A stretch of 64,000 nucleotides of DNA from Halobacillus litoralis (GTDB lineage Bacteria > Bacillota > Bacilli > Bacillales > Halobacillaceae). The position numbers and the translations under genes were made by a program. The notes under the pieces were generated by a model. That model saw nothing but the letters and a program-made list of their open reading frames with translations, had not been told where the DNA came from and searched no databases. Positions 1-64,000 of the stretch are shown piece after piece; the stretch's first letter is position 1; each line of letters opens with the position of its first letter. The DNA lies in NCBI RefSeq assembly GCF_004101865.1, contig NZ_CP026118.1, positions 620,001 through 684,000 of the forward strand, read 5' to 3'.

Positions 1-404
1 CCACTGATCTCCGCTGACTGACCATTACTGACATCGATTTGCATCTCAAAATCATAAGCGTTTTCTGTGTCCTCGCTCTGCTCAATGCTTCTATTGCCAA
101 TCTCCATGTTAACTTCATTCCCATACGCCTTCTGATGAAAGCCGCCAAGCAGATTGGTGTTCACCGCCTGATTCATGTACTCTTCGGTAAAGAATGATTC
201 GAAGTGGTCCGTGTAGTAGTCAAAAACCCCTTCATAATCATCCTCTTCATAAAATCGGGTCAGCTTTTCATCAGGTCCAGAAAAAATTTGCTCCAGGACC
301 TTTGTTACATCATCTTCTGTCGTATTCTCACCAGTAGACTGGTTAGATGCGCAACCGGCGGCTATAAGGAGCATAATAACAATAAATAGAGTTTTTTTGA
401 TCAA
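1..404 (-). CDS. Putative lipoprotein, 3'-truncated by the window edge
   Basis: The reading frame starts at a TTG at 404 with a good GGAGG about 8 nt upstream and runs open to the window edge (134 codons visible). The N-terminus is a short lipoprotein signal: two lysines, a hydrophobic stretch, then the lipobox LIAAGC. After the predicted lipidated Cys the chain is acidic and hydrophilic (GENTTEDDVTKVLEQIF), as in small Bacillaceae surface lipoproteins. No enzymatic motif is visible in this part and the family is not recognised. TTG is preferred because no in-frame ATG precedes the signal peptide and the Shine-Dalgarno spacing is right. Membrane-anchored localisation is inferred from the lipobox. 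Confidence 0.75.
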   Translation of the reverse strand, partial: MIKKTLFIVIMLLIAAGCASNQSTGENTTEDDVTKVLEQIFSGPDEKLTRFYEEDDYEGVFDYYTDHFESFFTEEYMNQAVNTNLLGGFHQKAYGNEVNMEIGNRSIEQSEDTENAYDFEMQIDVSNGQSAEIS

Positions 405-549
405 TAAGACAACCTCCGTTTTATCTTCTTTATACGTGTACGATTACACACTGGCTTCCGTTTCAAAAGTCGGGAATCGGGAAGCTTGGAACAGGAGACA
501 CACTGATTATATTTTTCAAAAAAAAAGCTACCAAAAAACAGTCTAAGCC

Positions 550-1575
550 TTAATATATGCCTTGTTCGCCCTTGACATTTTCCTTTATCACTTTCTCCCC
601 ACCCCACAAAACGATTTCGATGACAAGAGCTATTAAAACCACCCATGCCCATAGAGACAGGAAATGCTCATGGAAATCATAGAGATGTTTTTTGTAAGAA
701 GCGTTTTCATGCATTACCATTGTAAAAGCATAAAACATCCCGAACGTGAAATTTCGTGACCACTGGCTGACATTATAGGAAAAGACGCCTTTTCTCCAAC
801 CCTTTTGCCGGATTCGCTTGATAGCACGAACGACTTCCAAACCTTCCACCAGACAAAAAATCATCAGAACAAGCATCCAATAATAAAGCAGAATCTCCCC
901 TTGGAACATTTTTGTCGAAACAATGGCAAGCCCCGTAATCGAAAGACCACCATGGATAATGCAATTGGTATTCGTCCAGTCTTCTGTTAAGGACCAGTCT
1001 GTTTCAAGATATCGTTTAAAAATAAGAATGAGGCCACCGATATAAAAAAGACCACCCAGGGCAAATGCAGATAGACTGAAAATATCAGGCAAAGAAGGAA
1101 ACAATTCATTCCATAAGATGACCACTGATTGAGTTGCTACAGCAGACAAAAGTACAACACCATGAGTGGCATGGAAAGCTGGACGAATCCACAATTGCTT
1201 GAAATTCATAAAACAAATATAAAGAAACATTACCCACAGCAATGAATTGACAACCGCCAAAGCAGCCACCATAAAATGAAGCAAAGGTAGATACCTTTCC
1301 AATACGATACTCAACACAGAAAAACCAGCAATCCACGAACCGAGAACGAAGGAATTGACTGGGTTTTTAAGTAATGAGGTAAGAAAACCTTTTTGGAAGA
1401 CCTGCCGGAACAATTTTGAATATATGGCAATAGAAAGAAGCAGATAAGCAAAAACAAACCATCTACCTGCTGTTTGATTTAAAAAATGGTTCATCGCCCC
1501 TTGTAAAAAAATACCTAACGCCATGACAATCGCACCCGAGGCTGGATTGAATATTTTCCTTTTATGAACATTCAT
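550..1575 (-). CDS. TDT/SLAC1-like multi-pass membrane protein
   Basis: This is a very hydrophobic protein of about 341 residues with roughly nine or ten predicted membrane helices and few loops. The segment VATQSVVIL and the later EDWTNTNCIIHGGLSITGLA resemble the TDT (tellurite-resistance/dicarboxylate, SLAC1 anion channel) superfamily, where a similar VATQS stretch sits in a central helix. That assignment is by eye and moderate. An upstream in-frame ATG (1608) would add 11 residues, but AGAGGTG lies 9 nt before the ATG at 1575, so the shorter form is preferred. It stands alone between the lipoprotein and the racemase operon. The substrate is unknown; anions or organic acids are the family expectation. 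Confidence 0.6.
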   Translation of the reverse strand: MNVHKRKIFNPASGAIVMALGIFLQGAMNHFLNQTAGRWFVFAYLLLSIAIYSKLFRQVFQKGFLTSLLKNPVNSFVLGSWIAGFSVLSIVLERYLPLLHFMVAALAVVNSLLWVMFLYICFMNFKQLWIRPAFHATHGVVLLSAVATQSVVILWNELFPSLPDIFSLSAFALGGLFYIGGLILIFKRYLETDWSLTEDWTNTNCIIHGGLSITGLAIVSTKMFQGEILLYYWMLVLMIFCLVEGLEVVRAIKRIRQKGWRKGVFSYNVSQWSRNFTFGMFYAFTMVMHENASYKKHLYDFHEHFLSLWAWVVLIALVIEIVLWGGEKVIKENVKGEQGIY

Positions 1576-1856
1576 TGTACTTTTCACCTCTTTTAACTCA
1601 CAAACCACTTGTTCATTGTACGGTTTCCTTCCAATAATTTAAAGAATCGGGTACGCTATAGCAATTCTACTCCTTCATCTATATAAAGTTCTTATTCTTT
1701 TCTTATGTAAGTACTTCCTTTTAATAGGAAGCAATCCTCCACGTAGAATTCCTGAATACTGCCCCTGCTTGCAGAAACATGATATTGAAGGTTTATTATT
1801 ATGCTTATAATGACTATTTCTGCCCAAGCACCACTTTCAAACAAACTAAAATGTTA

Positions 1857-1892
1857 AAAACCACTCAGAGCATTGACCTCTGAGCGGTTTTA
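1857..1892. terminator. Bidirectional intrinsic terminator
   Basis: A 7-bp stem CTCAGAG/CTCTGAG is extended by AAACC/GGTTT around a 7-nt loop, with A and T tracts on either side. It lies just past the stop of the minus-strand racemase gene and can serve both strands. Confidence 0.75.
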
Positions 1893-1917
1893 TAAAGGTG
1901 GGAGGGGAAACTCCCTA

Positions 1918-2973
1918 TTAAATAACATAGCTGTATTTTTTCTCAACATATGGAGACACCATGAGGGAAAGAAGTGCGCCATAGTTCAAATTGAAGGTGA
2001 CTTCATCACCAACTCTCAAGTTGCTATCTTTAGCATTTATCACTGTATGATCGCTGCTTGAGCCAAGGATTTCAATATCTAATAGAGGAGTTAACCCTGA
2101 AACCATCACGTCCTGATTTCCCACACCCACTATCACACGATTCATGAGGCCACGGTCTTGAAATTGCGGAACCTCCCCAAAAGCATTCTGCCCTATTTCT
2201 CCATAAGGCATCGAAGGTTTTACTTTTGACTCGATAACCTCTGAAATGAATGTAAATGCGTCCGTATACAATTCTGGTATCACCAATCGATTCAACGTTT
2301 CCCGTCCCAAATAAATCGATTCTCTCCCAACATCTGCAGCCCCCATAAACCACTCGTAATTGGCTGAATTCCCACCTGATACGAATGAAAGTGGCAAGGT
2401 GTATTTCGTTTCAATCATGGAAGCGAGCAAGGATAAATCATCCATTTTCCGGTTGTCTGGTTTGACCCCACCGAAACAGGCAAAATTCACGCCTATTCCC
2501 ACGATTTCAATCCCCTTCAATGTCAAAACTTCTTGAATAAAACAATCAAGATCTTCGGGCATAATCCCTTCTCTTAAATCACCCATCTCGATCATAACAA
2601 TAATGTTCTGCACAATATTACTTACCAGTGCTGCCTCAGATAATTTCGTAACGACAGCAAGTTCAGTATTGATGCTTATGTCAGCATATTCAATGACCAT
2701 GTCAACTTCGCTTAAAGAGGGTGATCTCAGATACACCAAATCCGCCTTGATACCAGCATCCCGCATCCTTTTAAGGTTGAGGAGCTTTGAATCAGCTAGC
2801 ATTGGTATCCCCTGTTCTAACAGGACTTTAGCAATTTCAGGTGCTCCGCAAACCGTTTTCGTCACTCCCATTAATCCAATATTTTTAGCTCCATATATTC
2901 CGACTAACGTTGACGCATTATGAGCGATTTTTGCCAGGTTAATTTCAATGCGCGGAGTAAGTGATCTGGTCAA
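1918..2973 (-). CDS. Alanine/ornithine racemase-family PLP enzyme
   Basis: This is a 351-residue fold-type III PLP protein of the alanine racemase N-terminal superfamily. The N-terminal motif PRIEINLAKIAHNA is followed by GVTKTVCG (about residues 36-43), whose Lys is the expected Schiff-base residue, and by SGGNSANYEW in the barrel. The organisation matches the ornithine/alanine racemase (Orr-like) branch rather than housekeeping Alr. It probably epimerises a free amino acid in the cytoplasm; the substrate is not determined. Its ATG overlaps the stop of the preceding DUF1611 gene (ATGA), so the two are translationally coupled and probably share a D-amino-acid pathway. A strong terminator follows. 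Confidence 0.85.
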   Translation of the reverse strand: MTRSLTPRIEINLAKIAHNASTLVGIYGAKNIGLMGVTKTVCGAPEIAKVLLEQGIPMLADSKLLNLKRMRDAGIKADLVYLRSPSLSEVDMVIEYADISINTELAVVTKLSEAALVSNIVQNIIVMIEMGDLREGIMPEDLDCFIQEVLTLKGIEIVGIGVNFACFGGVKPDNRKMDDLSLLASMIETKYTLPLSFVSGGNSANYEWFMGAADVGRESIYLGRETLNRLVIPELYTDAFTFISEVIESKVKPSMPYGEIGQNAFGEVPQFQDRGLMNRVIVGVGNQDVMVSGLTPLLDIEILGSSSDHTVINAKDSNLRVGDEVTFNLNYGALLSLMVSPYVEKKYSYVI

Positions 2974-4054
2974 TGAGTGGTGACACTTTGTTTGCTTTTT
3001 AAGGTTGGATAAGCTTCAAAGACGCTTGAGACTAATTTATCACATCCGAATTTAAGAGCATCCGTTGTTGGGAGATTCAGGTCAGCTTCATATTCCGAAA
3101 TTGTACGATCCAACTCTTCATCAGACATATTTTCGTGATTTATTGTGACAGCAATGACTTTTGATTTCGCAAAGTTTTCGATTAAATCAATCTCACTTTT
3201 GACTGTTGGCATTTTCATATAGCTGAAATCACCAAGGTGCTCCCGTTTCGGGGCATGCTGCACAATAACGGCACCAGGTCTTGAACCTCTTATAATTCCA
3301 CATGAACTGATGTATGCTGGATACTCAATGCCCCTTGTCCTTCAACAATGATGATATCCGGCTTTTCATTTGTCCATGCTTTCATAATTTGGTTCTCGAT
3401 TTCACCTGTCATGAACTGAGAAGGAATCGCATCAATCGCGACACCGTATTTTGCCCCCTGGATTAAACCGGTCTGGCCAGTAGCAATAAAGGCGACGTTT
3501 AGTCCCTGCTTGATCAAGGCATCTTCAAGCAACACAGAAGTCGTTCGTTTTCCGATGGCGCTATCCGTGCCTAGTACCGCTATGACTGGCGTATCAATTG
3601 ATAGGATTCTTCCTGAAAAAAGATGCATGTCTTTCTTTTCCGGAGGCTTCCTAACATCGTTTATCCTGACATTGCATTTCTTTGAATGCTCTACAAATTC
3701 CTGATCATTTGTAAAAAATTCATGAAGTGGATTTACGATATTCATCCCCTGTTCCATTGCATAAAACAGAAGATTTCGTTCCGTTTTTTTCAAAAATGCC
3801 TCTGAAGGCGCTATTCCATATATAAAGTGGTCAGGAACTTTCCCCAACATCTCCAAAGCATGGTGAAGATCCTTGAAGATAGGAATACCATTTTCCTTTC
3901 CAAATAGAAATTCACCGGCATCCTTCCCTGCCTTTGTACTATCAATAACTCCCACGATATCGAAGTTTCTTGAACTTCTTACGAGCCCATTGGCTGTCTT
4001 TCCATCCATTGTTCCAAATTTATCTTCACAATACACGATTGCACATTCTTTCAT
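2970..4054 (-). pseudogene. DUF1611 (DgcN-like) P-loop protein, broken by a one-base frameshift
   Basis: The frame from ATG 4054 (GGGAGGA, 8 nt spacing) carries the DUF1611 N-terminal domain, then a Walker A region VLGTDSAIGKRTTS and VEGQGALS, and then goes out of frame near 3321. The correct continuation (PAYISSCGIIRGSRPGAVIVQ) lies in the frame that ends at 2970. Restoring one base (AGTATCC read as AGTCATCC) rejoins them into one protein of about 360 residues. Some DUF1611 members are D-glutamate N-acetyltransferases (DgcN), which fits the coupled racemase downstream. No slippery heptamer is seen, so a real mutation or an assembly error is more likely than programmed recoding. Upstream in-frame codons to 4180 are rejected for lack of a Shine-Dalgarno. 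Confidence 0.85.
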
Positions 4055-4255
4055 AAGGCTATTCCTCCCAAATCTATTTTTACTACAGTCATTCCGCGTA
4101 AAAGAGATTCTACATTTCGGCCAAGAAACCCTCGCCATATAGAATAGCCAGTAAGTGAATTTTCTGAAAAATAGCAACATTCACACGCATATATAATTAT
4201 AGCACACAAACCAGGAAATTTTTGTTATTTATATTTTAATGTTGTTTTTATCCAA

Positions 4256-4290
4256 AAAGAAAACCGCCCTTGGCAAAGGCGGTAAATTTA
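4256..4290 (-). terminator. Intrinsic terminator
   Basis: The stem CCGCC/GGCGG has a short loop and is followed on the minus strand by GGTTTTCTTTTT. It lies directly downstream of the 51-residue ORF at 4335-4490. Confidence 0.7.
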
Positions 4291-4334
4291 AATATCATTC
4301 TTTTTTATTTTAACGATTTCCGAAGAATTGTTCC

Positions 4335-4490
4335 TTATTCTTTCTCCAGTACAACAAGTGAAGATACCATTGGCACCAACCCGACTGGACTCTGAGATAC
4401 AACCTTCCATCCCTCTTCAAGAAGTTGGTTCAACTCACTTACGTTGTTCTTTTTATCGGATTGATAATGAACAGTGATTGCCTTTTGCAT
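4335..4490 (-). CDS. Small hypothetical protein, DUF4177-like
   Basis: A complete 51-codon frame starts at ATG 4490 behind an excellent AGGAGGTG (about 5 nt spacing) and ends in TAA just before an intrinsic terminator. The protein begins MQKAITVHYQSDKK and contains LNQLLEEGWKVVSQSP; the (L)xEGWKVVS pattern recalls DUF4177-type small proteins, which have a strand-helix-strand fold. There are no transmembrane segments. It is monocistronic. The function is unknown; the Shine-Dalgarno and terminator make it a real gene despite its size. Confidence 0.7.
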   Translation of the reverse strand: MQKAITVHYQSDKKNNVSELNQLLEEGWKVVSQSPVGLVPMVSSLVVLEKE

Positions 4491-4704
4491 AATACACCTC
4501 CTGAACCCAATAGGTTATACGTAATACTCCATTATCTTTCCATGATCATGGGAGGAAAAATAAATAAGTTTACACAATTATGATAACCAAAGCTTATCAC
4601 AAGATAAATCTCATGGCGATCTACAGTAATAATAATGATATATCGAGAATGAATATTCAGGTAATAGATAAAAGTCTCAACTATATATACATTACTATTT
4701 CCAC

Positions 4705-5307
4705 CTAGTTTATAGCTATAACACAAACACAATCCACGGGTTTCATTTTCTTAAAATGTATCTGGTTTTCTGAATAACCTGCTTCTTTTAAGCAATCAAT
4801 GATTTTTTCACCGAACTTTTTTGTGGTTTCGTTGGTGGCACCTTTCGCTCTCGGGTGGATTGTAATCGCTATTTTCCCATTAGGTTTTAAACGCTCACGT
4901 AAATTCATGAGTGTGTTAATGGGGTTTTCCCAAAACATGAAGTTATTAACACTTAGTATGTAATCAAACTTTTCTTCAAAAGGTAACATGTCAGAAACAT
5001 TAACAAACCTTAAATCCACAATGCCTTTGTCAATAGCCTCCTTATTTCTTTTACTCGCTGCTTTTATCATTACTTCAGAAATCTCAATCCCTGCAATGTA
5101 ACCCTCTGTTACCTTTTGCGACAATGCTTCGATAGCTATCCCAGGACCAAAACCTACTTCTAATACCCTGGCCGAGTCAGTAGGATTTAACAACGATACC
5201 GTCCAATCACTTTTTTCTGGTTCCTTAGCCATTAAATATCCTGCAACTCTACCAAAAAAACCTTCAGGCTTCTTAAACTGTTTGAGAAATTTCTTTAATA
5301 CTCCCAT
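4705..5307 (-). CDS. Class I SAM-dependent methyltransferase
   Basis: This is a 200-residue Rossmann-type methyltransferase. Motif I is VLEVGFGPGIAIEAL (about residues 48-62), the acidic ribose-binding position is GIEIS (about 73-77), and the post-motif region LSVNNFMFWENP is followed by the helix LRERLKPNGKIAITIHP. The type is the small-molecule Methyltransf_11/25 group with no extra substrate domain, so the acceptor cannot be named. An AAAGGGTG lies about 11 nt before ATG 5307. It stands alone, with no clear operon partner. The gene looks intact. Confidence 0.85.
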   Translation of the reverse strand: MGVLKKFLKQFKKPEGFFGRVAGYLMAKEPEKSDWTVSLLNPTDSARVLEVGFGPGIAIEALSQKVTEGYIAGIEISEVMIKAASKRNKEAIDKGIVDLRFVNVSDMLPFEEKFDYILSVNNFMFWENPINTLMNLRERLKPNGKIAITIHPRAKGATNETTKKFGEKIIDCLKEAGYSENQIHFKKMKPVDCVCVIAIN

Positions 5308-5451
5308 GCTTGTAAGAACACCCTTTCATAAAGTGTTGCTCTTTGCCGTCACTTCACCTATGTGAGATAGGCTTAGCTATAAGAAAAATCTAATTCGAGC
5401 TATCGGGTAACCCTCCAATAATAGATCTCTAAATCCAACCAATCCATGCGG

Positions 5452-6245
5452 TTAAGTCCACTCTCTTCCATGCTCATTTATGAATTTTATTTCGTTTTCA
5501 TAATGCTCAAGATGTCCATCGTCTATCATTTTTTGAAAAGCAATGTCTCCTTCATTGGCCTTTCTCTTCATGTATTTACATAAACCTTCTAATCGCAACA
5601 AAACCATCTCTAAAAACCCTTTTCCATCCCTCCAATACCGTAGTAATCAAAAAACAATTTAACTCTTCTTTGTACTCGTTCAGCATCATGTAAAGGATTA
5701 TAATAGACGGCCTCACCTGTTTCGGTATGATAAAGTCTACTTAAAGGAACGCATGTATATAGGGTGTAAGCTATGTCCCAAAGCCTTGGACCAGGAGCAG
5801 CAACATCAAAATCAATTATACCTACTGGCTGTTTATGATTAAAAATAATATTGTATATGGCAAAATCATTATGACATAAAACCTCAATGTTATCAGGGGT
5901 ATTGTCAATTGGTGGCCACTCATTTAATGACGGAAAATCACTAACTGCATCATGATAAAGACGAAGCATATGTGCTATTTCTTTTAAAACATCATTAGAC
6001 CACATATATCTTTTCAAAGGATAATTACCTGTTTCCCCTTCTATAAAGGATAATATCTCTCTATTTCTTTCATCAACACCTAAAAACTTGGGAGCATGAT
6101 CAAAACCTTTACTTTCCAAATGCTGCAACAATTTATGAATTTTAAAACTATCAGGCTTTAATTCTCGTCGAACCGTATCTTCCGCACGATATACGTTTGA
6201 TACATTCCCTCCTGTCAGCTTTTCTTCGTTTATGTTGTTTGGCAT
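5452..6245 (-). pseudogene. APH-family phosphotransferase, one-base frameshift near the 3' end
   Basis: The frame from ATG 6245 reads as an aminoglycoside/choline-kinase-like phosphotransferase. It shows GGNVSNVYR (nucleotide loop), VLCHNDFAIYNIIF (catalytic HxDxxxxN loop) and GIIDFDVAAPGPRLWDIA (metal-binding Asp). It hits TAG at 5610, but the C-terminal third continues perfectly in the next frame (FLEMVLLRLEGLCKYMKRKA ... INEHGREWT) to TAA at 5452. Adding one base in the A4-G3-T5 homopolymer run at about 5612-5623 restores a protein of about 263 residues, the usual family length. Either a recent mutation or a homopolymer sequencing error explains it. The kinase substrate is unknown; such genes are often annotated as drug phosphotransferases without proof. 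Confidence 0.85.
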
Positions 6246-6420
6246 TTATAACTCCACCCCTTGTTAACACGCTTAAACTAATCTTTATTATTCGAACTAT
6301 CCTTCCACGTTAATGAAAAAGCAATTTTCCATATTGAACAATTGCTCTCGTTCTCATAACATAAAACTTGATTACAAGAAAAATCTGATAAACCTATATT
6401 AATTATCCAATGAACATGTA

Positions 6421-7350
6421 TTATTGAGGTAACATAACTTTAGTAAATTCACTTAAGAATTTTTCATAATTAAGATTAATGGCGATCCTTGTTTTTCCTT
6501 TTTTACTTGTTGGTCGAAGATCGATATAAGATTGTCCCCTGGCTTCAAATCCCTCAACTACGTTCGCATCATAATAAATGTAGTCCACTACTTTAGGATT
6601 CTTAACAACGATGAGGGTCAGTAAATCATGCATAGGGGCACCGACAATCCCCGGCAAAGTCTTTTGATAAAACTTATAGTAATACTCAAAAATAGGCGCC
6701 ATCATGAAAGAATAGATGTTTTTCTTGTTTCTAGATATTTCATCTGCAAGATTAGAAGTGATTATAGCGAATTGAGTGACATTTAATGGAGTTATCGTTA
6801 GGTTATGCGCAAACTTAAGAACATAATTAGATGAAGTTGGATCTCCATAAAAATTTGCTTCTGCCAGAGCCGTTACATTTCCTGGGACGAAGAATGCTCC
6901 ACCCATGACGTAAAAAGATTGCACCAATTCTATATGATCCGGGAATAAGATAAATACAGTTGCCAAGGTAGTTGACCGTCCCGTGTCTACGATAATTAAC
7001 TCATTCCTATACCTCTCAATAATGAAACGAATCGTATCAAAAGTGTAAGTCTGATACTCCATATTTCCCGGAGGCCTTATAGGACCAATCCCTTCCTTAC
7101 CATGGATTTCTGGATAAAAAGCCACTTCCTCCTGTTGAACAGGACTCGAAGCTCCAGGGATAATCGGAATATCTTTTCTTCCTGCCAATTCTACTAAATA
7201 TGCAGCGTTTGCTGTTGCTTGTTGTTTAGTAACGTTCCCATAACTTGTGACGATACCTACAAGTTCTATCTCGGGATCCATCAATGCGTACATAATTGCT
7301 AAAGAATCATCAATTCCAGGATCGCAGAACAAGAGAATTTTCTTCACCAT
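6421..7350 (-). CDS. Inosine/uridine-preferring nucleoside hydrolase family protein
   Basis: This is a 309-residue member of the IUNH superfamily. The N-terminal calcium-binding signature appears as LLFCDPGIDDSLAI (DPGxDD conserved; the usual preceding DTD is shortened to CD). Further conserved elements are TSYGNV, HGKEGIG, MGGAFFVPGN with AEANFYGDP, and a late MHDLLTL with the metal-ligand Asp. The expected reaction is hydrolysis of the N-glycosidic bond of a ribonucleoside to base plus ribose, in the cytoplasm. The length is normal. ATG 7350 is preceded by GGAAGGGGAT. It is monocistronic, so there is no context for substrate preference. Confidence 0.85.
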   Translation of the reverse strand: MVKKILLFCDPGIDDSLAIMYALMDPEIELVGIVTSYGNVTKQQATANAAYLVELAGRKDIPIIPGASSPVQQEEVAFYPEIHGKEGIGPIRPPGNMEYQTYTFDTIRFIIERYRNELIIVDTGRSTTLATVFILFPDHIELVQSFYVMGGAFFVPGNVTALAEANFYGDPTSSNYVLKFAHNLTITPLNVTQFAIITSNLADEISRNKKNIYSFMMAPIFEYYYKFYQKTLPGIVGAPMHDLLTLIVVKNPKVVDYIYYDANVVEGFEARGQSYIDLRPTSKKGKTRIAINLNYEKFLSEFTKVMLPQ

Positions 7351-7573
7351 AGGTATCCCCTTCCTTTTATAACTATATATTCCAACACTCCATTATCCAT
7401 ACTTGATTTAGTTTCAGGAGACTAAAATATACGGGGCTCCGTTGGAAATTGACTCATTTTTTCAGATTCATTTAGCATTTAATCACTTTTATAAAGGAAA
7501 TAATGGAATTCAAGAAACAATATCTATTACTATGTAACACCCTTCCATCCATTCTTCAATAACGTTTCTCAGT

Positions 7574-7756
7574 TTAACTAGCTCTATCTGGTTTACACTT
7601 TTTCATTTCCGCATGTATTCCAATTGCAAGGATAAAAAGCATCGTATGTAAAGTCAAAATAATACCGTTCCATTCCCCTCTAAATATTGTAACGTTAATT
7701 AGTGTAGAGAATTGCATAATAATTATAATAGATACTAGTAAAGAACTAGTCTTCAC
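7574..7756 (-). CDS. Small two-helix membrane protein
   Basis: This is a 60-residue ORF with a GTG start at 7756, AGAGGAG 8 nt upstream. Two hydrophobic helices (LLVSIIIIMQFSTLINV and GIILTLHTMLFILAIGI) are joined by a short loop, with a basic tail EMKKCKPD. The family is not recognised. It is the first of many tiny membrane-protein genes in the repeat-rich stretch, and a dispersed repeat lies about 120 bp upstream. Confidence 0.6.
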   Translation of the reverse strand: MKTSSLLVSIIIIMQFSTLINVTIFRGEWNGIILTLHTMLFILAIGIHAEMKKCKPDRAS

Positions 7757-7878
7757 TTACATTTCTCCTCTCTATACAAATTTCAATTTCATGCACTGTA
7801 ATTAATATGACGAACTTGCAGAATTTAAAGTATTCTGATCCGTCAGTTTAATGCTAAACGCTTTCCATATTTCCCCTT

Positions 7879-8000
7879 CGTTTATGTAATGGGCGAGTTC
7901 TCTAATACTCTATTGAGCAAGACTTTGATTGGACAAATATTTATTGTTAAAGATTCACCTTCATTTCCAGAAGACTAGACTTCAGGAAAATAATATAGTA
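7879..8000 (+). repeat. Dispersed repeat copy 1 (diverged)
   Basis: It contains TTATGTAATGGGCGAG, a hairpin-like GAGTTCTCTAA..TTGAG segment, AAGACTTTGATT, and further right AGAAGACTAGACTTCAGG with AATAAT. This is the leftmost recognisable copy of the family. Confidence 0.5.
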
Positions 8001-8075
8001 AATACTATAATTATATATGGATATTTTAAGATAGCTATATAACGAAGGAAGTTATATTGCGTCTAAAAAATCCTT

Positions 8076-8360
8076 TCAGTTAATAATATTAGGAAATACT
8101 AACCAAAAAGGTATATTTATAACTAGCGGAAATGCCAAATAAAATAATGTGTCAACGTCTTTCCTTGTGCTCTTATCTAGAAATAATAAAATACAAATTG
8201 TAAATATAGGATATAAAAGAAAGCCAATAATCAAAGAAGCATTAAGAATATCCTTAGGACTGTGGCCAAGGAAACTAAACAAAGGATAAAAGCCTATTTC
8301 TGATAGGGAAAAGATTCCTATTGCCCACCAGAACCATGCAGGTTGCTTCCATTCTTTCAT
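8076..8360 (-). CDS. Small three-helix membrane protein
   Basis: This is a 94-residue protein with a GAGGGAAG Shine-Dalgarno before ATG 8360. Three hydrophobic segments can be seen (about residues 8-28, 38-60 and 72-90); the C-terminus is FWLVFPNIIN. There is no signal peptidase site and no recognised domain. Repeat copies lie immediately upstream (8407) and further upstream (8633). It is probably a real gene but functionally unassigned. Confidence 0.65.
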   Translation of the reverse strand: MKEWKQPAWFWWAIGIFSLSEIGFYPLFSFLGHSPKDILNASLIIGFLLYPIFTICILLFLDKSTRKDVDTLFYLAFPLVINIPFWLVFPNIIN

Positions 8361-8406
8361 AAATTACTTCCCTCCAAAATAAAGTCATATATAAACATGG
8401 AATAGA

Positions 8407-8462
8407 AGACAAGGCGACTTTCCTTATTGGAAAATCGCCTCCGTTTACTGAAACCTCAAAAT
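8407..8462 (+). repeat. Dispersed repeat copy 2
   Basis: The hairpin GGCGACTTTCC-TTATT-GGAAAATCGCC is followed by TCCGTTTACTGAAACCTC; the right arm is strongly diverged. Confidence 0.5.
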
Positions 8463-8632
8463 CAAAACATAAAAATGACCACTTAAAGTATTACAGGTAA
8501 AACATTCGTCACCAAACTTATTTCCCCTTTATCACCTAACTATACGTTGTATAAAGCATTAAGTTTCATTTCTTAATTACTGAACTAAACAGCTTAATCA
8601 GTTATAAATCTAAAGTGCCTGATATATCTTGT

Positions 8633-8702
8633 TCTTATGTAATAAAGGGCGAGTTCTCTATTGAGTACTCGCCCCGATTGTTTAAGATTCGAAATCAATA
8701 TA
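8633..8702 (+). repeat. Dispersed repeat copy 3
   Basis: CTTATGTAATAAA precedes the hairpin GGGCGAGTTCTC/GAGTACTCGCCC, then CGATTGTTTAAGATTCGAAATC. The hairpin is nearly perfect, while the right arm differs from consensus. Confidence 0.65.
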
Positions 8703-8865
8703 AATAAAACTAAATCATTAAATTATCTGGTATTTTGAATGATTTTTATTTACTGATCTTTGGCCAGTTCATATTCAAGATACAATCTAAATCATTTACT
8801 TGTTTGTAACTTGAAAAATTGAACACCCTCTTTTTAAATTCGTAATGAAAATAAGCTGGTCCTTC

Positions 8866-10116
8866 CTAATTGAATATTATTGGAAAAGTAAATATAACAA
8901 AAGCTGCCCAAAGTCCGTAGACCGGTAAATACTTGGTAACGGCATCTTGGATGGCTGATAGTTCGGATTTGTTTTGTAAAAAACGCATATAGGAGAACAT
9001 TATCCAAATTAGATTCACCCATATAAGTATGTTTATTCCTAAAACTGCAAATCTATTTGGAGTAATTCCAAAAGAAGAAAGTCTGAACACGATGGCTGAC
9101 AAAGCCACACTGTCGATGATGAGCGCAAGGACGATCAAGGCAACATTGATATAGTCTGAAATGTTCTTTTTCTTGTCTGAATCTCTTTCAGTTATGGAAA
9201 ATATGGTGACAACCAATACACCAAGGAGAATTCCGTTGAAAGCTATCAGGAAATTGCGGTCCAGGAACGGGTTATTCCCCACCCATATTACCGTTACAAG
9301 ATAGACTAGCAATGTAATAAGGACAAGAGGGCTGAAAATTTTCGCTAAATATGGTGTGATATTCTTAGCCAGTTTAAGATTCATTGATACCACTAGATAC
9401 GCAGCCACAATTGCGAGAGCGGCAGCACCAAATAAAACAATATTACTAAAATAGAAATCTTCTATATTCAGTCCGACAAAGCTGAATAACCGCATGGTTA
9501 ATGCTGCTAGCAACATTCCGCTGACTGCCATACTAGCGTAGAGAATACCATATTCCAAATTAAATTTAATATAGGATATTCTTCTACTGCCTTTTGAATA
9601 GCCGTCTCCTGTAAAGGCAAGCCCTACCAATATCCATAAGAAAATGGGAAGGTGTAAATATGCAAGGATTATACTGTCTGAATAGTTTAGTGGGAGCAGA
9701 TTAAGATAAACCACAGAAATGATGAGCAAAGCTGTAAGGGAATAAATAATACTTCTTTTCGGTGTATTACTATAAACAAAGTAGGCTACGATAAAGGGAA
9801 TTATACCAAAAGCCAGGTTAACCGGAGCAATTGCTTCCTGTTCGACAAAATGGAAAATGATTCTGGTGCTTATCCCGGCAAGAATAGCTAAAAGACCCAT
9901 GAATAAGAAACTCTGTTGAAACAAGGAAGGTTTATTTGTCTTCGCTGTCTCCTCAAAATGCAACCTTTCGTACCAGACACCAAGAACCTGAGAATCAGGA
10001 TGTTGTTCCCATGCGTATGAGAATGATGTTTTAAATGTTTTGGGGTCTTTCCGATACATTCTCTCCAACTCATGTGGATCAGCAATATTATTAAGAACCG
10101 AATTGTTCATATCCAT
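8866..10116 (-). CDS. DUF4153-like polytopic membrane protein
   Basis: This is a protein of about 416 residues. A soluble N-terminal segment of about 60 residues (DPHELERMYRKDPKTF, rich in charged residues) precedes eleven or so hydrophobic helices. The C-terminal pattern ALIIDSVALSAIVFRLSSFG, then TPNRFAVLGINILIWVNL and a final VYGLWAAFVIFTFP, fits DUF4153-type permease-like proteins. The function is unknown in that family. The ATG at 10116 is preferred over 10122 because AGGAGGT abuts the first ATG. It is monocistronic, and a long intergenic region lies upstream. Confidence 0.65.
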   Translation of the reverse strand: MDMNNSVLNNIADPHELERMYRKDPKTFKTSFSYAWEQHPDSQVLGVWYERLHFEETAKTNKPSLFQQSFLFMGLLAILAGISTRIIFHFVEQEAIAPVNLAFGIIPFIVAYFVYSNTPKRSIIYSLTALLIISVVYLNLLPLNYSDSIILAYLHLPIFLWILVGLAFTGDGYSKGSRRISYIKFNLEYGILYASMAVSGMLLAALTMRLFSFVGLNIEDFYFSNIVLFGAAALAIVAAYLVVSMNLKLAKNITPYLAKIFSPLVLITLLVYLVTVIWVGNNPFLDRNFLIAFNGILLGVLVVTIFSITERDSDKKKNISDYINVALIVLALIIDSVALSAIVFRLSSFGITPNRFAVLGINILIWVNLIWIMFSYMRFLQNKSELSAIQDAVTKYLPVYGLWAAFVIFTFPIIFN

Positions 10117-10410
10117 CGTCATACCTCCTCAATAATTATTAGGTGAAGCTTCGATGTATTCATTATAAATAAATATTTATCGCTTTACAATAAATTTTTA
10201 TTCTGAAATCAATTTTCGTGTGAAGCAATAAAAAGAATTTCTCATTCAAAGAAATGCTCTATAAACTTTTAACTTGTCCAATCATCTTGCCCCGTTCAGC
10301 AAGCAAAACTTTCCAAAGTAGAATTTATTTGCTAAATAGTTTTGGTTTCCTACGCATTGAATAATGACTGTTTTTATTAATCCTCATCACGGCTTCTTTA
10401 CTACAAAAAA

Positions 10411-10463
10411 AGAGCTATTCTCCTTCTTGAAGAATAGCCCCATTGGTTTACCAATTATAATTC
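10411..10463 (+). repeat. Dispersed repeat copy 4, hairpin part
   Basis: The hairpin GAGCTATTCT-CCTTCTTG-AAGAATAGC is followed by CCCATTGGTTTACC. The arm after the C-strip is not conserved. The hairpin may also act as a terminator. Confidence 0.5.
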
Positions 10464-10506
10464 TCATTATCGGTCTAACAGCGTAATATTTTTTAGGTAG
10501 TTTTAG

Positions 10507-10713
10507 TTACCATTAAATTCCAAACAATCACTTAGATTGCCAAACTTCTTACTGAATCCATAACCTACTAGTAGCATAAGTGTTTGTTGTCCGTCTTTAT
10601 TAATTTTCTCATAAAGATTGTCAAGGTCTTCTTCAGTATTCCAAGGAACAAAGATTAAGAAAAGAAGGTGTGAAGGAAAACTGATGTTTACATTACAGTA
10701 TTTATATAATGGC
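10507..10713 (-). pseudogene. Remnant of a VOC (PhnB-like) family protein
   Basis: An open stretch without a start codon ends at TAA 10507. It reads VNISF, then FVPWNTEEDLDNLYEKINKD, then a region like YGFSKKFG. This resembles the C-terminal half of small PhnB/glyoxalase-like VOC proteins, where '(D)YGFSKKFGW..D(R/K)YGVSWQL' is the usual ending; here the end is scrambled (GNLSDCLEFNGN). The N-terminal half is missing. It lies in a 680-bp gap between real genes and is read as a decayed gene. Confidence 0.55.
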
Positions 10714-10807
10714 TAAAAATGCAGAAACCCCCTCAAGTTAAGGTTTTCAGTATTAGGTTAAGAATATAATGTACGCTTGGCTTACATTATAGGAAGGACC
10801 GTGCTTT

Positions 10808-11044
10808 TTAATCCCCGTGTGAATGATAGTACTTTTCCTTATAATTTTTATATGCTATTAATGAAGAAATAGTAAAAATTTCGATAGCAATTATCCACCA
10901 AAAAACAGGTTGTATGTGGTCAATCGCGGCGCCACCAACCCCTCCATTAGCAAACTTATATAGCCATACATATTCACTCCAAATAAAAATTGCGATTAAT
11001 TGAGTGGACACCGCTAAAACAGATAGTATGATGTATTTTAGCAC
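10808..11044 (-). CDS. Small two-helix membrane protein
   Basis: This is a protein of about 78 residues if started at GTG 11044, which has AGAGGAG 8 nt upstream; the ATG at 11074 lacks a Shine-Dalgarno and would add a very basic leader (MLKKKRGVRK). Two hydrophobic segments (about 1-22 and 45-66) flank an extracytoplasmic loop with GGVGGAAID. The tail EKYYHSHGD is charged. The family is not recognised. The stretch upstream to 11190 holds nothing visible. Confidence 0.6.
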   Translation of the reverse strand: MLKYIILSVLAVSTQLIAIFIWSEYVWLYKFANGGVGGAAIDHIQPVFWWIIAIEIFTISSLIAYKNYKEKYYHSHGD

Positions 11045-11189
11045 TTTCCTAACTCCTCTCTTTTTCTTTAACATGGTTCACTGCTTTATATTAAGCCTGT
11101 ACTAGCTCAACAACGATTTATCTTTCAAAGCCATCTTTAGATATGGAATATGTTTGTCATTTACAATTACTCTATTTATTTCTCAATTG

Positions 11190-11795
11190 TCAGAGTGCTT
11201 TTCGCTGATAAATAACATGGGAGATGCTCCATGAAATCACATAGACGATCACCCCACTAAGCACTGCTCCTGTATATAAAAACTGTACTGATAAATTTGC
11301 TAGAAAATCCGTTAGAGGAGTAAAATGGGTTCCCAAATATAAAAGAATGGAAGGTCCGATACCTGCCAATACAAGAAAAGATACAAGAACGATTGTGAAT
11401 ATATAACCTTGTTTAAAGATATAGAACAATGGAAAGGTGAACGCAGAAAAGGTTAAGAACAGACCGCTTCCGATCGCAATATCCCTTATGGTAAACGGTT
11501 TATCCATTAAGAATAAAGCCAGACTTGATAGTGCAATGGCCAGGATCATGTATATGACAGCACCCAGATAGCGTGAAGAAATAATTTCCTTTCGTGTATA
11601 AGGCAAGGAGTTCAATAATAAGTTTGTCTCCGCTTTTTCATCATAAGCATAAGCATTAAAGGGGATGAAAATACTTGCAACGAGAAATGTCAAAACTGGG
11701 TGTGAATTTGTGAAAATAAAGAATAAAATAAAAGGAATGAAGAACAGCAACTGTCTCTTTTGTAAAATAACATCACGTCTAATCAAATTAAACAT
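11190..11795 (-). CDS. ABC-2 type transporter permease
   Basis: This is a 201-residue permease with six predicted helices and no ATPase motif. The basic N-terminus (FNLIRRDVILQKRQL) and the loop DEKAETNLLLNSLPYTRKEIISSRY, containing the 'LLNSLP(Y/V)(T/S)R..IV..RY' pattern, are typical of the ABC-2 permeases paired with YtrA-regulated ATPases. Its ATG overlaps the end of the ATPase gene (11788), so it is translated as part of a three-gene operon: GntR regulator, ATPase, permease. It presumably forms the membrane part of an exporter for an antimicrobial or cell-envelope compound. The last gene of the operon. Confidence 0.85.
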   Translation of the reverse strand: MFNLIRRDVILQKRQLLFFIPFILFFIFTNSHPVLTFLVASIFIPFNAYAYDEKAETNLLLNSLPYTRKEIISSRYLGAVIYMILAIALSSLALFLMDKPFTIRDIAIGSGLFLTFSAFTFPLFYIFKQGYIFTIVLVSFLVLAGIGPSILLYLGTHFTPLTDFLANLSVQFLYTGAVLSGVIVYVISWSISHVIYQRKAL

Positions 11796-12654
11796 TCTGC
11801 TTCTTTCCTTTCAAATAATACATAATTTCTTCGAGAGAAGCCCGCTCGAGGACAACTGCATCTCCGAAAGTATATTCCACCGTCTTCACATTGTCCGTTA
11901 AAGCGTGAAACCCTGTTGATGCACGGTGAACTTGCACAAAGCATTGTTCCGTGTCCCGATCAAGAAGGTCCAATCCCCCTTTTACTACCGCATAATGTTC
12001 AGAAATATCCTGGATGGACTTACTAAATACTAATTCCCCGCTCTGGATAAATGCTATGTAATCTGCGATACGATCAAGATCAGTCGTAATATGGGTTGAG
12101 AAGAAAATAGTTCTTTTACCATCGATCATGACCTCCTGCAAAAGGCTCAACAGCTCCCGTCTAAAATTGGGATCTAATCCAGATGTCGGTTCATCCATAA
12201 TGATTAACTCTGCATGATGAGATAAAGTGATCGCCAAGGATGCTTTCATCTGCATTCCTTTTGAGAAAGTTTTTATTGCTTTGTTAAGAGGTAAGTCAAA
12301 CTGTTCGACATACTTGTAAAATAAAGGATCATCCCACTGTTTGTACGCAGGGCCTACTATTCGCCTTATATCTTTTAGGTTCAACCCTTCAAAGAACACA
12401 TTTCCATCGTACACAAACCCAATGCGTTCCTTTATCTCCTTCTCATGTGTCTTGAAATCCAACCCAAACACCTTAACGTCCCCACTATCTGGCTTTAACA
12501 AATTCATCATCATTTTTATCGTTGTCGATTTGCCTGCCCCATTTTCTCCAATGAAACCAGTGATAAAGCCTTGCTTCACTTGTAGATCAATGCTTTCTAC
12601 AGAAAATTCCTTGAATTTCTTCGTTGCATTTCTTAATTCAATCACATTCTTCAT
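11788..12654 (-). CDS. ABC transporter ATP-binding protein (YtrB-like)
   Basis: This is a 288-residue ATPase with Walker A GENGAGKST, Q-loop region VYDGNVFFEGL (the usual Gln is replaced by Asp-Gly, as in several YtrB-type ATPases), signature FSKGMQMK, Walker B LIIMDEPTSGLD, and switch His in STHIT. The C-terminal 70 residues form the regulatory extension common to drug-export ATPases. GAGGAGTG, inside the last codons of the GntR gene, sets ATG 12654; the ATG 15 nt upstream is less well spaced. It is translationally coupled to both neighbours. The expected role is to power export of a cell-wall-active compound; the substrate is unknown. Confidence 0.9.
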   Translation of the reverse strand: MKNVIELRNATKKFKEFSVESIDLQVKQGFITGFIGENGAGKSTTIKMMMNLLKPDSGDVKVFGLDFKTHEKEIKERIGFVYDGNVFFEGLNLKDIRRIVGPAYKQWDDPLFYKYVEQFDLPLNKAIKTFSKGMQMKASLAITLSHHAELIIMDEPTSGLDPNFRRELLSLLQEVMIDGKRTIFFSTHITTDLDRIADYIAFIQSGELVFSKSIQDISEHYAVVKGGLDLLDRDTEQCFVQVHRASTGFHALTDNVKTVEYTFGDAVVLERASLEEIMYYLKGKKQNV

Positions 12655-12658
12655 GTAT

Positions 12659-13030
12659 TCACTCCTCATATAAGGTCTTTAATAATTGTTGTAGTTCATC
12701 AAGTGTGATTCCCATGTCCCGGGCGTTGGCTATGACTGCATTTAACTGACCTTCCATAGCTTTAAGCTTCCTCTCTCTAATGACCTCTAAATTCTGCTCG
12801 GCGACGAACGATCCCTTGCCGACGATGGAATAGATAAAGCCCTCCTTTTCAAGCTCTTCATAGGCACGTTTGGTCGTGATCACACTGATTTGTAAATCTT
12901 TGGCTAACTGGCGAATGGACGGTAGAGCCGCCCCCTCATACAGGTCATCTGCTAAAATAGAAGATTTAACTTGTTTCGTAATTTGTTCATATATCGGCTC
13001 CTTCGATTTATTGGAGATAATGATCTGCAT
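12659..13030 (-). CDS. GntR/YtrA-family repressor
   Basis: This is a 123-residue member of the YtrA subfamily, which has only a winged helix-turn-helix (about residues 10-75: PIYEQITKQVKSSI, LPSIRQLAKDLQIS, RAYEELEKEGF, GKGSFV) and a short helical C-terminus for dimerisation. YtrA-type regulators autorepress the operon of an ABC exporter, relieved by antibiotics that target the envelope. It is first in the operon, immediately upstream of the ATPase, with a palindromic AT-rich promoter region in front, consistent with autoregulation. Confidence 0.9.
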   Translation of the reverse strand: MQIIISNKSKEPIYEQITKQVKSSILADDLYEGAALPSIRQLAKDLQISVITTKRAYEELEKEGFIYSIVGKGSFVAEQNLEVIRERKLKAMEGQLNAVIANARDMGITLDELQQLLKTLYEE

Positions 13031-13072
13031 GCTAATCCCTCTTTTTTTGTATCCTGGCTTTGCAGGATATAA

Positions 13073-13131
13073 TGTATATATACTATATATACTATATATA
13101 CATTATATACACAGATCAAGTCCCTCGACAA
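13073..13131 (-). promoter_or_regulatory. Promoter and probable operator of the YtrA-type operon
   Basis: On the minus strand, TTGTCG (13126-13131) and TATAAT (13102-13107) are 18 bp apart. The stretch 13073-13110 just downstream is an imperfect palindrome of repeated TATATAC/GTATATA units, a plausible GntR operator overlapping the transcription start. The assignment to this repressor is inferred. Confidence 0.55.
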
Positions 13132-13254
13132 CCACTAATTGGATAATTTTACATAAAAAACAACGAGATCATTCTCTTTTTTGTAAATGTTACACAAACA
13201 AGAGAAATGTCCCGATGTATGCCTAGGAAGTTACTCTCAAGACAATTTACGTGC

Positions 13255-13325
13255 TTATGTAAAGTATTTGCCCAGTGTTCAATTAAACACTGGGCAAATA
13301 CTTCAAGTTTCGATATCAAGTAATC
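13255..13325 (+). repeat. Palindrome related to the dispersed repeat family (copy 5)
   Basis: A near-perfect 16-bp inverted repeat GTATTTGCCCAGTGTT/AACACTGGGCAAATAC with a 5-nt loop is followed by TTCAAGTTTCGATATCAAG, which is similar in kind to the conserved right arm. CTTATGTAAA precedes it, as in other copies. It may also act as a terminator. Confidence 0.5.
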
Positions 13326-13375
13326 TCAGGTAAATCTCCAACTAATCCACCCTATAGTAATTGAATAAGTTTACC

Positions 13376-13518
13376 CTACTTTATAAAAGGACTCCACAGC
13401 CGTAAAAAGCATAATATAATTGCCCCTATTCCTATTTTGGCGCCCCTTGATGAGTTCAACTGCCGTTAGCATAATAAATACAATAACTACAAATATGCAT
13501 CCCGGTAAAATAGGTCAT
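13376..13518 (-). pseudogene. Decayed small membrane-protein gene
   Basis: After a plausible AAGGGTG and ATG (13518), a membrane helix (IFVVIVFIMLTAVELIKGR) and a C-terminal part (IGIGAIILCFLRLWSPFIK, ending TAG 13376) lie in different frames. At least two frameshifts separate start, helix and tail. Each fragment is protein-like but no single frame joins them. The family is unknown and this reading is tentative. Confidence 0.35.
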
Positions 13519-13533
13519 TTAATCACCCTTTTT

Positions 13534-13568
13534 AAAAAAAGACACGTAGCGTTTACGTGTCTTTTTTC
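13534..13568 (-). terminator. Strong intrinsic terminator of the XRE/ABC operon
   Basis: The stem AAAAAGACACGTA/TACGTGTCTTTTT has a 5-nt loop region and flanking A/T runs. The last codons and stop of the XRE gene lie within the stem. Confidence 0.85.
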
Positions 13569-13759
13569 TCCTGCCAGAACAGGTCATCCAGCGACTTATC
13601 AAGCACCCAGCAAATCGATAAGCAAAGCTGGAGTGATGGGTTGTATTTCCCTAGCTCAATCAGCCCGATCGTCTGCCTGGAGACACCGACTGTCTTGGCC
13701 AATTCCTGTTGGGATAAATCATGTTCGGCGCGAGCCATTTTAAGTTTTTTATTCTTCAT
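13553..13759 (-). CDS. XRE-family transcriptional regulator
   Basis: This is a compact helix-turn-helix protein of about 68 residues of the Xre/YozG type: RAEHDLSQQELAKTVGVSRQTIGLIELGKYNPSLQLCLSI forms helices 1-5, and the tail is LDDLFWQEKKD. A TTG at 13765, one base after the upstream stop, is an alternative start. It is the last gene of the four-gene ABC operon (ATPase, permease, DUF6773-like, XRE), an arrangement common in Bacillales, where the regulator probably controls its own operon. There is no effector domain. Confidence 0.85.
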   Translation of the reverse strand: MKNKKLKMARAEHDLSQQELAKTVGVSRQTIGLIELGKYNPSLQLCLSICWVLDKSLDDLFWQEKKDT

Positions 13760-13765
13760 GTCCAA

Positions 13766-14278
13766 TCACCGCACATCTTCATCATCATCCAATTGCGCGT
13801 CATTGACGCGATCACTTTTATTTTTTGCCAGTTTATATGGCACTACTATTATCCCAAGCATCACAGGAATATAGATTGCCATGCAAGTGAAGAAGATCAT
13901 CAAAAAGAAAGAAATCTCTTCGCCAGCACTATCTGCATAGCGCTGGGAGTTCCTGATTGCAAGTGTAAGCGAAAACCCAATCCCTACAACCAGACTGACA
14001 ATGAAATTTTTCTTGTTCAGCTTTATTTTACTGGATCGATCATGCATCTCCACTTCATCAGAGAATATTCCTAGACTGGATACGCGGATCAGGTAGTAGA
14101 CTCCTCCGCCAATAAGGATGATTAACTCCGTCCAAATATTCCGATCATCGTTAATCGTTTTTATTATAAGCGATAACACCGCGACTATGGTGACAAACAT
14201 GTACAGCTCACGGTAGACTTTATTTTGAAGGTTGGTGACGCGCTCATCCTGCTGTTTCCTTCTGAAACCGATATTCAT
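13766..14278 (-). CDS. DUF6773-like membrane protein
   Basis: This is a protein of about 170 residues with four hydrophobic helices in two pairs (about 26-42, 52-68, 90-110 and 125-148). The basic N-terminus (GFRRKQQDERVTNLQNKVYRE) and acidic C-terminus (DDDEDVR) resemble the DUF6773 proteins found next to XRE regulators. The GGAGG in the intergenic gap puts the start at the second ATG (14278). It sits between the permease and the XRE gene with almost no gap. It may modulate the transporter or the regulator, but the function is unknown. Confidence 0.7.
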   Translation of the reverse strand: MNIGFRRKQQDERVTNLQNKVYRELYMFVTIVAVLSLIIKTINDDRNIWTELIILIGGGVYYLIRVSSLGIFSDEVEMHDRSSKIKLNKKNFIVSLVVGIGFSLTLAIRNSQRYADSAGEEISFFLMIFFTCMAIYIPVMLGIIVVPYKLAKNKSDRVNDAQLDDDEDVR

Positions 14279-14288
14279 CTTCATCCTC

Positions 14289-15008
14289 CTAGTAATCAGT
14301 TTTTGGGAGTTTGTAATAGGCGAAAAGGAATAAAAGTAGATTTACAAGTATAATCACCGTCATTTCTGAATTGGACAGCGCAAGGAATGGCACTTGGCTC
14401 GGCAGGCTGTACAGGGGAGAAAAGGCGACGATATCCTTCATGAATGCTGGAATCGCGTCGACGCGGAATACCATCCCAAGAAGCCCTGGAAGCACGAGTA
14501 TGAACATCAGTGCTAACACAAGCAGGTTCATGGCTTTTTGGTAATACATCGAAATGATCATGAACAATAATGTGAAAAATGTTCCGAAGAATACGTAGTG
14601 AAGAAGGGATGCACGGACATCCGTCCACATGAACGCCTGGCTGTTCCAGAGGTGGTTCACATATAACAACGCACTGCAGCCGATTCCGAAGAGAAGTGAT
14701 ACGACTCCGATGACGACCACGCGTGAAAGCAGGAAGCGGAGTCGGTCCTTTGTCGATTTGAAAAAAAGATAGATCGTTCCGTAATGTAAATCTGCAATAA
14801 CCATTTTAGCACAATAAATCCCTAGTGCTACCGTAGCAATTGACGCGTAAAGTCCGGCAACGTTTCTTGGCTGGAATGGGCCACCGAGCTCGTGGATCGA
14901 ATAGATGATCCCCCCGCCGAGCGCAAGAGAAAGGCTGATCGATAATACCAGGTGCATGCTGATGACATTTCTCCGCAGTTCCAAAACTAGCAATTGTGAA
15001 AAGTTCAT
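14289..15008 (-). CDS. ABC-2 type transporter permease (BcrB-like)
   Basis: This is a 239-residue integral membrane protein with six helices. The N-terminal LLVLELRRNVISMHLVLSI is the cytoplasmic-to-membrane entry typical of bacitracin/lantibiotic-type permeases, and a GTIYLFFKSTKDRLRFLLSRV loop follows helix two. Its ATG overlaps the stop of the ATPase gene at 15005 (ATGA), which shows strict coupling. With the ATPase it would form a full exporter, two half-transporters per complex. The exported compound is unknown. Confidence 0.85.
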   Translation of the reverse strand: MNFSQLLVLELRRNVISMHLVLSISLSLALGGGIIYSIHELGGPFQPRNVAGLYASIATVALGIYCAKMVIADLHYGTIYLFFKSTKDRLRFLLSRVVVIGVVSLLFGIGCSALLYVNHLWNSQAFMWTDVRASLLHYVFFGTFFTLLFMIISMYYQKAMNLLVLALMFILVLPGLLGMVFRVDAIPAFMKDIVAFSPLYSLPSQVPFLALSNSEMTVIILVNLLLFLFAYYKLPKTDY

Positions 15009-15868
15009 TTGGTTTCACCCTCCATATTGTCGAAATAAAAATCCTCAAGGGTCATGCTCCTTCGTTTCACTTCCCTAGGGAAAATGTCCATTTGCCCCAT
15101 CTGTTTCAATAGCGGCTTCATTTCCCCATCGTAATGGAAGATCGCTGTAGAGTTATGGATGGTGAACCCTTTGAAATCCCGCAGAAGAGGCACTGCCTCC
15201 TGAAGGTCGTGTTCATCCTCAAACGTCATATCAATCAGTTGCTCCTTTGTAGTAGAAGGCGCGTATTCACTGATCATCCGCCCATTTTTAATGACATATA
15301 CACGGTCGCTGATCGCTTCGATGTCTTTCAAAATGTGGCTGGAAATCAGCACGCCGATCTTGCGCTCCTTTGCCAGCTTCTTTAAATAAGCTAGAATGCT
15401 GCGGATGCCGTCCGGATCCATTCCGTTAGTCGGCTCATCGAGAATCAGATAAGCCGGTTCAGCCACCAGTGCCAGCGCAATACCGAGGCGCTGCTTCATC
15501 CCAAGCGAGTACTGCTTCACTTTTTTCTTCAGATAGGAACGAAGATCAAGAGAATTGATGATTTCTTCCACTGTCTCTTTTTTAGTTCCGTACAGTGCTC
15601 TGAAATAATTCAGATTGTAACGTCCGCTTCGATTCGGAAAATATTTCGGTTTTTCAATCAGGCTGCCGGTTTTTTCTGAAGTTGGTAATATGGACTGGCC
15701 GTCATAACGGACAATAACCCCGGCAAGAATTTTCATCAACGTCGTTTTACCCGCTCCGTTCGGTCCGACCAAACCGACGATTTCCCCACGATTCAGTTGG
15801 AAATCAATGTCCTTGAGAGCACATTCCTTTTGATAAATTTTGGTGACCTTGTTCATCATAATGCTCAT
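15005..15868 (-). CDS. ABC transporter ATP-binding protein (BcrA-like)
   Basis: This is a 287-residue ATPase with Walker A GPNGAGKTT, signature YSLGMKQR, Walker B YLILDEPTNGMD, and H-loop SSHIL. The Q-loop region reads SLIEKPKYFP, the pattern typical of BcrA-type bacitracin and lantibiotic-immunity ATPases. The C-terminal extension of about 80 residues ends EDFYFDNMEGETK. ATG 15868 has GGGGAG about 6-8 nt upstream. It is first of a four-gene operon with permease, DUF6773-like protein and XRE regulator. Confidence 0.9.
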   Translation of the reverse strand: MSIMMNKVTKIYQKECALKDIDFQLNRGEIVGLVGPNGAGKTTLMKILAGVIVRYDGQSILPTSEKTGSLIEKPKYFPNRSGRYNLNYFRALYGTKKETVEEIINSLDLRSYLKKKVKQYSLGMKQRLGIALALVAEPAYLILDEPTNGMDPDGIRSILAYLKKLAKERKIGVLISSHILKDIEAISDRVYVIKNGRMISEYAPSTTKEQLIDMTFEDEHDLQEAVPLLRDFKGFTIHNSTAIFHYDGEMKPLLKQMGQMDIFPREVKRRSMTLEDFYFDNMEGETK

Positions 15869-15894
15869 ATCCTTCTCCCCTTCAAGTCAATTTC

Positions 15895-15950
15895 TTGATT
15901 CTTATTATAATGTATATATTACATAATGCAATATATATTGTACATTTTGC
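15895..15950 (-). promoter_or_regulatory. Promoter of the BcrA-like operon with AT palindrome
   Basis: On the minus strand TTGCAT and TATAAT are 16 bp apart. A near-palindrome (ATGTACAATATAT ... ATATATACAT) covers the -35/-10 span, a likely binding site for the operon's XRE regulator. The regulator link is inferred. Confidence 0.5.
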
Positions 15951-16005
15951 ATCAAATATATGACTCCAATCCTTTTAGGAGGAGGTATTCACATTAAATT
16001 CACAT

Positions 16006-16040
16006 CAAAAAGAGACTTAGTGTTGTTCTAAGTCCCTTTT
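16006..16040. terminator. Bidirectional hairpin with A/T tails
   Basis: The stem AAAGAGACTTAG/CTAAGTCCCTTT has a loop TGTTGTT. It lies between the BcrA-like operon promoter and the small plus-strand ORF; which transcript it ends is unclear. Confidence 0.55.
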
Positions 16041-16159
16041 GTATGGAAAGCAATAAAATTAAGCGATAATTATTTCTGTGCTAACATTTTAAAGACCCTG
16101 ATATTAAGAAACCTTAAAGAAGAGGTAATAGTCATAATGGTGCAAAGAGAGGGAGAACA

Positions 16160-16252
16160 ATGAAAGAAAACAATAGACATACAAAAAAATCAAAGAGGAC
16201 AGGTTCTCCAGGCTGTTATGGCTCTGCCAATCTTTCAACTAAATTAATTTAA
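16160..16252 (+). CDS. Possible 30-residue peptide
   Basis: A short frame starts at ATG 16160 behind GAGGGAGAA and ends in TAA 16252. The product MKENNRHTKKSKRTGSPGCY, then GSANLSTKLI, is basic at the N-terminus and has a single Cys. It has no known family. The Shine-Dalgarno is good but length and isolation leave it uncertain. It faces the NUDIX relic tail to tail. Confidence 0.35.
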   Translation: MKENNRHTKKSKRTGSPGCYGSANLSTKLI

Positions 16253-16296
16253 TTATGGCCAATCGCTTAAACCTACAAAGTATAAGAGCAAAATTC

Positions 16297-16548
16297 TCAC
16301 CTAATAATCGGAAGTTGTTTTTTTGATAGTAAGTCCTCCACCAACATTTTATGTTCGGTAAAGATATTTTCCGGCAGTTCCTCAAGTGGAAAGAATTTGT
16401 TATGTATGGATTCTTCGTTGCTCTCAACTAAATCTCCACTGTACCGTTCACAATTAAAAGAAATAAGAACCAATGCTACTTGATCTCCATTAGGAAAGGT
16501 TTTGTCATACTGAGGTCCAGAATCAAATAAGATTTTTCTCCTTGTTAA
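16297..16548 (-). pseudogene. 5'-truncated NUDIX hydrolase remnant
   Basis: The frame ending TGA 16297 reads FDSGPQYDKTFPNGDQVAL, a middle segment with VLISFNCERYSGDL, then KFFPLEELPENIF and an EHK..VEDLL helix. This is the C-terminal half of a NUDIX hydrolase such as those acting on nucleotide-sugars or dNTPs ('F.G.....NGD....V...F....G.........E....FFPL.ELP'). The catalytic NUDIX box and the N-terminus are absent; no start codon lies in frame upstream. It is a relic and not expected to be active. Confidence 0.7.
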
Positions 16549-16592
16549 ATTTCTTTAATTATTTTAACTTTTTTATCATTATACCCCTGTGG

Positions 16593-16817
16593 TCAATTGT
16601 TTCTGACTTTAACTGTACGTTCCACAATAAACCCAACTAATAAGCCGAGGGCAAAAGGAAGTATTGCAATATTCGCATTAAAAATCAATCCATTTTTTAA
16701 CGGTTCATTTAAAACAAATGAAAACCTGAAAAGAGAAATATTATATATATTTCCAATCCAATATAATAGAGCCATTGTCCCAACTGCTGATAATAACGGT
16801 AACCATATAATTTTCAC
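16593..16817 (-). CDS. Small two-helix membrane protein
   Basis: This is a 74-residue protein with a GTG start at 16817 behind AAGGAGAT. Helix one is WLPLLSAVGTMALLYWIG, helix two ANIAILPFALGLLVGFIVE, and the tail is basic (RTVKVRNN). The family is not recognised. A repeat copy lies just upstream (16866-16925). Confidence 0.6.
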   Translation of the reverse strand: MKIIWLPLLSAVGTMALLYWIGNIYNISLFRFSFVLNEPLKNGLIFNANIAILPFALGLLVGFIVERTVKVRNN

Positions 16818-16865
16818 AAAAAATCTCCTTTTACCACTTGTTATTGAACAAACCTACTCATTAGC

Positions 16866-16925
16866 ATAATAAGCGATAGCAACGTGCAGCTATCGCCCCA
16901 ACGTTTAAGCTTATTCAAAGATTTC
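16866..16925 (+). repeat. Dispersed repeat copy 6
   Basis: CATAATAAGCGATAGC, loop, GCTATCGCCCC, then AACGTTTAAGCTTATTCAAAG. The hairpin GCGATAGC/GCTATCGC is shared with the copy at 41695; the right arm is diverged. Confidence 0.6.
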
Positions 16926-17138
16926 ATAAGCATACGGTTCGGTATCAATTAACATCAGTTTTACATCGCACCTTCTTTCTATAGAATCCCCCTATTTTTC
17001 TTAGCAGTGCTAACTAAATAGAAATGGTGCTCCAACAGTAATTATAGCTAAAAAAATGTGAGATCTTTTATGTTTGAGTATCATGGGAACTAACTTGAAT
17101 GCTCTACAAATGATACTTACGATAAGTATACTTTTGTA

Positions 17139-19064
17139 CTATTTACCATATAATTCTTTATTGGTAATTGACTGTTTTAGGTTTGAAACGAATTCATCTA
17201 ATTTCATTTCTCTAGTTGCCTTCTCCCCATAGGATCTAACATTTACATGACCTTTCTCAACTTCCTTGTCCCCCAGCACAAGAATAAAAGGTGTTTTGGT
17301 CATTTGGGCTTCTCTAATTTTGTATCCTAACTTCTCATCTCTACCATCCTTTTCTACTCTTATTCCTTCTTGTTTCAATCGGTTAGTGACTTCTTCCGTA
17401 TAGTCTTTATGAACTTCGTTTGATACTGGGAGTACTTTTACTTGAACAGGTGCTAACCAAGTAGGAAATGCTCCACCGAAATGCTCAATGAGTATGCCTA
17501 AAAAGCGATCAATGGAGCCAAACACAGCCCGGTGGATAACCACTGGACGAACTTTTTCATTATGTTCATTAATATATTCCAGATCGAATTTTTCTGGCAT
17601 TTGGAAATCCAGTTGTACGGTTGCACATTGATGACTTCTATTCAATGCATCTTTTATGTGGATATCAATCTTAGGACCGTAGAAAGCACCGTCTCCCTCA
17701 TTCACTCTAAAATCATATTCCAGTTTCTCTAATACATTTTTAAGCGCGCCTTCAGCTTGAGCCCATAAGTGTTGGTCACCCATAGACTTTTCAGGTCGAG
17801 TAGATAACTCAATTTCATAATTGAATCCGAATGTTCGATAAACATTATCAATCAACTGCAAGGCTAAAGTGATTTCCTCTTCTATCTGATGAGGTGTGAC
17901 AAAGATATGAGCATCGTCTTGACAAAAGGAACGGACTCTCAGTAATCCGTTCAATGCTCCACTGAATTCATGACGGTGAACTTGACCGAATTCAGCCATA
18001 CGAATAGGAAGGTCTCTATAGGAGCGCAAACGGTCCTTAAAAATAAGCATATGTCCTGGACAATTCATTGGTTTAAGAGCGAATTGCTGCTGGTCAACTT
18101 CAGAGAAGTACATATTGTCTTTATAATGATTCCAGTGCCCCGATTGTTCCCATAACCTCTGATTCATCATTAGGGGCGTTTTCACTTCTTTATAATTAAA
18201 CGATTCTTGCAAACTTCTAAGGAATGATTCCAACTCATTTCTTATCACCTGCCCATTGCTTAAATAGAATGGCATCCCTGGAGCTTCATCTGAAAACATA
18301 AACAATTCAAGCTGTTTCCCTAATTTACGGTGATCTCTCTTTTTGGCTTCTTCCACAAAATAAAAGTATTCATTGAGTTCTTTTTTTGATGGGAAAGCTA
18401 CGCCATATATTCGTTGTAACATCTCATTATCACTATTCCCCAGCCAATAAGCCCCCGAGATATTTGTTAAGGAAAAAGCTTTTAGAAATTTAGTTGACGG
18501 TAAATGGGGACCTCTGCATAGATCTATAAATTCACCTTGTTTGTAAATGGAGACCTCTTCTTTCTGAGGAATTTTCTTTAATAGCTCTAGCTTTAAATGA
18601 TCATTCGAAAAAATGCTTTCAGCTTCATCTCGAGATATTAACTCCCGTTTAATAAACAAGTCCTCAGCTACAATGTTATTCATTTCTTTTTCAATTTTAG
18701 ATAGATCGTCTTTAGATATACTATGATCAGTATCAATGTCATAGTAAAAACCATTTTCCACAACAGGACCTACACCTAAATTCACCATTCCAAAAAGACG
18801 CTTAACGGCCTGAGCCATAATATGAGTTGCAGTATGCCTCATCACCTCTAAACCCTCTGGAGAATCAAGGGGAAATAATTCAATCTCAGCATTAATGTTG
18901 ATAGGTCTCTGCATATCATATAAGGATCCATTGACTCTCCCGACTACCGACTTTTTCTTAAGACTAGGACTTATAGATTGGGCAACATCCCCCAATGTAC
19001 TTCCTTTTGAAAAAGATTTTCGGCTACCATCTGGAAACGAAATCACCATTTTTTCATGACTCAT
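17139..19064 (-). CDS. thrZ: Threonyl-tRNA synthetase (ThrZ-like)
   Basis: This is a complete class II synthetase of 641 residues that charges tRNA-Thr. The N-terminal TGS domain (FPDGSRKSF, about 1-62) is followed by the editing domain with HTATHIMAQ and CRGPHLPS, by the catalytic core with zinc ligands in MNCPGHM, VHRHEFSG and VIHRAVFGS, and by the C-terminal anticodon-binding domain (from about 540). Motif 2 reads GQVHRHEFSGALNGLLRVR. The tandem T-box leaders and the sequence type suggest the starvation-induced second enzyme (ThrZ) rather than the housekeeping ThrS, but both share the fold and only a tree would decide. It lies alone. Confidence 0.85.
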   Translation of the reverse strand: MSHEKMVISFPDGSRKSFSKGSTLGDVAQSISPSLKKKSVVGRVNGSLYDMQRPININAEIELFPLDSPEGLEVMRHTATHIMAQAVKRLFGMVNLGVGPVVENGFYYDIDTDHSISKDDLSKIEKEMNNIVAEDLFIKRELISRDEAESIFSNDHLKLELLKKIPQKEEVSIYKQGEFIDLCRGPHLPSTKFLKAFSLTNISGAYWLGNSDNEMLQRIYGVAFPSKKELNEYFYFVEEAKKRDHRKLGKQLELFMFSDEAPGMPFYLSNGQVIRNELESFLRSLQESFNYKEVKTPLMMNQRLWEQSGHWNHYKDNMYFSEVDQQQFALKPMNCPGHMLIFKDRLRSYRDLPIRMAEFGQVHRHEFSGALNGLLRVRSFCQDDAHIFVTPHQIEEEITLALQLIDNVYRTFGFNYEIELSTRPEKSMGDQHLWAQAEGALKNVLEKLEYDFRVNEGDGAFYGPKIDIHIKDALNRSHQCATVQLDFQMPEKFDLEYINEHNEKVRPVVIHRAVFGSIDRFLGILIEHFGGAFPTWLAPVQVKVLPVSNEVHKDYTEEVTNRLKQEGIRVEKDGRDEKLGYKIREAQMTKTPFILVLGDKEVEKGHVNVRSYGEKATREMKLDEFVSNLKQSITNKELYGK

Positions 19065-19089
19065 ACATACACATCCTTTTATAAAAATT

Positions 19090-19346
19090 TAAAAAAACCA
19101 TACTCATCCCTCTCAACAAGGGACGAGTATGGTTTTTACCCGCGGTTCCACCCAATTTCCCACTACCTTTAAAAGTAATGACTTTGGTTTGCTGTATCGT
19201 AGCATTACGGTGTGAACTACTAGTTCATTCATCCACACAGTTCCAAGGTGGTAAACTATTACGCAGCGTTAGGAAGGTCTCACCATTCCTTCCCTCTCTG
19301 GTAACCGGTCATAATAGCTCTTGTCCTCTTCATCACTATAGCTTAT
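19090..19346 (-). promoter_or_regulatory. T-box riboswitch, proximal leader of thrZ
   Basis: On the minus strand the conserved T-box sequence GGGTGGAACCGCG lies at 19141-19153. Beyond it is a terminator stem (ACCATACTCGTCCCT ... GGGATGAGTATGGT) with a T-run at 19092-19136. Upstream is the stem I region with GAAGAGGACAAGAGC. Uncharged tRNA-Thr should stabilise the antiterminator. The specifier codon was not located with certainty. Confidence 0.9.
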
Positions 19347-19349
19347 TCA

Positions 19350-19590
19350 AATAAAAAACACCCGTCCCTAAAAAAGGGACGAGTGCTGTACTCGTGGTTC
19401 CACCCAACTTCCCATTACTTTTACCAAGTAATGGCTTCGGTTTGCTGTATCGTAGCATACGGTATGAACTACTCATGTTTCGTCCATACAGCTCCAAGGT
19501 GGTAAGTTATTATGCTGCGTTAGGAAGATCCCACCTTTTCTTCCCTCTCTGATAACCGTTCATAATATCTCTTGTCCTTTTCATCGCGAA
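19350..19590 (-). promoter_or_regulatory. T-box riboswitch, distal leader of thrZ
   Basis: A second full leader with GGGTGGAACCACG at 19393-19405 and its own terminator (CACTCGTCCCT ... AGGGACGGGTG and six T) at 19353-19388. Stem I begins with GATGAAAAGGACAAGAG. It is a close copy of the proximal leader, so two tRNA-controlled terminators act in series. Confidence 0.9.
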
Positions 19591-19656
19591 TTATTTTAAA
19601 TTTATATCACTATATACCTTTTACCAAATTCAGTCAATACATTCTAGGATATCGTA

Positions 19657-19872
19657 GCAGAAATGCTGGCCGAGATGTACTGGTACCAATGGCCGATCAA
19701 ATTGTTCACCCGCTGGATCAAAAATTAATTGAAAATCGGTCATTTTTTCTATTTAGACGAAAAAACTGTTCAAAATTAGATTTATATCGCTCTTATTACC
19801 TCCTGCTTACTCGTCATGAAACAGACCAATATTCCTTGGAAACGACCAGCTTTATTGATTGAAAGATGCCTC
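19657..19872 (+). mobile_element. IS4-family transposase C-terminal relic
   Basis: In one plus frame the text reads MYWYQWPIKLFTRWIKN, stop, LKIGHFF, a stretch ending TVQN, stop, IYIALITSCLLV. It matches the C-terminal end of IS4-type transposases ('Y..RWQIE..FKW.K..LKI..F....NA...QI..ALI...LL'). Two in-frame stops and the lack of the catalytic N-terminus show it is dead. It ends about 70 bp upstream of the T-box leaders. No terminal inverted repeats were found. Confidence 0.7.
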
Positions 19873-20199
19873 CATTAAAAGTTATGGGAACCATATCTGA
19901 ACTGGGATTGAATGCTTCAAGCTGTTCCCTGAGGGAAGTCTGGTTAAAGGATCTCTTTTGTTTAAATGTATAAAATCACCAATTGGTCAAGGCCTTCTAT
20001 TTATGTGGAGGTCTCTTTTTTACATTAAAAACAGAAAGATAATACTAGTGTATGCAACATATTTTCATAACAAAAGAGAGCACTGTTTATTCTTCTCTGA
20101 AAAAATCATGAAACTTATGGGACTTCGAAGTTGTGACTAAAGTTGATTCAAAACTGTTTCACTGACGATCGAAGTCCCTTTTAATTTTCTCTATCTATA

Positions 20200-21507
20200 T
20201 TAGAACCAACCGACTACTACTTGAATGGTTACCCATATCGTCAAAACGGTGGTCAACACTAACACGATATTTTCCACAACATTGGCTTTATGTTTGCCTA
20301 AATGGCTCGATTTGTTCGCAAGAATTAAAAGTCCGATAGCGACAAGCGGAACAGTAACCGCTTGCAATCCAGTGACAAAAACAGCCATAGCGACAAACCC
20401 TGGCATGCCAGGAACAGACCAAATGATCGGAGATACTAGAATAAATAAGCTGACCCATTTAAACAAAGGATCATCTTCGAACTTCTCTCCGAATTTTTCT
20501 CTTCGTTCTTTTTTGACAATATGCAAACAATCAATAATTACTTTAGGGAAACCATTTGCAAATCCGATCACGCTGCTGTAAAGGATTCCAAAAGCACCCA
20601 AATAAAAGACAATTCCCCCCAAATAGCCTAGCTGATTGGAAAGAGCTCTGGATATATCCTCCAGACTGTTTACTTCGATCCCATTTGGTCTAAGAATTTC
20701 AGCCCCAACGATCCATATTGCCAAGTTTATTACAATAGCAGCACTAATACCGAATAAAAGATCGTTGCGCTGGAGTTTCTTATAGAATGGCCCATTCCAT
20801 CCTTTTTCTCTTACATAATAAGGATAAAGAAAGTTAGCCATCGATCCGGCTACCGCTCCTATTAATGAAAGGGCGACCGCAAAAACTCCAAAGGCACCCG
20901 TATTATCCGGCACACTAAATCCAATAGTTCCTTTTATGATTCCACCAACGTCCGGAAGTGCATAAACCGCCAATCCAAGCAAAGCGATCGTTAACAGACC
21001 AAGAAAGATTTTCATGATCTTTTCAATGGTGTTGTATACATCACGTCCAATTACAAACAAACTGACCAAAACCACAATTACTGACCACAAAAATGGTGAA
21101 CCAAAATTAAAGATCCAAGCAAGTGCCTGTCCCGCTCCTTTTATCATATACGCATTAAGCAAATGACCGCTAATTAAAATAGCAATTCCCAAAAACCAAG
21201 GGAAATACTTGGATACGTCATTATATCCCTCTAGTATTGATTGACCTTTCAAATTGCACACCTGATATCTTCCCATAACGTTTACAATCACAAATCGGAT
21301 AATTAAAGAAGCAGCAAGGAGCCACATCAGATTGTACCCATAATTGGATCCAGAAACGGAAGAAGTGACAAGGTCTCCAGCCCCCATCATGCTCAATACT
21401 GCTATAATTCCAGGTCCAAATTCGCGAAGGGTACTTAAAAATCCTTTCTTTTGAGGTCCCATTTTTTGAGGTCCCAATGGCGTTTCATATTTGGCTTTTT
21501 GTTCCAT
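20200..21507 (-). CDS. Nramp-superfamily transporter without the canonical metal site
   Basis: This is a 435-residue protein with about eleven helices. It aligns with Nramp transporters but the first helix reads MGAGDLVTSSVSGSNYGY where divalent-metal Nramps have DPGN, and helix six reads GSMANFLYPYYV where they have the A/M-x-P-H element. Loss of both suggests a non-metal substrate. It lies just downstream of the sugar-acid genes (same strand, separated by a terminator) and has its own cre site, so uptake of an organic or sugar acid is a reasonable inference. ATG 21507 is preceded by GGGAGGA. Confidence 0.75.
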   Translation of the reverse strand: MEQKAKYETPLGPQKMGPQKKGFLSTLREFGPGIIAVLSMMGAGDLVTSSVSGSNYGYNLMWLLAASLIIRFVIVNVMGRYQVCNLKGQSILEGYNDVSKYFPWFLGIAILISGHLLNAYMIKGAGQALAWIFNFGSPFLWSVIVVLVSLFVIGRDVYNTIEKIMKIFLGLLTIALLGLAVYALPDVGGIIKGTIGFSVPDNTGAFGVFAVALSLIGAVAGSMANFLYPYYVREKGWNGPFYKKLQRNDLLFGISAAIVINLAIWIVGAEILRPNGIEVNSLEDISRALSNQLGYLGGIVFYLGAFGILYSSVIGFANGFPKVIIDCLHIVKKERREKFGEKFEDDPLFKWVSLFILVSPIIWSVPGMPGFVAMAVFVTGLQAVTVPLVAIGLLILANKSSHLGKHKANVVENIVLVLTTVLTIWVTIQVVVGWF

Positions 21508-21700
21508 AAATTATCCTCCCCTTTATAATTTAGGGTTATCTTAGAATTTCTTGATTTCCCTCCGATTTGATTTTATACCTTCTTCCATTACTTAATAATT
21601 TAATTCTTTATACTGTATGAAGAGTTCACGAGTTCTCTTTAGATGAACCATAGTTTTCCTTACTAGCAATCAGTAAGAAACCTCTTAATTAACCTTGTTT

Positions 21701-21714
21701 AGTAAGCGTTTTCA
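21701..21714 (-). promoter_or_regulatory. Probable cre site (CcpA)
   Basis: AGTAAGCGTTTTCA matches 13 of 14 positions of the cre consensus TGNAANCGNWNNCA and lies about 190 bp upstream of the transporter. Catabolite repression of a carbon-acid transporter fits. Binding is inferred. Confidence 0.5.
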
Positions 21715-21775
21715 AAATACTTTTTGGAGAGATTAATTGCAGGGTATTTTTTAAGGCCCTCTCATTTTCTTTTAT

Positions 21776-21803
21776 AAAAAAGGCAGACCACGGTCTGCCT
21801 TTT
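21776..21803 (-). terminator. Intrinsic terminator of the dehydrogenase gene
   Basis: Stem AAGGCAGACC/GGTCTGCCTT with a 3-4 nt loop; the minus strand continues into a T-run. It separates the enzyme operon from the transporter. Confidence 0.8.
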
Positions 21804-21811
21804 GTTCCACT

Positions 21812-23245
21812 TTACTTGACGAAGACCGTTTTGATGTCCGTGAAGAATTCCTGAGCTGCTTTCCCCTGCTCGCGAGAATGAGAACTCGACTGCTTCATGC
21901 CGCCAAATGGTGCCTGCAATTCGACCCCGGCGCTTTCCGCATTCACACGAACTAGACCGGCATCCATGTCATCAATAAACGACAGCGAATGCTGGACGTT
22001 TGTCGTAAAGATTGCTGCGCTTAATCCGTAATCCACATCATTGGCAATATCTAATGCTCCTTCCATGGTGGAGAAAGGCATCAAGGCAATGACCGGACCG
22101 AATATTTCTTCCTGCGCAATTGTCATGTTATTATTTACCTGATCGAAAATGGTCGGCTCCAGGTAGTAGCCGCTGCTGTCTTCGATTTGCTTTCCTCCGC
22201 AAAGAAGTTCAGCGCCCTCTTCCTTACCCTTTTCTATATAGCTTAACGCGTTGTCCAGCTGGGACTTCGAAGCACAAGGCCCCATCCAGACGTCTTTCTC
22301 CAAACTGTCGCCTACGGTGATTTTTTGTGTTTTTTCAACAAGCAGCTGCTTGAACTCTTCATAGATATCCTGATGGATAATGACACGGCTGGTTGCTGTA
22401 CATTTCTGGCCAGTAGACTTGAAGGCTCCGGAAATAGTGGCATCCGCAGCAGCTTCTAAATCAGCATCTTTCGCAATAATAACCGGATTCTTGCCGCCCA
22501 TTTCCAATTGGTATTTTGCCCCCCGCTGCAAAGCATTTGCCCCGATAGTGCGGCCCACCGCATTGGACCCTGTGAACGTAATGCCGTCGATGTCTTTATG
22601 GGTGGATAAACCGCTTCCGATGAGCGAGCCTTTGCCTGTTACAACGTTCAATACCCCGGCCGGCAGTCCTGCTTCTTCAAAGCATTCAGCAATTTTTGCG
22701 AATGTAATAGGTGATTCACTTGCGGGTTTAATAACGACCGTATTTCCATATATGAGAGCAGGGGCTACTTTCCATAGCGGAATTGCAATAGGAAAGTTCC
22801 AAGGAGTAATAACTCCCACCACTCCTAAAGGAGAACGCTTCGTAAACATTAAGGCATCTGGATCCGTGGAAGGAATCACATTGCCCTCTTCCCTCATACC
22901 TTCCCCGGCATAATATCGAAGAATGGCTACACCTCGCGCCGTTTCCCCTTTGGTTTCCAGAAGCGTTTTTCCCATTTCTCTTGTTGCAATTTCTGCAACT
23001 TCATCTGCTTTTTTCTCCAATATTTCGGCGGCTTTATATAAATATTGGCCTCTGGCGGCACCGGACAGTTTGCGCCAGGCTGTTTTCGCGTCTTTGGCAC
23101 TCTGAATGGCCTGCTGTAAATCCTCTTCGGTGGAGTCCTGGAAAGTTCCTACTTTATCCTGCAGATTCCCCGGGTTGATGATATCAGTCGTTTGGTTGTA
23201 GGCGCTCGCCGTCCATACACCGTTAATAAAATTTTTCATGTCCAT
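21812..23245 (-). CDS. gucD: 2-oxoglutarate semialdehyde dehydrogenase
   Basis: This is a 477-residue NAD(P)-dependent aldehyde dehydrogenase, full length for the family. Visible motifs are the cofactor-binding [26 protein letters not shown], catalytic Glu in LEMGGKNP, and catalytic Cys in GQKCTATSR. Adjacent to 2-keto-3-deoxyglucarate dehydratase, it is expected to oxidise 2,5-dioxopentanoate to 2-oxoglutarate, the last step of glucarate/galactarate catabolism (B. subtilis YcbD). RBS AGGAGG is 7 nt before ATG 23245. It lies 31 bp downstream of the dehydratase and ends at a terminator. Confidence 0.9.
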
Positions 23246-23276
23246 GTTGTTTCCTCCTTAAATTGATACTGTTGGA

Positions 23277-24197
23277 TTATTTCGTCTGGAGAGAGTATTT
23301 ATCGAAAGCAACATTAATAACAGCTTCCAATTCCTTATAATGAGATGATTCCACTGGCGTTAATGGTGGCCGCACCGTATTTCGGACAGGCAGACCGACA
23401 ATTTCCATCCCGGCTTTGATCAAAGCGACAGCGTATCCCGGCCGTTGTTTACGGATGTCATTAATAGGAAGAATCACGTCACGATAGATATCTGTCACCG
23501 TTTCCTTATCACCATGTAATAATGAATCATAAAATAACCTTGAGATATGAGGAATGTAATTGGATATGGCGGAGGAATACCCCTCAAAACCGAGCGGTAT
23601 GTAGGCTGGCATGGTTACTTCCGCCATCGGCATGCCATTCATCCACTGCAGGCGATCTCCCACTGCCTGCGTTAGTTGGATGTTTCGTTCCATATCTCCA
23701 ACCCCGTCTTTAAAACCGACCACCTGAGGAATGGTAACTAATTGCTGTAACGATTCTTTGGTTAGCAGCACGTTGTTTCTTTGATAAACAATGGAGTTCA
23801 GCTGCGTACTCTGGGCAACCTGAGAAATGTACTCCACGTTTCCCTGATGTGTCCCTTCAACTAAATAAGGTGGCAGGATGAGATACCCGTCTACTCCCTT
23901 TTTCTCGGATAGTTCAGCCTGCCGGACGGCGGTGCGAATATTTCCGCCAACCCCGGTGTATATTGGTACCTGGCTTTGAGTGGCTTCGTGTGCTATATCG
24001 ATCATCGTCTCGTATTCGTCTTCGCTGATCGCATGAAATTCTCCAGCACCACAGCCGATAAAAATACTTTCGAGCCCATTGCTAATCAAGAAGGAAATGT
24101 TTTTGTAAAGAGCTTGCTCGTCCAATTCGTCCTTTTCGTTAAAAGGAGCTACGGGGAAACCCAAAATGCCCGTTGGAACGTTTCGTTCGGAATCCAT
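23277..24197 (-). CDS. kdgD: 5-dehydro-4-deoxyglucarate dehydratase
   Basis: This is a protein of about 306 residues of the DHDPS/NAL aldolase superfamily. It has FIGCGAGEF (substrate carboxylate loop), IVYQRNN with the catalytic Tyr, and VVGFKDGVGD with the Schiff-base Lys, the signature of KdgD (YcbC) enzymes rather than DapA. It converts 5-dehydro-4-deoxy-D-glucarate to 2,5-dioxopentanoate plus CO2 and water. ATG 24197 with GAGGTG at 6 nt is preferred over a GTG nine bases upstream. It is first in a two-gene operon; the dehydratases that feed it from glucarate or galactarate are not in the window. Confidence 0.9.
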   Translation of the reverse strand: MDSERNVPTGILGFPVAPFNEKDELDEQALYKNISFLISNGLESIFIGCGAGEFHAISEDEYETMIDIAHEATQSQVPIYTGVGGNIRTAVRQAELSEKKGVDGYLILPPYLVEGTHQGNVEYISQVAQSTQLNSIVYQRNNVLLTKESLQQLVTIPQVVGFKDGVGDMERNIQLTQAVGDRLQWMNGMPMAEVTMPAYIPLGFEGYSSAISNYIPHISRLFYDSLLHGDKETVTDIYRDVILPINDIRKQRPGYAVALIKAGMEIVGLPVRNTVRPPLTPVESSHYKELEAVINVAFDKYSLQTK

Positions 24198-24215
24198 ATT
24201 GATCACCTCACTTTT

Positions 24216-24263
24216 ATTTGTCTTACATTATATTGTATGACAAATAAAATGTAAACGCTTTTT
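24216..24263 (-). promoter_or_regulatory. Sigma-A promoter with GntR operator and cre for kdgD
   Basis: Minus strand: TTTACA (24250-24255) and TATAAT (24227-24232) are 17 bp apart, an almost perfect vegetative promoter. A 30-bp palindrome ATTTGTC ... GACAAAT (24216-24245, 26/30 symmetric) covers -10. A cre-like TGTAAACGCTTTTT (24250-24263) covers -35. FadR-type repression and CcpA control are inferred. Confidence 0.75.
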
Positions 24264-24270
24264 TGTCAGA

Positions 24271-24306
24271 AAAAAAAGTCTTCCTTCGTTATAGAAGGAA
24301 GACTTC
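24271..24306 (-). terminator. Intrinsic terminator of the GntR gene
   Basis: Stem AAGTCTTCCTTC/GAAGGAAGACTT with a 5-nt loop, and an eight-T run on the minus strand. Lies between the regulator gene and the kdgD promoter. Confidence 0.85.
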
Positions 24307-24319
24307 TTGATATAATAAC

Positions 24320-25006
24320 TCATTGGTTCAATACTTTATCCCGAACAAAAACCAAATGAGCATACATTTCCTGAGTTGCTTTCTGAGGATTTCTTTCTTT
24401 CAAGGACTCGTATATAGCTTCGTGATAGGCAATTGTTTTTTCTTTTTCCCTATTAGGAATTTGAATGTTAACTTTTGTGTGGGTCAATAATAACGAGTCG
24501 ATCATACCTTGGATCACAGGGTTTTCTACACTTGAAGCGATGATTTGGTGAAAAGCAATGTCGTGTTCACCGTAATCGTTATCTACACTTTTCCTAATCG
24601 CGTCGATGGTCTCTCGCAAACGCTGAAGGTCTTCTTCAGTTATTTTCTCCGCTGCTAGAGCTACTAATCCTAATTCCAACGTCATTCGAGCTTCGAGAAT
24701 GGCTTCTAAATTGTTGTTCACAATCGAGAGCATAACAGAAAACGGGTGGTGGCCGATTCTTTTAGTAAAATATGTGCCACCTTTCGTCTTTCTGCTGATG
24801 ATCCCCAGTGATTCCAGGGAACTCATGGCTTCCCGAAGAACCGAACGACTGACTCCAAGCATATCGATTAATTCCATTTCTGATGGCAGTTTGTCTCCGG
24901 GCTGCATCTTATCTTGAAGTAACAAACCCACGATTTTTTCTTCCACTTGTTTGGACAATGTTTTTCTGGTAAGCGGCTGATCAATTAGATGGTTATTCTC
25001 ATACAT
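24320..25006 (-). CDS. FadR-subfamily GntR regulator
   Basis: This is a 228-residue regulator: an N-terminal winged helix-turn-helix (LLLQDKMQPGDKLPSEMEL, MLGVSRSVLREAM, about residues 15-80) and an all-helical FCD ligand domain (about 90-225) with the conserved Asp and two His for metal/ligand (EHDIAFHQII, TIAYHEAIY). It is upstream of and parallel to the sugar-acid operon, with the palindromic operator in between, so it is the likely repressor of kdgD-gucD, released by a sugar acid (compare B. subtilis YcbG). ATG 25006 has no perfect Shine-Dalgarno, but the frame is convincing. Confidence 0.88.
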   Translation of the reverse strand: MYENNHLIDQPLTRKTLSKQVEEKIVGLLLQDKMQPGDKLPSEMELIDMLGVSRSVLREAMSSLESLGIISRKTKGGTYFTKRIGHHPFSVMLSIVNNNLEAILEARMTLELGLVALAAEKITEEDLQRLRETIDAIRKSVDNDYGEHDIAFHQIIASSVENPVIQGMIDSLLLTHTKVNIQIPNREKEKTIAYHEAIYESLKERNPQKATQEMYAHLVFVRDKVLNQ

Positions 25007-25189
25007 TAGATTAGAAACATTAATATCCCTATCTGCATTTAATGTTTCTTCCTCCCTTTTTTAATTAATAGTAGCTATAATCATAAAAATCATCTTTATA
25101 ATTTTATTGTAATACAAATGTACTTTAATAGATACGAAGAACATTTTCAATTAATATAGATACATTTTTAACGCGATAAACGGGGTGTA

Positions 25190-25420
25190 CAGATAGATGC
25201 AGCATAGCGCTTCGCCAACGACCGGCGTCGAAAAAAGGCTTTCACCTCTGCTTCCACGCTTTGCGTCATATTGGAAATCTTCTACGGGGTGTAATAATGC
25301 TCATTTATGCACTCCGGGGAATCGAAAGCGACAGCTACCCAAATTCGGTTGTCATGTTACGGTTCGCACATGCCATTGTGGGAATTACCCGAACCAAGGG
25401 GGGCCGCATTTCTGCAAAAT
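25190..25420. other. GC-richer intergenic segment without recognisable gene
   Basis: About 230 bp of visibly higher GC than its flanks, with short palindromic words (CGACCGGCGTCG). On the plus strand a 100-codon frame reaches 25499, but it has no Shine-Dalgarno and a composition rich in Cys, Arg and His. Minus frames contain stops. It could be a decayed gene or another kind of repeat; the origin is undetermined. Confidence 0.4.
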
Positions 25421-25510
25421 AATCTTCTGTTTGATTAAATTCAAAGTAATGTTGGGCTACACAGATAGCGTACAAAGTGGCCGTAAAACCCGTAAATAGC
25501 AACCCTGCTC

Positions 25511-25612
25511 CTTTAACACAAAAGGGAATAGCACTGTGCAGCTATCCCCTTTTTTCACAAGACTTGAATTCGAGATATCTTGAAGTAGATCTTAAACTAA
25601 CGCACTCGTTAA
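25511..25612 (+). repeat. Dispersed repeat copy 7
   Basis: GGGAATAGCACTGTGCAGCTATCCCC hairpin, then TTTTTTCACAAGACTTGAATTCGAGATATC and, further right, CTAACGCACTCGTTAAATTAAG. This is one of the best copies and shows the additional 'AACGCACTCGTTA' tail. Confidence 0.75.
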
Positions 25613-25625
25613 ATTAAGATATTGT

Positions 25626-25769
25626 TCACGATTTTTTCTCTAAATCATTAATTCTTTTTTCTAGTTCTTTTACATTATTACTACTATTCAACACTGTCGT
25701 AAAAGCAACAATACCGAAAGTGAATCCCATTATTCCAAAAACAAACCCCATAATTTCGAAAGCCCCCAC
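25626..25769 (-). CDS. Small membrane protein with a coiled-coil tail
   Basis: A 47-residue frame from GTG 25769 (GGGGGTGAT upstream) to TGA 25626. The N-terminal part MGFVFGIMGFTFGIVAF is one membrane helix, followed by NNVKELEKRINDLEKK, which is a short coiled coil. Many Bacillaceae carry similar tiny proteins ('GFIFGIFGFIFAL ... LKKEIEELK'). Function unknown. It sits between two repeat copies. Confidence 0.55.
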   Translation of the reverse strand: MGAFEIMGFVFGIMGFTFGIVAFTTVLNSSNNVKELEKRINDLEKKS

Positions 25770-25838
25770 ATAATCACCCCCACTTTTAAACTTTAAGACA
25801 ATTTCTCTTAATATATTTATTTCTCAACTACTATGCTC

Positions 25839-25886
25839 AATAAGCATAATAAGCGATATATATATAACTTGATTTCAAAATATTTC
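25839..25886 (+). repeat. Dispersed repeat copy 8 (partial)
   Basis: GCATAATAAGCGATA is followed directly by ACTTGATTTCAAAATAT; the hairpin's right half and the C-strip are lost. Confidence 0.45.
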
Positions 25887-25964
25887 CTTTTATAAACAGA
25901 TTATTTCTACTTTCTTGAATGTATGTACTTTTGTGTAATTACTTGGATCTCCTTTTTATGATCT

Positions 25965-27083
25965 TCACTGTATCGTCTTCCTTACTCGCCAATAATACAA
26001 TATTGAACGAACAGAAAAATAACCGAATTCGATGACGACGATGGTTTGCACGGCTACCATCCAAAAGGTAGCATCATCAATTTCTCCCCGAAGAATATCA
26101 TCTATATTCAGTGAGATGATCCATATATATAGAATCGTCAATGGCAAGAATATGCCCCCCTGCCAAAGTGTAACTCGTTTGGCATGCTTCAACTTGTGAT
26201 GGGGGTCACTGTACAACTGAGGTTTATCCTCTTCACTAGTGTACGTTTTCGCCCACAACGTCCAGGACATGAACGAAGAAGAATGGAACAATTGACGCCA
26301 ACCTCGGTCGCTATGCAAATAAAAATAATCCGATTCGATCGATTTTTGAAAATCAGCCGCATAGCTTACCGTTTTCGGCTCTCCTTCACTGAAGAAAAAC
26401 CGAACCCCCCTTTTACTGACTTTTTCTAAGCGATATCCTTTTTGTTCCATAGTCTCCAGCCATTCTTCTAAACGGTCAGGGGCGAACTGCCAGGCTAGCC
26501 TCCACTTCGTGAATGTAATGGGGCTTGTGTTCCGTTCAGTGGAAGGTGCAGGGTCTAACTTCAGTTTTTTCAACCCTTTGCGTAACGTGAGTGTCGAATA
26601 AGGTACAAGAGTCCAAAGCGTCAATCCTGCAGTAATGGTAATTGCCCAATAAGGACTGGGAACAAATGTCGCCGATCCACCGCCTAAAAATACAGTGAGA
26701 GTCAGCAATCCTACCATGCCAGCAGAAATGAGCATATAAATGAAAATCGCCATGAAAATATAGTAATGAACTTTGTTCCTTGACGCCATGCTATCCCTTA
26801 GTGGCTCCTTGTTCGCAGCGCCTTCATGACGAATTATTCTCCAACGTCCTTCTTTCGTGATTGATTCCCAGCCTGACTCTACTAAAGACTGGGGAAAGTG
26901 ATTAGACTTCTCATATTGAAGTCTATATGTACAGGTTTCGGAATCGTCTTTTTCAAAATGGAATTTCCTTGACCACCGATTGAATCCAGTCAGAAAAAGT
27001 CCTTCGCTCGCTTTCTTTTCCAGCCATTCTTCCGTTTTAATCGGGTCGTAACTCCAAAATGGTCGAAAAATCGATGTGTTCAT
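25965..27083 (-). CDS. DUF2812 membrane protein, two-domain form
   Basis: This is a 372-residue protein containing two copies of the DUF2812 module. Each starts with a pattern like FRPFWSYDPIKTEEWLEKKA / KWRLAWQFAPDRLEEWLETM, then F.F.....TYRLQY / VSYAADF, and ends in membrane helices (about 104-160 and 310-360). It is co-translated with a PadR regulator (ATGA overlap). PadR-DUF2812 pairs are common in Bacillales; the pair may sense membrane state, but no function is established. Confidence 0.85.
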   Translation of the reverse strand: MNTSIFRPFWSYDPIKTEEWLEKKASEGLFLTGFNRWSRKFHFEKDDSETCTYRLQYEKSNHFPQSLVESGWESITKEGRWRIIRHEGAANKEPLRDSMASRNKVHYYIFMAIFIYMLISAGMVGLLTLTVFLGGGSATFVPSPYWAITITAGLTLWTLVPYSTLTLRKGLKKLKLDPAPSTERNTSPITFTKWRLAWQFAPDRLEEWLETMEQKGYRLEKVSKRGVRFFFSEGEPKTVSYAADFQKSIESDYFYLHSDRGWRQLFHSSSFMSWTLWAKTYTSEEDKPQLYSDPHHKLKHAKRVTLWQGGIFLPLTILYIWIISLNIDDILRGEIDDATFWMVAVQTIVVIEFGYFSVRSILYYWRVRKTIQ

Positions 27084-27373
27084 GAAAACTCCTCCCGATA
27101 TTGAATCGCATTCTTATAAAGTTCATTCAGTCTTTCAATCTCCATCCGCATGATTCTTTTACCGTCTTCTGTCACTTCATATACTTTTTTCCGCTCACCA
27201 TCGGCGTACTTGACGATCAAACCATCGCGCTGCATCTTCGTCAATGTGCCATAAACGGTCCCCGAGCCTAAACTTACTCTCCCTTTTGTCAAGTTATCGA
27301 CGTGTTTGATAATGCCATAACCTTGGCGGGGTTCAGTTAATGCAAGTAAGATGTAAAAAGCAGTTTCAGTCAT
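27080..27373 (-). CDS. PadR-family transcriptional regulator
   Basis: This is a 97-residue winged-helix protein of the PadR type. It has FYILLALTEPRQGYGIIKHV, GSGTVYGTLTKMQRDGLI, and the wing ADGERKKVYEVTEDGKR, plus one C-terminal dimerisation helix (RLNELYKNAIQY). It is first in a two-gene operon with the DUF2812 protein and probably represses it. ATG 27373 has a weak Shine-Dalgarno. Confidence 0.88.
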   Translation of the reverse strand: MTETAFYILLALTEPRQGYGIIKHVDNLTKGRVSLGSGTVYGTLTKMQRDGLIVKYADGERKKVYEVTEDGKRIMRMEIERLNELYKNAIQYREEFS

Positions 27374-27488
27374 AGGTATGTATGTTTTCTCTGGCTTTTT
27401 TATGTTTTTTGGATTCCTTAAAGTATTACAGGATAGCCCTCAATTCAGGAACACTAAAATCCAAACAATGTATCCTTTGCTTACTCAT

Positions 27489-27695
27489 TCAACAATAGAA
27501 GAAATAGTTCAATCTTAATCCAATTACAGACATTAGCAAAAAATATGTAACAAAGATAATCAATAGGTTTACTGGAATACTAAATGTCTCATACAATGCA
27601 GGCCCGGCGAATATAGAGCTAAGAACGAAAATAAACCTGCCTATATCCTTGTTTTTCTTTGTTTTACTCATTGTTTCTTTATTCTCTGCGGTCAT
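27489..27695 (-). CDS. Small two-helix membrane protein
   Basis: This is a 68-residue protein. The charged N-terminus (MTAENKETMSKTKKNKDIG) is followed by helices RFIFVLSSIFAGPALYE and LLIIFVTYFLLMSVIGL, ending with LNYFFYC. GGAGGAGAAAT lies 10 nt before ATG 27695. Not a recognised family. It is one of a run of small membrane genes. Confidence 0.6.
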   Translation of the reverse strand: MTAENKETMSKTKKNKDIGRFIFVLSSIFAGPALYETFSIPVNLLIIFVTYFLLMSVIGLRLNYFFYC

Positions 27696-27759
27696 TAGTT
27701 ATTTCTCCTCCAAACAACATAATACTTTCCGGGTAATTTTCTTCCCTAATTCACCCCTA

Positions 27760-27987
27760 TCAACTTGAAAGAGATAGGGTCCCCATCAATAAAGTCAACC
27801 CAGCTAGAAATAATAACAAAACTGCACGAGCTTTGCGTTTATGTTGAAACTCTGAAATGCTGTAAATTAAAAGTATTGTCCCTATAAACAACTGCGTAAA
27901 ATAAAGGATTTGATAGTTATCGGTTCTAATACTATAAATCATTATAGAAAATGCAATAATGGCTGAAACAACTCTAATTACTTTCAT
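27760..27987 (-). CDS. DUF3953-like small membrane protein
   Basis: This is a 75-residue protein with two to three helices (VIRVVSAIIAFSIMIYS, FTQLFIGTILLIYSISE, AVLLLFLAGLTLLMG). The spacing and the central 'L.ISEFQHKRKARAVLLL' fit DUF3953, of which another copy occurs at 50801. AAGAGGT precedes ATG 27987. Role unknown. Confidence 0.6.
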   Translation of the reverse strand: MKVIRVVSAIIAFSIMIYSIRTDNYQILYFTQLFIGTILLIYSISEFQHKRKARAVLLLFLAGLTLLMGTLSLSS

Positions 27988-28060
27988 TAGATCAACCTCT
28001 TTCTTCTTTAAGTATTCTGCTATGTAATTTAAAAGCTAAATTCCTTACATCATTTCCCAT

Positions 28061-28140
28061 CCTGATGTATTAGAGGCGAGCACTCTATTAAACCATAGCT
28101 CCCTTTTTTATAAGATTCGAGCCCGAGATATTTTGTATGA
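28061..28140 (+). repeat. Dispersed repeat copy 9
   Basis: ATGTATTAGAGGCGAGCACTC ... CCCTTTTTTATAAGATTCGAGCCCGAGATATT. The hairpin is damaged; the right arm is clear. Confidence 0.6.
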
Positions 28141-28230
28141 AATCCTATGCTTTATTGATACATTTAATATACCTTGATGCTTCTAAATTTTTCTTCACTT
28201 GAAAATTTGAACACTTAAAGGCACTTCAAG

Positions 28231-28365
28231 TTACATTAGTATATGGGTATAACCCATTATGTTCAGAACTACTCCCATTAGAGAAAATCCGATCCCCATA
28301 TAAGAAGTCCACAGATTTTCATCTCTTCTTTCATCAAAGGTTTCAAGTGTTGAATAAATCTGTAA
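28231..28365 (-). pseudogene. Possible fragment of a membrane protein
   Basis: An open stretch ending TAA 28231 reads ETFDERRDENLWTSYMGIG, then FSLMGVVLNIMGY. It has no in-frame start codon with a Shine-Dalgarno, and looks like the 3' part of a small membrane-protein gene. Tentative. Confidence 0.3.
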
Positions 28366-28377
28366 CTAATCCATCCT

Positions 28378-28554
28378 TTATTTTTCGGATAGAAAATATC
28401 TTGCATTCACAAAAAATATGGTTCCAAGAAGAAATAACATGGCTATGAACCAACTTGCTATAGTTGAATAATCACTTTTTAAAATAAATTCACTTGTAAA
28501 GGTGACAAATACCATTATTGCCATAACAATATACAATCCTAATAAATTTTTCAT
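28378..28554 (-). CDS. Small two-helix membrane protein
   Basis: A complete 58-codon frame from ATG 28554 (GGAGTGA, about 9 nt) to TAA 28378. Helix one is LLGLYIVMAIMVFVTFT, helix two STIASWFIAMLFLLGTIFFV, with the tail NARYFLSEK. Unrecognised family. The Shine-Dalgarno and clean topology support it as a real gene. Confidence 0.6.
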   Translation of the reverse strand: MKNLLGLYIVMAIMVFVTFTSEFILKSDYSTIASWFIAMLFLLGTIFFVNARYFLSEK

Positions 28555-28674
28555 TAGTCGAATCTCACTCCTATACGATCTAAATAATCCTTCTTTGATT
28601 TAGCCTGTAAAACAATCTATTTTAAATAACTTCCTCTGTATGATTAAAAAGCCAAATAATCAATTTTTATGTAA

Positions 28675-28738
28675 CAAGCATGATAACACGATTAAACACT
28701 CGCCCCTTTTCTTGAAGACTTGAATTCAAGATAATACA
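28675..28738 (+). repeat. Dispersed repeat copy 10
   Basis: ACACTCGCCCCTTTTC precedes TTGAAGACTTGAATTCAAGATAATAC. The left hairpin half is degraded; the right arm is near consensus. Confidence 0.7.
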
Positions 28739-28868
28739 AACTATTCTTTAATATTTTAAAGCATGTTTACATTAACGTAGTATTATATTACAATTTGTAT
28801 TGTCTTAAATTATCCTCACATTTTTAACCAATTTTGTGAGAACATGTAGAGAATGATCATACTTTGTT

Positions 28869-28898
28869 AAGGACTCCATCTATAATAGTGGGGTCCTT
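28869..28898 (+). terminator. Hairpin with T-rich tail
   Basis: AAGGACTCCA ... TGGGGTCCTT, followed by ATTATTTTTAT. No gene clearly ends here on the plus strand. Confidence 0.45.
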
Positions 28899-28954
28899 AT
28901 TATTTTTATAAATGCTCATTCCGAAGAGCGGGTTAATAAAGTCTTTCCTCAGTG

Positions 28955-29012
28955 AGACGGTGCCTGCCCCCCATCTTTAACAGTGGTAAAGGAGGGGGGG
29001 CAGGCACCGCCA
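28955..29012. repeat. GC-rich perfect palindrome (GGTGCCTGCCCCC)
   Basis: Arms CGGTGCCTGCCCCC and GGGGGCAGGCACCG (28958-28971, 28996-29009) pair perfectly around a 24-nt loop. Lies directly downstream of the general-stress protein gene and may double as terminator. A decayed relative lies at 29811. Confidence 0.7.
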
Positions 29013-29081
29013 TGTGAACCACCGATTTACACGGCGGTTCAATCATTCAGTTTACGCTCGAAATATACCTGCGCAAAAATG

Positions 29082-29591
29082 TTATCTTTTGTCTTCCTCA
29101 AAACGGACCGTATCTTTTAAATCATTGCCTTCTTCAATTGAATTACTGCTCGTCACTTTCTTCGCAAATTCCTTAACGGTATTGACGCTCAAGCCAGATT
29201 CCCAATATTCAGCGATTTCGGGTTTCACTTTGACCAGTACAACATTCGGATCATCGGCAGAAGTGTTCAGAACTTTTTCCACTATCTTATTCATGTACTC
29301 TTTCTTCTTCTTCTCATCTTGTACAAACTCAGCAGTACCACTGATCGATACATAGGATCCGCCTGCGTAAGCCAGGTTAACGGCAGGATTATGCATGATA
29401 TCCTTATATTTTTCTGTATCTTTTTCTGTAATGAACCAGATTTCCTCCTTATCCATTTCCACTTCCTGCGTGTGCATCGGGCGAGACATCAGCTTACCCT
29501 CCGTGGATACCGTGGTCAGCATGGCTACCTTCTCATCCTTAATCAATTCTTTAATATTCTTAATGGTTTTCTCGTTTGTTTGGTCTGCCAT
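29082..29591 (-). CDS. General stress protein 26-like, pyridoxamine 5'-phosphate oxidase fold
   Basis: This is a 169-residue split-barrel flavin-binding protein. The N-terminal helix and strand (IKELIKDEKVAMLTTVSTEG), SRPMHTQEVEM, IWFITEKDTEKYKDI and VNLAYAGGSYVSISGTAE follow the YdaG/GS26 pattern. Family members bind FMN or FAD and are induced by general stress; their enzymatic role is unclear. AGGAGGT lies before ATG 29591. A palindromic element follows the gene. Confidence 0.88.
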   Translation of the reverse strand: MADQTNEKTIKNIKELIKDEKVAMLTTVSTEGKLMSRPMHTQEVEMDKEEIWFITEKDTEKYKDIMHNPAVNLAYAGGSYVSISGTAEFVQDEKKKKEYMNKIVEKVLNTSADDPNVVLVKVKPEIAEYWESGLSVNTVKEFAKKVTSSNSIEEGNDLKDTVRFEEDKR

Positions 29592-29810
29592 ATCTATTTA
29601 CCTCCTTATGGTCTTAGCAGCTGTTTCTCTCCTTAACTACGAAGCAGTCAGCTATCTATCACATCTTTTTTCCTTTTCCCGGTTAGACCTACAATTACAC
29701 TTCCCCACCTGTCTTTCCTTGTGATATAGGGGATTTAACCTTACTTTATTTTAGTCAGCCTCTTAGCCTTTAAATGAACACCAGGAATATCATACTCCTT
29801 ATTTTCCTTT

Positions 29811-29863
29811 TGAGACGGTGCTTGATCCCAAACCTTTTGCAGTAGTAGAGGGATGGGGGCGTT
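29811..29863 (+). repeat. Decayed relative of the GGTGCCTG palindrome
   Basis: GAGACGGTGCTTGATCCC is followed by GTAGTAGAGGGATGGGGGCG. Shares GAGACGGTGC(C/T)TG with 28955 and is upstream of the same gene, so the stress gene is flanked by both. Confidence 0.4.
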
Positions 29864-29977
29864 AAAATAGCATTAGCACTAATCCATAAAATCTGAAAAT
29901 TGAGGGCAGCACATTTTTTGTAAAATATTCCAATATACCATATATTAAACATAAGAATTAATTTTAGGAGGGATTGA

Positions 29978-30286
29978 ATGCAGGATCTCGATGGCGCGCT
30001 TGATATACTTCTTTTTATTTTATTAATTCTGGCAAACTTTTACGCTATTAAGTTGTATAGGAATGGACGGTTACATTTATGGGGTTCCGGTCTTCTACTG
30101 ACAATTGCGGGTGTTATACTTGGCTTTTTCACGGGTGCTACTCTGGTACCATCGAGTGGTGGATATGGAGCAATGTATGGAGTATTCGTCGGTCTTGTTA
30201 TAGTAGGCAATGGATTACTTCTTTTCCTCGCAGGGATTGCCGTAACTATCGGAAAACGATGGACTAAAAAGAATACTCAAGCATAA
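29978..30286 (+). CDS. Small three-helix membrane protein
   Basis: This is a 102-residue protein on the plus strand, with GGAGGGATTGA before ATG 29978. Helices are ILLFILLILANFYAIKL, LWGSGLLLTIAGVILGFF and YGVFVGLVIVGNGLLLFLAG, with a basic tail (GKRWTKKNTQA). Glycine-rich helices two and three could pack tightly. No recognised family. A strong terminator follows. Confidence 0.65.
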   Translation: MQDLDGALDILLFILLILANFYAIKLYRNGRLHLWGSGLLLTIAGVILGFFTGATLVPSSGGYGAMYGVFVGLVIVGNGLLLFLAGIAVTIGKRWTKKNTQA

Positions 30287-30293
30287 GAAAACC

Positions 30294-30340
30294 CAAAAAA
30301 CCGAACGTCTCTTAATCAGATCGTCGGTTTTTTGATTTTT
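30294..30340 (+). terminator. Intrinsic terminator
   Basis: Stem AAAAAACCGA ... TCGGTTTTTT followed by GATTTTTT, just after the stop of the 102-residue membrane protein. Confidence 0.8.
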
Positions 30341-30396
30341 TAAACTAACGGCCCTGTTACAGCAAGACTTGATTTCGAGATACTTACTGTGAGATA
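30340..30396 (+). repeat. Dispersed repeat copy 11
   Basis: TAAACTAACGGCCCTGTTACAGCAAGACTTGATTTCGAGATAC. The arm is near-consensus, and 'AACTAACG' recalls the tail of copy 7. No hairpin. Confidence 0.7.
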
Positions 30397-30403
30397 TCCA
30401 ATT

Positions 30404-30577
30404 TCATAGTAAAAATTCGAACACATCGAGTAAAAGTGGTGCCAAAAGTAAAAATCCAGCCACACCAATTACTATTATAATTGGCGTTGTGATTCGACTA
30501 GGTTCATTTAATTCATCTTGCTTTTCATTCATTTTCTTTAATTCATATAATATTTCTTTTTCATATTCTTCAGACAT
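30404..30577 (-). CDS. Small single-helix membrane protein
   Basis: This is a protein of about 57 residues: a charged N-terminus MSEEYEKEILYELKKMNEKQ (coiled-coil prone) and one helix IIIVIGVAGFLLLAPLLLD. GGAG sits about 6-7 nt before ATG 30577; a GTG 12 nt upstream is an alternative. Probably tail-anchored. No known family. Confidence 0.6.
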   Translation of the reverse strand: MSEEYEKEILYELKKMNEKQDELNEPSRITTPIIIVIGVAGFLLLAPLLLDVFEFLL

Positions 30578-30710
30578 ACTATTCTCCACTAAAACACTTT
30601 TTCTTTTTAGAATTTATATCATCAAAAAAAACTTTCCTTTAATACAGATAAGCCCCTTCAGTTATAGACTTACACAATAGTTGAATATTATATAAATGAC
30701 GTGATAAAAA

Positions 30711-30998
30711 TCATAATTTCTTACGTTTTCGTTCTAAAAATATGGGTGCTATATTTAGTAAAATAGAAACAATTGTCAAAAACCAAAATGCTCTTGCCAT
30801 ACCAGGTACTACATCCGATAAAGCCGCCCAATCTTCTGCTTTTATCCACCGATTTAGATAACTGTAATCTGCACAAATTGTTAATGCTGTAAATGATAAT
30901 GCCATCGCCATAGCAAGCTTATAATCCTTTCCTGATGCATACAAAGAAAGATTTATAACAGTTACTACTATGGCAATAACCCCTAATATTATCCACAT
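30711..30998 (-). CDS. Small three-helix membrane protein
   Basis: This is a 95-residue protein with GGAGAT before ATG 30998. Helices are WIILGVIAIVVTVINLSLY, YKLAMAMALSFTALTICA and FWFLTIVSILLNIAPIF, and the tail is FLERKRKKL. Not recognised. Located between repeat copies 11 and 12. Confidence 0.6.
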   Translation of the reverse strand: MWIILGVIAIVVTVINLSLYASGKDYKLAMAMALSFTALTICADYSYLNRWIKAEDWAALSDVVPGMARAFWFLTIVSILLNIAPIFLERKRKKL

Positions 30999-31174
30999 AA
31001 CTTTATCTCCAATCCCATGATAATATGAAAAGGTATGTTGCTGGGTAAAGTGTTATTTCCTGACAATCAACTCAGCATAGTTCCAATTATTTCAAAACCC
31101 TCCCACTTACTCAACCTTTTCCCATTAGATAATCCATTAACTCGAAATTATGTATTCGAGAAGAAGAATTCTAT

Positions 31175-31245
31175 GTAAAAGAAAAGGCGACTATTCTTAT
31201 TGAATAATCGCCCCCCATATCTTGAATATTCGAGATCGAGATATT
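31175..31245 (+). repeat. Dispersed repeat copy 12
   Basis: GGCGACTATTCTTATTGAATAATCGCC hairpin, CCCC, then ATATCTTGAATATTCGAGATCGAGATATT. The hairpin is intact; the arm is slightly diverged. Confidence 0.7.
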
Positions 31246-31252
31246 ACATGTA

Positions 31253-31430
31253 TTAATAGTCAAATGGATAAACACTCCATTGCTTAAAGAAAGATAAAGG
31301 GTCGTATCTAGACTTTAAGAAAACCTTACCTTCATAATTACGACTTTCAATTATTTTATGCGCTTCTGCTGCATCACTCATATTAAATATTTTACTATAG
31401 GAAGAACAATTTGTTTTTCCTCAAAACGAT
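31253..31430 (-). pseudogene. C-terminal relic of a zinc-type alcohol/quinone oxidoreductase
   Basis: The frame ending TAA 31253 reads IFNMSDAAEAHKIIESRNYE, then GKVFLKSRYDPLSFF. 'F....AAEAH...ES....GK.VL' is the end of MDR-superfamily oxidoreductases. The preceding KQIVLPIVK is in another frame, so a frameshift also occurs, and the rest of the gene is missing. Confidence 0.65.
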
Positions 31431-31571
31431 TGCAGCATATCAGGTAAAGAGGGCATGGTTCGGTTGTTAAATTAATTATTTTGAACTTTTAAGTATCTAA
31501 ATACAGTGTAGCTGTGTTTTAACTAAACCGTATAAGTATTCAAATATATTTTAACTTTACTATTAAGCTGT

Positions 31572-31838
31572 TTATACCCCGCCAATACCTGCAGCTATCC
31601 ATAATAAGTATGCAATAACCAATACAACACCATTTCCTAATACACCCACAGCTAGCCATACCCATTTTCTTGCTATACCAGCGAGTATGGCAAATATTAA
31701 TCCCAATATCCCGAGAGAACTTAAAACAGTAATTCCTAAAGAAAGGTTTGCATTAGGTCCTCTCTGAACAAGGAAGAATATAAATGAAATCACTACTGTG
31801 AGAATTGACAAAAACCCTAAAATATGGCCGTTTTTCAT
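31572..31838 (-). CDS. Small three-helix membrane protein
   Basis: This is an 88-residue protein. Helices are ILGFLSILTVVISFIFFLV, SLGITVLSSLGILGLIFAIL and WVWLAVGVLGNGVVLVIAYLL, ending WIAAGIGGV. GGACCTAAT is a poor Shine-Dalgarno (start 31838). Similar DUF-type 'GITVLSSLGILGLIFAILAG' proteins occur widely in Bacillaceae; function unknown. Confidence 0.6.
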   Translation of the reverse strand: MKNGHILGFLSILTVVISFIFFLVQRGPNANLSLGITVLSSLGILGLIFAILAGIARKWVWLAVGVLGNGVVLVIAYLLWIAAGIGGV

Positions 31839-32087
31839 ATTAGGTCCTCCACTTCATAATTACCTATATTCCTCATACAAAGAATGGCCCATTATTTGTC
31901 TTAACCAGCACTGTTTTGAGGGAGTCAGAATCAATGTACACCGCCCCTTCAATCGTCCAGTGCAAAATAAGCAAAAACAGGGATACAAGTGTTTATACCT
32001 TGGAGACGGTTTTTAACGTTAAGATATTTTTTTAAGTTTCACTACGTCCATTACTAAACTCCTTTTCACTATTCTACCTCTTTAAGA

Positions 32088-32128
32088 AAAGCCCCTTTTC
32101 AGGAAGACTTGATTTCAAGATAATTTAT
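32088..32128 (+). repeat. Dispersed repeat copy 13 (right half)
   Basis: GCCCCTTTTCAGGAAGACTTGATTTCAAGATAATT. C-strip and arm are near consensus, but the hairpin is absent. Confidence 0.65.
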
Positions 32129-32180
32129 GCAAAACGTAATCTAGCGTTCCTGTAAGTACTCACATTTCTTATCAATTTTA

Positions 32181-32212
32181 TAGGATGACTTAATTCAGTC
32201 ATCCTTTTATCT
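32181..32212 (+). terminator. Hairpin with T-rich tail
   Basis: GGATGACT-TAATTC-AGTCATCC followed by TTTTATC. No intact plus-strand gene precedes it. Confidence 0.5.
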
Positions 32213-32283
32213 TTAGTAGTTTATAGTATTAATTTAGCCTTCCAAGCATCGTAGAATTCTTTTATTGTTGAATACCTCTTTTT

Positions 32284-32448
32284 GCGGTGACAGAGTTTGT
32301 TTATGGAGAAACTTTCGCAACCCAAAAGCAATTAGGCCTGGCTTTATTTGACTATGTCCACTGGTACAATCATATCCGTATTCACGGAAGTTTAGGCTAT
32401 TCAAGTCCTATTGAGTTTAAAAAGAAGCACCTTAACAAAGTTGTCTAG
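32284..32448 (+). mobile_element. IS3-family orfB C-terminal relic
   Basis: 55 codons open on the plus strand read YGETFATQKQLGLALFDY, then VHWYNHIRIHGSLGY and SPIEFKK, ending TAG 32448. This is the C-terminus of an IS3-group DDE transposase (R-I-HGSLGY-SP signature, the last catalytic Glu region lies upstream and is lost). TGTTGTGTTGACAATCC after the stop looks like the right end of an IS3 element. Confidence 0.8.
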
Positions 32449-32498
32449 TGTTGTGTTGACAATCCAAAGCAGCGAGAGTTTAGTTCAAGTTAAAAAAC

Positions 32499-32936
32499 TT
32501 AAATTTCTAAACTCATGGTTAAAGTCCTTTTTTTAAAGCCCATCTTTTCATATAATTCAATAGCTTTATTACCGGAAAATACGCTTAGTCGGACTTCAGA
32601 ATACCCTTCATTTTTAAGATGATCCACGCCAGATCTCATTAACTTTTCGGAAATACCCTTACCTCTGAATACTTCTAAAACAAACAACTCATAAATAAAT
32701 CCGATTGTTTCATTTGTGAATTGATCTTTACTGCTCCCTAATAGTACCCAGCCCATCAATTCATGGCCATCTGTCGCAATTAAGTAATAACTTCCTCTAT
32801 CTAAAAGGGACTCCACAAGTTGAGTGACTTTTTCTCTGGTTGGTTTTACTACACCTAATGTCCCATCCAAAATTGCTTTGGGAGATAAAGATATTACTTT
32901 TTCGAGTTCATTATCATTAGGTTTTCTTATTATCAT
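32499..32936 (-). CDS. GNAT-family N-acetyltransferase
   Basis: This is a 145-residue acetyltransferase. MIIRKPNDNELEKV is the first strand/helix, YYLIATDGHELMGWVLLG and FIYELFVLEVFRGKGISEKL hold motif A with the acetyl-CoA pyrophosphate loop (R-G-K-G-I), and SVFSGNKAIELYEKMGF is the usual motif B end. The substrate is unknown. GGAGGGTG precedes ATG 32936. Probably intact. It is flanked by the IS3 relic and repeat copy 14. Confidence 0.85.
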   Translation of the reverse strand: MIIRKPNDNELEKVISLSPKAILDGTLGVVKPTREKVTQLVESLLDRGSYYLIATDGHELMGWVLLGSSKDQFTNETIGFIYELFVLEVFRGKGISEKLMRSGVDHLKNEGYSEVRLSVFSGNKAIELYEKMGFKKRTLTMSLEI

Positions 32937-32992
32937 CGACCTTCACCCTCCTATCCACATATTTACAGATCCTATAATCGCGCCCTCCTCAC

Positions 32993-33062
32993 CATGTAAT
33001 GGGGGAAAGTCTTATTCAACATTCGCCCCCGTTTCATTAAGACTCAGTATCGAGATAATTTA
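32993..33062 (+). repeat. Dispersed repeat copy 14
   Basis: CATGTAATGGGGGAAAG, then CATTCGCCCCCGTTTCATTAAGACTCAGTATCGAGATAATT. The C-strip and arm are clear. Confidence 0.7.
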
Positions 33063-33108
33063 TTAGAACTCATATGACTTTATTATACTAATTCATGTAA
33101 GAATCATT

Positions 33109-33447
33109 TTATACTTCCTTAACGATGGATTTTCCTTCAGTTTGATCCTTAACAAGCCATTGCCACTCTTCATGTAGTTCGATTTTCCCTTGAGAGTTTA
33201 TGTGAGGTATGGATTTGCACTTCCCTCCTCTGATTTCATTTGAAGTGTTCACATGATTATATCGAAATTCTAAAGTGTCATCATTATGTACAATACCTAC
33301 TAATTTCCCTTTGACTATCTCACCACCAGAATAATCAGCATAAAGAATGTTCCCATTTTGATAATAATCAAAATATGTTTTGGAAGAAACTTCACCACTT
33401 TCTGTATTCTCTATGGAAACAAAATGGCGGTTATTATAATCTATCAT
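33109..33447 (-). CDS. Conserved beta-rich protein (annotated elsewhere as n-acetylglutamate synthase)
   Basis: This is a 112-residue soluble protein made of repeated short strands: NNRHFVSIENTESGEVSSKT, FDYYQNGNILYADYSGGEIVKG, FRYNHVNTSNEIRGGKCKS, EWQWL. The pattern 'Y.GG.I.KG.L.G......(D/E)FRY.H.N....I..G.C.S' occurs in a widespread small family often labelled n-acetylglutamate synthase without experimental support, and no acetyl-CoA site is visible here. Probable MORN-like beta sheet. ATG 33447 has a weak Shine-Dalgarno. Confidence 0.7.
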   Translation of the reverse strand: MIDYNNRHFVSIENTESGEVSSKTYFDYYQNGNILYADYSGGEIVKGKLVGIVHNDDTLEFRYNHVNTSNEIRGGKCKSIPHINSQGKIELHEEWQWLVKDQTEGKSIVKEV

Positions 33448-33514
33448 CTGAATCCCATCCTTGAATTTGTAAGCTAAAATGTTATCACATAATTCTAAAA
33501 ATTAAAATGAAAAG

Positions 33515-33610
33515 AGGCAATCCAATCTTCATGAATTCCCCCCGTTTTTATAAGACTTGATTTCGAGATAATTGAAGGATATTCTCACCTCACGCTCTCG
33601 TTACTTAAAC
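33515..33610 (+). repeat. Dispersed repeat copy 15
   Basis: TCCCCCCGTTTTTATAAGACTTGATTTCGAGATAATTG, then CACCTCACGCTCTCGTTACTTAAAC. The arm is a near-perfect match and the tail 'ACGCTCTCGTTA' parallels copy 7. Confidence 0.75.
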
Positions 33611-33614
33611 AACT

Positions 33615-33710
33615 TTACTTCTTCCTAAATACTCTCCTTACTACGACAACGACAAGAACGATAGCAATGATTAATATAATTATCCCAGACAAATTAAAAC
33701 TATGTAACAT
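33615..33710 (-). CDS. 31-residue single-helix peptide
   Basis: ATG 33710 (CGAGGT about 5 nt upstream) to TAA 33615. Product MLHSFNLSGIIILIIAIVLV, then VVVVRRVFRKK: one membrane helix and a strongly basic tail. Similar tiny 'IIILIIAIVLVVVV' proteins are common in Bacillaceae. It lies just right of repeat copy 15. Confidence 0.5.
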   Translation of the reverse strand: MLHSFNLSGIIILIIAIVLVVVVVRRVFRKK

Positions 33711-33970
33711 GGTATACCTCGATTCTTCTTATAAATGCTTCGTTTACTTAAATGTTTCAGCTTCTGTTTCAGTTAACCACTTATAAATAGGTATTTCCTA
33801 CCGTTCTGAGAAAACACCCAAACATTCCTTGACAGGAATATTCCTTATAAGGAATAATTAATTTAACACCAATGAGCGACATAGATTAAAGTGAAAAAAC
33901 TAGGAGGTGATCCATAATGTAACACCATACATTATTTATGAAAAATACTCATGTTAGGAGATAATTCATC

Positions 33971-34291
33971 ATGAACGTACAAACATTTAGTGCACTGGCA
34001 GAACCCAACCGTCTTGCTATAGTCGACCTTCTACTTGACGAACCTCTTCCAGTAGGGGAGATTGCAGGGAAGTTAAACCTAAACCAGCCCCAAACTTCAA
34101 AACACCTTCGCGTTTTGAGCGAAGCTGGTCTTGTTGAGGTTGAGCCGCTAGCTAATCGTCGGATTTATAAGCTAAGACCAGAACCACTTCAAGAGATGGA
34201 TAAGTGGCTTGACTCCTACCGTCGAATGTGGGAATCGCGGATGGATCGGTTGGAAGATTATCTCAATGGTTTAAAGGAAAAAAAACACTGA
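33971..34291 (+). CDS. ArsR-family regulator
   Basis: This is a 106-residue winged-helix regulator. ALAEPNRLAIVDLLLDEPL and VGEIAGKLNLNQPQTSKHLRVL form the helix-turn-helix, and VEVEPLANRRIYKLRPEPL the wing. There are no metal-binding CXC motifs. ArsR genes of this type precede AHSA1/SRPBCC genes in many Bacillaceae. It is first of a plus-strand cluster ArsR, AHSA1, VOC. TTAGGAGA precedes ATG 33971. Confidence 0.88.
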   Translation: MNVQTFSALAEPNRLAIVDLLLDEPLPVGEIAGKLNLNQPQTSKHLRVLSEAGLVEVEPLANRRIYKLRPEPLQEMDKWLDSYRRMWESRMDRLEDYLNGLKEKKH

Positions 34292-34501
34292 ATTGATGAT
34301 TAGGCAACGAAAATATGAAAAAAATCTCGCAGGGTCCCCCTATAACTTGTATGGAGAGACTCATAAGTAAAAATATCAAGTTTTGAGACATAATATCTTT
34401 TCCCTAAGAGTATTTAACTTTGACGATGATGAAGATAATGACTTGGCTGTACAGGTAAAGAGAAAATGGAAAAGGTTTATACATTTGAGGGAGGAATTAA
34501 A

Positions 34502-35017
34502 ATGGGAATCAATGAATTAAAATCTAGAGTAGAAAACGATCAGGTGCTAGTACTGGAGCGCAACTTCGATGCACCACGCGATCTCGTTTTTAAAATGTTT
34601 AAAGAACCTGAGCATCTCAAGCATTGGTGGGGACCAAATGGCTGGGAACTTCCAGTTTGCCACGTTGATTTCCGACCGGGCGGCACTTGGCATTTCTGTA
34701 TGAAGTGTATGGATCAGGGTCAAGGAGAATATTATGGGATGGAGTCTTGGGGAAAAGTCGTTTACAAGAATATTATTGAACCAGAGATGATTACTTATAC
34801 CGATTATTTCTCGGATGCTGATGGTAATATTGACGAAGCGATGCCTTCATCCGAGATCACTTTGGAATTCATCGATATGGATGGAAAGACGAAGCTTATT
34901 AACCGTACAGAGTATGAGTCTGCGGTAGCTCTCAATAAAGTCATGGATATGGGCATGCTGCAGGGCATCACAGAAACTTGGAACCGCCTGGAAGAGTATC
35001 TTAAAGTAGTTAAATAA
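34502..35017 (+). CDS. SRPBCC / AHSA1 domain protein
   Basis: This is a protein of about 171 residues: an N-terminal helix-rich extension (GINELKSRVENDQ), then VLERNFDAPRDLVFKMFKEP and HLKHWWGPNGW, the hallmark of AHSA1/START-like hydrophobic cavities. MITYTDYFSDADGN and LQGITETWNRLEEYL complete the fold. Such proteins bind small hydrophobic ligands. The start at 34502 follows GGGAGGAATTAA; the longer frame from 34466 is rejected. It forms a cluster with the ArsR gene upstream and the VOC gene 50 bp downstream. Confidence 0.85.
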   Translation: MGINELKSRVENDQVLVLERNFDAPRDLVFKMFKEPEHLKHWWGPNGWELPVCHVDFRPGGTWHFCMKCMDQGQGEYYGMESWGKVVYKNIIEPEMITYTDYFSDADGNIDEAMPSSEITLEFIDMDGKTKLINRTEYESAVALNKVMDMGMLQGITETWNRLEEYLKVVK

Positions 35018-35067
35018 CTATTATTAAATCAGGAAAGTATCAATCATAATGAAAAGGAGAAATATCA

Positions 35068-35979
35068 ATCACTAATCAAAAAATTGTCCCCCATCTGTGG
35101 TTTAATCAGGAAGCCAAAGAAGCAGCACAATTTTATACATCTATTTTCCCCGATTCAAAAGTCACCAATATCACAACAATTCGTAACACGCCATCTGGAG
35201 ATAGTGACGTCGTATCTTTTCGTATTGCAGAATATTCATTCATGGCCATAAATGGAGGTCCACATTTCCAGTTTAATCCTTCTATATCTTTTTTTATCAA
35301 TTTTGACCCTTCTAAAGATGAGAGCGCAAGGGAAGATTTAGATCAGGTCTGGGAAAAGCTGTCCCAAGGCGGTACACCACTTATGCCACTTCAAGAGTAT
35401 CCGTTCAGTAAACACTACGGATGGATCAAGGATAAGTATGGCCTGACATGGCAGCTGATGCTCACGAACCCGGATGGTGAAGAACGACCATTTATCGTAC
35501 CTTCATTGATGTATGTTCAAGATGTGGTAGGGAAGGCAGAAGAAGCCAGTGACTTTTATCTTTCTGTATTCAGTGAGTCAAGACGAGGGGATATCGCTCG
35601 TTATCCAGCAGGCATGAAACCAGATGAAGAAGGGACTGTGATGTTTACAGATTTTATGCTTGAAAAGCAATGGTTTGCTGCTATGGATAGTGCTCAGTCA
35701 CATAATTTCAAATTTAATGAAGCTATTTCACTATTAGTTCGATGCAAAAATCAAGAAGAGATTGATTACTACTGGGAAAAGCTATCCTCAGATCCAAAAG
35801 CAGAACAATGTGGCTGGATAAAAGATAGGTATGGTGTCTCCTGGCAAATCTGGCCGGAGGTTATGGGAGAAATGATGGCAAATAGGACAACAGAACAATT
35901 GAACCGATTAACAAACGCATTTCTCCAAATGAAAAAAATTAACATAGAAAGATTAATAGAAACATATCAAAGTAAGTAA
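35068..35979 (+). CDS. Double VOC (PhnB-like) protein, apparent ATC start
   Basis: The frame is open from about 35062 to 35979 and encodes two PhnB-like VOC halves (KIVPHLWFNQEAKEAAQFY at the start; a second half with WFAAMDSAQSHNFKFNEAIS). Each half ends in a 'HYGWIKDKYGLTWQLML / CGWIKDRYGVSWQIWP' motif. AAAGGAGA is correctly placed for a start at ATC 35068, where relatives have ATG. No ATG, GTG or TTG occurs in frame before the internal ATG 35242, which would remove half of the first domain. So the start codon is either ATC/ATA or mutated. It belongs with the ArsR-AHSA1 cluster; ligand unknown. Confidence 0.75.
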   Translation: MTNQKIVPHLWFNQEAKEAAQFYTSIFPDSKVTNITTIRNTPSGDSDVVSFRIAEYSFMAINGGPHFQFNPSISFFINFDPSKDESAREDLDQVWEKLSQGGTPLMPLQEYPFSKHYGWIKDKYGLTWQLMLTNPDGEERPFIVPSLMYVQDVVGKAEEASDFYLSVFSESRRGDIARYPAGMKPDEEGTVMFTDFMLEKQWFAAMDSAQSHNFKFNEAISLLVRCKNQEEIDYYWEKLSSDPKAEQCGWIKDRYGVSWQIWPEVMGEMMANRTTEQLNRLTNAFLQMKKINIERLIETYQSK

Positions 35980-36007
35980 TAAATTTCTTGCTCTCAATTG
36001 ATTATAA

Positions 36008-36033
36008 AGCTGGTTAGCGCCAGCTTTTTTTAT
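36008..36033 (+). terminator. Intrinsic terminator
   Basis: GCTGG-TTAGCG-CCAGC followed by seven T, downstream of the VOC gene. Confidence 0.8.
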
Positions 36034-36079
36034 TACACAATGTCAATAAAATACGACATTAAGAATCTCCAATAGCTCA

Positions 36080-36136
36080 TAGGGTTATGTTAAGCAGTTG
36101 CCCCCAATACAAGAAGATTCGTAATCAAGATATTAT
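36080..36136 (+). repeat. Dispersed repeat copy 16
   Basis: TTATGTTAAGCAGTTGCCCCC, then AATACAAGAAGATTCGTAATCAAGATATT. The C-strip is intact; the arm differs at a few bases. Confidence 0.6.
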
Positions 36137-36152
36137 TTCATAAGCTACGTAA

Positions 36153-36290
36153 TTAATGCACAAAATTTATTACAGGCTCCTCATATGGATGGATACTCTT
36201 TATTAAATTCCTAATCTCCTCCATATTCTCGTAAGACGACTTAAACTCCATTTTACAGTCTAATCCAAATTCCTTTTTATTCTTTCATGA
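36153..36290 (-). pseudogene. Relic of a NIF3/CutA-like small protein
   Basis: The frame ending TAA 36153 reads KMEFKSSYENMEEIRNLIKS, then IHPYEEPVINFVH. 'IKSIHPYEEPVIN' is the C-terminal motif of YqfO/NIF3-like and CutA-like small proteins. The upstream frame meets TGA about 45 codons before the end, with no start codon. It is only the 3' third of a gene. Confidence 0.6.
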
Positions 36291-36422
36291 ATACCACCCT
36301 CTTTTAAAGTGCTTAGGATCCATTGTCTTTTCCGTTAAGATAAACCACAATTTCATCATACATATATAGTTACATAATGGATAAACTGAAGGTTAGACCA
36401 CATTTGATTTGGAGTGAAGACA

Positions 36423-37433
36423 ATGGAGTTCATTCAACAAAACGTCAAATTAACATCGGCCGAGATATCAAATTTATGGGCTACATACATGAATGACAGT
36501 GGTTCCATTTGCCATTTAAAATATTATCTCAATACAGTAGAAGATACTGAAATTAAATCTGTTATTCAATATGCATTAGACATTTCACAATTGCACGTTA
36601 ACACAATAACAGAGATATTTACTCGGGAAGGTTACCCTGTTCCTCATGGTTTTAAATTAAATGAAGACGTTGATGTGAATGCACCACGGTTGTTTTCTGA
36701 TACTTATTATTTAAATAATGTTAATCAATTGGGTAAGATTGGTTTAAATGCATATAGCACGGCTTTACCTGTTGCGGTAAGAGAAGATGTTTATAGCTTT
36801 TTTAGTCAATGTATAAGTGAATCAGATAACCTTATCAAACAAACGAATGATATATTATTGGCGAAAGGACTGTATATCAGGTCACCATACCTCCCGAAAC
36901 CTGAATCATATGATTTTGTAAAACAGAAAAGTTTTTTGGCAGGCTTTTTTGAAGAAAAAAGATCCCTTATAGGTGCCGAAATCACAAACCTATATACCAA
37001 CTTTCAAAGGAACGCATTAGGGGCAGCCACCCTAATTGGTTATAGTCAAGTTGCCCAAGATGAAGAAGTAACACAATTCCTATTAAGAGGAAAGCAAATG
37101 GCAAATAAGCATTGTGAAATATTTGGTTCATTTCTAAAAGAAAGTGATTTACCTTGTCCTATGACATGGGATACAGAGGTTACTGATTCTATTACGTACA
37201 CTTTTTCTGACAGGAAAATGATGTTTTATACAACAAGTTTAATTGCACTTAGTGTAGGATATTACGGAGGAAGCATGTCCATGAGTCCAAGAAGGGATAT
37301 TGGCGTTATGTATAGCAGATTAGTTGCGGAAATATTAAAATATGCTGATGACGGGGCTAAAATCATGATTAAAAACGGGTGGATGGAAGAACCACCACGG
37401 GCATTAGACCGTGATGAACTATCCAAAAAATGA
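36423..37433 (+). CDS. DUF3231 family protein
   Basis: This is a protein of about 336 residues built of two similar helical halves, each beginning with a 'L(T/I)(S/G)AEI.NL(W/Y)' helix (LTSAEISNLWATYMND; LIGAEITNLYTNFQRN) and containing 'FGSFLKE(S/G)DLP.P' type segments. This is the DUF3231 layout, a ferritin-like helical bundle seen mainly in spore-forming Bacillaceae, of unknown function. TTGGAG 8 nt before ATG 36423 is preferred to GTG 36414. The 3' end overlaps the next gene by 23 bp. Confidence 0.85.
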   Translation: MEFIQQNVKLTSAEISNLWATYMNDSGSICHLKYYLNTVEDTEIKSVIQYALDISQLHVNTITEIFTREGYPVPHGFKLNEDVDVNAPRLFSDTYYLNNVNQLGKIGLNAYSTALPVAVREDVYSFFSQCISESDNLIKQTNDILLAKGLYIRSPYLPKPESYDFVKQKSFLAGFFEEKRSLIGAEITNLYTNFQRNALGAATLIGYSQVAQDEEVTQFLLRGKQMANKHCEIFGSFLKESDLPCPMTWDTEVTDSITYTFSDRKMMFYTTSLIALSVGYYGGSMSMSPRRDIGVMYSRLVAEILKYADDGAKIMIKNGWMEEPPRALDRDELSKK

Positions 37434-37914
37434 AATAGTAGAGGATAAAAGCAAAGTTCTTGAAGCAATTTTTTGGAGTATTGCATTGCCTGGCTTTGCA
37501 CAAATCCTAAATGGAAAGATAATAAAGGGTTTTTTGTTTATTGTTATAGAAATTTTCATTAATGTTAAATCAAACTTTAATGAAGTAATTTATTTAAGTT
37601 TCCATGGAAGAATTGAGGAAGCTATTATACAAACAGATTATCAGTGGTTAATGTTTTATCCTTGTTTGTATATGTTTGTTATGTGGGATGCATTTAAAGA
37701 TGCTGGGGGCGGAAAGGAACCATATGCATTTATTCCCTTTGCCTTTTCTGCATTTTCTGTAACGATTGGTTTGATATATTCCTCAACGTTTGAAATTGGT
37801 GGTGTTCTATTGGGTTCAATGTGGCTACCTATACTGTTCTTACCTATTGGAATAGTCTTTGGAAAATTGATTAGGTCCATTGTTCTAAAAAATTTTTATA
37901 GCCAAAGAGGATAG
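37411..37914 (+). CDS. Four-helix membrane protein
   Basis: This is a 167-residue protein. It has KVLEAIFWSIALPGFAQIL (first helix, with the 'A(L/I)PG.GQ.' pattern of DUF5683/TM2-like proteins), then FLFIVIEIFINVKSN, and two C-terminal helices (FIPFAFSAFSVTIGLIY, LPILFLPIGIVFGKLI). It overlaps the DUF3231 gene, so the pair is probably co-translated. Function unknown. The start is a GTG at 37411 or the adjacent ATG. Confidence 0.65.
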   Translation: MMNYPKNEIVEDKSKVLEAIFWSIALPGFAQILNGKIIKGFLFIVIEIFINVKSNFNEVIYLSFHGRIEEAIIQTDYQWLMFYPCLYMFVMWDAFKDAGGGKEPYAFIPFAFSAFSVTIGLIYSSTFEIGGVLLGSMWLPILFLPIGIVFGKLIRSIVLKNFYSQRG

Positions 37915-37995
37915 TTTTGGTATCAATTCAAAATACACAAAATTTATGTTTATACTTTTGTATAAAGGGTACATCACCATAGACGCAGGATTGAT

Positions 37996-38020
37996 AAGGG
38001 GCTATATGCCCCTTTTTTTA
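37996..38020 (+). terminator. Intrinsic terminator
   Basis: GGGGC-TATAT-GCCCC followed by seven T. Ends the DUF3231/membrane-protein operon. Confidence 0.8.
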
Positions 38021-38357
38021 TGAATTTTATAACATAACAGGGTCCTTTTTATTCTTAAATGCTTTTGAAGTCTGTTTCATTACAACTAAAAAGCAAAAAG
38101 TTAATGATTTTGGATTTTTTCAGATGACCTGGCCAGTAAGTTGCTGAAGGTATTTTAAAGTGGCTGCATTTACTGTCCCAAAGATCAAATCTTACAGGTG
38201 AACATTTTATATTAAAGGTGTAACTTCACCTCTTCATAAGTCTATATGACTTCTTGAACAGGTCAAAACCCTTCTTACCAAATACTAAAACATATAAAAG
38301 AGACCGCATTCAGAGAGACTTTTCTCCCTGAATGCGGGGTATATACTCTATTCCCCT
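38021..38357. other. Gene-free stretch
   Basis: No convincing gene in about 330 bp. Contains a hairpin CCGCATTCAG ... CTGAATGCGG at 38303-38338 that may be a terminator or the left part of a degraded repeat. Frames are interrupted on both strands. Confidence 0.4.
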
Positions 38358-38406
38358 ACTTTAACAATCGCCCCCAATTGTTTAAGACTCGACTTCAAGG
38401 TATCAA
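38358..38406 (+). repeat. Dispersed repeat copy 17
   Basis: CTTTAACAATCGCCCCCAATTGTTTAAGACTCGACTTCAAGGTATC. The C-strip and arm match well; the hairpin is missing. Confidence 0.65.
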
Positions 38407-38420
38407 CCTTAAAAGAGTCC

Positions 38421-38594
38421 TTACACTCCCATTATTAATGGAAAATAATTTATAAAAGTAAACCATCCAAAGGAAGCTAAACTTAATGTTAGCACGGTAA
38501 GTGACAAATAAGGATGATAACCTGAATTTTGTATTTGGAATATTATGGATCCCAAAATACTTACTACAAATATGAATCGCTAGATCACATTCAT
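38421..38594 (-). pseudogene. Small membrane protein gene with an early stop
   Basis: From ATG 38594 the frame reads MNVI, then TAG, then RFIFVVSILGSIIFQIQNSG and a second helix with LTVLTLSLASFGWF, ending TAA 38421. The protein after the stop is a clean two-helix membrane protein, so a single base change probably broke the gene. No alternative start with a Shine-Dalgarno follows. Confidence 0.5.
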
Positions 38595-38629
38595 TAGATT
38601 AGACAGCCTAATTCCAACTCAATCCTTTT

Positions 38630-38668
38630 TCCCCAAAAAAGAGGCTTATCCTTTCTACAGATAAGCCA
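38630..38668 (-). terminator. Intrinsic terminator of rph
   Basis: GGCTTATC-TGTAGAAAG-GATAAGCC followed on the minus strand by TCTTTTTTGGGG. Lies about 40 bp past the rph stop codon. Confidence 0.8.
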
Positions 38669-38710
38669 CCTTTAGTAATAACATCTTTTTTACTGTAAGG
38701 TATTCAACGA

Positions 38711-41320
<2,610 letters not shown>

Positions 41321-41496
41321 TTATCGTTCTCAATGCTAAGGTAAAGCAATTAAAAAAAGAGTTCATCTTATCAACTAATTATGTCCGTTTAAATGTCTCA
41401 TCGAAGTAGCAACATCACTTGTCTAATACTACCAATTTAAATAAATAAAAAACAGACTAAGAATGTTTAATGAATCGTGATATAATTAAATTAGAG

Positions 41497-41539
41497 AAAA
41501 GGACAGTTACTGATTATTTATCGTAACTGTCCTTTTTTG
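41497..41539. terminator. Hairpin with T-tails upstream of rph
   Basis: AAAAGGACAGTTAC ... GTAACTGTCCTTTT with T-runs on both sides. On the minus strand it lies between the secreted-protein gene and rph, 190 bp ahead of the rph start, so it is either a terminator for the upstream gene or an attenuator in the rph leader. Confidence 0.7.
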
Positions 41540-41694
41540 TAACAAATATAATTGAAACTATCTATCCTTCCTCTATAAAGAAAAGAGAATATTACGATAC
41601 CTCCTTGTTTTGTCAGGACTGCCCGGCAGGATCAAAGCAATCGCCTTAGATATCAGAAGCCACTTTCACAATATCCTACTCACAACTTATTAAC

Positions 41695-41833
41695 CATCTC
41701 GGAACTGAGTCTTCAACTATTCTGATCCGTTAGCACGATAAGCGATAGCCACTGTGCAGCTATCGCCCCCATTTACGGAAGACTTGATTTCGAGATATAT
41801 TTGAATTGATTTTCAATAACGCACCTGTTTAGG
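41695..41833 (+). repeat. Dispersed repeat copy 18, most complete
   Basis: Left arm ATCTCGGAACTGAGTCTTC, hairpin GCGATAGCCACTGTGCAGCTATCGC, C-strip CCCCC, right arm GAAGACTTGATTTCGAGATA, then CAATAACGCACCTGTTTAGG. The arms are inverted repeats of each other with a few mismatches. Confidence 0.8.
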
Positions 41834-41879
41834 TCCTCTTTTACTTTAGTTACCCATTAACTTAATTAAGCAAATACTA

Positions 41880-42458
41880 TTATTGAAATGGACTTTTCTT
41901 CTTACTAGGATAATCAATTGAGTTAGCTATTTTAACTAATACTTCAGCATTGACCTTATCAGAAGCCCTTTTATCAATACTAAACATGTATTGCCAATCA
42001 TCCCTCTCAAAAACTAATGCATAAGGCCCTCTACTAAACTTCATATAGACTGCTTTATTCCCGTTCTTTAGGTTAACCTTTTTAACAATATACTTATCTG
42101 GGATTTGAATTTTATGCTCGATAGGTCGAACGTCTATTTTGTAATGATTTCCAGGTGATTCCTCACTTATGAACGTCAGTTCTAAAGAATCATTTATGTC
42201 GCCATCTAAATCACTAAATCTTCCCAAATAATGAGTAAAAGTTATAGGTGGAATTCTAAGTGGCAACTTTAAGTCTCGGTTATAATGTTCTTCAAATTCT
42301 TTTATAGCTTCTTCAGCCGTTGTATACCCGCCATATTCAGGATAGAATTCCTCTATGGGTTTAGGTTTATCGTTAGAATTTGCATTTACTGTTCCATGGT
42401 TCCCTCCCCAAAAGAAAGTACTGAAAATGATTAATAAAAGAGATATACATTTCTCCAT
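41880..42458 (-). CDS. Secreted protein, DUF4367-like
   Basis: This is a 192-residue protein with an N-terminal signal peptide (MEKCISLLLIIFSTFFWG, then a likely cleavage after NVNA-type residues around 27). The mature part is a beta-rich domain: FTHYLGRFSDLDGDINDSLE, VKKVNLKNGNKAVYMKFSRG, ALVFERDDWQYMFSID, VLVKIANSIDY. This resembles the DUF4367 outer-sporulation/anti-sigma-type module, but the match is weak. Presumably exported. Start ATG 42458, with GGGTGG upstream. Located next to repeat copy 18. Confidence 0.55.
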   Translation of the reverse strand: MEKCISLLLIIFSTFFWGGNHGTVNANSNDKPKPIEEFYPEYGGYTTAEEAIKEFEEHYNRDLKLPLRIPPITFTHYLGRFSDLDGDINDSLELTFISEESPGNHYKIDVRPIEHKIQIPDKYIVKKVNLKNGNKAVYMKFSRGPYALVFERDDWQYMFSIDKRASDKVNAEVLVKIANSIDYPSKKKSPFQ

Positions 42459-42559
42459 ATAATACCACCCTAAAATTATATTTAGGCGTATTATTAACAG
42501 TTAATTAACAACTATTCTTTCTGCACTAACCTGGTCGTTAGTTCATAAAAAAAGGTCCA

Positions 42560-42605
42560 AACCGTTATTCCTGATTTGCCCCCGTTAGTTTAATTAGGTG
42601 TTATG
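42560..42605 (+). repeat. Dispersed repeat copy 19 (weak)
   Basis: TTATTCCTGATTTGCCCCCGTTAGTTTAATTAGG. Has the C-strip and the TTAGTTTAA piece but no hairpin and no arm. Confidence 0.35.
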
Positions 42606-42676
42606 CAAAAATGATCATTAACTCTTAATTATTGTAATGTCCTCTTATTTCAGAATACAATATCCAAACATTTGTT

Positions 42677-43174
42677 TTAAAAAAGAAAAAATATGCCAAA
42701 AAACAACACTACAGTCCATATAAAGGAAATATGTATGCTTTTGTTAATACGATTGTTATTTCTTTGTTTTTTGTGCTCAATCGAAAAAATAAATAGGAAT
42801 ATTAAAAAGAGAAAATATATAAGGAAGAAATATAGGAGTGACCTCCACTGTTCAATCCAGCTCATAATGGGTCCAATAGTTCCACCCACCAAGAATAGAA
42901 TTACGGATAAAACACCTACTGAGATACTAATTTTGGGCATCAAACTCCAAAAGGATCGTTCAAAAATATTGTTTCTCTTTTTTGCCTCAAACAAAAATAT
43001 TAAATAGATGCAAGATAAAACTGCTGTTACGATACTAAATGTGATGTAAACATTATTCACGGGGGTCCAACCAGTCGAAGAGCTTACCAGTCTGCTAACA
43101 GCAACCAATTCTAAAGTTGCCATCAATACTCCTATAACACCCACTGTCAGGATTTGAAGTACTAACCATTTCAC
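42677..43174 (-). CDS. Four-helix membrane protein
   Basis: This is a 165-residue protein. Helices: LVLQILTVGVIGVLMATLELVAV; VYITFSIVTAVLSCIYLIFLF; ISISVGVLSVILFLVGGTIG; LLYFFLIYFLFLIFLFIF; a last SFIWTVVLFFGIFFLF. A basic loop (EHKKQRNNNRINKS) separates the last two. Family not recognised. GGGGGTGTT precedes ATG 43174. Lies between repeats 19 and 20. Confidence 0.6.
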   Translation of the reverse strand: MKWLVLQILTVGVIGVLMATLELVAVSRLVSSSTGWTPVNNVYITFSIVTAVLSCIYLIFLFEAKKRNNIFERSFWSLMPKISISVGVLSVILFLVGGTIGPIMSWIEQWRSLLYFFLIYFLFLIFLFIFSIEHKKQRNNNRINKSIHISFIWTVVLFFGIFFLF

Positions 43175-43254
43175 TTTCTAAACACCCCCTAACCATATAC
43201 GTATAAGTACACAAAAGTTCTAATAACGTCCTCATTTCTAATCTCCCACCTCTT

Positions 43255-43300
43255 TTATTAAAGACCCCGTTGCAGGAAGACTTGAATCCGAGGTATATCT
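43255..43300 (+). repeat. Dispersed repeat copy 20 (right half)
   Basis: TTATTAAAGACCCCGTTGCAGGAAGACTTGAATCCGAGGTATATC. The arm is near consensus. Confidence 0.65.
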
Positions 43301-43321
43301 TATTGTTTTACCATATGACTC

Positions 43322-43507
43322 TTATCGAAAAAATAAGGAATAAATTATAAACCCAGCTACTATTTGGAAAATAAATATACCAGTTCCCTTCCAGCCTAAG
43401 CCACCAACTAAATCTGCAAGGTTACTTCCGTGACCACTACTTGAAGGATTGCTTAACTCTTTTTGTCTTAGTCTTTCTCTTCTTTCTCCAGGTGTTTCAT
43501 TTCCCAT
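43322..43507 (-). CDS. DUF6366-like small membrane protein
   Basis: This is a 61-residue protein: MGNETPGERRERLRQKELSN, then a Ser/Gly-rich spacer, NLADLVGGLGWKGTGI and one helix FIFQIVAGFIIYSLFF. The 'NETPxxRRERLRQKEL ... NLADLVGGLGWKGTGI' pattern matches the DUF6366 family common in Bacillus. Function unknown. TTAGGAGGAAT lies before ATG 43507. The gene is preceded and followed by repeat copies. Confidence 0.75.
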   Translation of the reverse strand: MGNETPGERRERLRQKELSNPSSSGHGSNLADLVGGLGWKGTGIFIFQIVAGFIIYSLFFR

Positions 43508-43579
43508 CTAATTCCTCCTAAAATCATTTCTCTTATTACACACATACGATACTAATCCAAATTAGTTTCAAAACGCCTA

Positions 43580-43641
43580 ATATCTCGAAACTGAGTCTTC
43601 CACAAACCTGCCCTTTAGCTGAAGACTCAGTTTCGAGACAT
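43580..43641 (+). repeat. Dispersed repeat copy 21, palindromic arms only
   Basis: ATCTCGAAACTGAGTCTTC, a 20-nt loop CACAAACCTGCCCTTTAGCT, GAAGACTCAGTTTCGAGA. The two arms pair perfectly over 18 bp; the internal hairpin is absent. This is the rightmost copy seen. Confidence 0.75.
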
Positions 43642-43657
43642 TTCTGGACAACTACGC

Positions 43658-44230
43658 TTAAAACTGGACTTTTATCCATCCCGTTTCTCCTGGAAAGTCA
43701 TCTCTGGAAAGTTTCGCACCACTTATGAATTGCCTATAAGAGGTCATCGTTCCGTCATGTGTAACGATATATATCCTCTCCTTCTGCTGTTCTTCACACC
43801 ATTCAAGAAACCTTTCTGCCAAAGATGCAAATTCCTCTTCGGGTAAAGTATTAATCCCTTGCCGCCATACATATGGCAAGGGATTATCAATGTGAAAGTC
43901 GGGAAAGTCAGTTTTGATTTGATTCATTTCCAGCAGTTGATCACAAGGAAGTGTCTGCCATTCCGGATTTTGCGGAAACATTCTTGGAGATACGAATGGA
44001 CTTACAACTTTATGGCAGTTTACCCCTTGCGTCCATATCGTGGCGGTTTGCAACGTTCTACGTAGTGGGCTGATCACTATGAGATCTTGTTCTGATAAAG
44101 GAAATTTTTTTCTGAGCATACTTGCTTGTTGGATTCCTTCCTCTGTCAAGTCAGGATCTGAAGTATGTAAGCTTTGAGGTAGATGTGTTGTGTGCTCACC
44201 TTGACCATGCCTGATAAATATTAATTCCAC
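43658..44230 (-). CDS. Histidine phosphatase (phosphoglycerate mutase-like)
   Basis: This is a protein of about 190 residues. The RHG motif FIRHGQGEHT with the phosphohistidine is near the N-terminus, and the ISPLRRTLQTA motif and IYIVTHDGTM, with the second catalytic His, follow in order. It is a general phosphatase of the SixA/PGM superfamily; substrate unknown. GTG 44230 with AAGGGGGATATTA fits the usual 'MELIFIRHGQGEH' N-terminus; the GTG at 44248 is rejected. It is preceded by the membrane-protein gene at 44245 with a small overlap. Confidence 0.85.
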   Translation of the reverse strand: MELIFIRHGQGEHTTHLPQSLHTSDPDLTEEGIQQASMLRKKFPLSEQDLIVISPLRRTLQTATIWTQGVNCHKVVSPFVSPRMFPQNPEWQTLPCDQLLEMNQIKTDFPDFHIDNPLPYVWRQGINTLPEEEFASLAERFLEWCEEQQKERIYIVTHDGTMTSYRQFISGAKLSRDDFPGETGWIKVQF

Positions 44231-44244
44231 TAATATCCCCCTTG

Positions 44245-44613
44245 TCACTCAATCTTTTTATACCAATCATCTTTATTAAAGCGCTGCGCGACCATAGCCA
44301 TAATCCCGATCGGAACGCCTATTACTATATACAATGCAACGACTGGCAGAAGACCAGCTATTGTCATCGTATTATTCAGAAGAATGACCATAATAAGGAA
44401 TAGAGTTACAAAAGTAAAAAATGAACCTCTTCCCTTCCTTTTTCTACGATAGGCAGTGACTCCAGCACCTGCCATAAATACAGTGACAAAACCGAAGATC
44501 CCCTGGACAATTGGCTCGAGCAGAACTTCGTCATGTTTCGTTAGCAAAGCACCACTTGAAAAAATGATCGCTATTGACCCGGTTAATATCAATAAACGAT
44601 TTTTGTTGAACAA
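44245..44613 (-). CDS. Four-helix membrane protein
   Basis: This is a 122-residue protein with four hydrophobic segments (LLILTGSIAIIFSSGALL, IVQGIFGFVTVFMAGAGV, FFTFVTLFLIMVILLNN, LLPVVALYIVIGVPIGIM) and a basic loop RRKRKGRG. It is directly upstream of the histidine phosphatase and overlaps it in the extended form, so they may be co-transcribed. Family not recognised. AAAGGGGGGAA upstream of ATG 44613. Confidence 0.65.
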   Translation of the reverse strand: MFNKNRLLILTGSIAIIFSSGALLTKHDEVLLEPIVQGIFGFVTVFMAGAGVTAYRRKRKGRGSFFTFVTLFLIMVILLNNTMTIAGLLPVVALYIVIGVPIGIMAMVAQRFNKDDWYKKIE

Positions 44614-44682
44614 GGTTTTCCCCCCTTTTCAGTTCGTCTCATTTAAGAAAGCATGGCCCTTTCATTTCGATTGAAAAATTGT

Positions 44683-45309
44683 TTAAAAACTTGCGATGAT
44701 ATTCCAAAGGATATGTAAAAGAATGGATACGAAAAGGGACTTTTTGCAATGGTAAACAACTCCGAATGCAACCCCCATGATGAACCCGAAAACTAGATAA
44801 TCGCCATGGATCACCCCGAACAATAGAGAAGAAAGAATAATTCCCATTAGGCTTCCTAGCCTTTTTGTCAGCCCATGCTGAATGATTCCTCGGTAGATGA
44901 TTTCCTCATAAATCGGTACGAAGAGAATGACACTTATTAAATAGACAGGTGTTTCATCACGTTGTCCAAATTCATATAATGCCAAGAAATGTTCATCGAA
45001 TAAAAAATCCAGGAAGAATATGAATTCTCTACAAATGAATAACATGATTAATGATAGGAAAAGCCATATATAGGTAGAGGCCCCTTTTAGTACAGATAGT
45101 TTCAAGGTACTCTTTATGTGATTTCTGATTGTCGGAAGAATACAGAGGATTACTACTATCCCGATGAATTCAAGGATGTACGAATAATCCCTATATGGGT
45201 AAAATTCGGAACTGACACTGAACATGGAGTTCAAAATTCCGTCAATGGTGATATATAACAACAAAAACAAAACATACTGAAACACGGATAGATATATTTC
45301 TTTCCTCAA
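44683..45309 (-). CDS. CPBP-family intramembrane metalloprotease
   Basis: This is a protein of about 208 residues with seven to eight helices. It carries the CAAX-protease signature: PIYEEIIYRGIIQ (EExxxR), then a FGVIHGD box (FxxxH), then ILLHILWNI (HxxxN). These residues coordinate the zinc of the Abi/CPBP family, which includes bacteriocin self-immunity proteins. TTG 45309 preceded by GGGGAGGG is proposed as start; ATG 45357 lacks a Shine-Dalgarno. It stands alone, with no bacteriocin gene nearby. Confidence 0.8.
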   Translation of the reverse strand: MRKEIYLSVFQYVLFLLLYITIDGILNSMFSVSSEFYPYRDYSYILEFIGIVVILCILPTIRNHIKSTLKLSVLKGASTYIWLFLSLIMLFICREFIFFLDFLFDEHFLALYEFGQRDETPVYLISVILFVPIYEEIIYRGIIQHGLTKRLGSLMGIILSSLLFGVIHGDYLVFGFIMGVAFGVVYHCKKSLFVSILLHILWNIIASF

Positions 45310-45570
45310 TAATACCCTCCCCAATAACCAGCTTTTGCTTTCCAGTGCAAATCCCATTATTTTAAAACTTCTATTTTTTTACAATATTTCATCTAGTGGA
45401 AAGATTATTATCCGGGTTATATATAAAGGGTAAAAGTGTCATATTTTGGTGCGTAAACGCATACCTCCCTCGTTCAGATGAAAAGGTCCCTTTAACTCAT
45501 CTCCTTTGGAAGGTTTTACAATTTAGTTATCGGGGAATGCTACATTAACGATAAAATGGGGGTAGTGGAA

Positions 45571-46425
45571 ATGCAAGAAACACCAACCGACAATAAGGTT
45601 CATTGTAGGACAGAATACTCTCCTCTCAGCAGAGCACTGGTTGTAAAGCCATCGTTCATGAAGATAACCGAAGTGATCAATGAAACGCAAAAGTATTACA
45701 AAAGAAACAATATTAATATCCCTCTGGCTTTGCAGCAGCATGAAGAGTTTGTTGATATCTTAGAAAAAAATGATGTAGAGGTGCTTGAACTGCCCGCGGA
45801 ATCAGATTTACCTGAACAGGTTTTTACGAGAGATATCGCATTTGTAATTCATAATGACCTCTTCCTCGGTTCAATGAATGAACAAGTTCGGGAAAAGGAG
45901 ACCACACGCCTGGAACCATGGCTTCATGATAACAAAATCTCATTGGAAAATGTGTTCACGGGTTCGATTGAAGGCGGTGATGTGATGGTGGATGGATCAA
46001 CTATCTGGGTTGGAAGGAGTGGGCGAACGTCTGCCAGAGCTGTGGATGAGCTTCAAGCACGTCTCCCTTCTTTTCATGTTGAAGCCTTATCCCTGAATGA
46101 TGACATCCTCCATCTTGACTGTGTTTTTAATATAATCGGGGAAGGGGTAGCACTTGTTTATCCTCCGGCTTTTACTTCGAATGATTTTGAAAAGTTAAAA
46201 GCCTCCTATCATTTGATTCCAGTTACAAATGAAGAACAATTTCGAATGGGACCAAATGTCCTCACTATCGGACATGGAAAAGTCATCAGCCTTCATGCGA
46301 ATGAGAGGTTGAACAGGATTATGAAGTCAAAAGGATTCCAAGTCATCCCTGTTGAATTTTCTGAAATCATTAAATCCGGAGGCTCTTTTCGCTGTTGTAC
46401 CCTCCCTCTGCGAAGAGAAGAATAA
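45571..46425 (+). CDS. Dimethylargininase / amidinotransferase-like hydrolase
   Basis: This is a protein of about 284 residues of the DDAH/arginine deiminase fold. HCRTEYSPLSRALVVKP opens the beta-alpha propeller, FTRDIAFVI contains the substrate Asp, IEGGDVMVDG the conserved E-GGD loop, LHLDCVFNII the catalytic His, and the C-terminal SGGSFRCCTLPL holds the nucleophilic Cys. It likely hydrolyses methylated arginine or a similar guanidine (cf. YkgA). ATG 45571 is preferred over 45556. A terminator follows. Confidence 0.85.
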   Translation: MQETPTDNKVHCRTEYSPLSRALVVKPSFMKITEVINETQKYYKRNNINIPLALQQHEEFVDILEKNDVEVLELPAESDLPEQVFTRDIAFVIHNDLFLGSMNEQVREKETTRLEPWLHDNKISLENVFTGSIEGGDVMVDGSTIWVGRSGRTSARAVDELQARLPSFHVEALSLNDDILHLDCVFNIIGEGVALVYPPAFTSNDFEKLKASYHLIPVTNEEQFRMGPNVLTIGHGKVISLHANERLNRIMKSKGFQVIPVEFSEIIKSGGSFRCCTLPLRREE

Positions 46426-46492
46426 AATGTGTTCATTCACTTCCTCTTATGGCTACCTGCGAACTCTAACGCAGCATACGATAAATAAACCA

Positions 46493-46547
46493 GTCCCAAA
46501 AGCAAGGGCAACCTTTTTAAGGACCATGCTTTTGGGACTTTTTTTGT
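46493..46547 (+). terminator. Intrinsic terminator
   Basis: GTCCCAAAAGCA ... TGCTTTTGGGAC with seven T, about 70 bp downstream of the DDAH-like gene. The loop contains a second small stem. Confidence 0.8.
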
Positions 46548-46629
46548 ATTACCCTACAACTCGTTGCATCACAACCCGCCCAATATTACATACAATAGGA
46601 TGAAGTATGAGCCAAAGGAGTGAAGATCC

Positions 46630-47055
46630 ATGTATCATCCTTATTGGTATAACTATCCCCATGGTCACATGCCTGTCATTCAGCAAAATCCCGGTCATTT
46701 CCAAAATAATCCCGGCAACCCGAATGAACAAGTGTGCCGGGACCGTTGTTATAAATTAGGTTTCCGTCCTGGAACTGCCGGCTGGCGATATTGCATTCAC
46801 GGATGCCAGGGCAATAATGGTTTGTTTAGAGATCAATCTCTTCCAGATCAATGGGTGACATATATTCAACCATTAGTAGACATGGCCCTTGAAGAGGTGG
46901 ATGAAGGCATCAACTTAACACATTTATTCCAGGAATATATATTAGCCGGGGTTTTAGTCGGGCAAGGGTTCCCACCTGAAACAGCGATTCAACAAGTTGA
47001 AAGTTGGGAAAAAGGAGAATCAAAGTTACTCCAGCAAAGTAAGAAGAATGAATAG
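46630..47055 (+). CDS. Cysteine-patterned soluble protein (twin CX3C)
   Basis: This is a 141-residue protein. The N-terminal 40 residues are rich in Tyr, His, Pro, Asn and Gln (YHPYWYNYPHGHMPVIQQNP), like spore-coat proteins. Then comes CRDRCYKLGFRPGTAGWRYC with HGC, i.e. a CX3C-X14-CX3C arrangement, followed by an alpha-helical C-terminus (VDMALEEVDEGINLTHLFQEY). The two CX3C pairs could form disulphides or bind a metal. AAAGGAGTGAAGATCC lies before ATG 46630. It is monocistronic and ends at a terminator; coat association is an inference from composition. Confidence 0.7.
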   Translation: MYHPYWYNYPHGHMPVIQQNPGHFQNNPGNPNEQVCRDRCYKLGFRPGTAGWRYCIHGCQGNNGLFRDQSLPDQWVTYIQPLVDMALEEVDEGINLTHLFQEYILAGVLVGQGFPPETAIQQVESWEKGESKLLQQSKKNE

Positions 47056-47113
47056 TTTCTTGCCCTCATTCACAAAATCCCCCTAGAGTAGTATTTTATA
47101 ATTTCTTATCCAC

Positions 47114-47148
47114 TAAAAAAGCTGACTCATCAAAGAGTCAGCTTTCTT
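47114..47148. terminator. Bidirectional intrinsic terminator
   Basis: AAAAGCTGACTC-ATCAAA-GAGTCAGCTTT between two convergent genes; T-runs on both strands. Confidence 0.85.
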
Positions 47149-47943
47149 TTACAGGCCAGCGCTCATAAGGACTTCTCCTTGAGGGGTCTGACTATTTGGT
47201 CCAGGTTCTTTTGAAATGGCGACAGCGTCCCATTCTCCCCCTTCCACATTTTCCAATTGCTGCATCGGAAATGCTACAGCCCCTTCACCGTTTTGGTTCG
47301 ATATAAAGGAACCGGCTGGATAGGGTTGATCACCTTTCAACAACCACACTTGATAGACTTCATTCTGTTCAAGCGGTGTAAGATTCTCTGCTTGGACGAC
47401 CAGCAATTTTTCTTCTTTATCATCAAGCATAGCAGCTGTACCACTCATTGAGTTGTCTTCACTTTGCAACTGGACACGTTGGAGGACCTGATCTTCCGGC
47501 TCTTCTTCACCAGGATCTTCATCCACCGGTCCTGCGACTTCATTTTCTGACTGAATGATCGTATAAATATTTCCTGCAACGGACAATAATAATGCTGCAG
47601 CTAAGGCAGGTACCATCCATGGACGTTTTCTTTTATTTTTCACAGGTACGGAGACTACATTGTCTTTATCCTTATCTTTTTCAGGTGTTGTCTCATGCTC
47701 CTGATCATCTTCTGACGGCTGCTCTTCTGCAAAAACATTTCCTAACACTCGATCTTTCATGGAAGAAGGGGGATCGACAGGATCAGCAGCAAATGGCAAG
47801 TCTGCAGTCAGCTCTTGCAATTCGGCTAACTCCTCTTTACAGTCATCACAACTTTCCAAATGGCGCTCAAATTCTGATTTCTCTTGTTCTGTAAGTTGAT
47901 CGTTGAAATAATCAATGACTTTATCGCATTCGTTATGCATCAT
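47149..47943 (-). CDS. Anti-sigma factor (RskA-like) with zinc-finger N-terminus
   Basis: This is a 264-residue protein. The N-terminal zinc anti-sigma domain contains HLESCDDCKEEL (the HxxxCxxC motif), an acidic linker is followed by one membrane helix (MVPALAAALLLSVAGNIYTII, about 110-130), and the extracellular C-terminal part is an RskA/anti-sigma-K domain with EVYQVWLLKGDQPYPAGSF and VAISKEPGPNS. It binds and holds the sigma factor encoded just upstream (11-bp overlap), releasing it when the membrane signal is received. Confidence 0.9.
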   Translation of the reverse strand: MMHNECDKVIDYFNDQLTEQEKSEFERHLESCDDCKEELAELQELTADLPFAADPVDPPSSMKDRVLGNVFAEEQPSEDDQEHETTPEKDKDKDNVVSVPVKNKRKRPWMVPALAAALLLSVAGNIYTIIQSENEVAGPVDEDPGEEEPEDQVLQRVQLQSEDNSMSGTAAMLDDKEEKLLVVQAENLTPLEQNEVYQVWLLKGDQPYPAGSFISNQNGEGAVAFPMQQLENVEGGEWDAVAISKEPGPNSQTPQGEVLMSAGL

Positions 47944-48502
47944 GGATGCCCCCTTTCTCCCTGATTTGGTGTAACTCTTTTCGTAAATGCTTCAACGCAA
48001 GTCTCAATCTCCCTTTAACAGTTCCTAATGGCAGCTCGCATTGTTCTGCGATTTCTCTATGTGCCATCCCTTTGAAGTAAAAGCAGTCGACCATCTGCCT
48101 CTGTTCATTAGAGAGCTTCTTCACCGCCTGGCGCACGGATGCCCCTTCTTCCCGCCATTCAGCTAAATTTTCTGTGGAAGGTGTTTCCTGGTGAACTTCG
48201 TCACGCTCTTCCTCAAAAGCAACGGTGTTCTTTTTCCTTTTTCTTATTAGATCGATACAAGTATATCGAGTGATGGTCACGATCCACGAGGAAAACTTCC
48301 CTTTTCCCTCTTCGTAAACTGCTTTTTTGGTCCAAATTTTAATGAAGACTTCCTGCAATACTTCTTCGGCTAGTTGCGAATCCCCAGAAAGCTTGATGGC
48401 AAATGAGTAAAGGAGTTTTTCATATTTTTCATAAATCTCCTCTAAGGCTTGTTTATCGCCATGCAGCATCTGGTGATATAATTTTTGATCACCCTTAGTC
48501 AT
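47933..48502 (-). CDS. ECF-type RNA polymerase sigma factor
   Basis: This is a 189-residue sigma-70-family factor with regions 2 (EEIYEKYEKLLYSFAIKL, LAEEVLQEVFIKIW, WIVTITRYTCIDLIRKR) and 4 (GMAHREIAEQCELPLGTVKG, then RLRLALKHLRKEL). It lacks region 3, as in ECF factors. It precedes its anti-sigma factor with overlapping reading frames, the usual pair. ATG 48502 with AAAGGAG is preferred over the frame start at 48544. The regulon is unknown. Confidence 0.92.
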   Translation of the reverse strand: MTKGDQKLYHQMLHGDKQALEEIYEKYEKLLYSFAIKLSGDSQLAEEVLQEVFIKIWTKKAVYEEGKGKFSSWIVTITRYTCIDLIRKRKKNTVAFEEERDEVHQETPSTENLAEWREEGASVRQAVKKLSNEQRQMVDCFYFKGMAHREIAEQCELPLGTVKGRLRLALKHLRKELHQIREKGGIHDA

Positions 48503-48761
48503 AGCATACTCCTTTAGTTGGTTGGTATTGATATCGTAGCACACAAATGTTTCGTGCTCGACTATTTGAGTGGGTAAGCAATCTATTCAGCTATCGGATA
48601 TTCTTTTCATTTAGATCACTTTTTACAATAATGAAAAAGTTGAACATCAGAATTATTATTGGAAAGGACTTATCGTGAGAGAAATGGAGCTGCTAGAGAG
48701 AACTTCATTATGAGGAGGAGTTTTAAACAAAATGAAGAGAGGTCCAAATAACTGACATGGT

Positions 48762-48805
48762 TAAGAGCAACCTCTCATTATTAAGGAGAGTTGCTCTTAT
48801 TTTTC
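48762..48805. terminator. Intrinsic terminator
   Basis: AAGAGCAACTCTCC / GAGAGGTTGCTCTT stem-loop on the minus strand, with T-rich flanks. Lies between the sigma operon promoter region and the deacetylase stop. Confidence 0.8.
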
Positions 48806-48815
48806 AGTGGAGGAA

Positions 48816-49565
48816 TTATTCTATAGGAACTTTACCACCATTATTGATTTCCCACATTTGAGGCACCGTAACAAATTGATAACCAAGACTTTTCAGAAGA
48901 GGTATAAGCTCGTCTACCGAATCCACTGTGCCGCTTAAATCTTGTGTCCAATGTCCGGCATTATGCATTAATATAATCGCTCCAGGGTGTATTTTACTAA
49001 TTACCTCGTCCTTTATAGATTCTTTTCCAGGGGCTCTCCAATCCTGCGTGTCAATTGACCAGCCAATTCCTTTATAATTCAAATTCCCCAGCATCAAAAC
49101 CTGCTTTTCATTCAATGCACCATACGGAGCTCTAAACCAATGGCTTTCTTCCCCTGTTGCTTTCAGGATTTGTTCCTGGGTTTTTGATATTTCCCATTCC
49201 ATATTCCGAATATTTGATTCTGCCAAGTTAGGGTGCCAATACGTATGATTCCCGATTGCATGTCCTTCAGCTGCGATTCTTTGTGCTACACCGGAATGTT
49301 TGGCTACCCGTGACCCCATTAAGAAAAAGGTGGCTTTTACATCGTGTTTCTTTAAAATATCTAAAATTTCAGGCGTGTAGCGTTGGTCTGGCCCATCATC
49401 GAACGTTAAAGCTATGACTTTTTGTTGTACCTGCCCTTGATAGAGCATGTATTCAGGGAATTTTATCTGTAAAGGATAATGGGATGAAGCTGCATGTGAG
49501 GTTATAGGTAGATTACATAAGAGGAGCAGGATAATTCCCAAAGAAATGAAAGCAAGACGCAGCAT
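48816..49565 (-). CDS. Secreted polysaccharide deacetylase
   Basis: This is a protein of about 249 residues with a signal peptide (MLRLAFISLGIILLLLCNLP, cleavage near SHAA) and a NodB domain. It has TFDDGPDQRYTPEIL (catalytic Asp and metal Asp), GNHTYWHPNL (the HxxxH metal motif), WFRAPYG (substrate Arg) and IILMHN (final His). Expected to deacetylate peptidoglycan or chitin-like polymers outside the cell. ATG 49565 with AAGGAGT is preferred over the upstream frame start. Monocistronic. Confidence 0.9.
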   Translation of the reverse strand: MLRLAFISLGIILLLLCNLPITSHAASSHYPLQIKFPEYMLYQGQVQQKVIALTFDDGPDQRYTPEILDILKKHDVKATFFLMGSRVAKHSGVAQRIAAEGHAIGNHTYWHPNLAESNIRNMEWEISKTQEQILKATGEESHWFRAPYGALNEKQVLMLGNLNYKGIGWSIDTQDWRAPGKESIKDEVISKIHPGAIILMHNAGHWTQDLSGTVDSVDELIPLLKSLGYQFVTVPQMWEINNGGKVPIE

Positions 49566-49692
49566 GGATACCACTCCTTTTCTTTTTAGTCTTTGTCATT
49601 ATAGTGCCCTTCGCTAAAACCAAGTATTCGTTTATTAATTGTATATAGGTGTATAGCATTTAAAGAAATTTTACTTTTATCATCACCAATTA

Positions 49693-49729
49693 AAAAAGCT
49701 GAAAGCACCTTTGTGCCTTCAGCTTTTTA
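49693..49729. terminator. Bidirectional intrinsic terminator
   Basis: AAAAAGCTGAA-GGCAC ... GTGCC-TTCAGCTTTTT between AAC-like and deacetylase genes. Confidence 0.8.
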
Positions 49730-49800
49730 TGGTATTTCTCTTACTAAGGTAACAAGCGTGGTGCGTGGCTTTTATCACAAACGAAACTGTCGGGGTAATA

Positions 49801-50595
49801 TCAGTCTGCTTCCTGGAAAATGTGGAAATTCAGCCAAGCTTCGGCATAATCGACCGCTTCCTGTATGGAGAACAAGCGGCATTCAGCTGATCCTACCTGC
49901 CCTTTTGTCACATGCTTCACTTGTTCAAAGGCTTCTCCAAGGGATTGGAACCGCTCTTCCTGAAACTCAATATCCTCAAATTTTTGCCAGACCCGTTCGC
50001 CATCCTTAAATACTGGCGCTCCTTTTATAACTGTCTTTTGGTCGGGAATGCGATATTCCGCCAGGTGAAAACAAGTACAGGCATCAAAATCAGAACCAAT
50101 GAAAAGCACATGGGCGTCCATGTCATATAATCTTTGCAATGGTGATTTCTCGCCGAGGCCGAATTCTGCAGAGTGTTGAGTGAGGATTTCATCTTTATGT
50201 TTCCCCCAGGCAGCAAAGGAATACAAAGGATGGGTACTCCTGCTTACGTCTGGAAAAGTACGAAATACTTCAACGACTTTCCCCATCCGACTGGCAGGTG
50301 TGTAATCTGGATGATAGGCAGGCATCGTTTCGAGGATCTCTGGCACCCATTCTTCAGGGACAGGAGGTTGACTCCAATCAGTGGGATCTGACATATCATC
50401 CGATTGAGACGGCATGACAATCGTCCCTTCTTCTGTAACGACATCCATCAGCGCCAGATTCACTGCTACTGCTCCCCCGTTGACCCAACCTAGTGAAGAT
50501 AATGAAGAGTGAACAAGCACGGTACTTCCTTTTTCCACTCCTAGCTGAAGCAAGTCATTTCGAATGGATTCTCTCGTTCTCAATTCCTGTGACAT
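49801..50595 (-). CDS. AAC(3)-type aminoglycoside N-acetyltransferase
   Basis: This is a 264-residue protein of the antibiotic-NAT family (YokD-like). It has LLQLGVEKGSTVLVHSSLSS, the HSSL element at the acetyl-CoA site, GTIVMPSQSDDMSDP, SRSTHPLYSFAAWGK (Asn/Thr-His) and FIGSDFDACTCFHLAEY. The family acetylates the 3-amino group of 2-deoxystreptamine; a chromosomal YokD-like member need not confer resistance. GGAGGATACC before ATG 50595. Full length, no truncation. Confidence 0.88.
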   Translation of the reverse strand: MSQELRTRESIRNDLLQLGVEKGSTVLVHSSLSSLGWVNGGAVAVNLALMDVVTEEGTIVMPSQSDDMSDPTDWSQPPVPEEWVPEILETMPAYHPDYTPASRMGKVVEVFRTFPDVSRSTHPLYSFAAWGKHKDEILTQHSAEFGLGEKSPLQRLYDMDAHVLFIGSDFDACTCFHLAEYRIPDQKTVIKGAPVFKDGERVWQKFEDIEFQEERFQSLGEAFEQVKHVTKGQVGSAECRLFSIQEAVDYAEAWLNFHIFQEAD

Positions 50596-50800
50596 GGTAT
50601 CCTCCTAACAAAAACATTCGTCATATCAATTTTAACATAAATATCCATTATTCCTGGTGAAAAAGCACGGGTAAATGATAAGGTACAAGGGGAGATTAAA
50701 CAGCTTGGACTCTACAAGAATGCGAGTGAGTTTTTTTGTACGGATCGGTTACCCATTTTTATAATGAATCATCCAAAATTCAACTTACTTGAGGAAAGGA

Positions 50801-51043
50801 ATGAGTCTGTTGTTGAATGCTAGTAGAAATATCTTATCTGTCCTTATACTTTTTATCGTTGCATTTGGATTGATTACGAAAAACTTCCTCCTGATGCCAT
50901 TGATGATGCTGTTCTTGGGAGGGTTGATGCTGGTCATGGGTGTGGAGCAATTACAAGCGAACAAAGAATCGATGGGTTATCCCTTTGTATTCGTCTCTTT
51001 GCTATGTTTTTGTGCTTCCTTTCAGATTTTCACCATGAATTAA
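50801..51043 (+). CDS. DUF3953-like small membrane protein
   Basis: This is a protein of about 80 residues with three helices (RNILSVLILFIVAFGLITK, LMMLFLGGLMLVMGVEQL, FVFVSLLCFCASFQIF). 'L.LFLGGLMLVMG.EQLQ..KE..GY' fits DUF3953. ATG 50801 has GAGGAAAG at 6 nt. Compare the minus-strand gene at 27760. Function unknown. Confidence 0.65.
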   Translation: MSLLLNASRNILSVLILFIVAFGLITKNFLLMPLMMLFLGGLMLVMGVEQLQANKESMGYPFVFVSLLCFCASFQIFTMN

Positions 51044-51170
51044 CAGCTTAATACCAAACCTACATAGACCTAAGAAGAACCAGTGAAAATAGCTAAGGAA
51101 AGTGGGAACATGCGGAGTTTTGCTTGCCTCTCCGCTCCTCTTTTGAGTTGAACCGATGATTTTTCATAAA

Positions 51171-51206
51171 AAAAGGCTTCGAGTTGAAGATGACTCGCAG
51201 CCTTTC
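51171..51206. terminator. Intrinsic terminator
   Basis: AAAAGGCT ... AGCCTTT with an inner CGAGT/ACTCG stem, T-rich tails on both sides. Between the DUF3953 and YczE genes. Confidence 0.75.
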
Positions 51207-51269
51207 TATCTTTCACCATCAGCTTAAACAGTCCTGGAATCAGTACTCCTGTCCCTTGAGAGACATCCT

Positions 51270-51908
51270 TCAGACGGCTTGCTGATAAACCCGTTCACCA
51301 TCTGGATGCAACTTATAATAAAGCGGATAGGCTCTCGTGTAACAAAGCTGGATTACGGGACCAAGGAACAACATTGGTGCAACCGTCCCTAACCCGACGG
51401 GTCCTCCTACAAGCAAGGCAAGGGAGGTCATGATCACCGCTACCACGGTTTGACCTGATTGGATACTTAAGTTGAAGCGAGCACTGACAGCTAAGAACAA
51501 TTGGTCGACAGGTGCACGTGGAAATTGCGGAAGAATATAGATGGCCACTCCCAATCCGATGATCGCTACTCCTGTAAACAGTGCCATTACTTGTAACAGA
51601 AATGGTGCTGTTGATAAATCCACATTCGCAAAAACGATTTCCAGCCAAAAGTCTAAGATCAGACTTTCTAAAATCACGGGAACGACAGCCCGCACCTCCG
51701 GCAGCTGCTTCATTAATTTCGCGTTAATGAATATGATGACCAGTTGAAATGCCCCGTACCAGAAACCTACAGTAAAACCGAGGTGATCGGAAACTCCTAT
51801 GAAGAATGATGTCCAAAATCCAGCGCCTAAAGTAGCATTGATCAATAGCGCAACTCCAAAGAAGTTGATGAGCATCCCAACCAAGTAAACCACGGAACGA
51901 TATAGCAT
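51270..51908 (-). CDS. YczE/YitT-like membrane protein
   Basis: This is a 212-residue protein with five to six helices. The YczE-type opening SVVYLVGMLINFFGVALLIN, then TLGAGFWTSFFIGVSDHLGF, and IYILPQFPRAPVDQLFLAVS are family landmarks. B. subtilis YczE influences antimicrobial production and phosphopantetheinyl transferase-linked pathways, but its biochemical role is unknown. GGAAGGGAGGAG precedes ATG 51908. The hairpin upstream may regulate it. Confidence 0.85.
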   Translation of the reverse strand: MLYRSVVYLVGMLINFFGVALLINATLGAGFWTSFFIGVSDHLGFTVGFWYGAFQLVIIFINAKLMKQLPEVRAVVPVILESLILDFWLEIVFANVDLSTAPFLLQVMALFTGVAIIGLGVAIYILPQFPRAPVDQLFLAVSARFNLSIQSGQTVVAVIMTSLALLVGGPVGLGTVAPMLFLGPVIQLCYTRAYPLYYKLHPDGERVYQQAV

Positions 51909-51928
51909 GACGAACTCCTCCCTTCCAT

Positions 51929-51974
51929 AAAAAAAGTGATCACGTCAGAGACTTTTCTCTGAATCGTGACCACA
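51929..51974 (-). terminator. Terminator upstream of the YczE gene, possible attenuator
   Basis: Minus strand GTGGTCACG-ATTCAGAG ... CTCTGA-CGTGATCAC followed by seven T, ending about 20 bp before the YczE ATG. It either terminates the antiporter transcript or acts as a 5' attenuator. Confidence 0.7.
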
Positions 51975-52119
51975 TTTTATTAGCGATTATTTTGTGCGTC
52001 AATCGAAAAAACTCATCAAAACCGATGGGATATTTCTCCACCTCAAAAAATACTGAATCCCTTACCAGCACTGGGATATAGAAGCATTATCTTCCAGAAC
52101 ATTTTCATTTGTTAAACCA

Positions 52120-53343
52120 TTATTTTTGAGGTTCGCTTAAGTTCAACTTTTTAATTAATGGTTTTAAAGTCAATCCCTGCACGATCAAGGAAAACAGGAC
52201 GACTGAAAACGTCAGGAGCAACACCTGGTCTCTTCCGCTGAAATCCATCGGCAAGCTCAATGCAAGAGCAACCGATAAACTTCCTTTCAACCCGCCCCAG
52301 TTGATCAGTATTCTTTCTTTTGATGTCAATTCCTTGACCCAACCTGTTCCAATGTAGACGGCAAGTGTACGACCGACAAGGACGATTGCGATGGCTGATA
52401 CAATATAGCCCCAGTTTCCGGCTAAGTCGATATTTCGAATCTCCAGACCGACCATCAGGAATATCAAGGCATTGGCAAGCAACGTGATCGTATCCCAGAA
52501 TGAATTAATATTGGTCTTCGTTTCTTCCGACATTCCGATCTTAGCTCCGTAGTCACCGAACATGAAACCTCCGACAACGACTGCGATAACACCTGACGTA
52601 TGAAAATGCTCCGCAATGAAATAGCTGCCGAAGAATAGGAGTGCACTGAAGGCGATTTCCAAAGGGTAATCATCAAAAATGCGGATGATCTGGGAGAAAA
52701 TATAGCCGAGAACGAGACCAATCAGTGCTCCGCCGAGGGCGAATTTCAAAAATAGTAACAATCCGCTCCCAAGTCCTGCCCAGCCCATTTCGATGTAAGA
52801 TAGCAAATACACACTGGCAATCGTGAAAAGGACAACAGCGATCCCATCATTGAAAAGAGACTCCCCTTCCATGACGGTTGTCATTTTTTTAGGAACTCCT
52901 AATGATTTAAAAATTGATAGCACACTGATCGGGTCGGTTGCACTCATAAGCGCTGCGAACGTAAAAGCAACTGCAAGAGGCAGACCCAGCAGGAAATAGG
53001 CTGCTGATCCAATGGCAAGCGCTGAAATGAATGTACCGACGAAAGCGAGACCCAGCACCGTTTTTTTACGCTGAAAAAGCTCGTGAAAAGGCAGTTTCAG
53101 TGTTGCATCACCTAGTAATATCGGAAGGAAAAGCGAGATGATGGTCGCCTGGAAGACCTCTGATTGAGTTATGTACCTCTCCGCTTCCTCGATAAGCGGA
53201 AGTTCTGTCATTCCAAGCACTAGTCCTACAAGGACCAATGCAATAGAGTCCGGTTCCTTCAATAGTTTTGCAATAGCGATGACCGATACGGATACTGCCA
53301 AAAGTAATAAAATTTGTATGAAAACCTCGTGGAATCCATGCAT
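52120..53343 (-). CDS. CPA1-family sodium/proton antiporter
   Basis: This is a protein of about 407 residues with twelve helices. The cation-binding core has FAALMSATDPISVLSIFKSL (ATDP) and GESLFNDGIAVVLFTIASVY (ND), with NWGGLKGSLSVALALS as the later conserved helix. It lacks a long cytoplasmic C-terminal domain. It exchanges Na+ (or K+) for protons across the membrane, consistent with a salt- or alkali-tolerant host. ATG 53343 with GGAGGG spacing is preferred to 53349. Monocistronic. Confidence 0.88.
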   Translation of the reverse strand: MHGFHEVFIQILLLLAVSVSVIAIAKLLKEPDSIALVLVGLVLGMTELPLIEEAERYITQSEVFQATIISLFLPILLGDATLKLPFHELFQRKKTVLGLAFVGTFISALAIGSAAYFLLGLPLAVAFTFAALMSATDPISVLSIFKSLGVPKKMTTVMEGESLFNDGIAVVLFTIASVYLLSYIEMGWAGLGSGLLLFLKFALGGALIGLVLGYIFSQIIRIFDDYPLEIAFSALLFFGSYFIAEHFHTSGVIAVVVGGFMFGDYGAKIGMSEETKTNINSFWDTITLLANALIFLMVGLEIRNIDLAGNWGYIVSAIAIVLVGRTLAVYIGTGWVKELTSKERILINWGGLKGSLSVALALSLPMDFSGRDQVLLLTFSVVLFSLIVQGLTLKPLIKKLNLSEPQK

Positions 53344-53439
53344 ATCCATCCCTCCATTCTAGAATCACTTAATTAGTCATTCCCTAAATGTGGTAACTCT
53401 ACGCAGCTAAAAAGGAAACTAATGATAGGATTCTGAATT

Positions 53440-53473
53440 AAAAACACCACTCAGGAAACTGAGCGGTGTTTTG
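53440..53473. terminator. Bidirectional terminator
   Basis: AAAAACACC-ACTCAG-GAAA-CTGAGC-GGTGTTTT, perfect apart from one wobble, between the antiporter's promoter region and the acylase stop codon. Confidence 0.85.
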
Positions 53474-53474
53474 A

Positions 53475-55844
53475 TTATTCAGGGGCAAGTGTCAATTCTT
53501 CCCCCTCGAACCCTTCTGTTTTGGTAAGGTGATAACTTCCTTCTACCCAATCATCCAATTGATCATGATACCATTCACTTCGGAAGTGCCCGGACTGGCC
53601 AGGGCCGACCACATGATAAGCTTCCTCCGTATTTTCCATGTCTATCACAAAACGCCAGGATGCCCCGTGATTTACAAGCCCATCACTTTTAAATCCGGCT
53701 GCCCGGACCGTCACACGGCTGCCGCTCACTGGTGAAGGTTCCCCCGCATTCAGAAAGCGTTCAAGAAAACCGATGCTCGATAACGGGTGAGTAAACTCGA
53801 CCGCATGATAGTCTCCCCATGTCCATGCTGTAGGGTCATCGCCAAACTCTTCCGATATTTCTGCAATCGTACTCTTGAAGGAATGTGTCATCAAAGCCTT
53901 GATTCCGCCAGCTTTTTCGACCCATAAAGACTCCTCTCCTTTTCTCACCTTCCGCAGCAACTCGTCCGTCGTTTGTCCGGAACCTTCAAAAAAGCTGCGC
54001 ATCTCTTCAGAAATTTCTTCATCGTAAAGTTCATCCTGTAAAATACCCATCCAGCGGTGGAATATCAGTGGTTGAGCGAGGTCACGATCATCTTCAAAAT
54101 TCCACTCTTTCATGAGGGCTATGCTCTCTTTTTCCAATTTCGTCTTGTCTTCATTCACTTGGGCGATCATAAAGTTCAGAAACTCTTCAGCTTGCAAATT
54201 TTTCACATCCATTTGCATGGCTTGAAAATCGTCTGGAGTAATGGAATCATTTTCACCTAACATCTCTTCAATACGCTGGTATCGATAAGGTTGTGCCCAG
54301 TTATGACTGATATGATATGGGTAATCTTCTGAAGTGATTTTATTGTTGGCTGTCGCGACAAAACCAGCCTCTGGATTCACGACCTCAGGCAGTTCATCAA
54401 AAGGGATAAACCCATTCCATTCATCTTCAGCCTCCCAGCCTCGAAGGGGAAGCAAGGCGTCATCCGGCTGATCATAGATCGGGATGCGTCCATTCGCTTT
54501 ATAGGCAATGGTGCCATCCTTGCTTGCAAATACAAAGTTCTGGGCAGGTGCCAGGAACTTCTCCAAACCTTGTTCAAACTCCTGCCAATTCGACGCGCGG
54601 TTCATTTCAAGCACCGCTTCAAGTTCTGTAGTCGGATCGAGTGCTGTCCATCTGAGTGATAAAACAGTCTCCTCCCCACTCTTTTCTGCGAATTCACTGA
54701 TGACTGGTCCGTGCCTTGTCTCTAATACTTCCATCTCAACTGGATCACTGTCTTTCACTTGTATCGTTTCGTTGATGACATCCGCTTCTTCCCACTCATC
54801 TTCATATAAAAATTCGTTGTGGTTATCAGGGTTTCTTTTTTCCATATAAAGCTGCTGGACATCTGGACCAACATTTGTAACGCCCCAGGCTATATCATCA
54901 TTGTGGCCGAGAATGATACCAGGGACTCCGGCAAAGATGACACCAGAAACCTGATACCCGGGCGCCTGCAGATCCATTTGATACCAGATGGAAGGTGTCG
55001 CCATTCCGAGATGAGGGTCGTCCGCAAGCATCGGTGCTCCAGATTCCGTACGATCTCCACTCACTACCCAATTGTTGCTGCCATTGAACTCATGAGGGAG
55101 GACAGCATCGCTTAAACTTTTCTCAATATCAACAGGAGCTGCATCGGACAGTACAGTCGGAGCATTCTCAGGATAGGTCGGGAATAGTTCGTATGCTTCC
55201 TCCTCAGGAAACTCCTGGAGCAAGTGATAGTTGAATGCTTGACGTTCCCAGTGCCCACCGAGATCGAAAGCCATATATTTCCCGATTGTCAGCGAGTCGA
55301 TCGGCTCCCACGGCTCAGGATCAATCCCCATCATCGCGAATTCCGGCGGCAGTGGGTTTTCTTCAATAAATGCATTGACGCCATCTGCAAAGGCTTCTAA
55401 GCTCTCAAGTGCTTCATCAGAATATAAAGAGAGTGATTTTTCCGCTGCCCTTCGCAGACCAAGGGTTCTAAAATAGCGATCTTGCTCCAGAGTGCTTTCC
55501 CCTACTACTTCACTTAAACGTCCAGAAGCCTGACGGCGTGCCAATTCCATTTGAAAAAGCCGGTCCTGTGCTTGCACGAAACCCTGTGCCATGAACAAAT
55601 CTCTTTCATTCGCAGCTTCCAAATGTGGCACACCTGCTTCATCCCTAGTGACCTGCACCGGAGCATTCAAACCATCCAACTTTACCTCACCAGAAGTTTC
55701 GGGAAGACTTCGATTTATGTAAACGTTTACAAAAATAAAGGCAGCTGCCACTAATATCATGATTATTCCAGCCGTTAACCAAGCGACCTTTTTCCATCTA
55801 CGCGTCCCCTGCTTCTCATGGTCGATCTTTCTTGCAGTTTCCAT
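53475..55844 (-). CDS. Penicillin acylase-family hydrolase, membrane-anchored
   Basis: This is a 789-residue Ntn-hydrolase precursor. The N-terminus is basic, then one membrane anchor (VAWLTAGIIMILVAAAFIFV, about 20-40). The alpha chain (to about 260) contains GVPHLEAANERDLFMAQGF and QDRLFQMELARRQASGRLSE, and autoproteolysis is expected before the Ser of FNGSNNWVVSG (about residue 260), which becomes the nucleophile. MLADDPHLGMATPS and GITNVGP-type segments follow. Members cleave penicillins or N-acyl-homoserine lactones. The strongly acidic composition suits a halotolerant host. Confidence 0.9.
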   Translation of the reverse strand: METARKIDHEKQGTRRWKKVAWLTAGIIMILVAAAFIFVNVYINRSLPETSGEVKLDGLNAPVQVTRDEAGVPHLEAANERDLFMAQGFVQAQDRLFQMELARRQASGRLSEVVGESTLEQDRYFRTLGLRRAAEKSLSLYSDEALESLEAFADGVNAFIEENPLPPEFAMMGIDPEPWEPIDSLTIGKYMAFDLGGHWERQAFNYHLLQEFPEEEAYELFPTYPENAPTVLSDAAPVDIEKSLSDAVLPHEFNGSNNWVVSGDRTESGAPMLADDPHLGMATPSIWYQMDLQAPGYQVSGVIFAGVPGIILGHNDDIAWGVTNVGPDVQQLYMEKRNPDNHNEFLYEDEWEEADVINETIQVKDSDPVEMEVLETRHGPVISEFAEKSGEETVLSLRWTALDPTTELEAVLEMNRASNWQEFEQGLEKFLAPAQNFVFASKDGTIAYKANGRIPIYDQPDDALLPLRGWEAEDEWNGFIPFDELPEVVNPEAGFVATANNKITSEDYPYHISHNWAQPYRYQRIEEMLGENDSITPDDFQAMQMDVKNLQAEEFLNFMIAQVNEDKTKLEKESIALMKEWNFEDDRDLAQPLIFHRWMGILQDELYDEEISEEMRSFFEGSGQTTDELLRKVRKGEESLWVEKAGGIKALMTHSFKSTIAEISEEFGDDPTAWTWGDYHAVEFTHPLSSIGFLERFLNAGEPSPVSGSRVTVRAAGFKSDGLVNHGASWRFVIDMENTEEAYHVVGPGQSGHFRSEWYHDQLDDWVEGSYHLTKTEGFEGEELTLAPE

Positions 55845-55984
55845 CCCCTCACCCCTTCCACTTGATTCCCTTTATTATATCGTAATTTTCAAAAAATAGG
55901 ATAATTTGTTCACACCTGTTAATGATTAGGTGAAAAATGAAACGGGTACATATATGAATGTGTTTTACTTTGGAGGTGGATATA

Positions 55985-56989
55985 ATGGAAAAAATAAAAA
56001 TCAGTAATACATCAATGGAAGCCAGCCGTATCGGACTCGGAACATGGGCGATTGGCGGCTGGATGTGGGGTGGCACGGATGAAGATCAATCCATCAAAAC
56101 CATCCACTCCGCATTAGACCAAGGAATAAATTTAATTGATACAGCGCCAGTCTATGGTTTTGGACGTTCGGAAGAAATCATCGGTAAAGCCGTGGAGCAA
56201 TACGGACGGCGTGAAGACCTTCTGTTAGCAACGAAGGTGGGTATGGACTGGAATGAGGAAACACCCTTCCGAAATGCCAGCAAAGAACGCATTCACCAGG
56301 AAGTCGAAGATTCGTTAAAACGCTTGAAAACCGATTACATCGACATCTATCAAGTCCACTGGCCGGATCCAGTAACACCGATTCATGAAACAGCAGAAGC
56401 TTTATCTTATTTATATAAACAAGGAAAAATCAGAGCCATCGGGGTGAGCAACTTCTCACCAGAACAAATGGACATTTTCCGTGAAGCAGCTCCATTGCAC
56501 ACTTTGCAGCCCCCATACAACTTATTCGAACGGGATATCGAATCCAAGACACTGCCATATGTACAAGATCATGACATTACGACCATCTCATATGGCTCTC
56601 TTTGCCGCGGGCTTTTATCCGGAAAAATGTCTTCAAACCGTGAGTTTGAAGGAGACGACTTGCGTAACAACGACCCTAAATTCCAACAGCCCCGCTTCAT
56701 GCAATACTTGAACGCAGTACAAGAGCTCGAACAACTTGCCGAAAACCGATTCGGAAAAAGCGTTCTGCATCTAGCATTGCGTTGGGTCTTAGATCAACCC
56801 GGCTCAGGCATCGCCCTAATGGGAGGACGCCGGCCAGATCAACTGAACCCGCTTAAAGAAGTAGACAACTTTACAATTGATGAACAAACAAGACATGACA
56901 TTGACGAAATACTGCTGAAACACATCAACGATTCCATCGGTCCAGAGTTCATGGCCCCACCAGACCGCCAAGAACTCGGATTGAAGTGA
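55985..56989 (+). CDS. Aldo/keto reductase
   Basis: This is a protein of about 334 residues with a TIM-barrel AKR fold. LGTWAIGGWMWGG at the N-terminus, LIDTAPVYGFGRSEE with the catalytic Tyr, LATKVG with the Lys, and YQVHWPDP with the His complete the catalytic tetrad. IRAIGVSNFS and the nucleotide region around SYGSLCRGLLSGK are typical of the Aldo_ket_red group. It reduces an aldehyde or ketone with NADPH; substrate unknown. GGAGGTG precedes ATG 55985; earlier in-frame ATG 55958 is rejected. Confidence 0.9.
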   Translation: MEKIKISNTSMEASRIGLGTWAIGGWMWGGTDEDQSIKTIHSALDQGINLIDTAPVYGFGRSEEIIGKAVEQYGRREDLLLATKVGMDWNEETPFRNASKERIHQEVEDSLKRLKTDYIDIYQVHWPDPVTPIHETAEALSYLYKQGKIRAIGVSNFSPEQMDIFREAAPLHTLQPPYNLFERDIESKTLPYVQDHDITTISYGSLCRGLLSGKMSSNREFEGDDLRNNDPKFQQPRFMQYLNAVQELEQLAENRFGKSVLHLALRWVLDQPGSGIALMGGRRPDQLNPLKEVDNFTIDEQTRHDIDEILLKHINDSIGPEFMAPPDRQELGLK

Positions 56990-57003
56990 TTTTAAATGTG
57001 GAG

Positions 57004-57104
57004 GCGGCCTGGGAGACACGACAAGCATAAGACAAACAACGGAGTGGAGCGCTTTTCCTCCACACCGTTGATTGACTTATGACCTCGAGTGTCTCCCAGG
57101 CCGC
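57004..57104. repeat. 101-bp hairpin element with perfect 16-bp ends
   Basis: Ends GCGGCCTGGGAGACAC and GTGTCTCCCAGGCCGC pair perfectly; inner pairs CATAAG/CTTATG, CAACGG/CCGTTG and GTGGAG/CTCCAC follow, so the whole element folds as one imperfect hairpin with a short loop. It has no coding capacity. Probably a repetitive intergenic element or MITE; not seen elsewhere in the window. Confidence 0.7.
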
Positions 57105-57134
57105 TGGAACTGGATAATATTAAATGTGGAACCC

Positions 57135-57168
57135 CAACCGCTCTCTTGGATGAAGAGGGCGGTTTTTA
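57135..57168. terminator. Intrinsic terminator
   Basis: AACCGC-TCTCTT ... AAGAGG-GCGGTT followed by TTTAAA. Downstream of the aldo/keto reductase and hairpin element. Confidence 0.7.
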
Positions 57169-57315
57169 AATGACGAACTTTTGGCTATATGGAGCTCTTT
57201 CTGGAGAAAATAAGAATGCTTGGAAAATAGAATTCTCTATAAATAAAAAGTTTAGAAACTTTTACCCTTGTCAATCGTATATGGAAAGAGTCGTAATCTT
57301 AGGAGGTTCATGCTT

Positions 57316-57792
57316 ATGGAAATATTAATATGGGTCATCATCATCGCTTGTTTCATCGCAAGCTTTGCAAGCGTCATTTTCCCGATCATCCCTGCACCAC
57401 TTGTGCTTTGGATCGGTTTTCTGGCATACTTTTTCTTTATAGATGGCAGTGAGCTTTCGATCTTCTTCTGGATTGGTGCTATTCTCCTCACCGTTTTATT
57501 GATCGTATCTGATATTATTGCAAACAGTTATTTCGTCAAACGTTACGGTGGAAGTAAATGGGGCGAACGTGCAGCAGCCATCGGAGTTATCGTTGGTTCA
57601 TTCATCATTCCGCCGTTCGGGATCCTCGTTATTCCATTCGTTCTCGTCATCATCGTAGAACTGGTACAAAAACGAGCATCTGAGGACGCCTTCAAAGCAG
57701 CAATAGGTTCATTATTCGGTTTCTTGAGCGGAACCGTAGCCAAAATCATCATCCAGTTGATCATCATCATATGGTTCTTTCTGGAAATTTAG
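57316..57792 (+). CDS. DUF456 membrane protein
   Basis: This is a protein of about 158 residues with four to five helices (ILIWVIIIACFIASFASV, LVLWIGFLAYFFF, FFWIGAILLTVLLIVSDII, AAAIGVIVGSFIIPPFG). FPIIPAPLVLWIGFL and the glycine-rich GVIVGSFIIPPFGILVIPF are the DUF456 pattern. ATG 57316 has AGGAGG about 9 nt upstream; the longer frame from 57268 is rejected. Function unknown. Terminator follows. Confidence 0.85.
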   Translation: MEILIWVIIIACFIASFASVIFPIIPAPLVLWIGFLAYFFFIDGSELSIFFWIGAILLTVLLIVSDIIANSYFVKRYGGSKWGERAAAIGVIVGSFIIPPFGILVIPFVLVIIVELVQKRASEDAFKAAIGSLFGFLSGTVAKIIIQLIIIIWFFLEI

Positions 57793-57846
57793 ATATCAAT
57801 AATCGCTCCCGACTGCAAATTTTGAATCAAAAGGGCGAAAAGACGA

Positions 57847-57896
57847 ACGCATCCTTCACTTGTCATTTGACGAGTGAAGGATGCGTTTTGTTTTTC
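57847..57896. terminator. Bidirectional intrinsic terminator
   Basis: ACGCATCCTTCACT ... AGTGAAGGATGCGT, then TTTTGTTTTT. Between convergent DUF456 and GH3 genes. Confidence 0.85.
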
Positions 57897-57901
57897 CATT
57901 A

Positions 57902-59566
57902 CTAATATTCTTCTAACAAAGATCGAATAGACTCATTGAGTTGGTTTACATTCACTTCATCCACTCTTTCCCCGTTCAATTGATATTGATTCTTCAGTTT
58001 AAGGATTCTCTCGACACTTTGATTGATCCGCTCTTCTGATATTTCCCCTCTTTCTACGGATGCTGTTAAAGCATTGATGACAGCTTCCACTTTCTTGTAA
58101 TCATGGGCAACAAGAATGATATCACTGCCCGCTTTCACCGAATCCACTGAAGCTTCCTCTAGGCTGAAATTGTTAGTAACGGCTTTCATTGTCATATCGT
58201 CCGTAATAACAATTCCCTCATAACCCAGTTGTTCACGGAGCAGCCCGCTAATAATTTTTTCTGACATGGAAGCAGGCAATGTTCGATCTAGCTCAGGAAG
58301 CAATATGTGTGCGACCATAACTACTTCGGCCCCTTTTTCAATGGCATTTTCAAAAGGAATAAGTTCCAGATTCTTCAGTTGTTCTAAACTTTTACTGACC
58401 TGAGGAAGCTGAAGGTGAGAATCGACAGAAGTATCCCCATGTCCTGGAAAATGCTTGATCACTGGGATGATTTGTTGTGACTTTATTCCTTTCATTTTTT
58501 GAATACCCAACTGGCTCACAACTTGAGGATCACCGCTAAATGACCGATCGCCGATAACGGGATTGTCCGGGTTGCTATTCACATCCATGACAGGAGCATA
58601 GTTTAAGTTAAACCCGAATTGTTTTAATTGTTTGCCGATGATTTCCCCTATACCATATGAAAATTGCGATGAACCTACGTTACCGACCGCCCCATTCGTG
58701 GGTAAGTCAAGTAATTGGCCAGGAAGCCTCGAAACACTCCCGCCTTCCTGGTCGATACTTAGAAAAAGTGGTGTTTCATTTACTTCATTAGCGTCTTTCA
58801 TTTCATTCACGAGTTGAACGGTTTGCGAAGGAGATGCCACATTGTCTGAATAAAAAATTAAACCTCCGACCTTCTGATTACGAATTAAATCTTTGGTCTT
58901 TTCATTTATTGTGGTTCCCGTAAATCCAGCAATGATCATCTGACCGATTTTTTCCTTCAGACTCATAGATGATATTTTATCCTGCACATCATTCTGCGGT
59001 TCTGTCACAACGGAGATATGATCCACTGGAGGGTTTTTCTCATCGTTGGTGGGCTTCTTCAAAACCCATTTCAACTGGTAGGTTTGGTTCATTGGATAGA
59101 TGAGTATGATTTGATCGTGACTGTCATCTTTGTAATAGTTCACCTGATCCGGTTCACCCTGCACTTTTTTTATGTCGTTCAAGTGAATAGTCGCTAAAGA
59201 TTTTCCTGAATAGCGAACATCAAAAATTAATCCATCGCTATATCCGATACTCATTTGTTGATCAGGATAAGCTCCGTAGTGGCCACGTGAAGTCTGTGTA
59301 ATTTGTTCGGGTTCTCCCCATTTACTTTTGAGGCTGTCCAGTTTCGTTTCCCCTGCTGTGACTGAGGACCCGGGCACTTTCCCATCCTTAGCTTGCTGGA
59401 TGATATTGTTCACGTCAGTCGCGGGCTCTATCTTCTCTTCGTCTTGCTCGTTTTGCGTATCGTCGGCATTAGACTCTCCCGTATTTTGTGGCGAATCATT
59501 AAAATACAAGAGAAAAATTGTAAGTAATAGTGTGAAAAATAATGCTATATACAAGAACTTTTTCAT
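57902..59566 (-). CDS. DUF4309 / glycoside hydrolase family 3 fusion
   Basis: This is a protein of about 554 residues. It has a membrane anchor (MKKFLYIALFFTLLLTIFLL), an acidic linker, a DUF4309 (YjgB-like) domain at about 50-190 (LKSKWGEPEQITQTSRGHYG; VQGEPDQVNYYKDDS), and then a GH3 beta-N-acetylhexosaminidase domain with SIDQEGGSVSRLP, IKHFPGHGDTSVDSH (acid/base His-Asp dyad) and VITDDMTMKA (nucleophile Asp). It probably recycles peptidoglycan fragments (NagZ type) outside the membrane. ATG 59566 with GAGGT is preferred to the longer frame from 59638. Confidence 0.85.
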   Translation of the reverse strand: MKKFLYIALFFTLLLTIFLLYFNDSPQNTGESNADDTQNEQDEEKIEPATDVNNIIQQAKDGKVPGSSVTAGETKLDSLKSKWGEPEQITQTSRGHYGAYPDQQMSIGYSDGLIFDVRYSGKSLATIHLNDIKKVQGEPDQVNYYKDDSHDQIILIYPMNQTYQLKWVLKKPTNDEKNPPVDHISVVTEPQNDVQDKISSMSLKEKIGQMIIAGFTGTTINEKTKDLIRNQKVGGLIFYSDNVASPSQTVQLVNEMKDANEVNETPLFLSIDQEGGSVSRLPGQLLDLPTNGAVGNVGSSQFSYGIGEIIGKQLKQFGFNLNYAPVMDVNSNPDNPVIGDRSFSGDPQVVSQLGIQKMKGIKSQQIIPVIKHFPGHGDTSVDSHLQLPQVSKSLEQLKNLELIPFENAIEKGAEVVMVAHILLPELDRTLPASMSEKIISGLLREQLGYEGIVITDDMTMKAVTNNFSLEEASVDSVKAGSDIILVAHDYKKVEAVINALTASVERGEISEERINQSVERILKLKNQYQLNGERVDEVNVNQLNESIRSLLEEY

Positions 59567-59700
59567 CTTATGGACCTCTTTTCCTATAGTACATTCGGAA
59601 AGTCTCATTTGTAGTTTCTTCTTCTCTCTGGAAACCATTCCCCATCTTGGGTATTGTGTCCTTTTTATACTCTAGCGTACGAGAATTATTTACACCCATT

Positions 59701-59755
59701 CATTTAATACCAGATCATTTAATACCAGATCATTTAATACCAGTTCATTTGCTAC
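59701..59755. repeat. Three tandem 15-bp direct repeats
   Basis: Unit CATTTAATACCAGAT three times (59701-59745, last copy ends AGTT), then a partial CATTTGCTAC. Lies between divergent GH3 and aldolase genes. Confidence 0.75.
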
Positions 59756-59920
59756 TATACTTAAAAGATAGCATTGTAATACCTCGAATTCAAACTATCC
59801 TACCCCCGAATTAACTAACTAGCTTGTTATGTTTGCAACAAATCTCATGTGAGGTAAAATGGAATAATGGGAAGAGTATAAATGGTGATCATTTTGAAGA
59901 ATAGAAAAGGAGTGGAGCAT

Positions 59921-60811
59921 ATGAACAACAGTCAATTCGATAAAATTAAAAACGGCAAGGGTTTCATCGCAGCACTTGACCAAAGTGGAGGAAGTACTCC
60001 AAAAGCATTAGCAGAGTACGGTGTACCTGAAGATTCTTATTCCGGCGAAGATGAAATGTTTGATCGGGTACACCAAATGCGTACCAGAATCATTACATCC
60101 CCTGCTTTTGATTCCGACCATATCCTTGGCACCATTCTTTTCGAACAAACAATGGATCGCGAAATCAAGGGCAAATATACTGCTGAATATCTTGCTGATA
60201 ACGGCATCGTCCCTTTCCTTAAGGTAGATAAAGGACTGGCTGAACAGGAAAATGGTGTCCAGCTCATGAAACCGATCCATGATTTGGATGACACACTGAG
60301 CCGTGCCAACGAACGGAAAATTTTCGGCACCAAAATGCGCTCTGTCATCCATGAGCCAAACCCAAGCGGAATTAAAGAAGTAGTGGACCAGCAATTCGAA
60401 ATCGGGAAACAAATCCTGTCTTATGACCTCGTCCCGATCATCGAACCAGAAGTTAATATCCACAGTGAAAACAAGGAAAAATCTGAAGAGATCCTTAGAG
60501 ATGAAATCCTTAAAAGCTTGAACGGATTATCAGCAGACCAAAACGTTATGCTGAAGCTTTCCATTCCTACGAATGCCAATACTTATAAAGAATTAATTGA
60601 GCATCCGCGCGTGGTACGTGTCGTCGCTCTTTCCGGCGGGTATTCCCGTGACGAAGCGAATGAGAAGCTGAAAGAAAATCATGGACTGATTGCAAGCTTT
60701 TCCCGTGCTCTGGCTGCTGACTTGAATGCAAATCAATCAGATGAAGAGTTTAACCAAGCATTGAAGAGCGCTGTCGATTCCATTTACGATGCCTCAGTTA
60801 ATAAAAAGTAA
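59921..60811 (+). CDS. fda: Class I fructose-bisphosphate aldolase
   Basis: This is a protein of about 296 residues, the length of the prokaryotic (Staphylococcus Fda-type) class I aldolase. [17 protein letters not shown] opens the barrel; [19 protein letters not shown] (Schiff-base pocket), [22 protein letters not shown] and [10 protein letters not shown] (catalytic Lys) follow in family order. It splits fructose 1,6-bisphosphate without a metal, and is often additional to the class II FbaA. AAAGGAGTGG precedes ATG 59921; the earlier ATG is rejected. A terminator follows. Confidence 0.9.
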
Positions 60812-60836
60812 AGAGTGATTGAATATTTGGGAATTG

Positions 60837-60875
60837 AAAAAGGGTACGTTTACGACATGTAAACGTACCCTTTTC
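60837..60875 (+). terminator. Intrinsic terminator of the aldolase gene
   Basis: AAAAGGGTACGTTTAC-GACAT-GTAAACGTACCCTTTT with flanking A/T, 25 bp after the aldolase stop. Confidence 0.9.
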
Positions 60876-60968
60876 TTATGAAACGAGAATTTTCACTTTG
60901 ATAAATAGATGAACATCAATTTTTCGCTCTCACGACGATTCTTTTGCAGCTCGAACTGATAAGCCGAA

Positions 60969-61436
60969 TCAAGTGCGACCCATCCCTTTCAAGAAATGCA
61001 TCATCATCGTGATACTGCGATTAATCTCAGGGTCTTTCAGCGCTTTAGCCAGATCAAGAAAAGATGTTTTCTGTTCTGTGCCTTCTCCTTCCATTGCTTC
61101 CATACCATTGTTCAAACGGGATGCGAGCTCCCTCATTTCACCGACATTGATTTCTCCTAACAGAAAAACCAGTTCTGGTAGATTCCTCAACAATGGTTCA
61201 TATTGATCTTTATCTATTTCCTTCACAACGTTCGCCAGGGCTTCGTCTTTTGACCTGGTAAAAGCTGTAACCATATCAAGGGTACCTTCTTCATCAAGGG
61301 CACGCAGCAGGCCAATGCCTTTCAAAATCGCCTCTTTATTATCAGCGACAGCCTCCTGGACTTCCTGCATGTCTTTCTCTCTCTGCTCTTCTTTCGATAG
61401 TTCATACCTTTTTATGGAGCTGATGGCTTTTCCCAT
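60969..61436 (-). CDS. DUF1641 protein (YrhD-like)
   Basis: This is a 155-residue mostly helical protein with two DUF1641 stretches (LKGIGLLRALDEEGTLDMVT; SFLDLAKALKDPEINRSITM). In B. subtilis the homologue YrhD follows the formate dehydrogenase gene yrhE, and here too its ATG overlaps the stop of the dehydrogenase at 61436. It may be an accessory or assembly protein for the dehydrogenase. No cofactor motif is visible. Confidence 0.88.
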   Translation of the reverse strand: MGKAISSIKRYELSKEEQREKDMQEVQEAVADNKEAILKGIGLLRALDEEGTLDMVTAFTRSKDEALANVVKEIDKDQYEPLLRNLPELVFLLGEINVGEMRELASRLNNGMEAMEGEGTEQKTSFLDLAKALKDPEINRSITMMMHFLKGMGRT

Positions 61437-64000
61437 TACCGCTTCACCTCACTGCCGGGGAATACGTAATCTTCCCGCTGCCATTTTTTCTTCACTTGCA
61501 CACTCACTTGCGGTACTGGGTTTCCGCGCCGATGATTATTGTGTGGAATCGGGGATTTCCCTTTCTTCTTCAATACTTTCATTTTAACGGCGATTTCTTT
61601 ATAGGCAGGGGTGTTACTGTCTTTATCAACCCGGTTGTCGGTCAAATAGTTGATCGCTGATTTCCCATCCCCGTTCAAAGGAAGATAAAGCTCTTTTCCA
61701 CTTACCCGGTCGGTAACGGTCACAATCCCTGTCGCCTCCCCTGCATCTGATATCAATTTGACTTCAGCGCCTTCCTCGATTCCCCGCTCTTTGGCCAATT
61801 CCTGTGATACTTCTATGAATGCATTCGGTGTTTTCCGGCGGATGCCTTCCGATTTGTAAGTCATGTTACCTTCGTGAAAATGCTCCAGTAACCGTCCGTT
61901 ATTCACATGAAGGTCATACTCTTCGCTCGTATCATACATCAGCTCAAAGTCTAAAGGATACAAGCGCGCCTTTTTATCTTCAAAAGGGAACCCTTCTGTA
62001 AATAGGAGTGGTTCATCTGTGCCGTCTTCAGCTACAGGCCACTGCAAGGATTTGTACCCTTCCAAACGATCATACCGGACACCAGCGAATAATGGGGCAA
62101 GTCCGGCAGCCTCCTCCATGATCTCAGAAGGATGGGTGTATCCCCAATCGAAGCCTGACTCTTTCGCAAGCAGCTGAAGGATTTCCCAGTCGGGTTTGGT
62201 GCCTTCTAACGGCTCAAAACTCTTGTACATTCGCTGAATTCTCCGTTCAGTGTTCGTGAACGTACCCTCTTTCTCCAAGCTTGGAGAAGCAGGTAGTACG
62301 ACATCCGCGTATTGAGAGGTATGTGTCAAAAACAGATCCTGGACGATGAACAAGTCCAGCTTTTCTAAGGCTGCTGTTACGTAATTGATATTCGCATCGA
62401 CGATTCCGGTGTCTTCCCCCATCACATACATTGCTGAAAGGTCGTCGTTGTGTATGGATTCGATCATTTCATGGTTGTCCATGCCCGGTTCTTTCGGAAT
62501 TTGGACGTCCCATGCCTTTTCGTATCTGCCACGGACTTCATCATCAGTCGTTTCCTCATATCCCGGGAAAAAGTTCGGCATGCTTCCGAAGTCGCTGCAC
62601 CCTTGTACATTGTTATGACCACGGAGCGGGTAGGCCCCAGTGCCAGGCTTGCCATAATTGCCAGTGATCAGCAAAAGATTACTGATCGCTGTACTCGTAT
62701 CACTGCCAAGCATATGCTGGGTCACACCCATCGCCCAGCAAATCGCCACCTTCTCTGTTTTCGCAATCTCTTGGGCCAGGGATTTCAAATCTTCTTCAGC
62801 AATGCCGGTGAGATCAGATGCGTATTCCAATGTGAACGGTTCGAGACTTTCACGGTATTCATCAAAACCGTTGACCCACTCTTTCAAAAAGTCTTGATCC
62901 TCCCACCCTTGATCAAGGATGTATTTCGTTACAGCTGACAACCAGACAAGATCAGTACCCGATTTCGGTTGAAAGAACCGATCGGCCCGTTTAGCCATTT
63001 CGTGTTTTCGCAAATCAAAGACGAACAATTTTTGACCGAAAAGTTTTTGAGATCGTTTAATTCTGGATGCGAGCACCGGGTGGGATTCAGCTGTGTTCGA
63101 ACCGATGGTCAGGACAAGGTTGCTTGCAGCGATATCATCGATCGTTCCTGAATCTCCGCCATACCCGACCGTTCTGAACAGTCCTTTTGTTGCCGGAGCC
63201 TGACAATAGCGGGAGCAGTTGTCAATATTATTGGTCCCAATAACTTGGCGGGCGAACTTCTGCATCAAATATGACTCTTCGTTCGTGGCTTTGGAAGAAG
63301 AGATGAAACCAAGATGATCGGCTCCTTTTTCTGCCTTGATTTCACTCATTCGCTCCACTACGAAGGAAATCGCTTCTCCCCATTCTACTTCTTCAAAATG
63401 ATCGCCACGGCGAATGAGCGGTTTAGTCAGTCGCTCTTCACTATTGACGTAATCCCAACCGAATTTCCCTTTGATACAAGTGGAAATACCGTTCGCTGGT
63501 GATTCGGCGTTCGGCTCAACCTTCAGGATTTGACGCCCCTTCGTCCAGACATCAAACGTACAGCCGACACCACAATAGGTGCAGACCGTTTTTTTCTTAT
63601 CGATCCGCTCTTCGCGCATCGACGCCTCCGTATCGGAGACCGCAAACAATGGTCCATAACCGGTCTCGACTTTTTTCGTCAATTGGATCATCGATTTCAA
63701 AATTCCTGGTTCTTGATCCGTCAAAAAGCCTGCCTCTCCTTCCATTCCTGTTTCCATCATGGCATTACAAGGACAGACAGTAGAACATTGGCCGCAATTT
63801 ACACATGAGGACTCATCGATGGGGACATCATTATCCCAAATGACCCGTGGTTCCTGGCGTTCCCAGTCGATTGTCAGTGTTTCATTCACCTGCACATCCT
63901 GGCAGACCTCCACACATCGGCCACATAGGATACACTGGTCAGGATCATAACGGTAAAACGTACCAGACTCATCTTTATCATAGCTAGTGGGCTGAAAAGG
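61436..64000 (-). CDS. Formate dehydrogenase alpha subunit (YrhE-like), 5'-truncated by the window
   Basis: The frame is open from the right edge (855 codons visible; the true start lies outside). An N-terminal ferredoxin-like part has [11 protein letters not shown] and [11 protein letters not shown]; then comes the molybdopterin domain with [12 protein letters not shown] and its [4Fe-4S] cluster, [17 protein letters not shown] with the candidate molybdenum-ligand Cys, and a C-terminal MopB-CT domain. The Cys is followed by Gln where E. coli FdhF has the catalytic His (shared with YjgC/YrhE-type enzymes, as I recall). It is coupled to the DUF1641 gene. Expected to be a soluble cytoplasmic NAD(P)-linked formate dehydrogenase or related oxidoreductase. 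Confidence 0.9.

Follow-up and report, generated by a model that had tools for sequence, protein, structure and literature searches.

In the window, that is, the whole 64-kb stretch of DNA analysed here, an array of short repeated elements lies between genes that are mostly on the minus strand. A complete element consists of a hairpin end, a C-strip spacer and an arm close to GAAGACTTGATTTCGAGATA. With up to three mismatches, this arm has eight matches in the window, seven of them on the plus strand (none in each of 100 shuffles), and the single minus-strand match is the second arm of a palindrome at 43.6 kb. A scan for a C strip plus arm gave 15 places; the one at 42887 was left out (weak arm, within an ORF) and the one at 43613 belongs to the palindrome and is counted apart. 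All 13 accepted array sites read on the plus strand, and the one-orientation repeats perceived in the initial annotation are real.

Seven of these sites are located at 25544-25577 (arm start 25559; hairpin, spacer and arm, with a second core, AACTAAC-GCACTC-GTTA, at about 25595-25611), 28701-28733 (arm start 28715), 30349-30382 (30364), 32090-32122 (32104), 33538-33570 (33552), 41765-41797 (41779; perfect hairpin GCGATAGC..GCTATCGC) and 43263-43295 (43277; the site closest to the palindrome). The other six are located at 8670-8702 (arm start 8684; hairpin end, C-strip spacer and arm), 28098-28130 (28112), 31211-31243 (31225; full hairpin), 33025-33057 (33039), 36100-36132 (36114) and 38370-38402 (38384).

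Other places among the 21 copies originally listed turned out to be decayed, partial or arm-less. For instance, a decayed arm with two mismatches is present at 7.97 kb (7971-7989, plus strand). Reading by eye, the hairpin is present and the arm decayed or absent at 8.4, 10.4, 13.3 and 16.9 kb, a partial arm without C strip occurs at 25.86 kb, and at 42.6 kb the C strip is followed by GTTAGTTTAATTAG. The latter (core GCCCCC-GTTAGTTTAATTA, 42578-42596, plus strand) is an arm-less form known from other genera, in which GTTAG follows the spacer; no relationship to attC is claimed. An additional decayed site at about 6.36 kb had been missed when the first 7.8 kb were described as free of copies. 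The predominance of minus-strand genes is true but unspecific: among ORFs of at least 80 aa, 198 of 250 on the array side of palindromes of this type lie on that strand, and so do 184 of 251 on their other, chromosomal side. Since the flank bias is nearly equal, gene direction was dropped as evidence. The attC sites of integrons fold as single strands with R and L boxes; in the present sites the hairpin upstream of the core has a mean z of -1.37, with 33% below -1.5, against -0.40 and 16% on the arm side (mononucleotide shuffles). Rfam at gathering thresholds detected two T-box leaders and no other RNA family in the window.

The array ends on the right in a 60-bp palindrome (43581-43640), hereafter the cap, with 22-nt arms that are 95% complementary. 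Thus, what had been taken for a further one-way repeat at 43.6 kb is a different structure, in which 19-bp arms face each other around CCACAAAC-CTGCCC-TTTAGCTG, and which is a putative docking site. The window genome contains exactly three caps, each marking the upstream boundary of a repeat cluster. Across 26 cap loci of this genome and its relatives, oriented by the asymmetric centre of the cap itself, comparison reveals a strong polarity: 137 of the 138 strict repeats on the array side share one orientation and one is opposite, while 258 kb on the chromosome side contain no strict site. The expected clustering is thus found on one side of the caps, although it is incomplete, since some arm copies are scattered elsewhere over the chromosome. 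A former cap half, now interior, is found at 41696-41726 on the plus strand (inverted arm plus CAACTATT-CTGAT; repeat family D18), and interior cap halves occur at seven places in other arrays. A predicted ECF-sigma-like promoter motif, TGAAAC-N16-CGTA, lies 10 nt from the cap and points into the array (43545-43570, minus strand). Such motifs accompany eight of 27 caps, on the array side, against a background of 13 in 3892 windows, which suggests that the cap-proximal genes may be expressed from an ECF-type promoter. In the best reading, the repeats are the junctions between cassettes of a polarised array.

The chromosomal flanks of the cap loci fall into syntenic groups, whereas the array side is, on comparison, a mosaic of exchanged blocks. 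Locus size varies as well: one chromosomal locus carries about 2 kb or 47 kb of array, depending on the relative. These strong differences at a shared locus, and the clustering on one side of the caps, support the proposal of a gene-capture zone with cassette-like layout. The clearest exchange is a block of 1849 bp (41765-43613, plus strand) that is 100% identical to the interior of L073, an array from another genus. Both of its ends fall at 6-bp spacers, GCCCCC and CTGCCC, and at CTGCCC the identity stops without the arm being continued in L073. Altogether, 39 of 108 block ends lie at cores. Uniform random placement gives a mean of 4.2 and a maximum of 12, which is too easy a control; placement in non-ORF DNA is fairer and still supports the enrichment at spacers (mean 11.4, maximum 26 in 2000 trials). 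A flank gene of group 2 is present in 32 of 44 family genomes. Five genomes that have this gene and no known cap there (G016, G009, G012, G017 and the window genome, G000) yielded no cap and one arm-like match, in G017; a clean cap-free empty site was not found among these five, their neighbouring genes being too different. The pattern of block ends would fit a movement of the cassettes by site-specific recombination.

The repeats could instead have spread in some other way, the genes being shuffled by homologous recombination between them without a site-specific recombinase. Exchange inside an arm common to two repeats would likewise produce apparent block ends close to a repeat, and since the repeats are partly alike, their edges would coincide with some ends in any case. 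The 69 block ends located away from cores agree with this explanation and count against capture, as does the lack of a recombinase at most cap loci. However, RecA-type recombination usually needs longer homology than a 19-bp arm plus spacer, and the block shared with L073 ends at CTGCCC with no common arm beyond it. Homologous shuffling predicts neither the polarity at caps nor the recombinase found beside caps in relatives, and we regard it as improbable.

In the comparison of relatives, a 280-aa XerA/XerC-like tyrosine recombinase adjoins the cap in four genomes. All four full-length recombinases of 84-100% identity adjoin a cap, three of which have both arms and one is a hybrid. No recombinase was noted alongside 25 of 27 cap loci among the ORFs listed. 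The statement that no integrase is present holds for the window but not for these relatives. Among the eight tyrosine recombinases of the window genome there is no intact orthologue, only a remnant. With three caps but no more than this remnant, the genome probably has arrays that are frozen or served in trans, the caps being inactive or dependent on an incoming recombinase. The residues K162, H229, R232, H255 and Y264 are invariant among 30 recombinase homologues and R138 is nearly so; we take these six to be the catalytic residues. Two of the proteins score 102.5 and 95.6 bits with the integron-integrase model TIGR02249, whose cut-off is 265, in agreement with the earlier view that this is not a standard integron. 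The XerC and XerD equivalog cut-offs are missed as well (214.2 bits against 335.2 and 211.6 against 329.6, respectively). Among PDB entries, XerA/XerD (1e-37 and 2e-35) are closer than IntI4 (2e-15), and in a tree the recombinase forms its own clade beside the XerC/D-like pair of the window genome.

At the loci L065 and L062 the cap region is accompanied by genes for an M78 peptidase and an integrase of the ICE type (ICE, integrative conjugative element), and the same neighbours are found at the remnant in the window genome; a cap with array is also carried by a 136-kb contig, C2. These observations fit a serial-insertion hotspot belonging to ICEs or plasmids, where the recombinase mainly integrates or resolves the element and the cassettes are by-products. 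Other caps, however, lie in ordinary stretches of chromosome beside long arrays, and the first ORFs listed there include none of these genes, so that this explanation appears unlikely.

Relatives of the recombinase occur patchily across the order, and some of them are accompanied by arrays whose core sites are similar. Among 299 genomes of the order, 66 contain the core AACTAACCTGCCCGTTAGTT, whereas the reversed control is found in 6. At four recombinase loci of other genera, picked for having sites, these lie on one strand per locus (10/10, 8/8, 4/4 and 3/3). How sites and recombinase are arranged relative to each other varies between loci; most of the 18 recombinase loci examined have few matches to the two core patterns. 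Outside the family, 11 genomes have recombinase and core, 16 the recombinase only, 14 the core only and 65 neither, a modest co-occurrence (p 0.017, uncorrected for kinship). Within the family, 4 genomes have both recombinase and cap, 3 the recombinase only, 14 the cap only and 22 neither. The recombinase was found in one of 299 genomes of a phylum sample at E 1e-90, belonging to the order, and in 4 of 72,556 plasmid records at E 1e-80.

The window probably holds a single array belonging to an integron-like system of cassette capture that does not use IntI. From the sequence patterns we infer the agent, the order of events and the exact strand cuts as follows. The fixed chromosomal cap (inverted 19-bp arms, an AAC-CTGCCC-GTT/TTT-type core and a 6-bp spacer) would be the entry point of new DNA, and the incoming DNA would bear cassette-type core sites formed by a hairpin end and GCCCCC or GCACCC. 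Exchange would fall at the spacer. Repeated insertion at one place would pile up cassettes to one side of this entry point, all with co-oriented sites, and leave the other side unchanged. The enzyme would most likely be the 280-aa recombinase, acting in cis or in trans, and in the window genome it may arrive on an ICE or plasmid. Against this model, the spacers of cap and cassettes differ in sequence, which is unusual for simple tyrosine recombination.

Like integrons (IntI, attI and attC, including superintegrons and CALIN), the proposed system combines a primary site with a one-sided, co-oriented array of many small accessory genes. In both, a tyrosine recombinase lies by the primary site in some genomes, other genomes have recombinase-free arrays, and cassettes are exchanged between loci and species. 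In contrast to integrons, the recombinase is nearer to XerA/XerD, the cap is a palindrome with a 6-bp spacer, and the cassette site is made of a hairpin end, spacer and arm. The system is also found in Bacillales, a group with almost no known integrons according to the available text of one survey (PMC9024848). IntI carries a specific helix inserted in its catalytic domain, as described in an excerpt of PMC8138268. With Xer/dif and Xer-using mobile elements the recombinase shares size and build, but it has its own clade and a patchy distribution, and is accompanied by arrays of sites. In dif as in the cap, a 6-bp centre separates the two inverted halves of the core.

MITEs and the REP or bcr-type repeats of Bacillus are also short, repeated, intergenic and partly palindromic, and the scattered arm copies would suit such an element with a preferred landing zone. 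However, a MITE should insert in either orientation, and here orientation to the cap is fixed and what moves is the stretch separating two copies rather than a copy by itself. This one-way polarity and block exchange speak against the MITE or mobile intron offered as an alternative in the initial annotation, and make any MITE-like or REP-like element very improbable. Transcription terminators of the usual kind, or common intergenic repeats separating small genes, would explain the hairpin ahead of the C strip at many sites, some followed by T residues in gene direction, but are highly unlikely given the clustering at caps, the absence of strict sites from their chromosome side and the conservation of arm and spacer beyond the hairpin.

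Integrons are the textbook gene-capture platform. They are nearly absent from Firmicutes, where IntegronFinder 2.0 gives one complete integron, in Limnochorda, and a few CALIN, as far as the available text of the source goes (PMC9024848). A literature search, with preprints and most subscription papers outside it, gave no description of a system like the present one, and novelty in print is not claimed. We somewhat favour the view that it is an independent Bacillales counterpart of integrons, built on a Xer-derived recombinase and a palindromic docking site, with long one-way arrays, sometimes an envelope-stress (ECF) promoter, sometimes an ICE or plasmid as carrier, non-matching spacers and perhaps one-strand exchange. 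If true, it would provide a second system for testing the requirements of cassette capture and a new site-specific recombination tool, and such a convergent platform would account for the pool of strain-specific small genes in Bacillales.

The initial annotation described dispersed repeats sharing one orientation, and this holds: the window contains 13 array sites, each made of a hairpin end, a C-strip spacer and a 19-bp arm, all on the plus strand, besides decayed or arm-less ones, and the arm count far exceeds chance. The window corresponds to C1:620001-684000 of the source genome (4.28 Mb, two contigs, C1 and C2). Throughout this genome, the arm gives 69 strand matches with up to two mismatches, palindromes being counted twice, and the reversed control gives none. 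Clustering is incomplete: clusters lie at 628-664 and 811-823 kb of C1 and at 113-124 kb of C2, and the other arms are scattered. The consensus of 168 sites reads roughly as an A-rich stretch, GGCGATTNTTCTTATTGAACAATCGCCCCC, 8 variable bases and AAGACTCGAWTTCGAGATA, with weak column-wise conservation in the hairpin part. A separate dispersed family with the same arm is scattered in this genome (loci L013, L014, L020, L024 and L030) and has, by eye, a cap-type half site following GAGAGTTATTCAGTTATA.GGCAGGATT. The window also carries, at 28958-29009, a 24-nt inverted repeat with 88% complementarity, 4 nt between its arms and long C/G runs (GGTGCCTGCCCCCC), which the array sites do not account for.

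The array is closed by a palindromic cap (43581-43640) in which 19-bp arms face each other around CCACAAAC-CTGCCC-TTTAGCTG. Three exact caps are present in the source genome, each closing the upstream end of a cluster. The cap motif GAAACTGAGTCTT-N12..30-AAGACTCAGTTTC was found in 19 of 150 genomes including the source (19/44 within the family, 0/106 outside it), a survey of exact matches that misses decayed caps. Array sites are more widespread than caps, GCCCCC-N7..9-arm being found in 29 of the 44 family genomes. C2 (135.7 kb; L032, L033), perhaps a plasmid, also bears a cap, at 112.9 kb, with array sites extending to 124 kb. Cap-type halves also occur in the interior, at seven places on array sides, all in plus orientation, and at one on a flank; these are probable remnants of earlier caps. 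The motif TGAAAC-N16..17-CGTA, starting on the array side at a distance of 10-12 nt from the cap, is present at 8 of 27 loci (background, 13 of 3892 windows).

When cap loci were fetched and each was oriented by the asymmetric centre of its cap, the repeats of 20 loci lay to the left (array side) in plus orientation; a four-mismatch scan of these 20 added two weak matches on the right, chromosomal side (L061, L074) and one reverse match on the left (L074). With up to three mismatches and caps excluded, 26 loci gave 137 plus and one minus match on the left (289,439 bases) and none on either strand on the right (257,727 bases). L090 was left out of this count because its cap is divergent.

All-against-all comparison of 27 loci showed that right flanks match over kilobases within groups (L063/L068/L076; L064/L075/L078/L079/L088; L070/L073), or over about 1 kb in L061/L065, and that left sides share displaced blocks. 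For instance, the window and L073 share 1849 bp, 100% identical, a block that begins at GCCCCC, stops at CTGCCC and has differing surroundings on both sides, and L063 and L075 share 4.37 kb (99.8%) that ends at the cap, beyond which the chromosomal loci differ. Junctions were inspected for 19 of 81 blocks. Among 108 distinct ends of 28 array-side blocks, 39 fall at cores (the 6-bp spacer with its half sites) and 69 do not. In 2000 trials, uniform random placement gave a mean of 4.2 (maximum 12), and the fairer placement in non-ORF DNA a mean of 11.4 (maximum 26), which lowers the excess from about ninefold to about threefold, still beyond all trials. For the 88 ends outside ORFs, 35 are at cores versus 9.5 in the control (maximum 19).

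Array size can differ greatly at one chromosomal position. The flanks of the group-2 cap locus match on both sides between G007 and G008 (90% over 4221 bp and 88.6% over 2845 bp) but enclose about 2.2 kb in G007 versus about 47 kb in G008. The former holds a decayed cap and one site (up to four mismatches), and the latter 44 matches, namely 42 forward sites, a weak reverse match and the cap.

Genes between the window sites include those for an ABC2-type membrane protein, DUF6773, DUF2812, PadR, GNAT, AHSA1, 3-dmu-9_3-mt/glyoxalase-like, DUF3231 and PNPOx-like proteins and a PEP-utilising enzyme. The site-poor stretch at 16.9-25.5 kb carries genes for threonyl-tRNA synthetase (17139-19064), an Nramp transporter, an aldehyde dehydrogenase, a DHDPS-like protein and a GntR regulator; two tandem T-box leaders (Rfam RF00230; 19116-19342 and 19372-19593) precede the synthetase gene.

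A 280-aa tyrosine recombinase adjoins the cap in G010 (L061), which shares the genus of the source genome, and in G008 (L065). It narrowly passes the XerA-type model (225.6 versus a cut-off of 220 bits; the related protein P0002, with 218, is just under) and is below the XerC, XerD and integron-integrase cut-offs. In a tree with the eight tyrosine recombinases of the source genome its family is separate (support 99/99), with long outgroup branches. At E 1e-50, 34 of the 150 genomes, representing 27 of 74 genera, contain relatives, some of them only 39-44% identical or broken. A cap lies close to each of the four full-length copies of 84-100% identity. In L099, L101 and L102 the cap lies 100-168 bp past the recombinase stop, and that of L100 is a hybrid with one array-type arm. 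Outside the family, an uncontrolled by-eye reading finds a core-like motif past the stop in 9 of 18 loci (L104, L108, L109, L110, L112, L113, L115, L117 and L119). In L099-L104, of which L103 and L104 belong to other families, the interval from stop to core contains a conserved TGAAATAATTGGTATTAA-like stretch.

Sites without the 19-bp arms, of the form CTTATTGAAC..TC-GCACCC/GCCCCC-GTTAG or ..AACTAAC-CTGCCC-GTTAG, accompany recombinases of other genera in L133 (8 sites), L136 (10), L137 (4) and L140 (3); most of the rest of the 18 recombinase loci have few matches. Sites are one-stranded within each of these four loci, on the recombinase strand in L133, L136 and L140 and on the opposite one in L137. 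The core AACTAACCTGCCCGTTAGTT, with up to two mismatches, occurs in 66 of 299 genomes of the order (reversed control, 6).

From this comparison of assemblies a mechanism can be proposed in which the recombinase would bind the cap and a cassette core, and exchange at the spacer would insert the incoming DNA so that the chromosomal half-cap lies on one side of it and the older array on the other. Units end in either a hairpin or an inverted arm. Since incoming blocks carry an inverted arm and CTGCCC at their end, each insertion would recreate a palindromic cap in the original position and push the older array away from the chromosome. Action in trans, tolerance of spacer mismatches and the role of the arms are inferred.

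The search of 150 genomes detected no relative of the recombinase at E 1e-50 in the source genome. At C1:1789271-1791380 (L036, L095), a degenerate cap at 1789271 adjoins a recombinase fragment matching residues 16-57 (55% identity). Its neighbours, an M78 peptidase gene and an ICE-type integrase gene, are those also located after the intact recombinase of L065, and therefore the cap/recombinase platform may be carried on ICEs.
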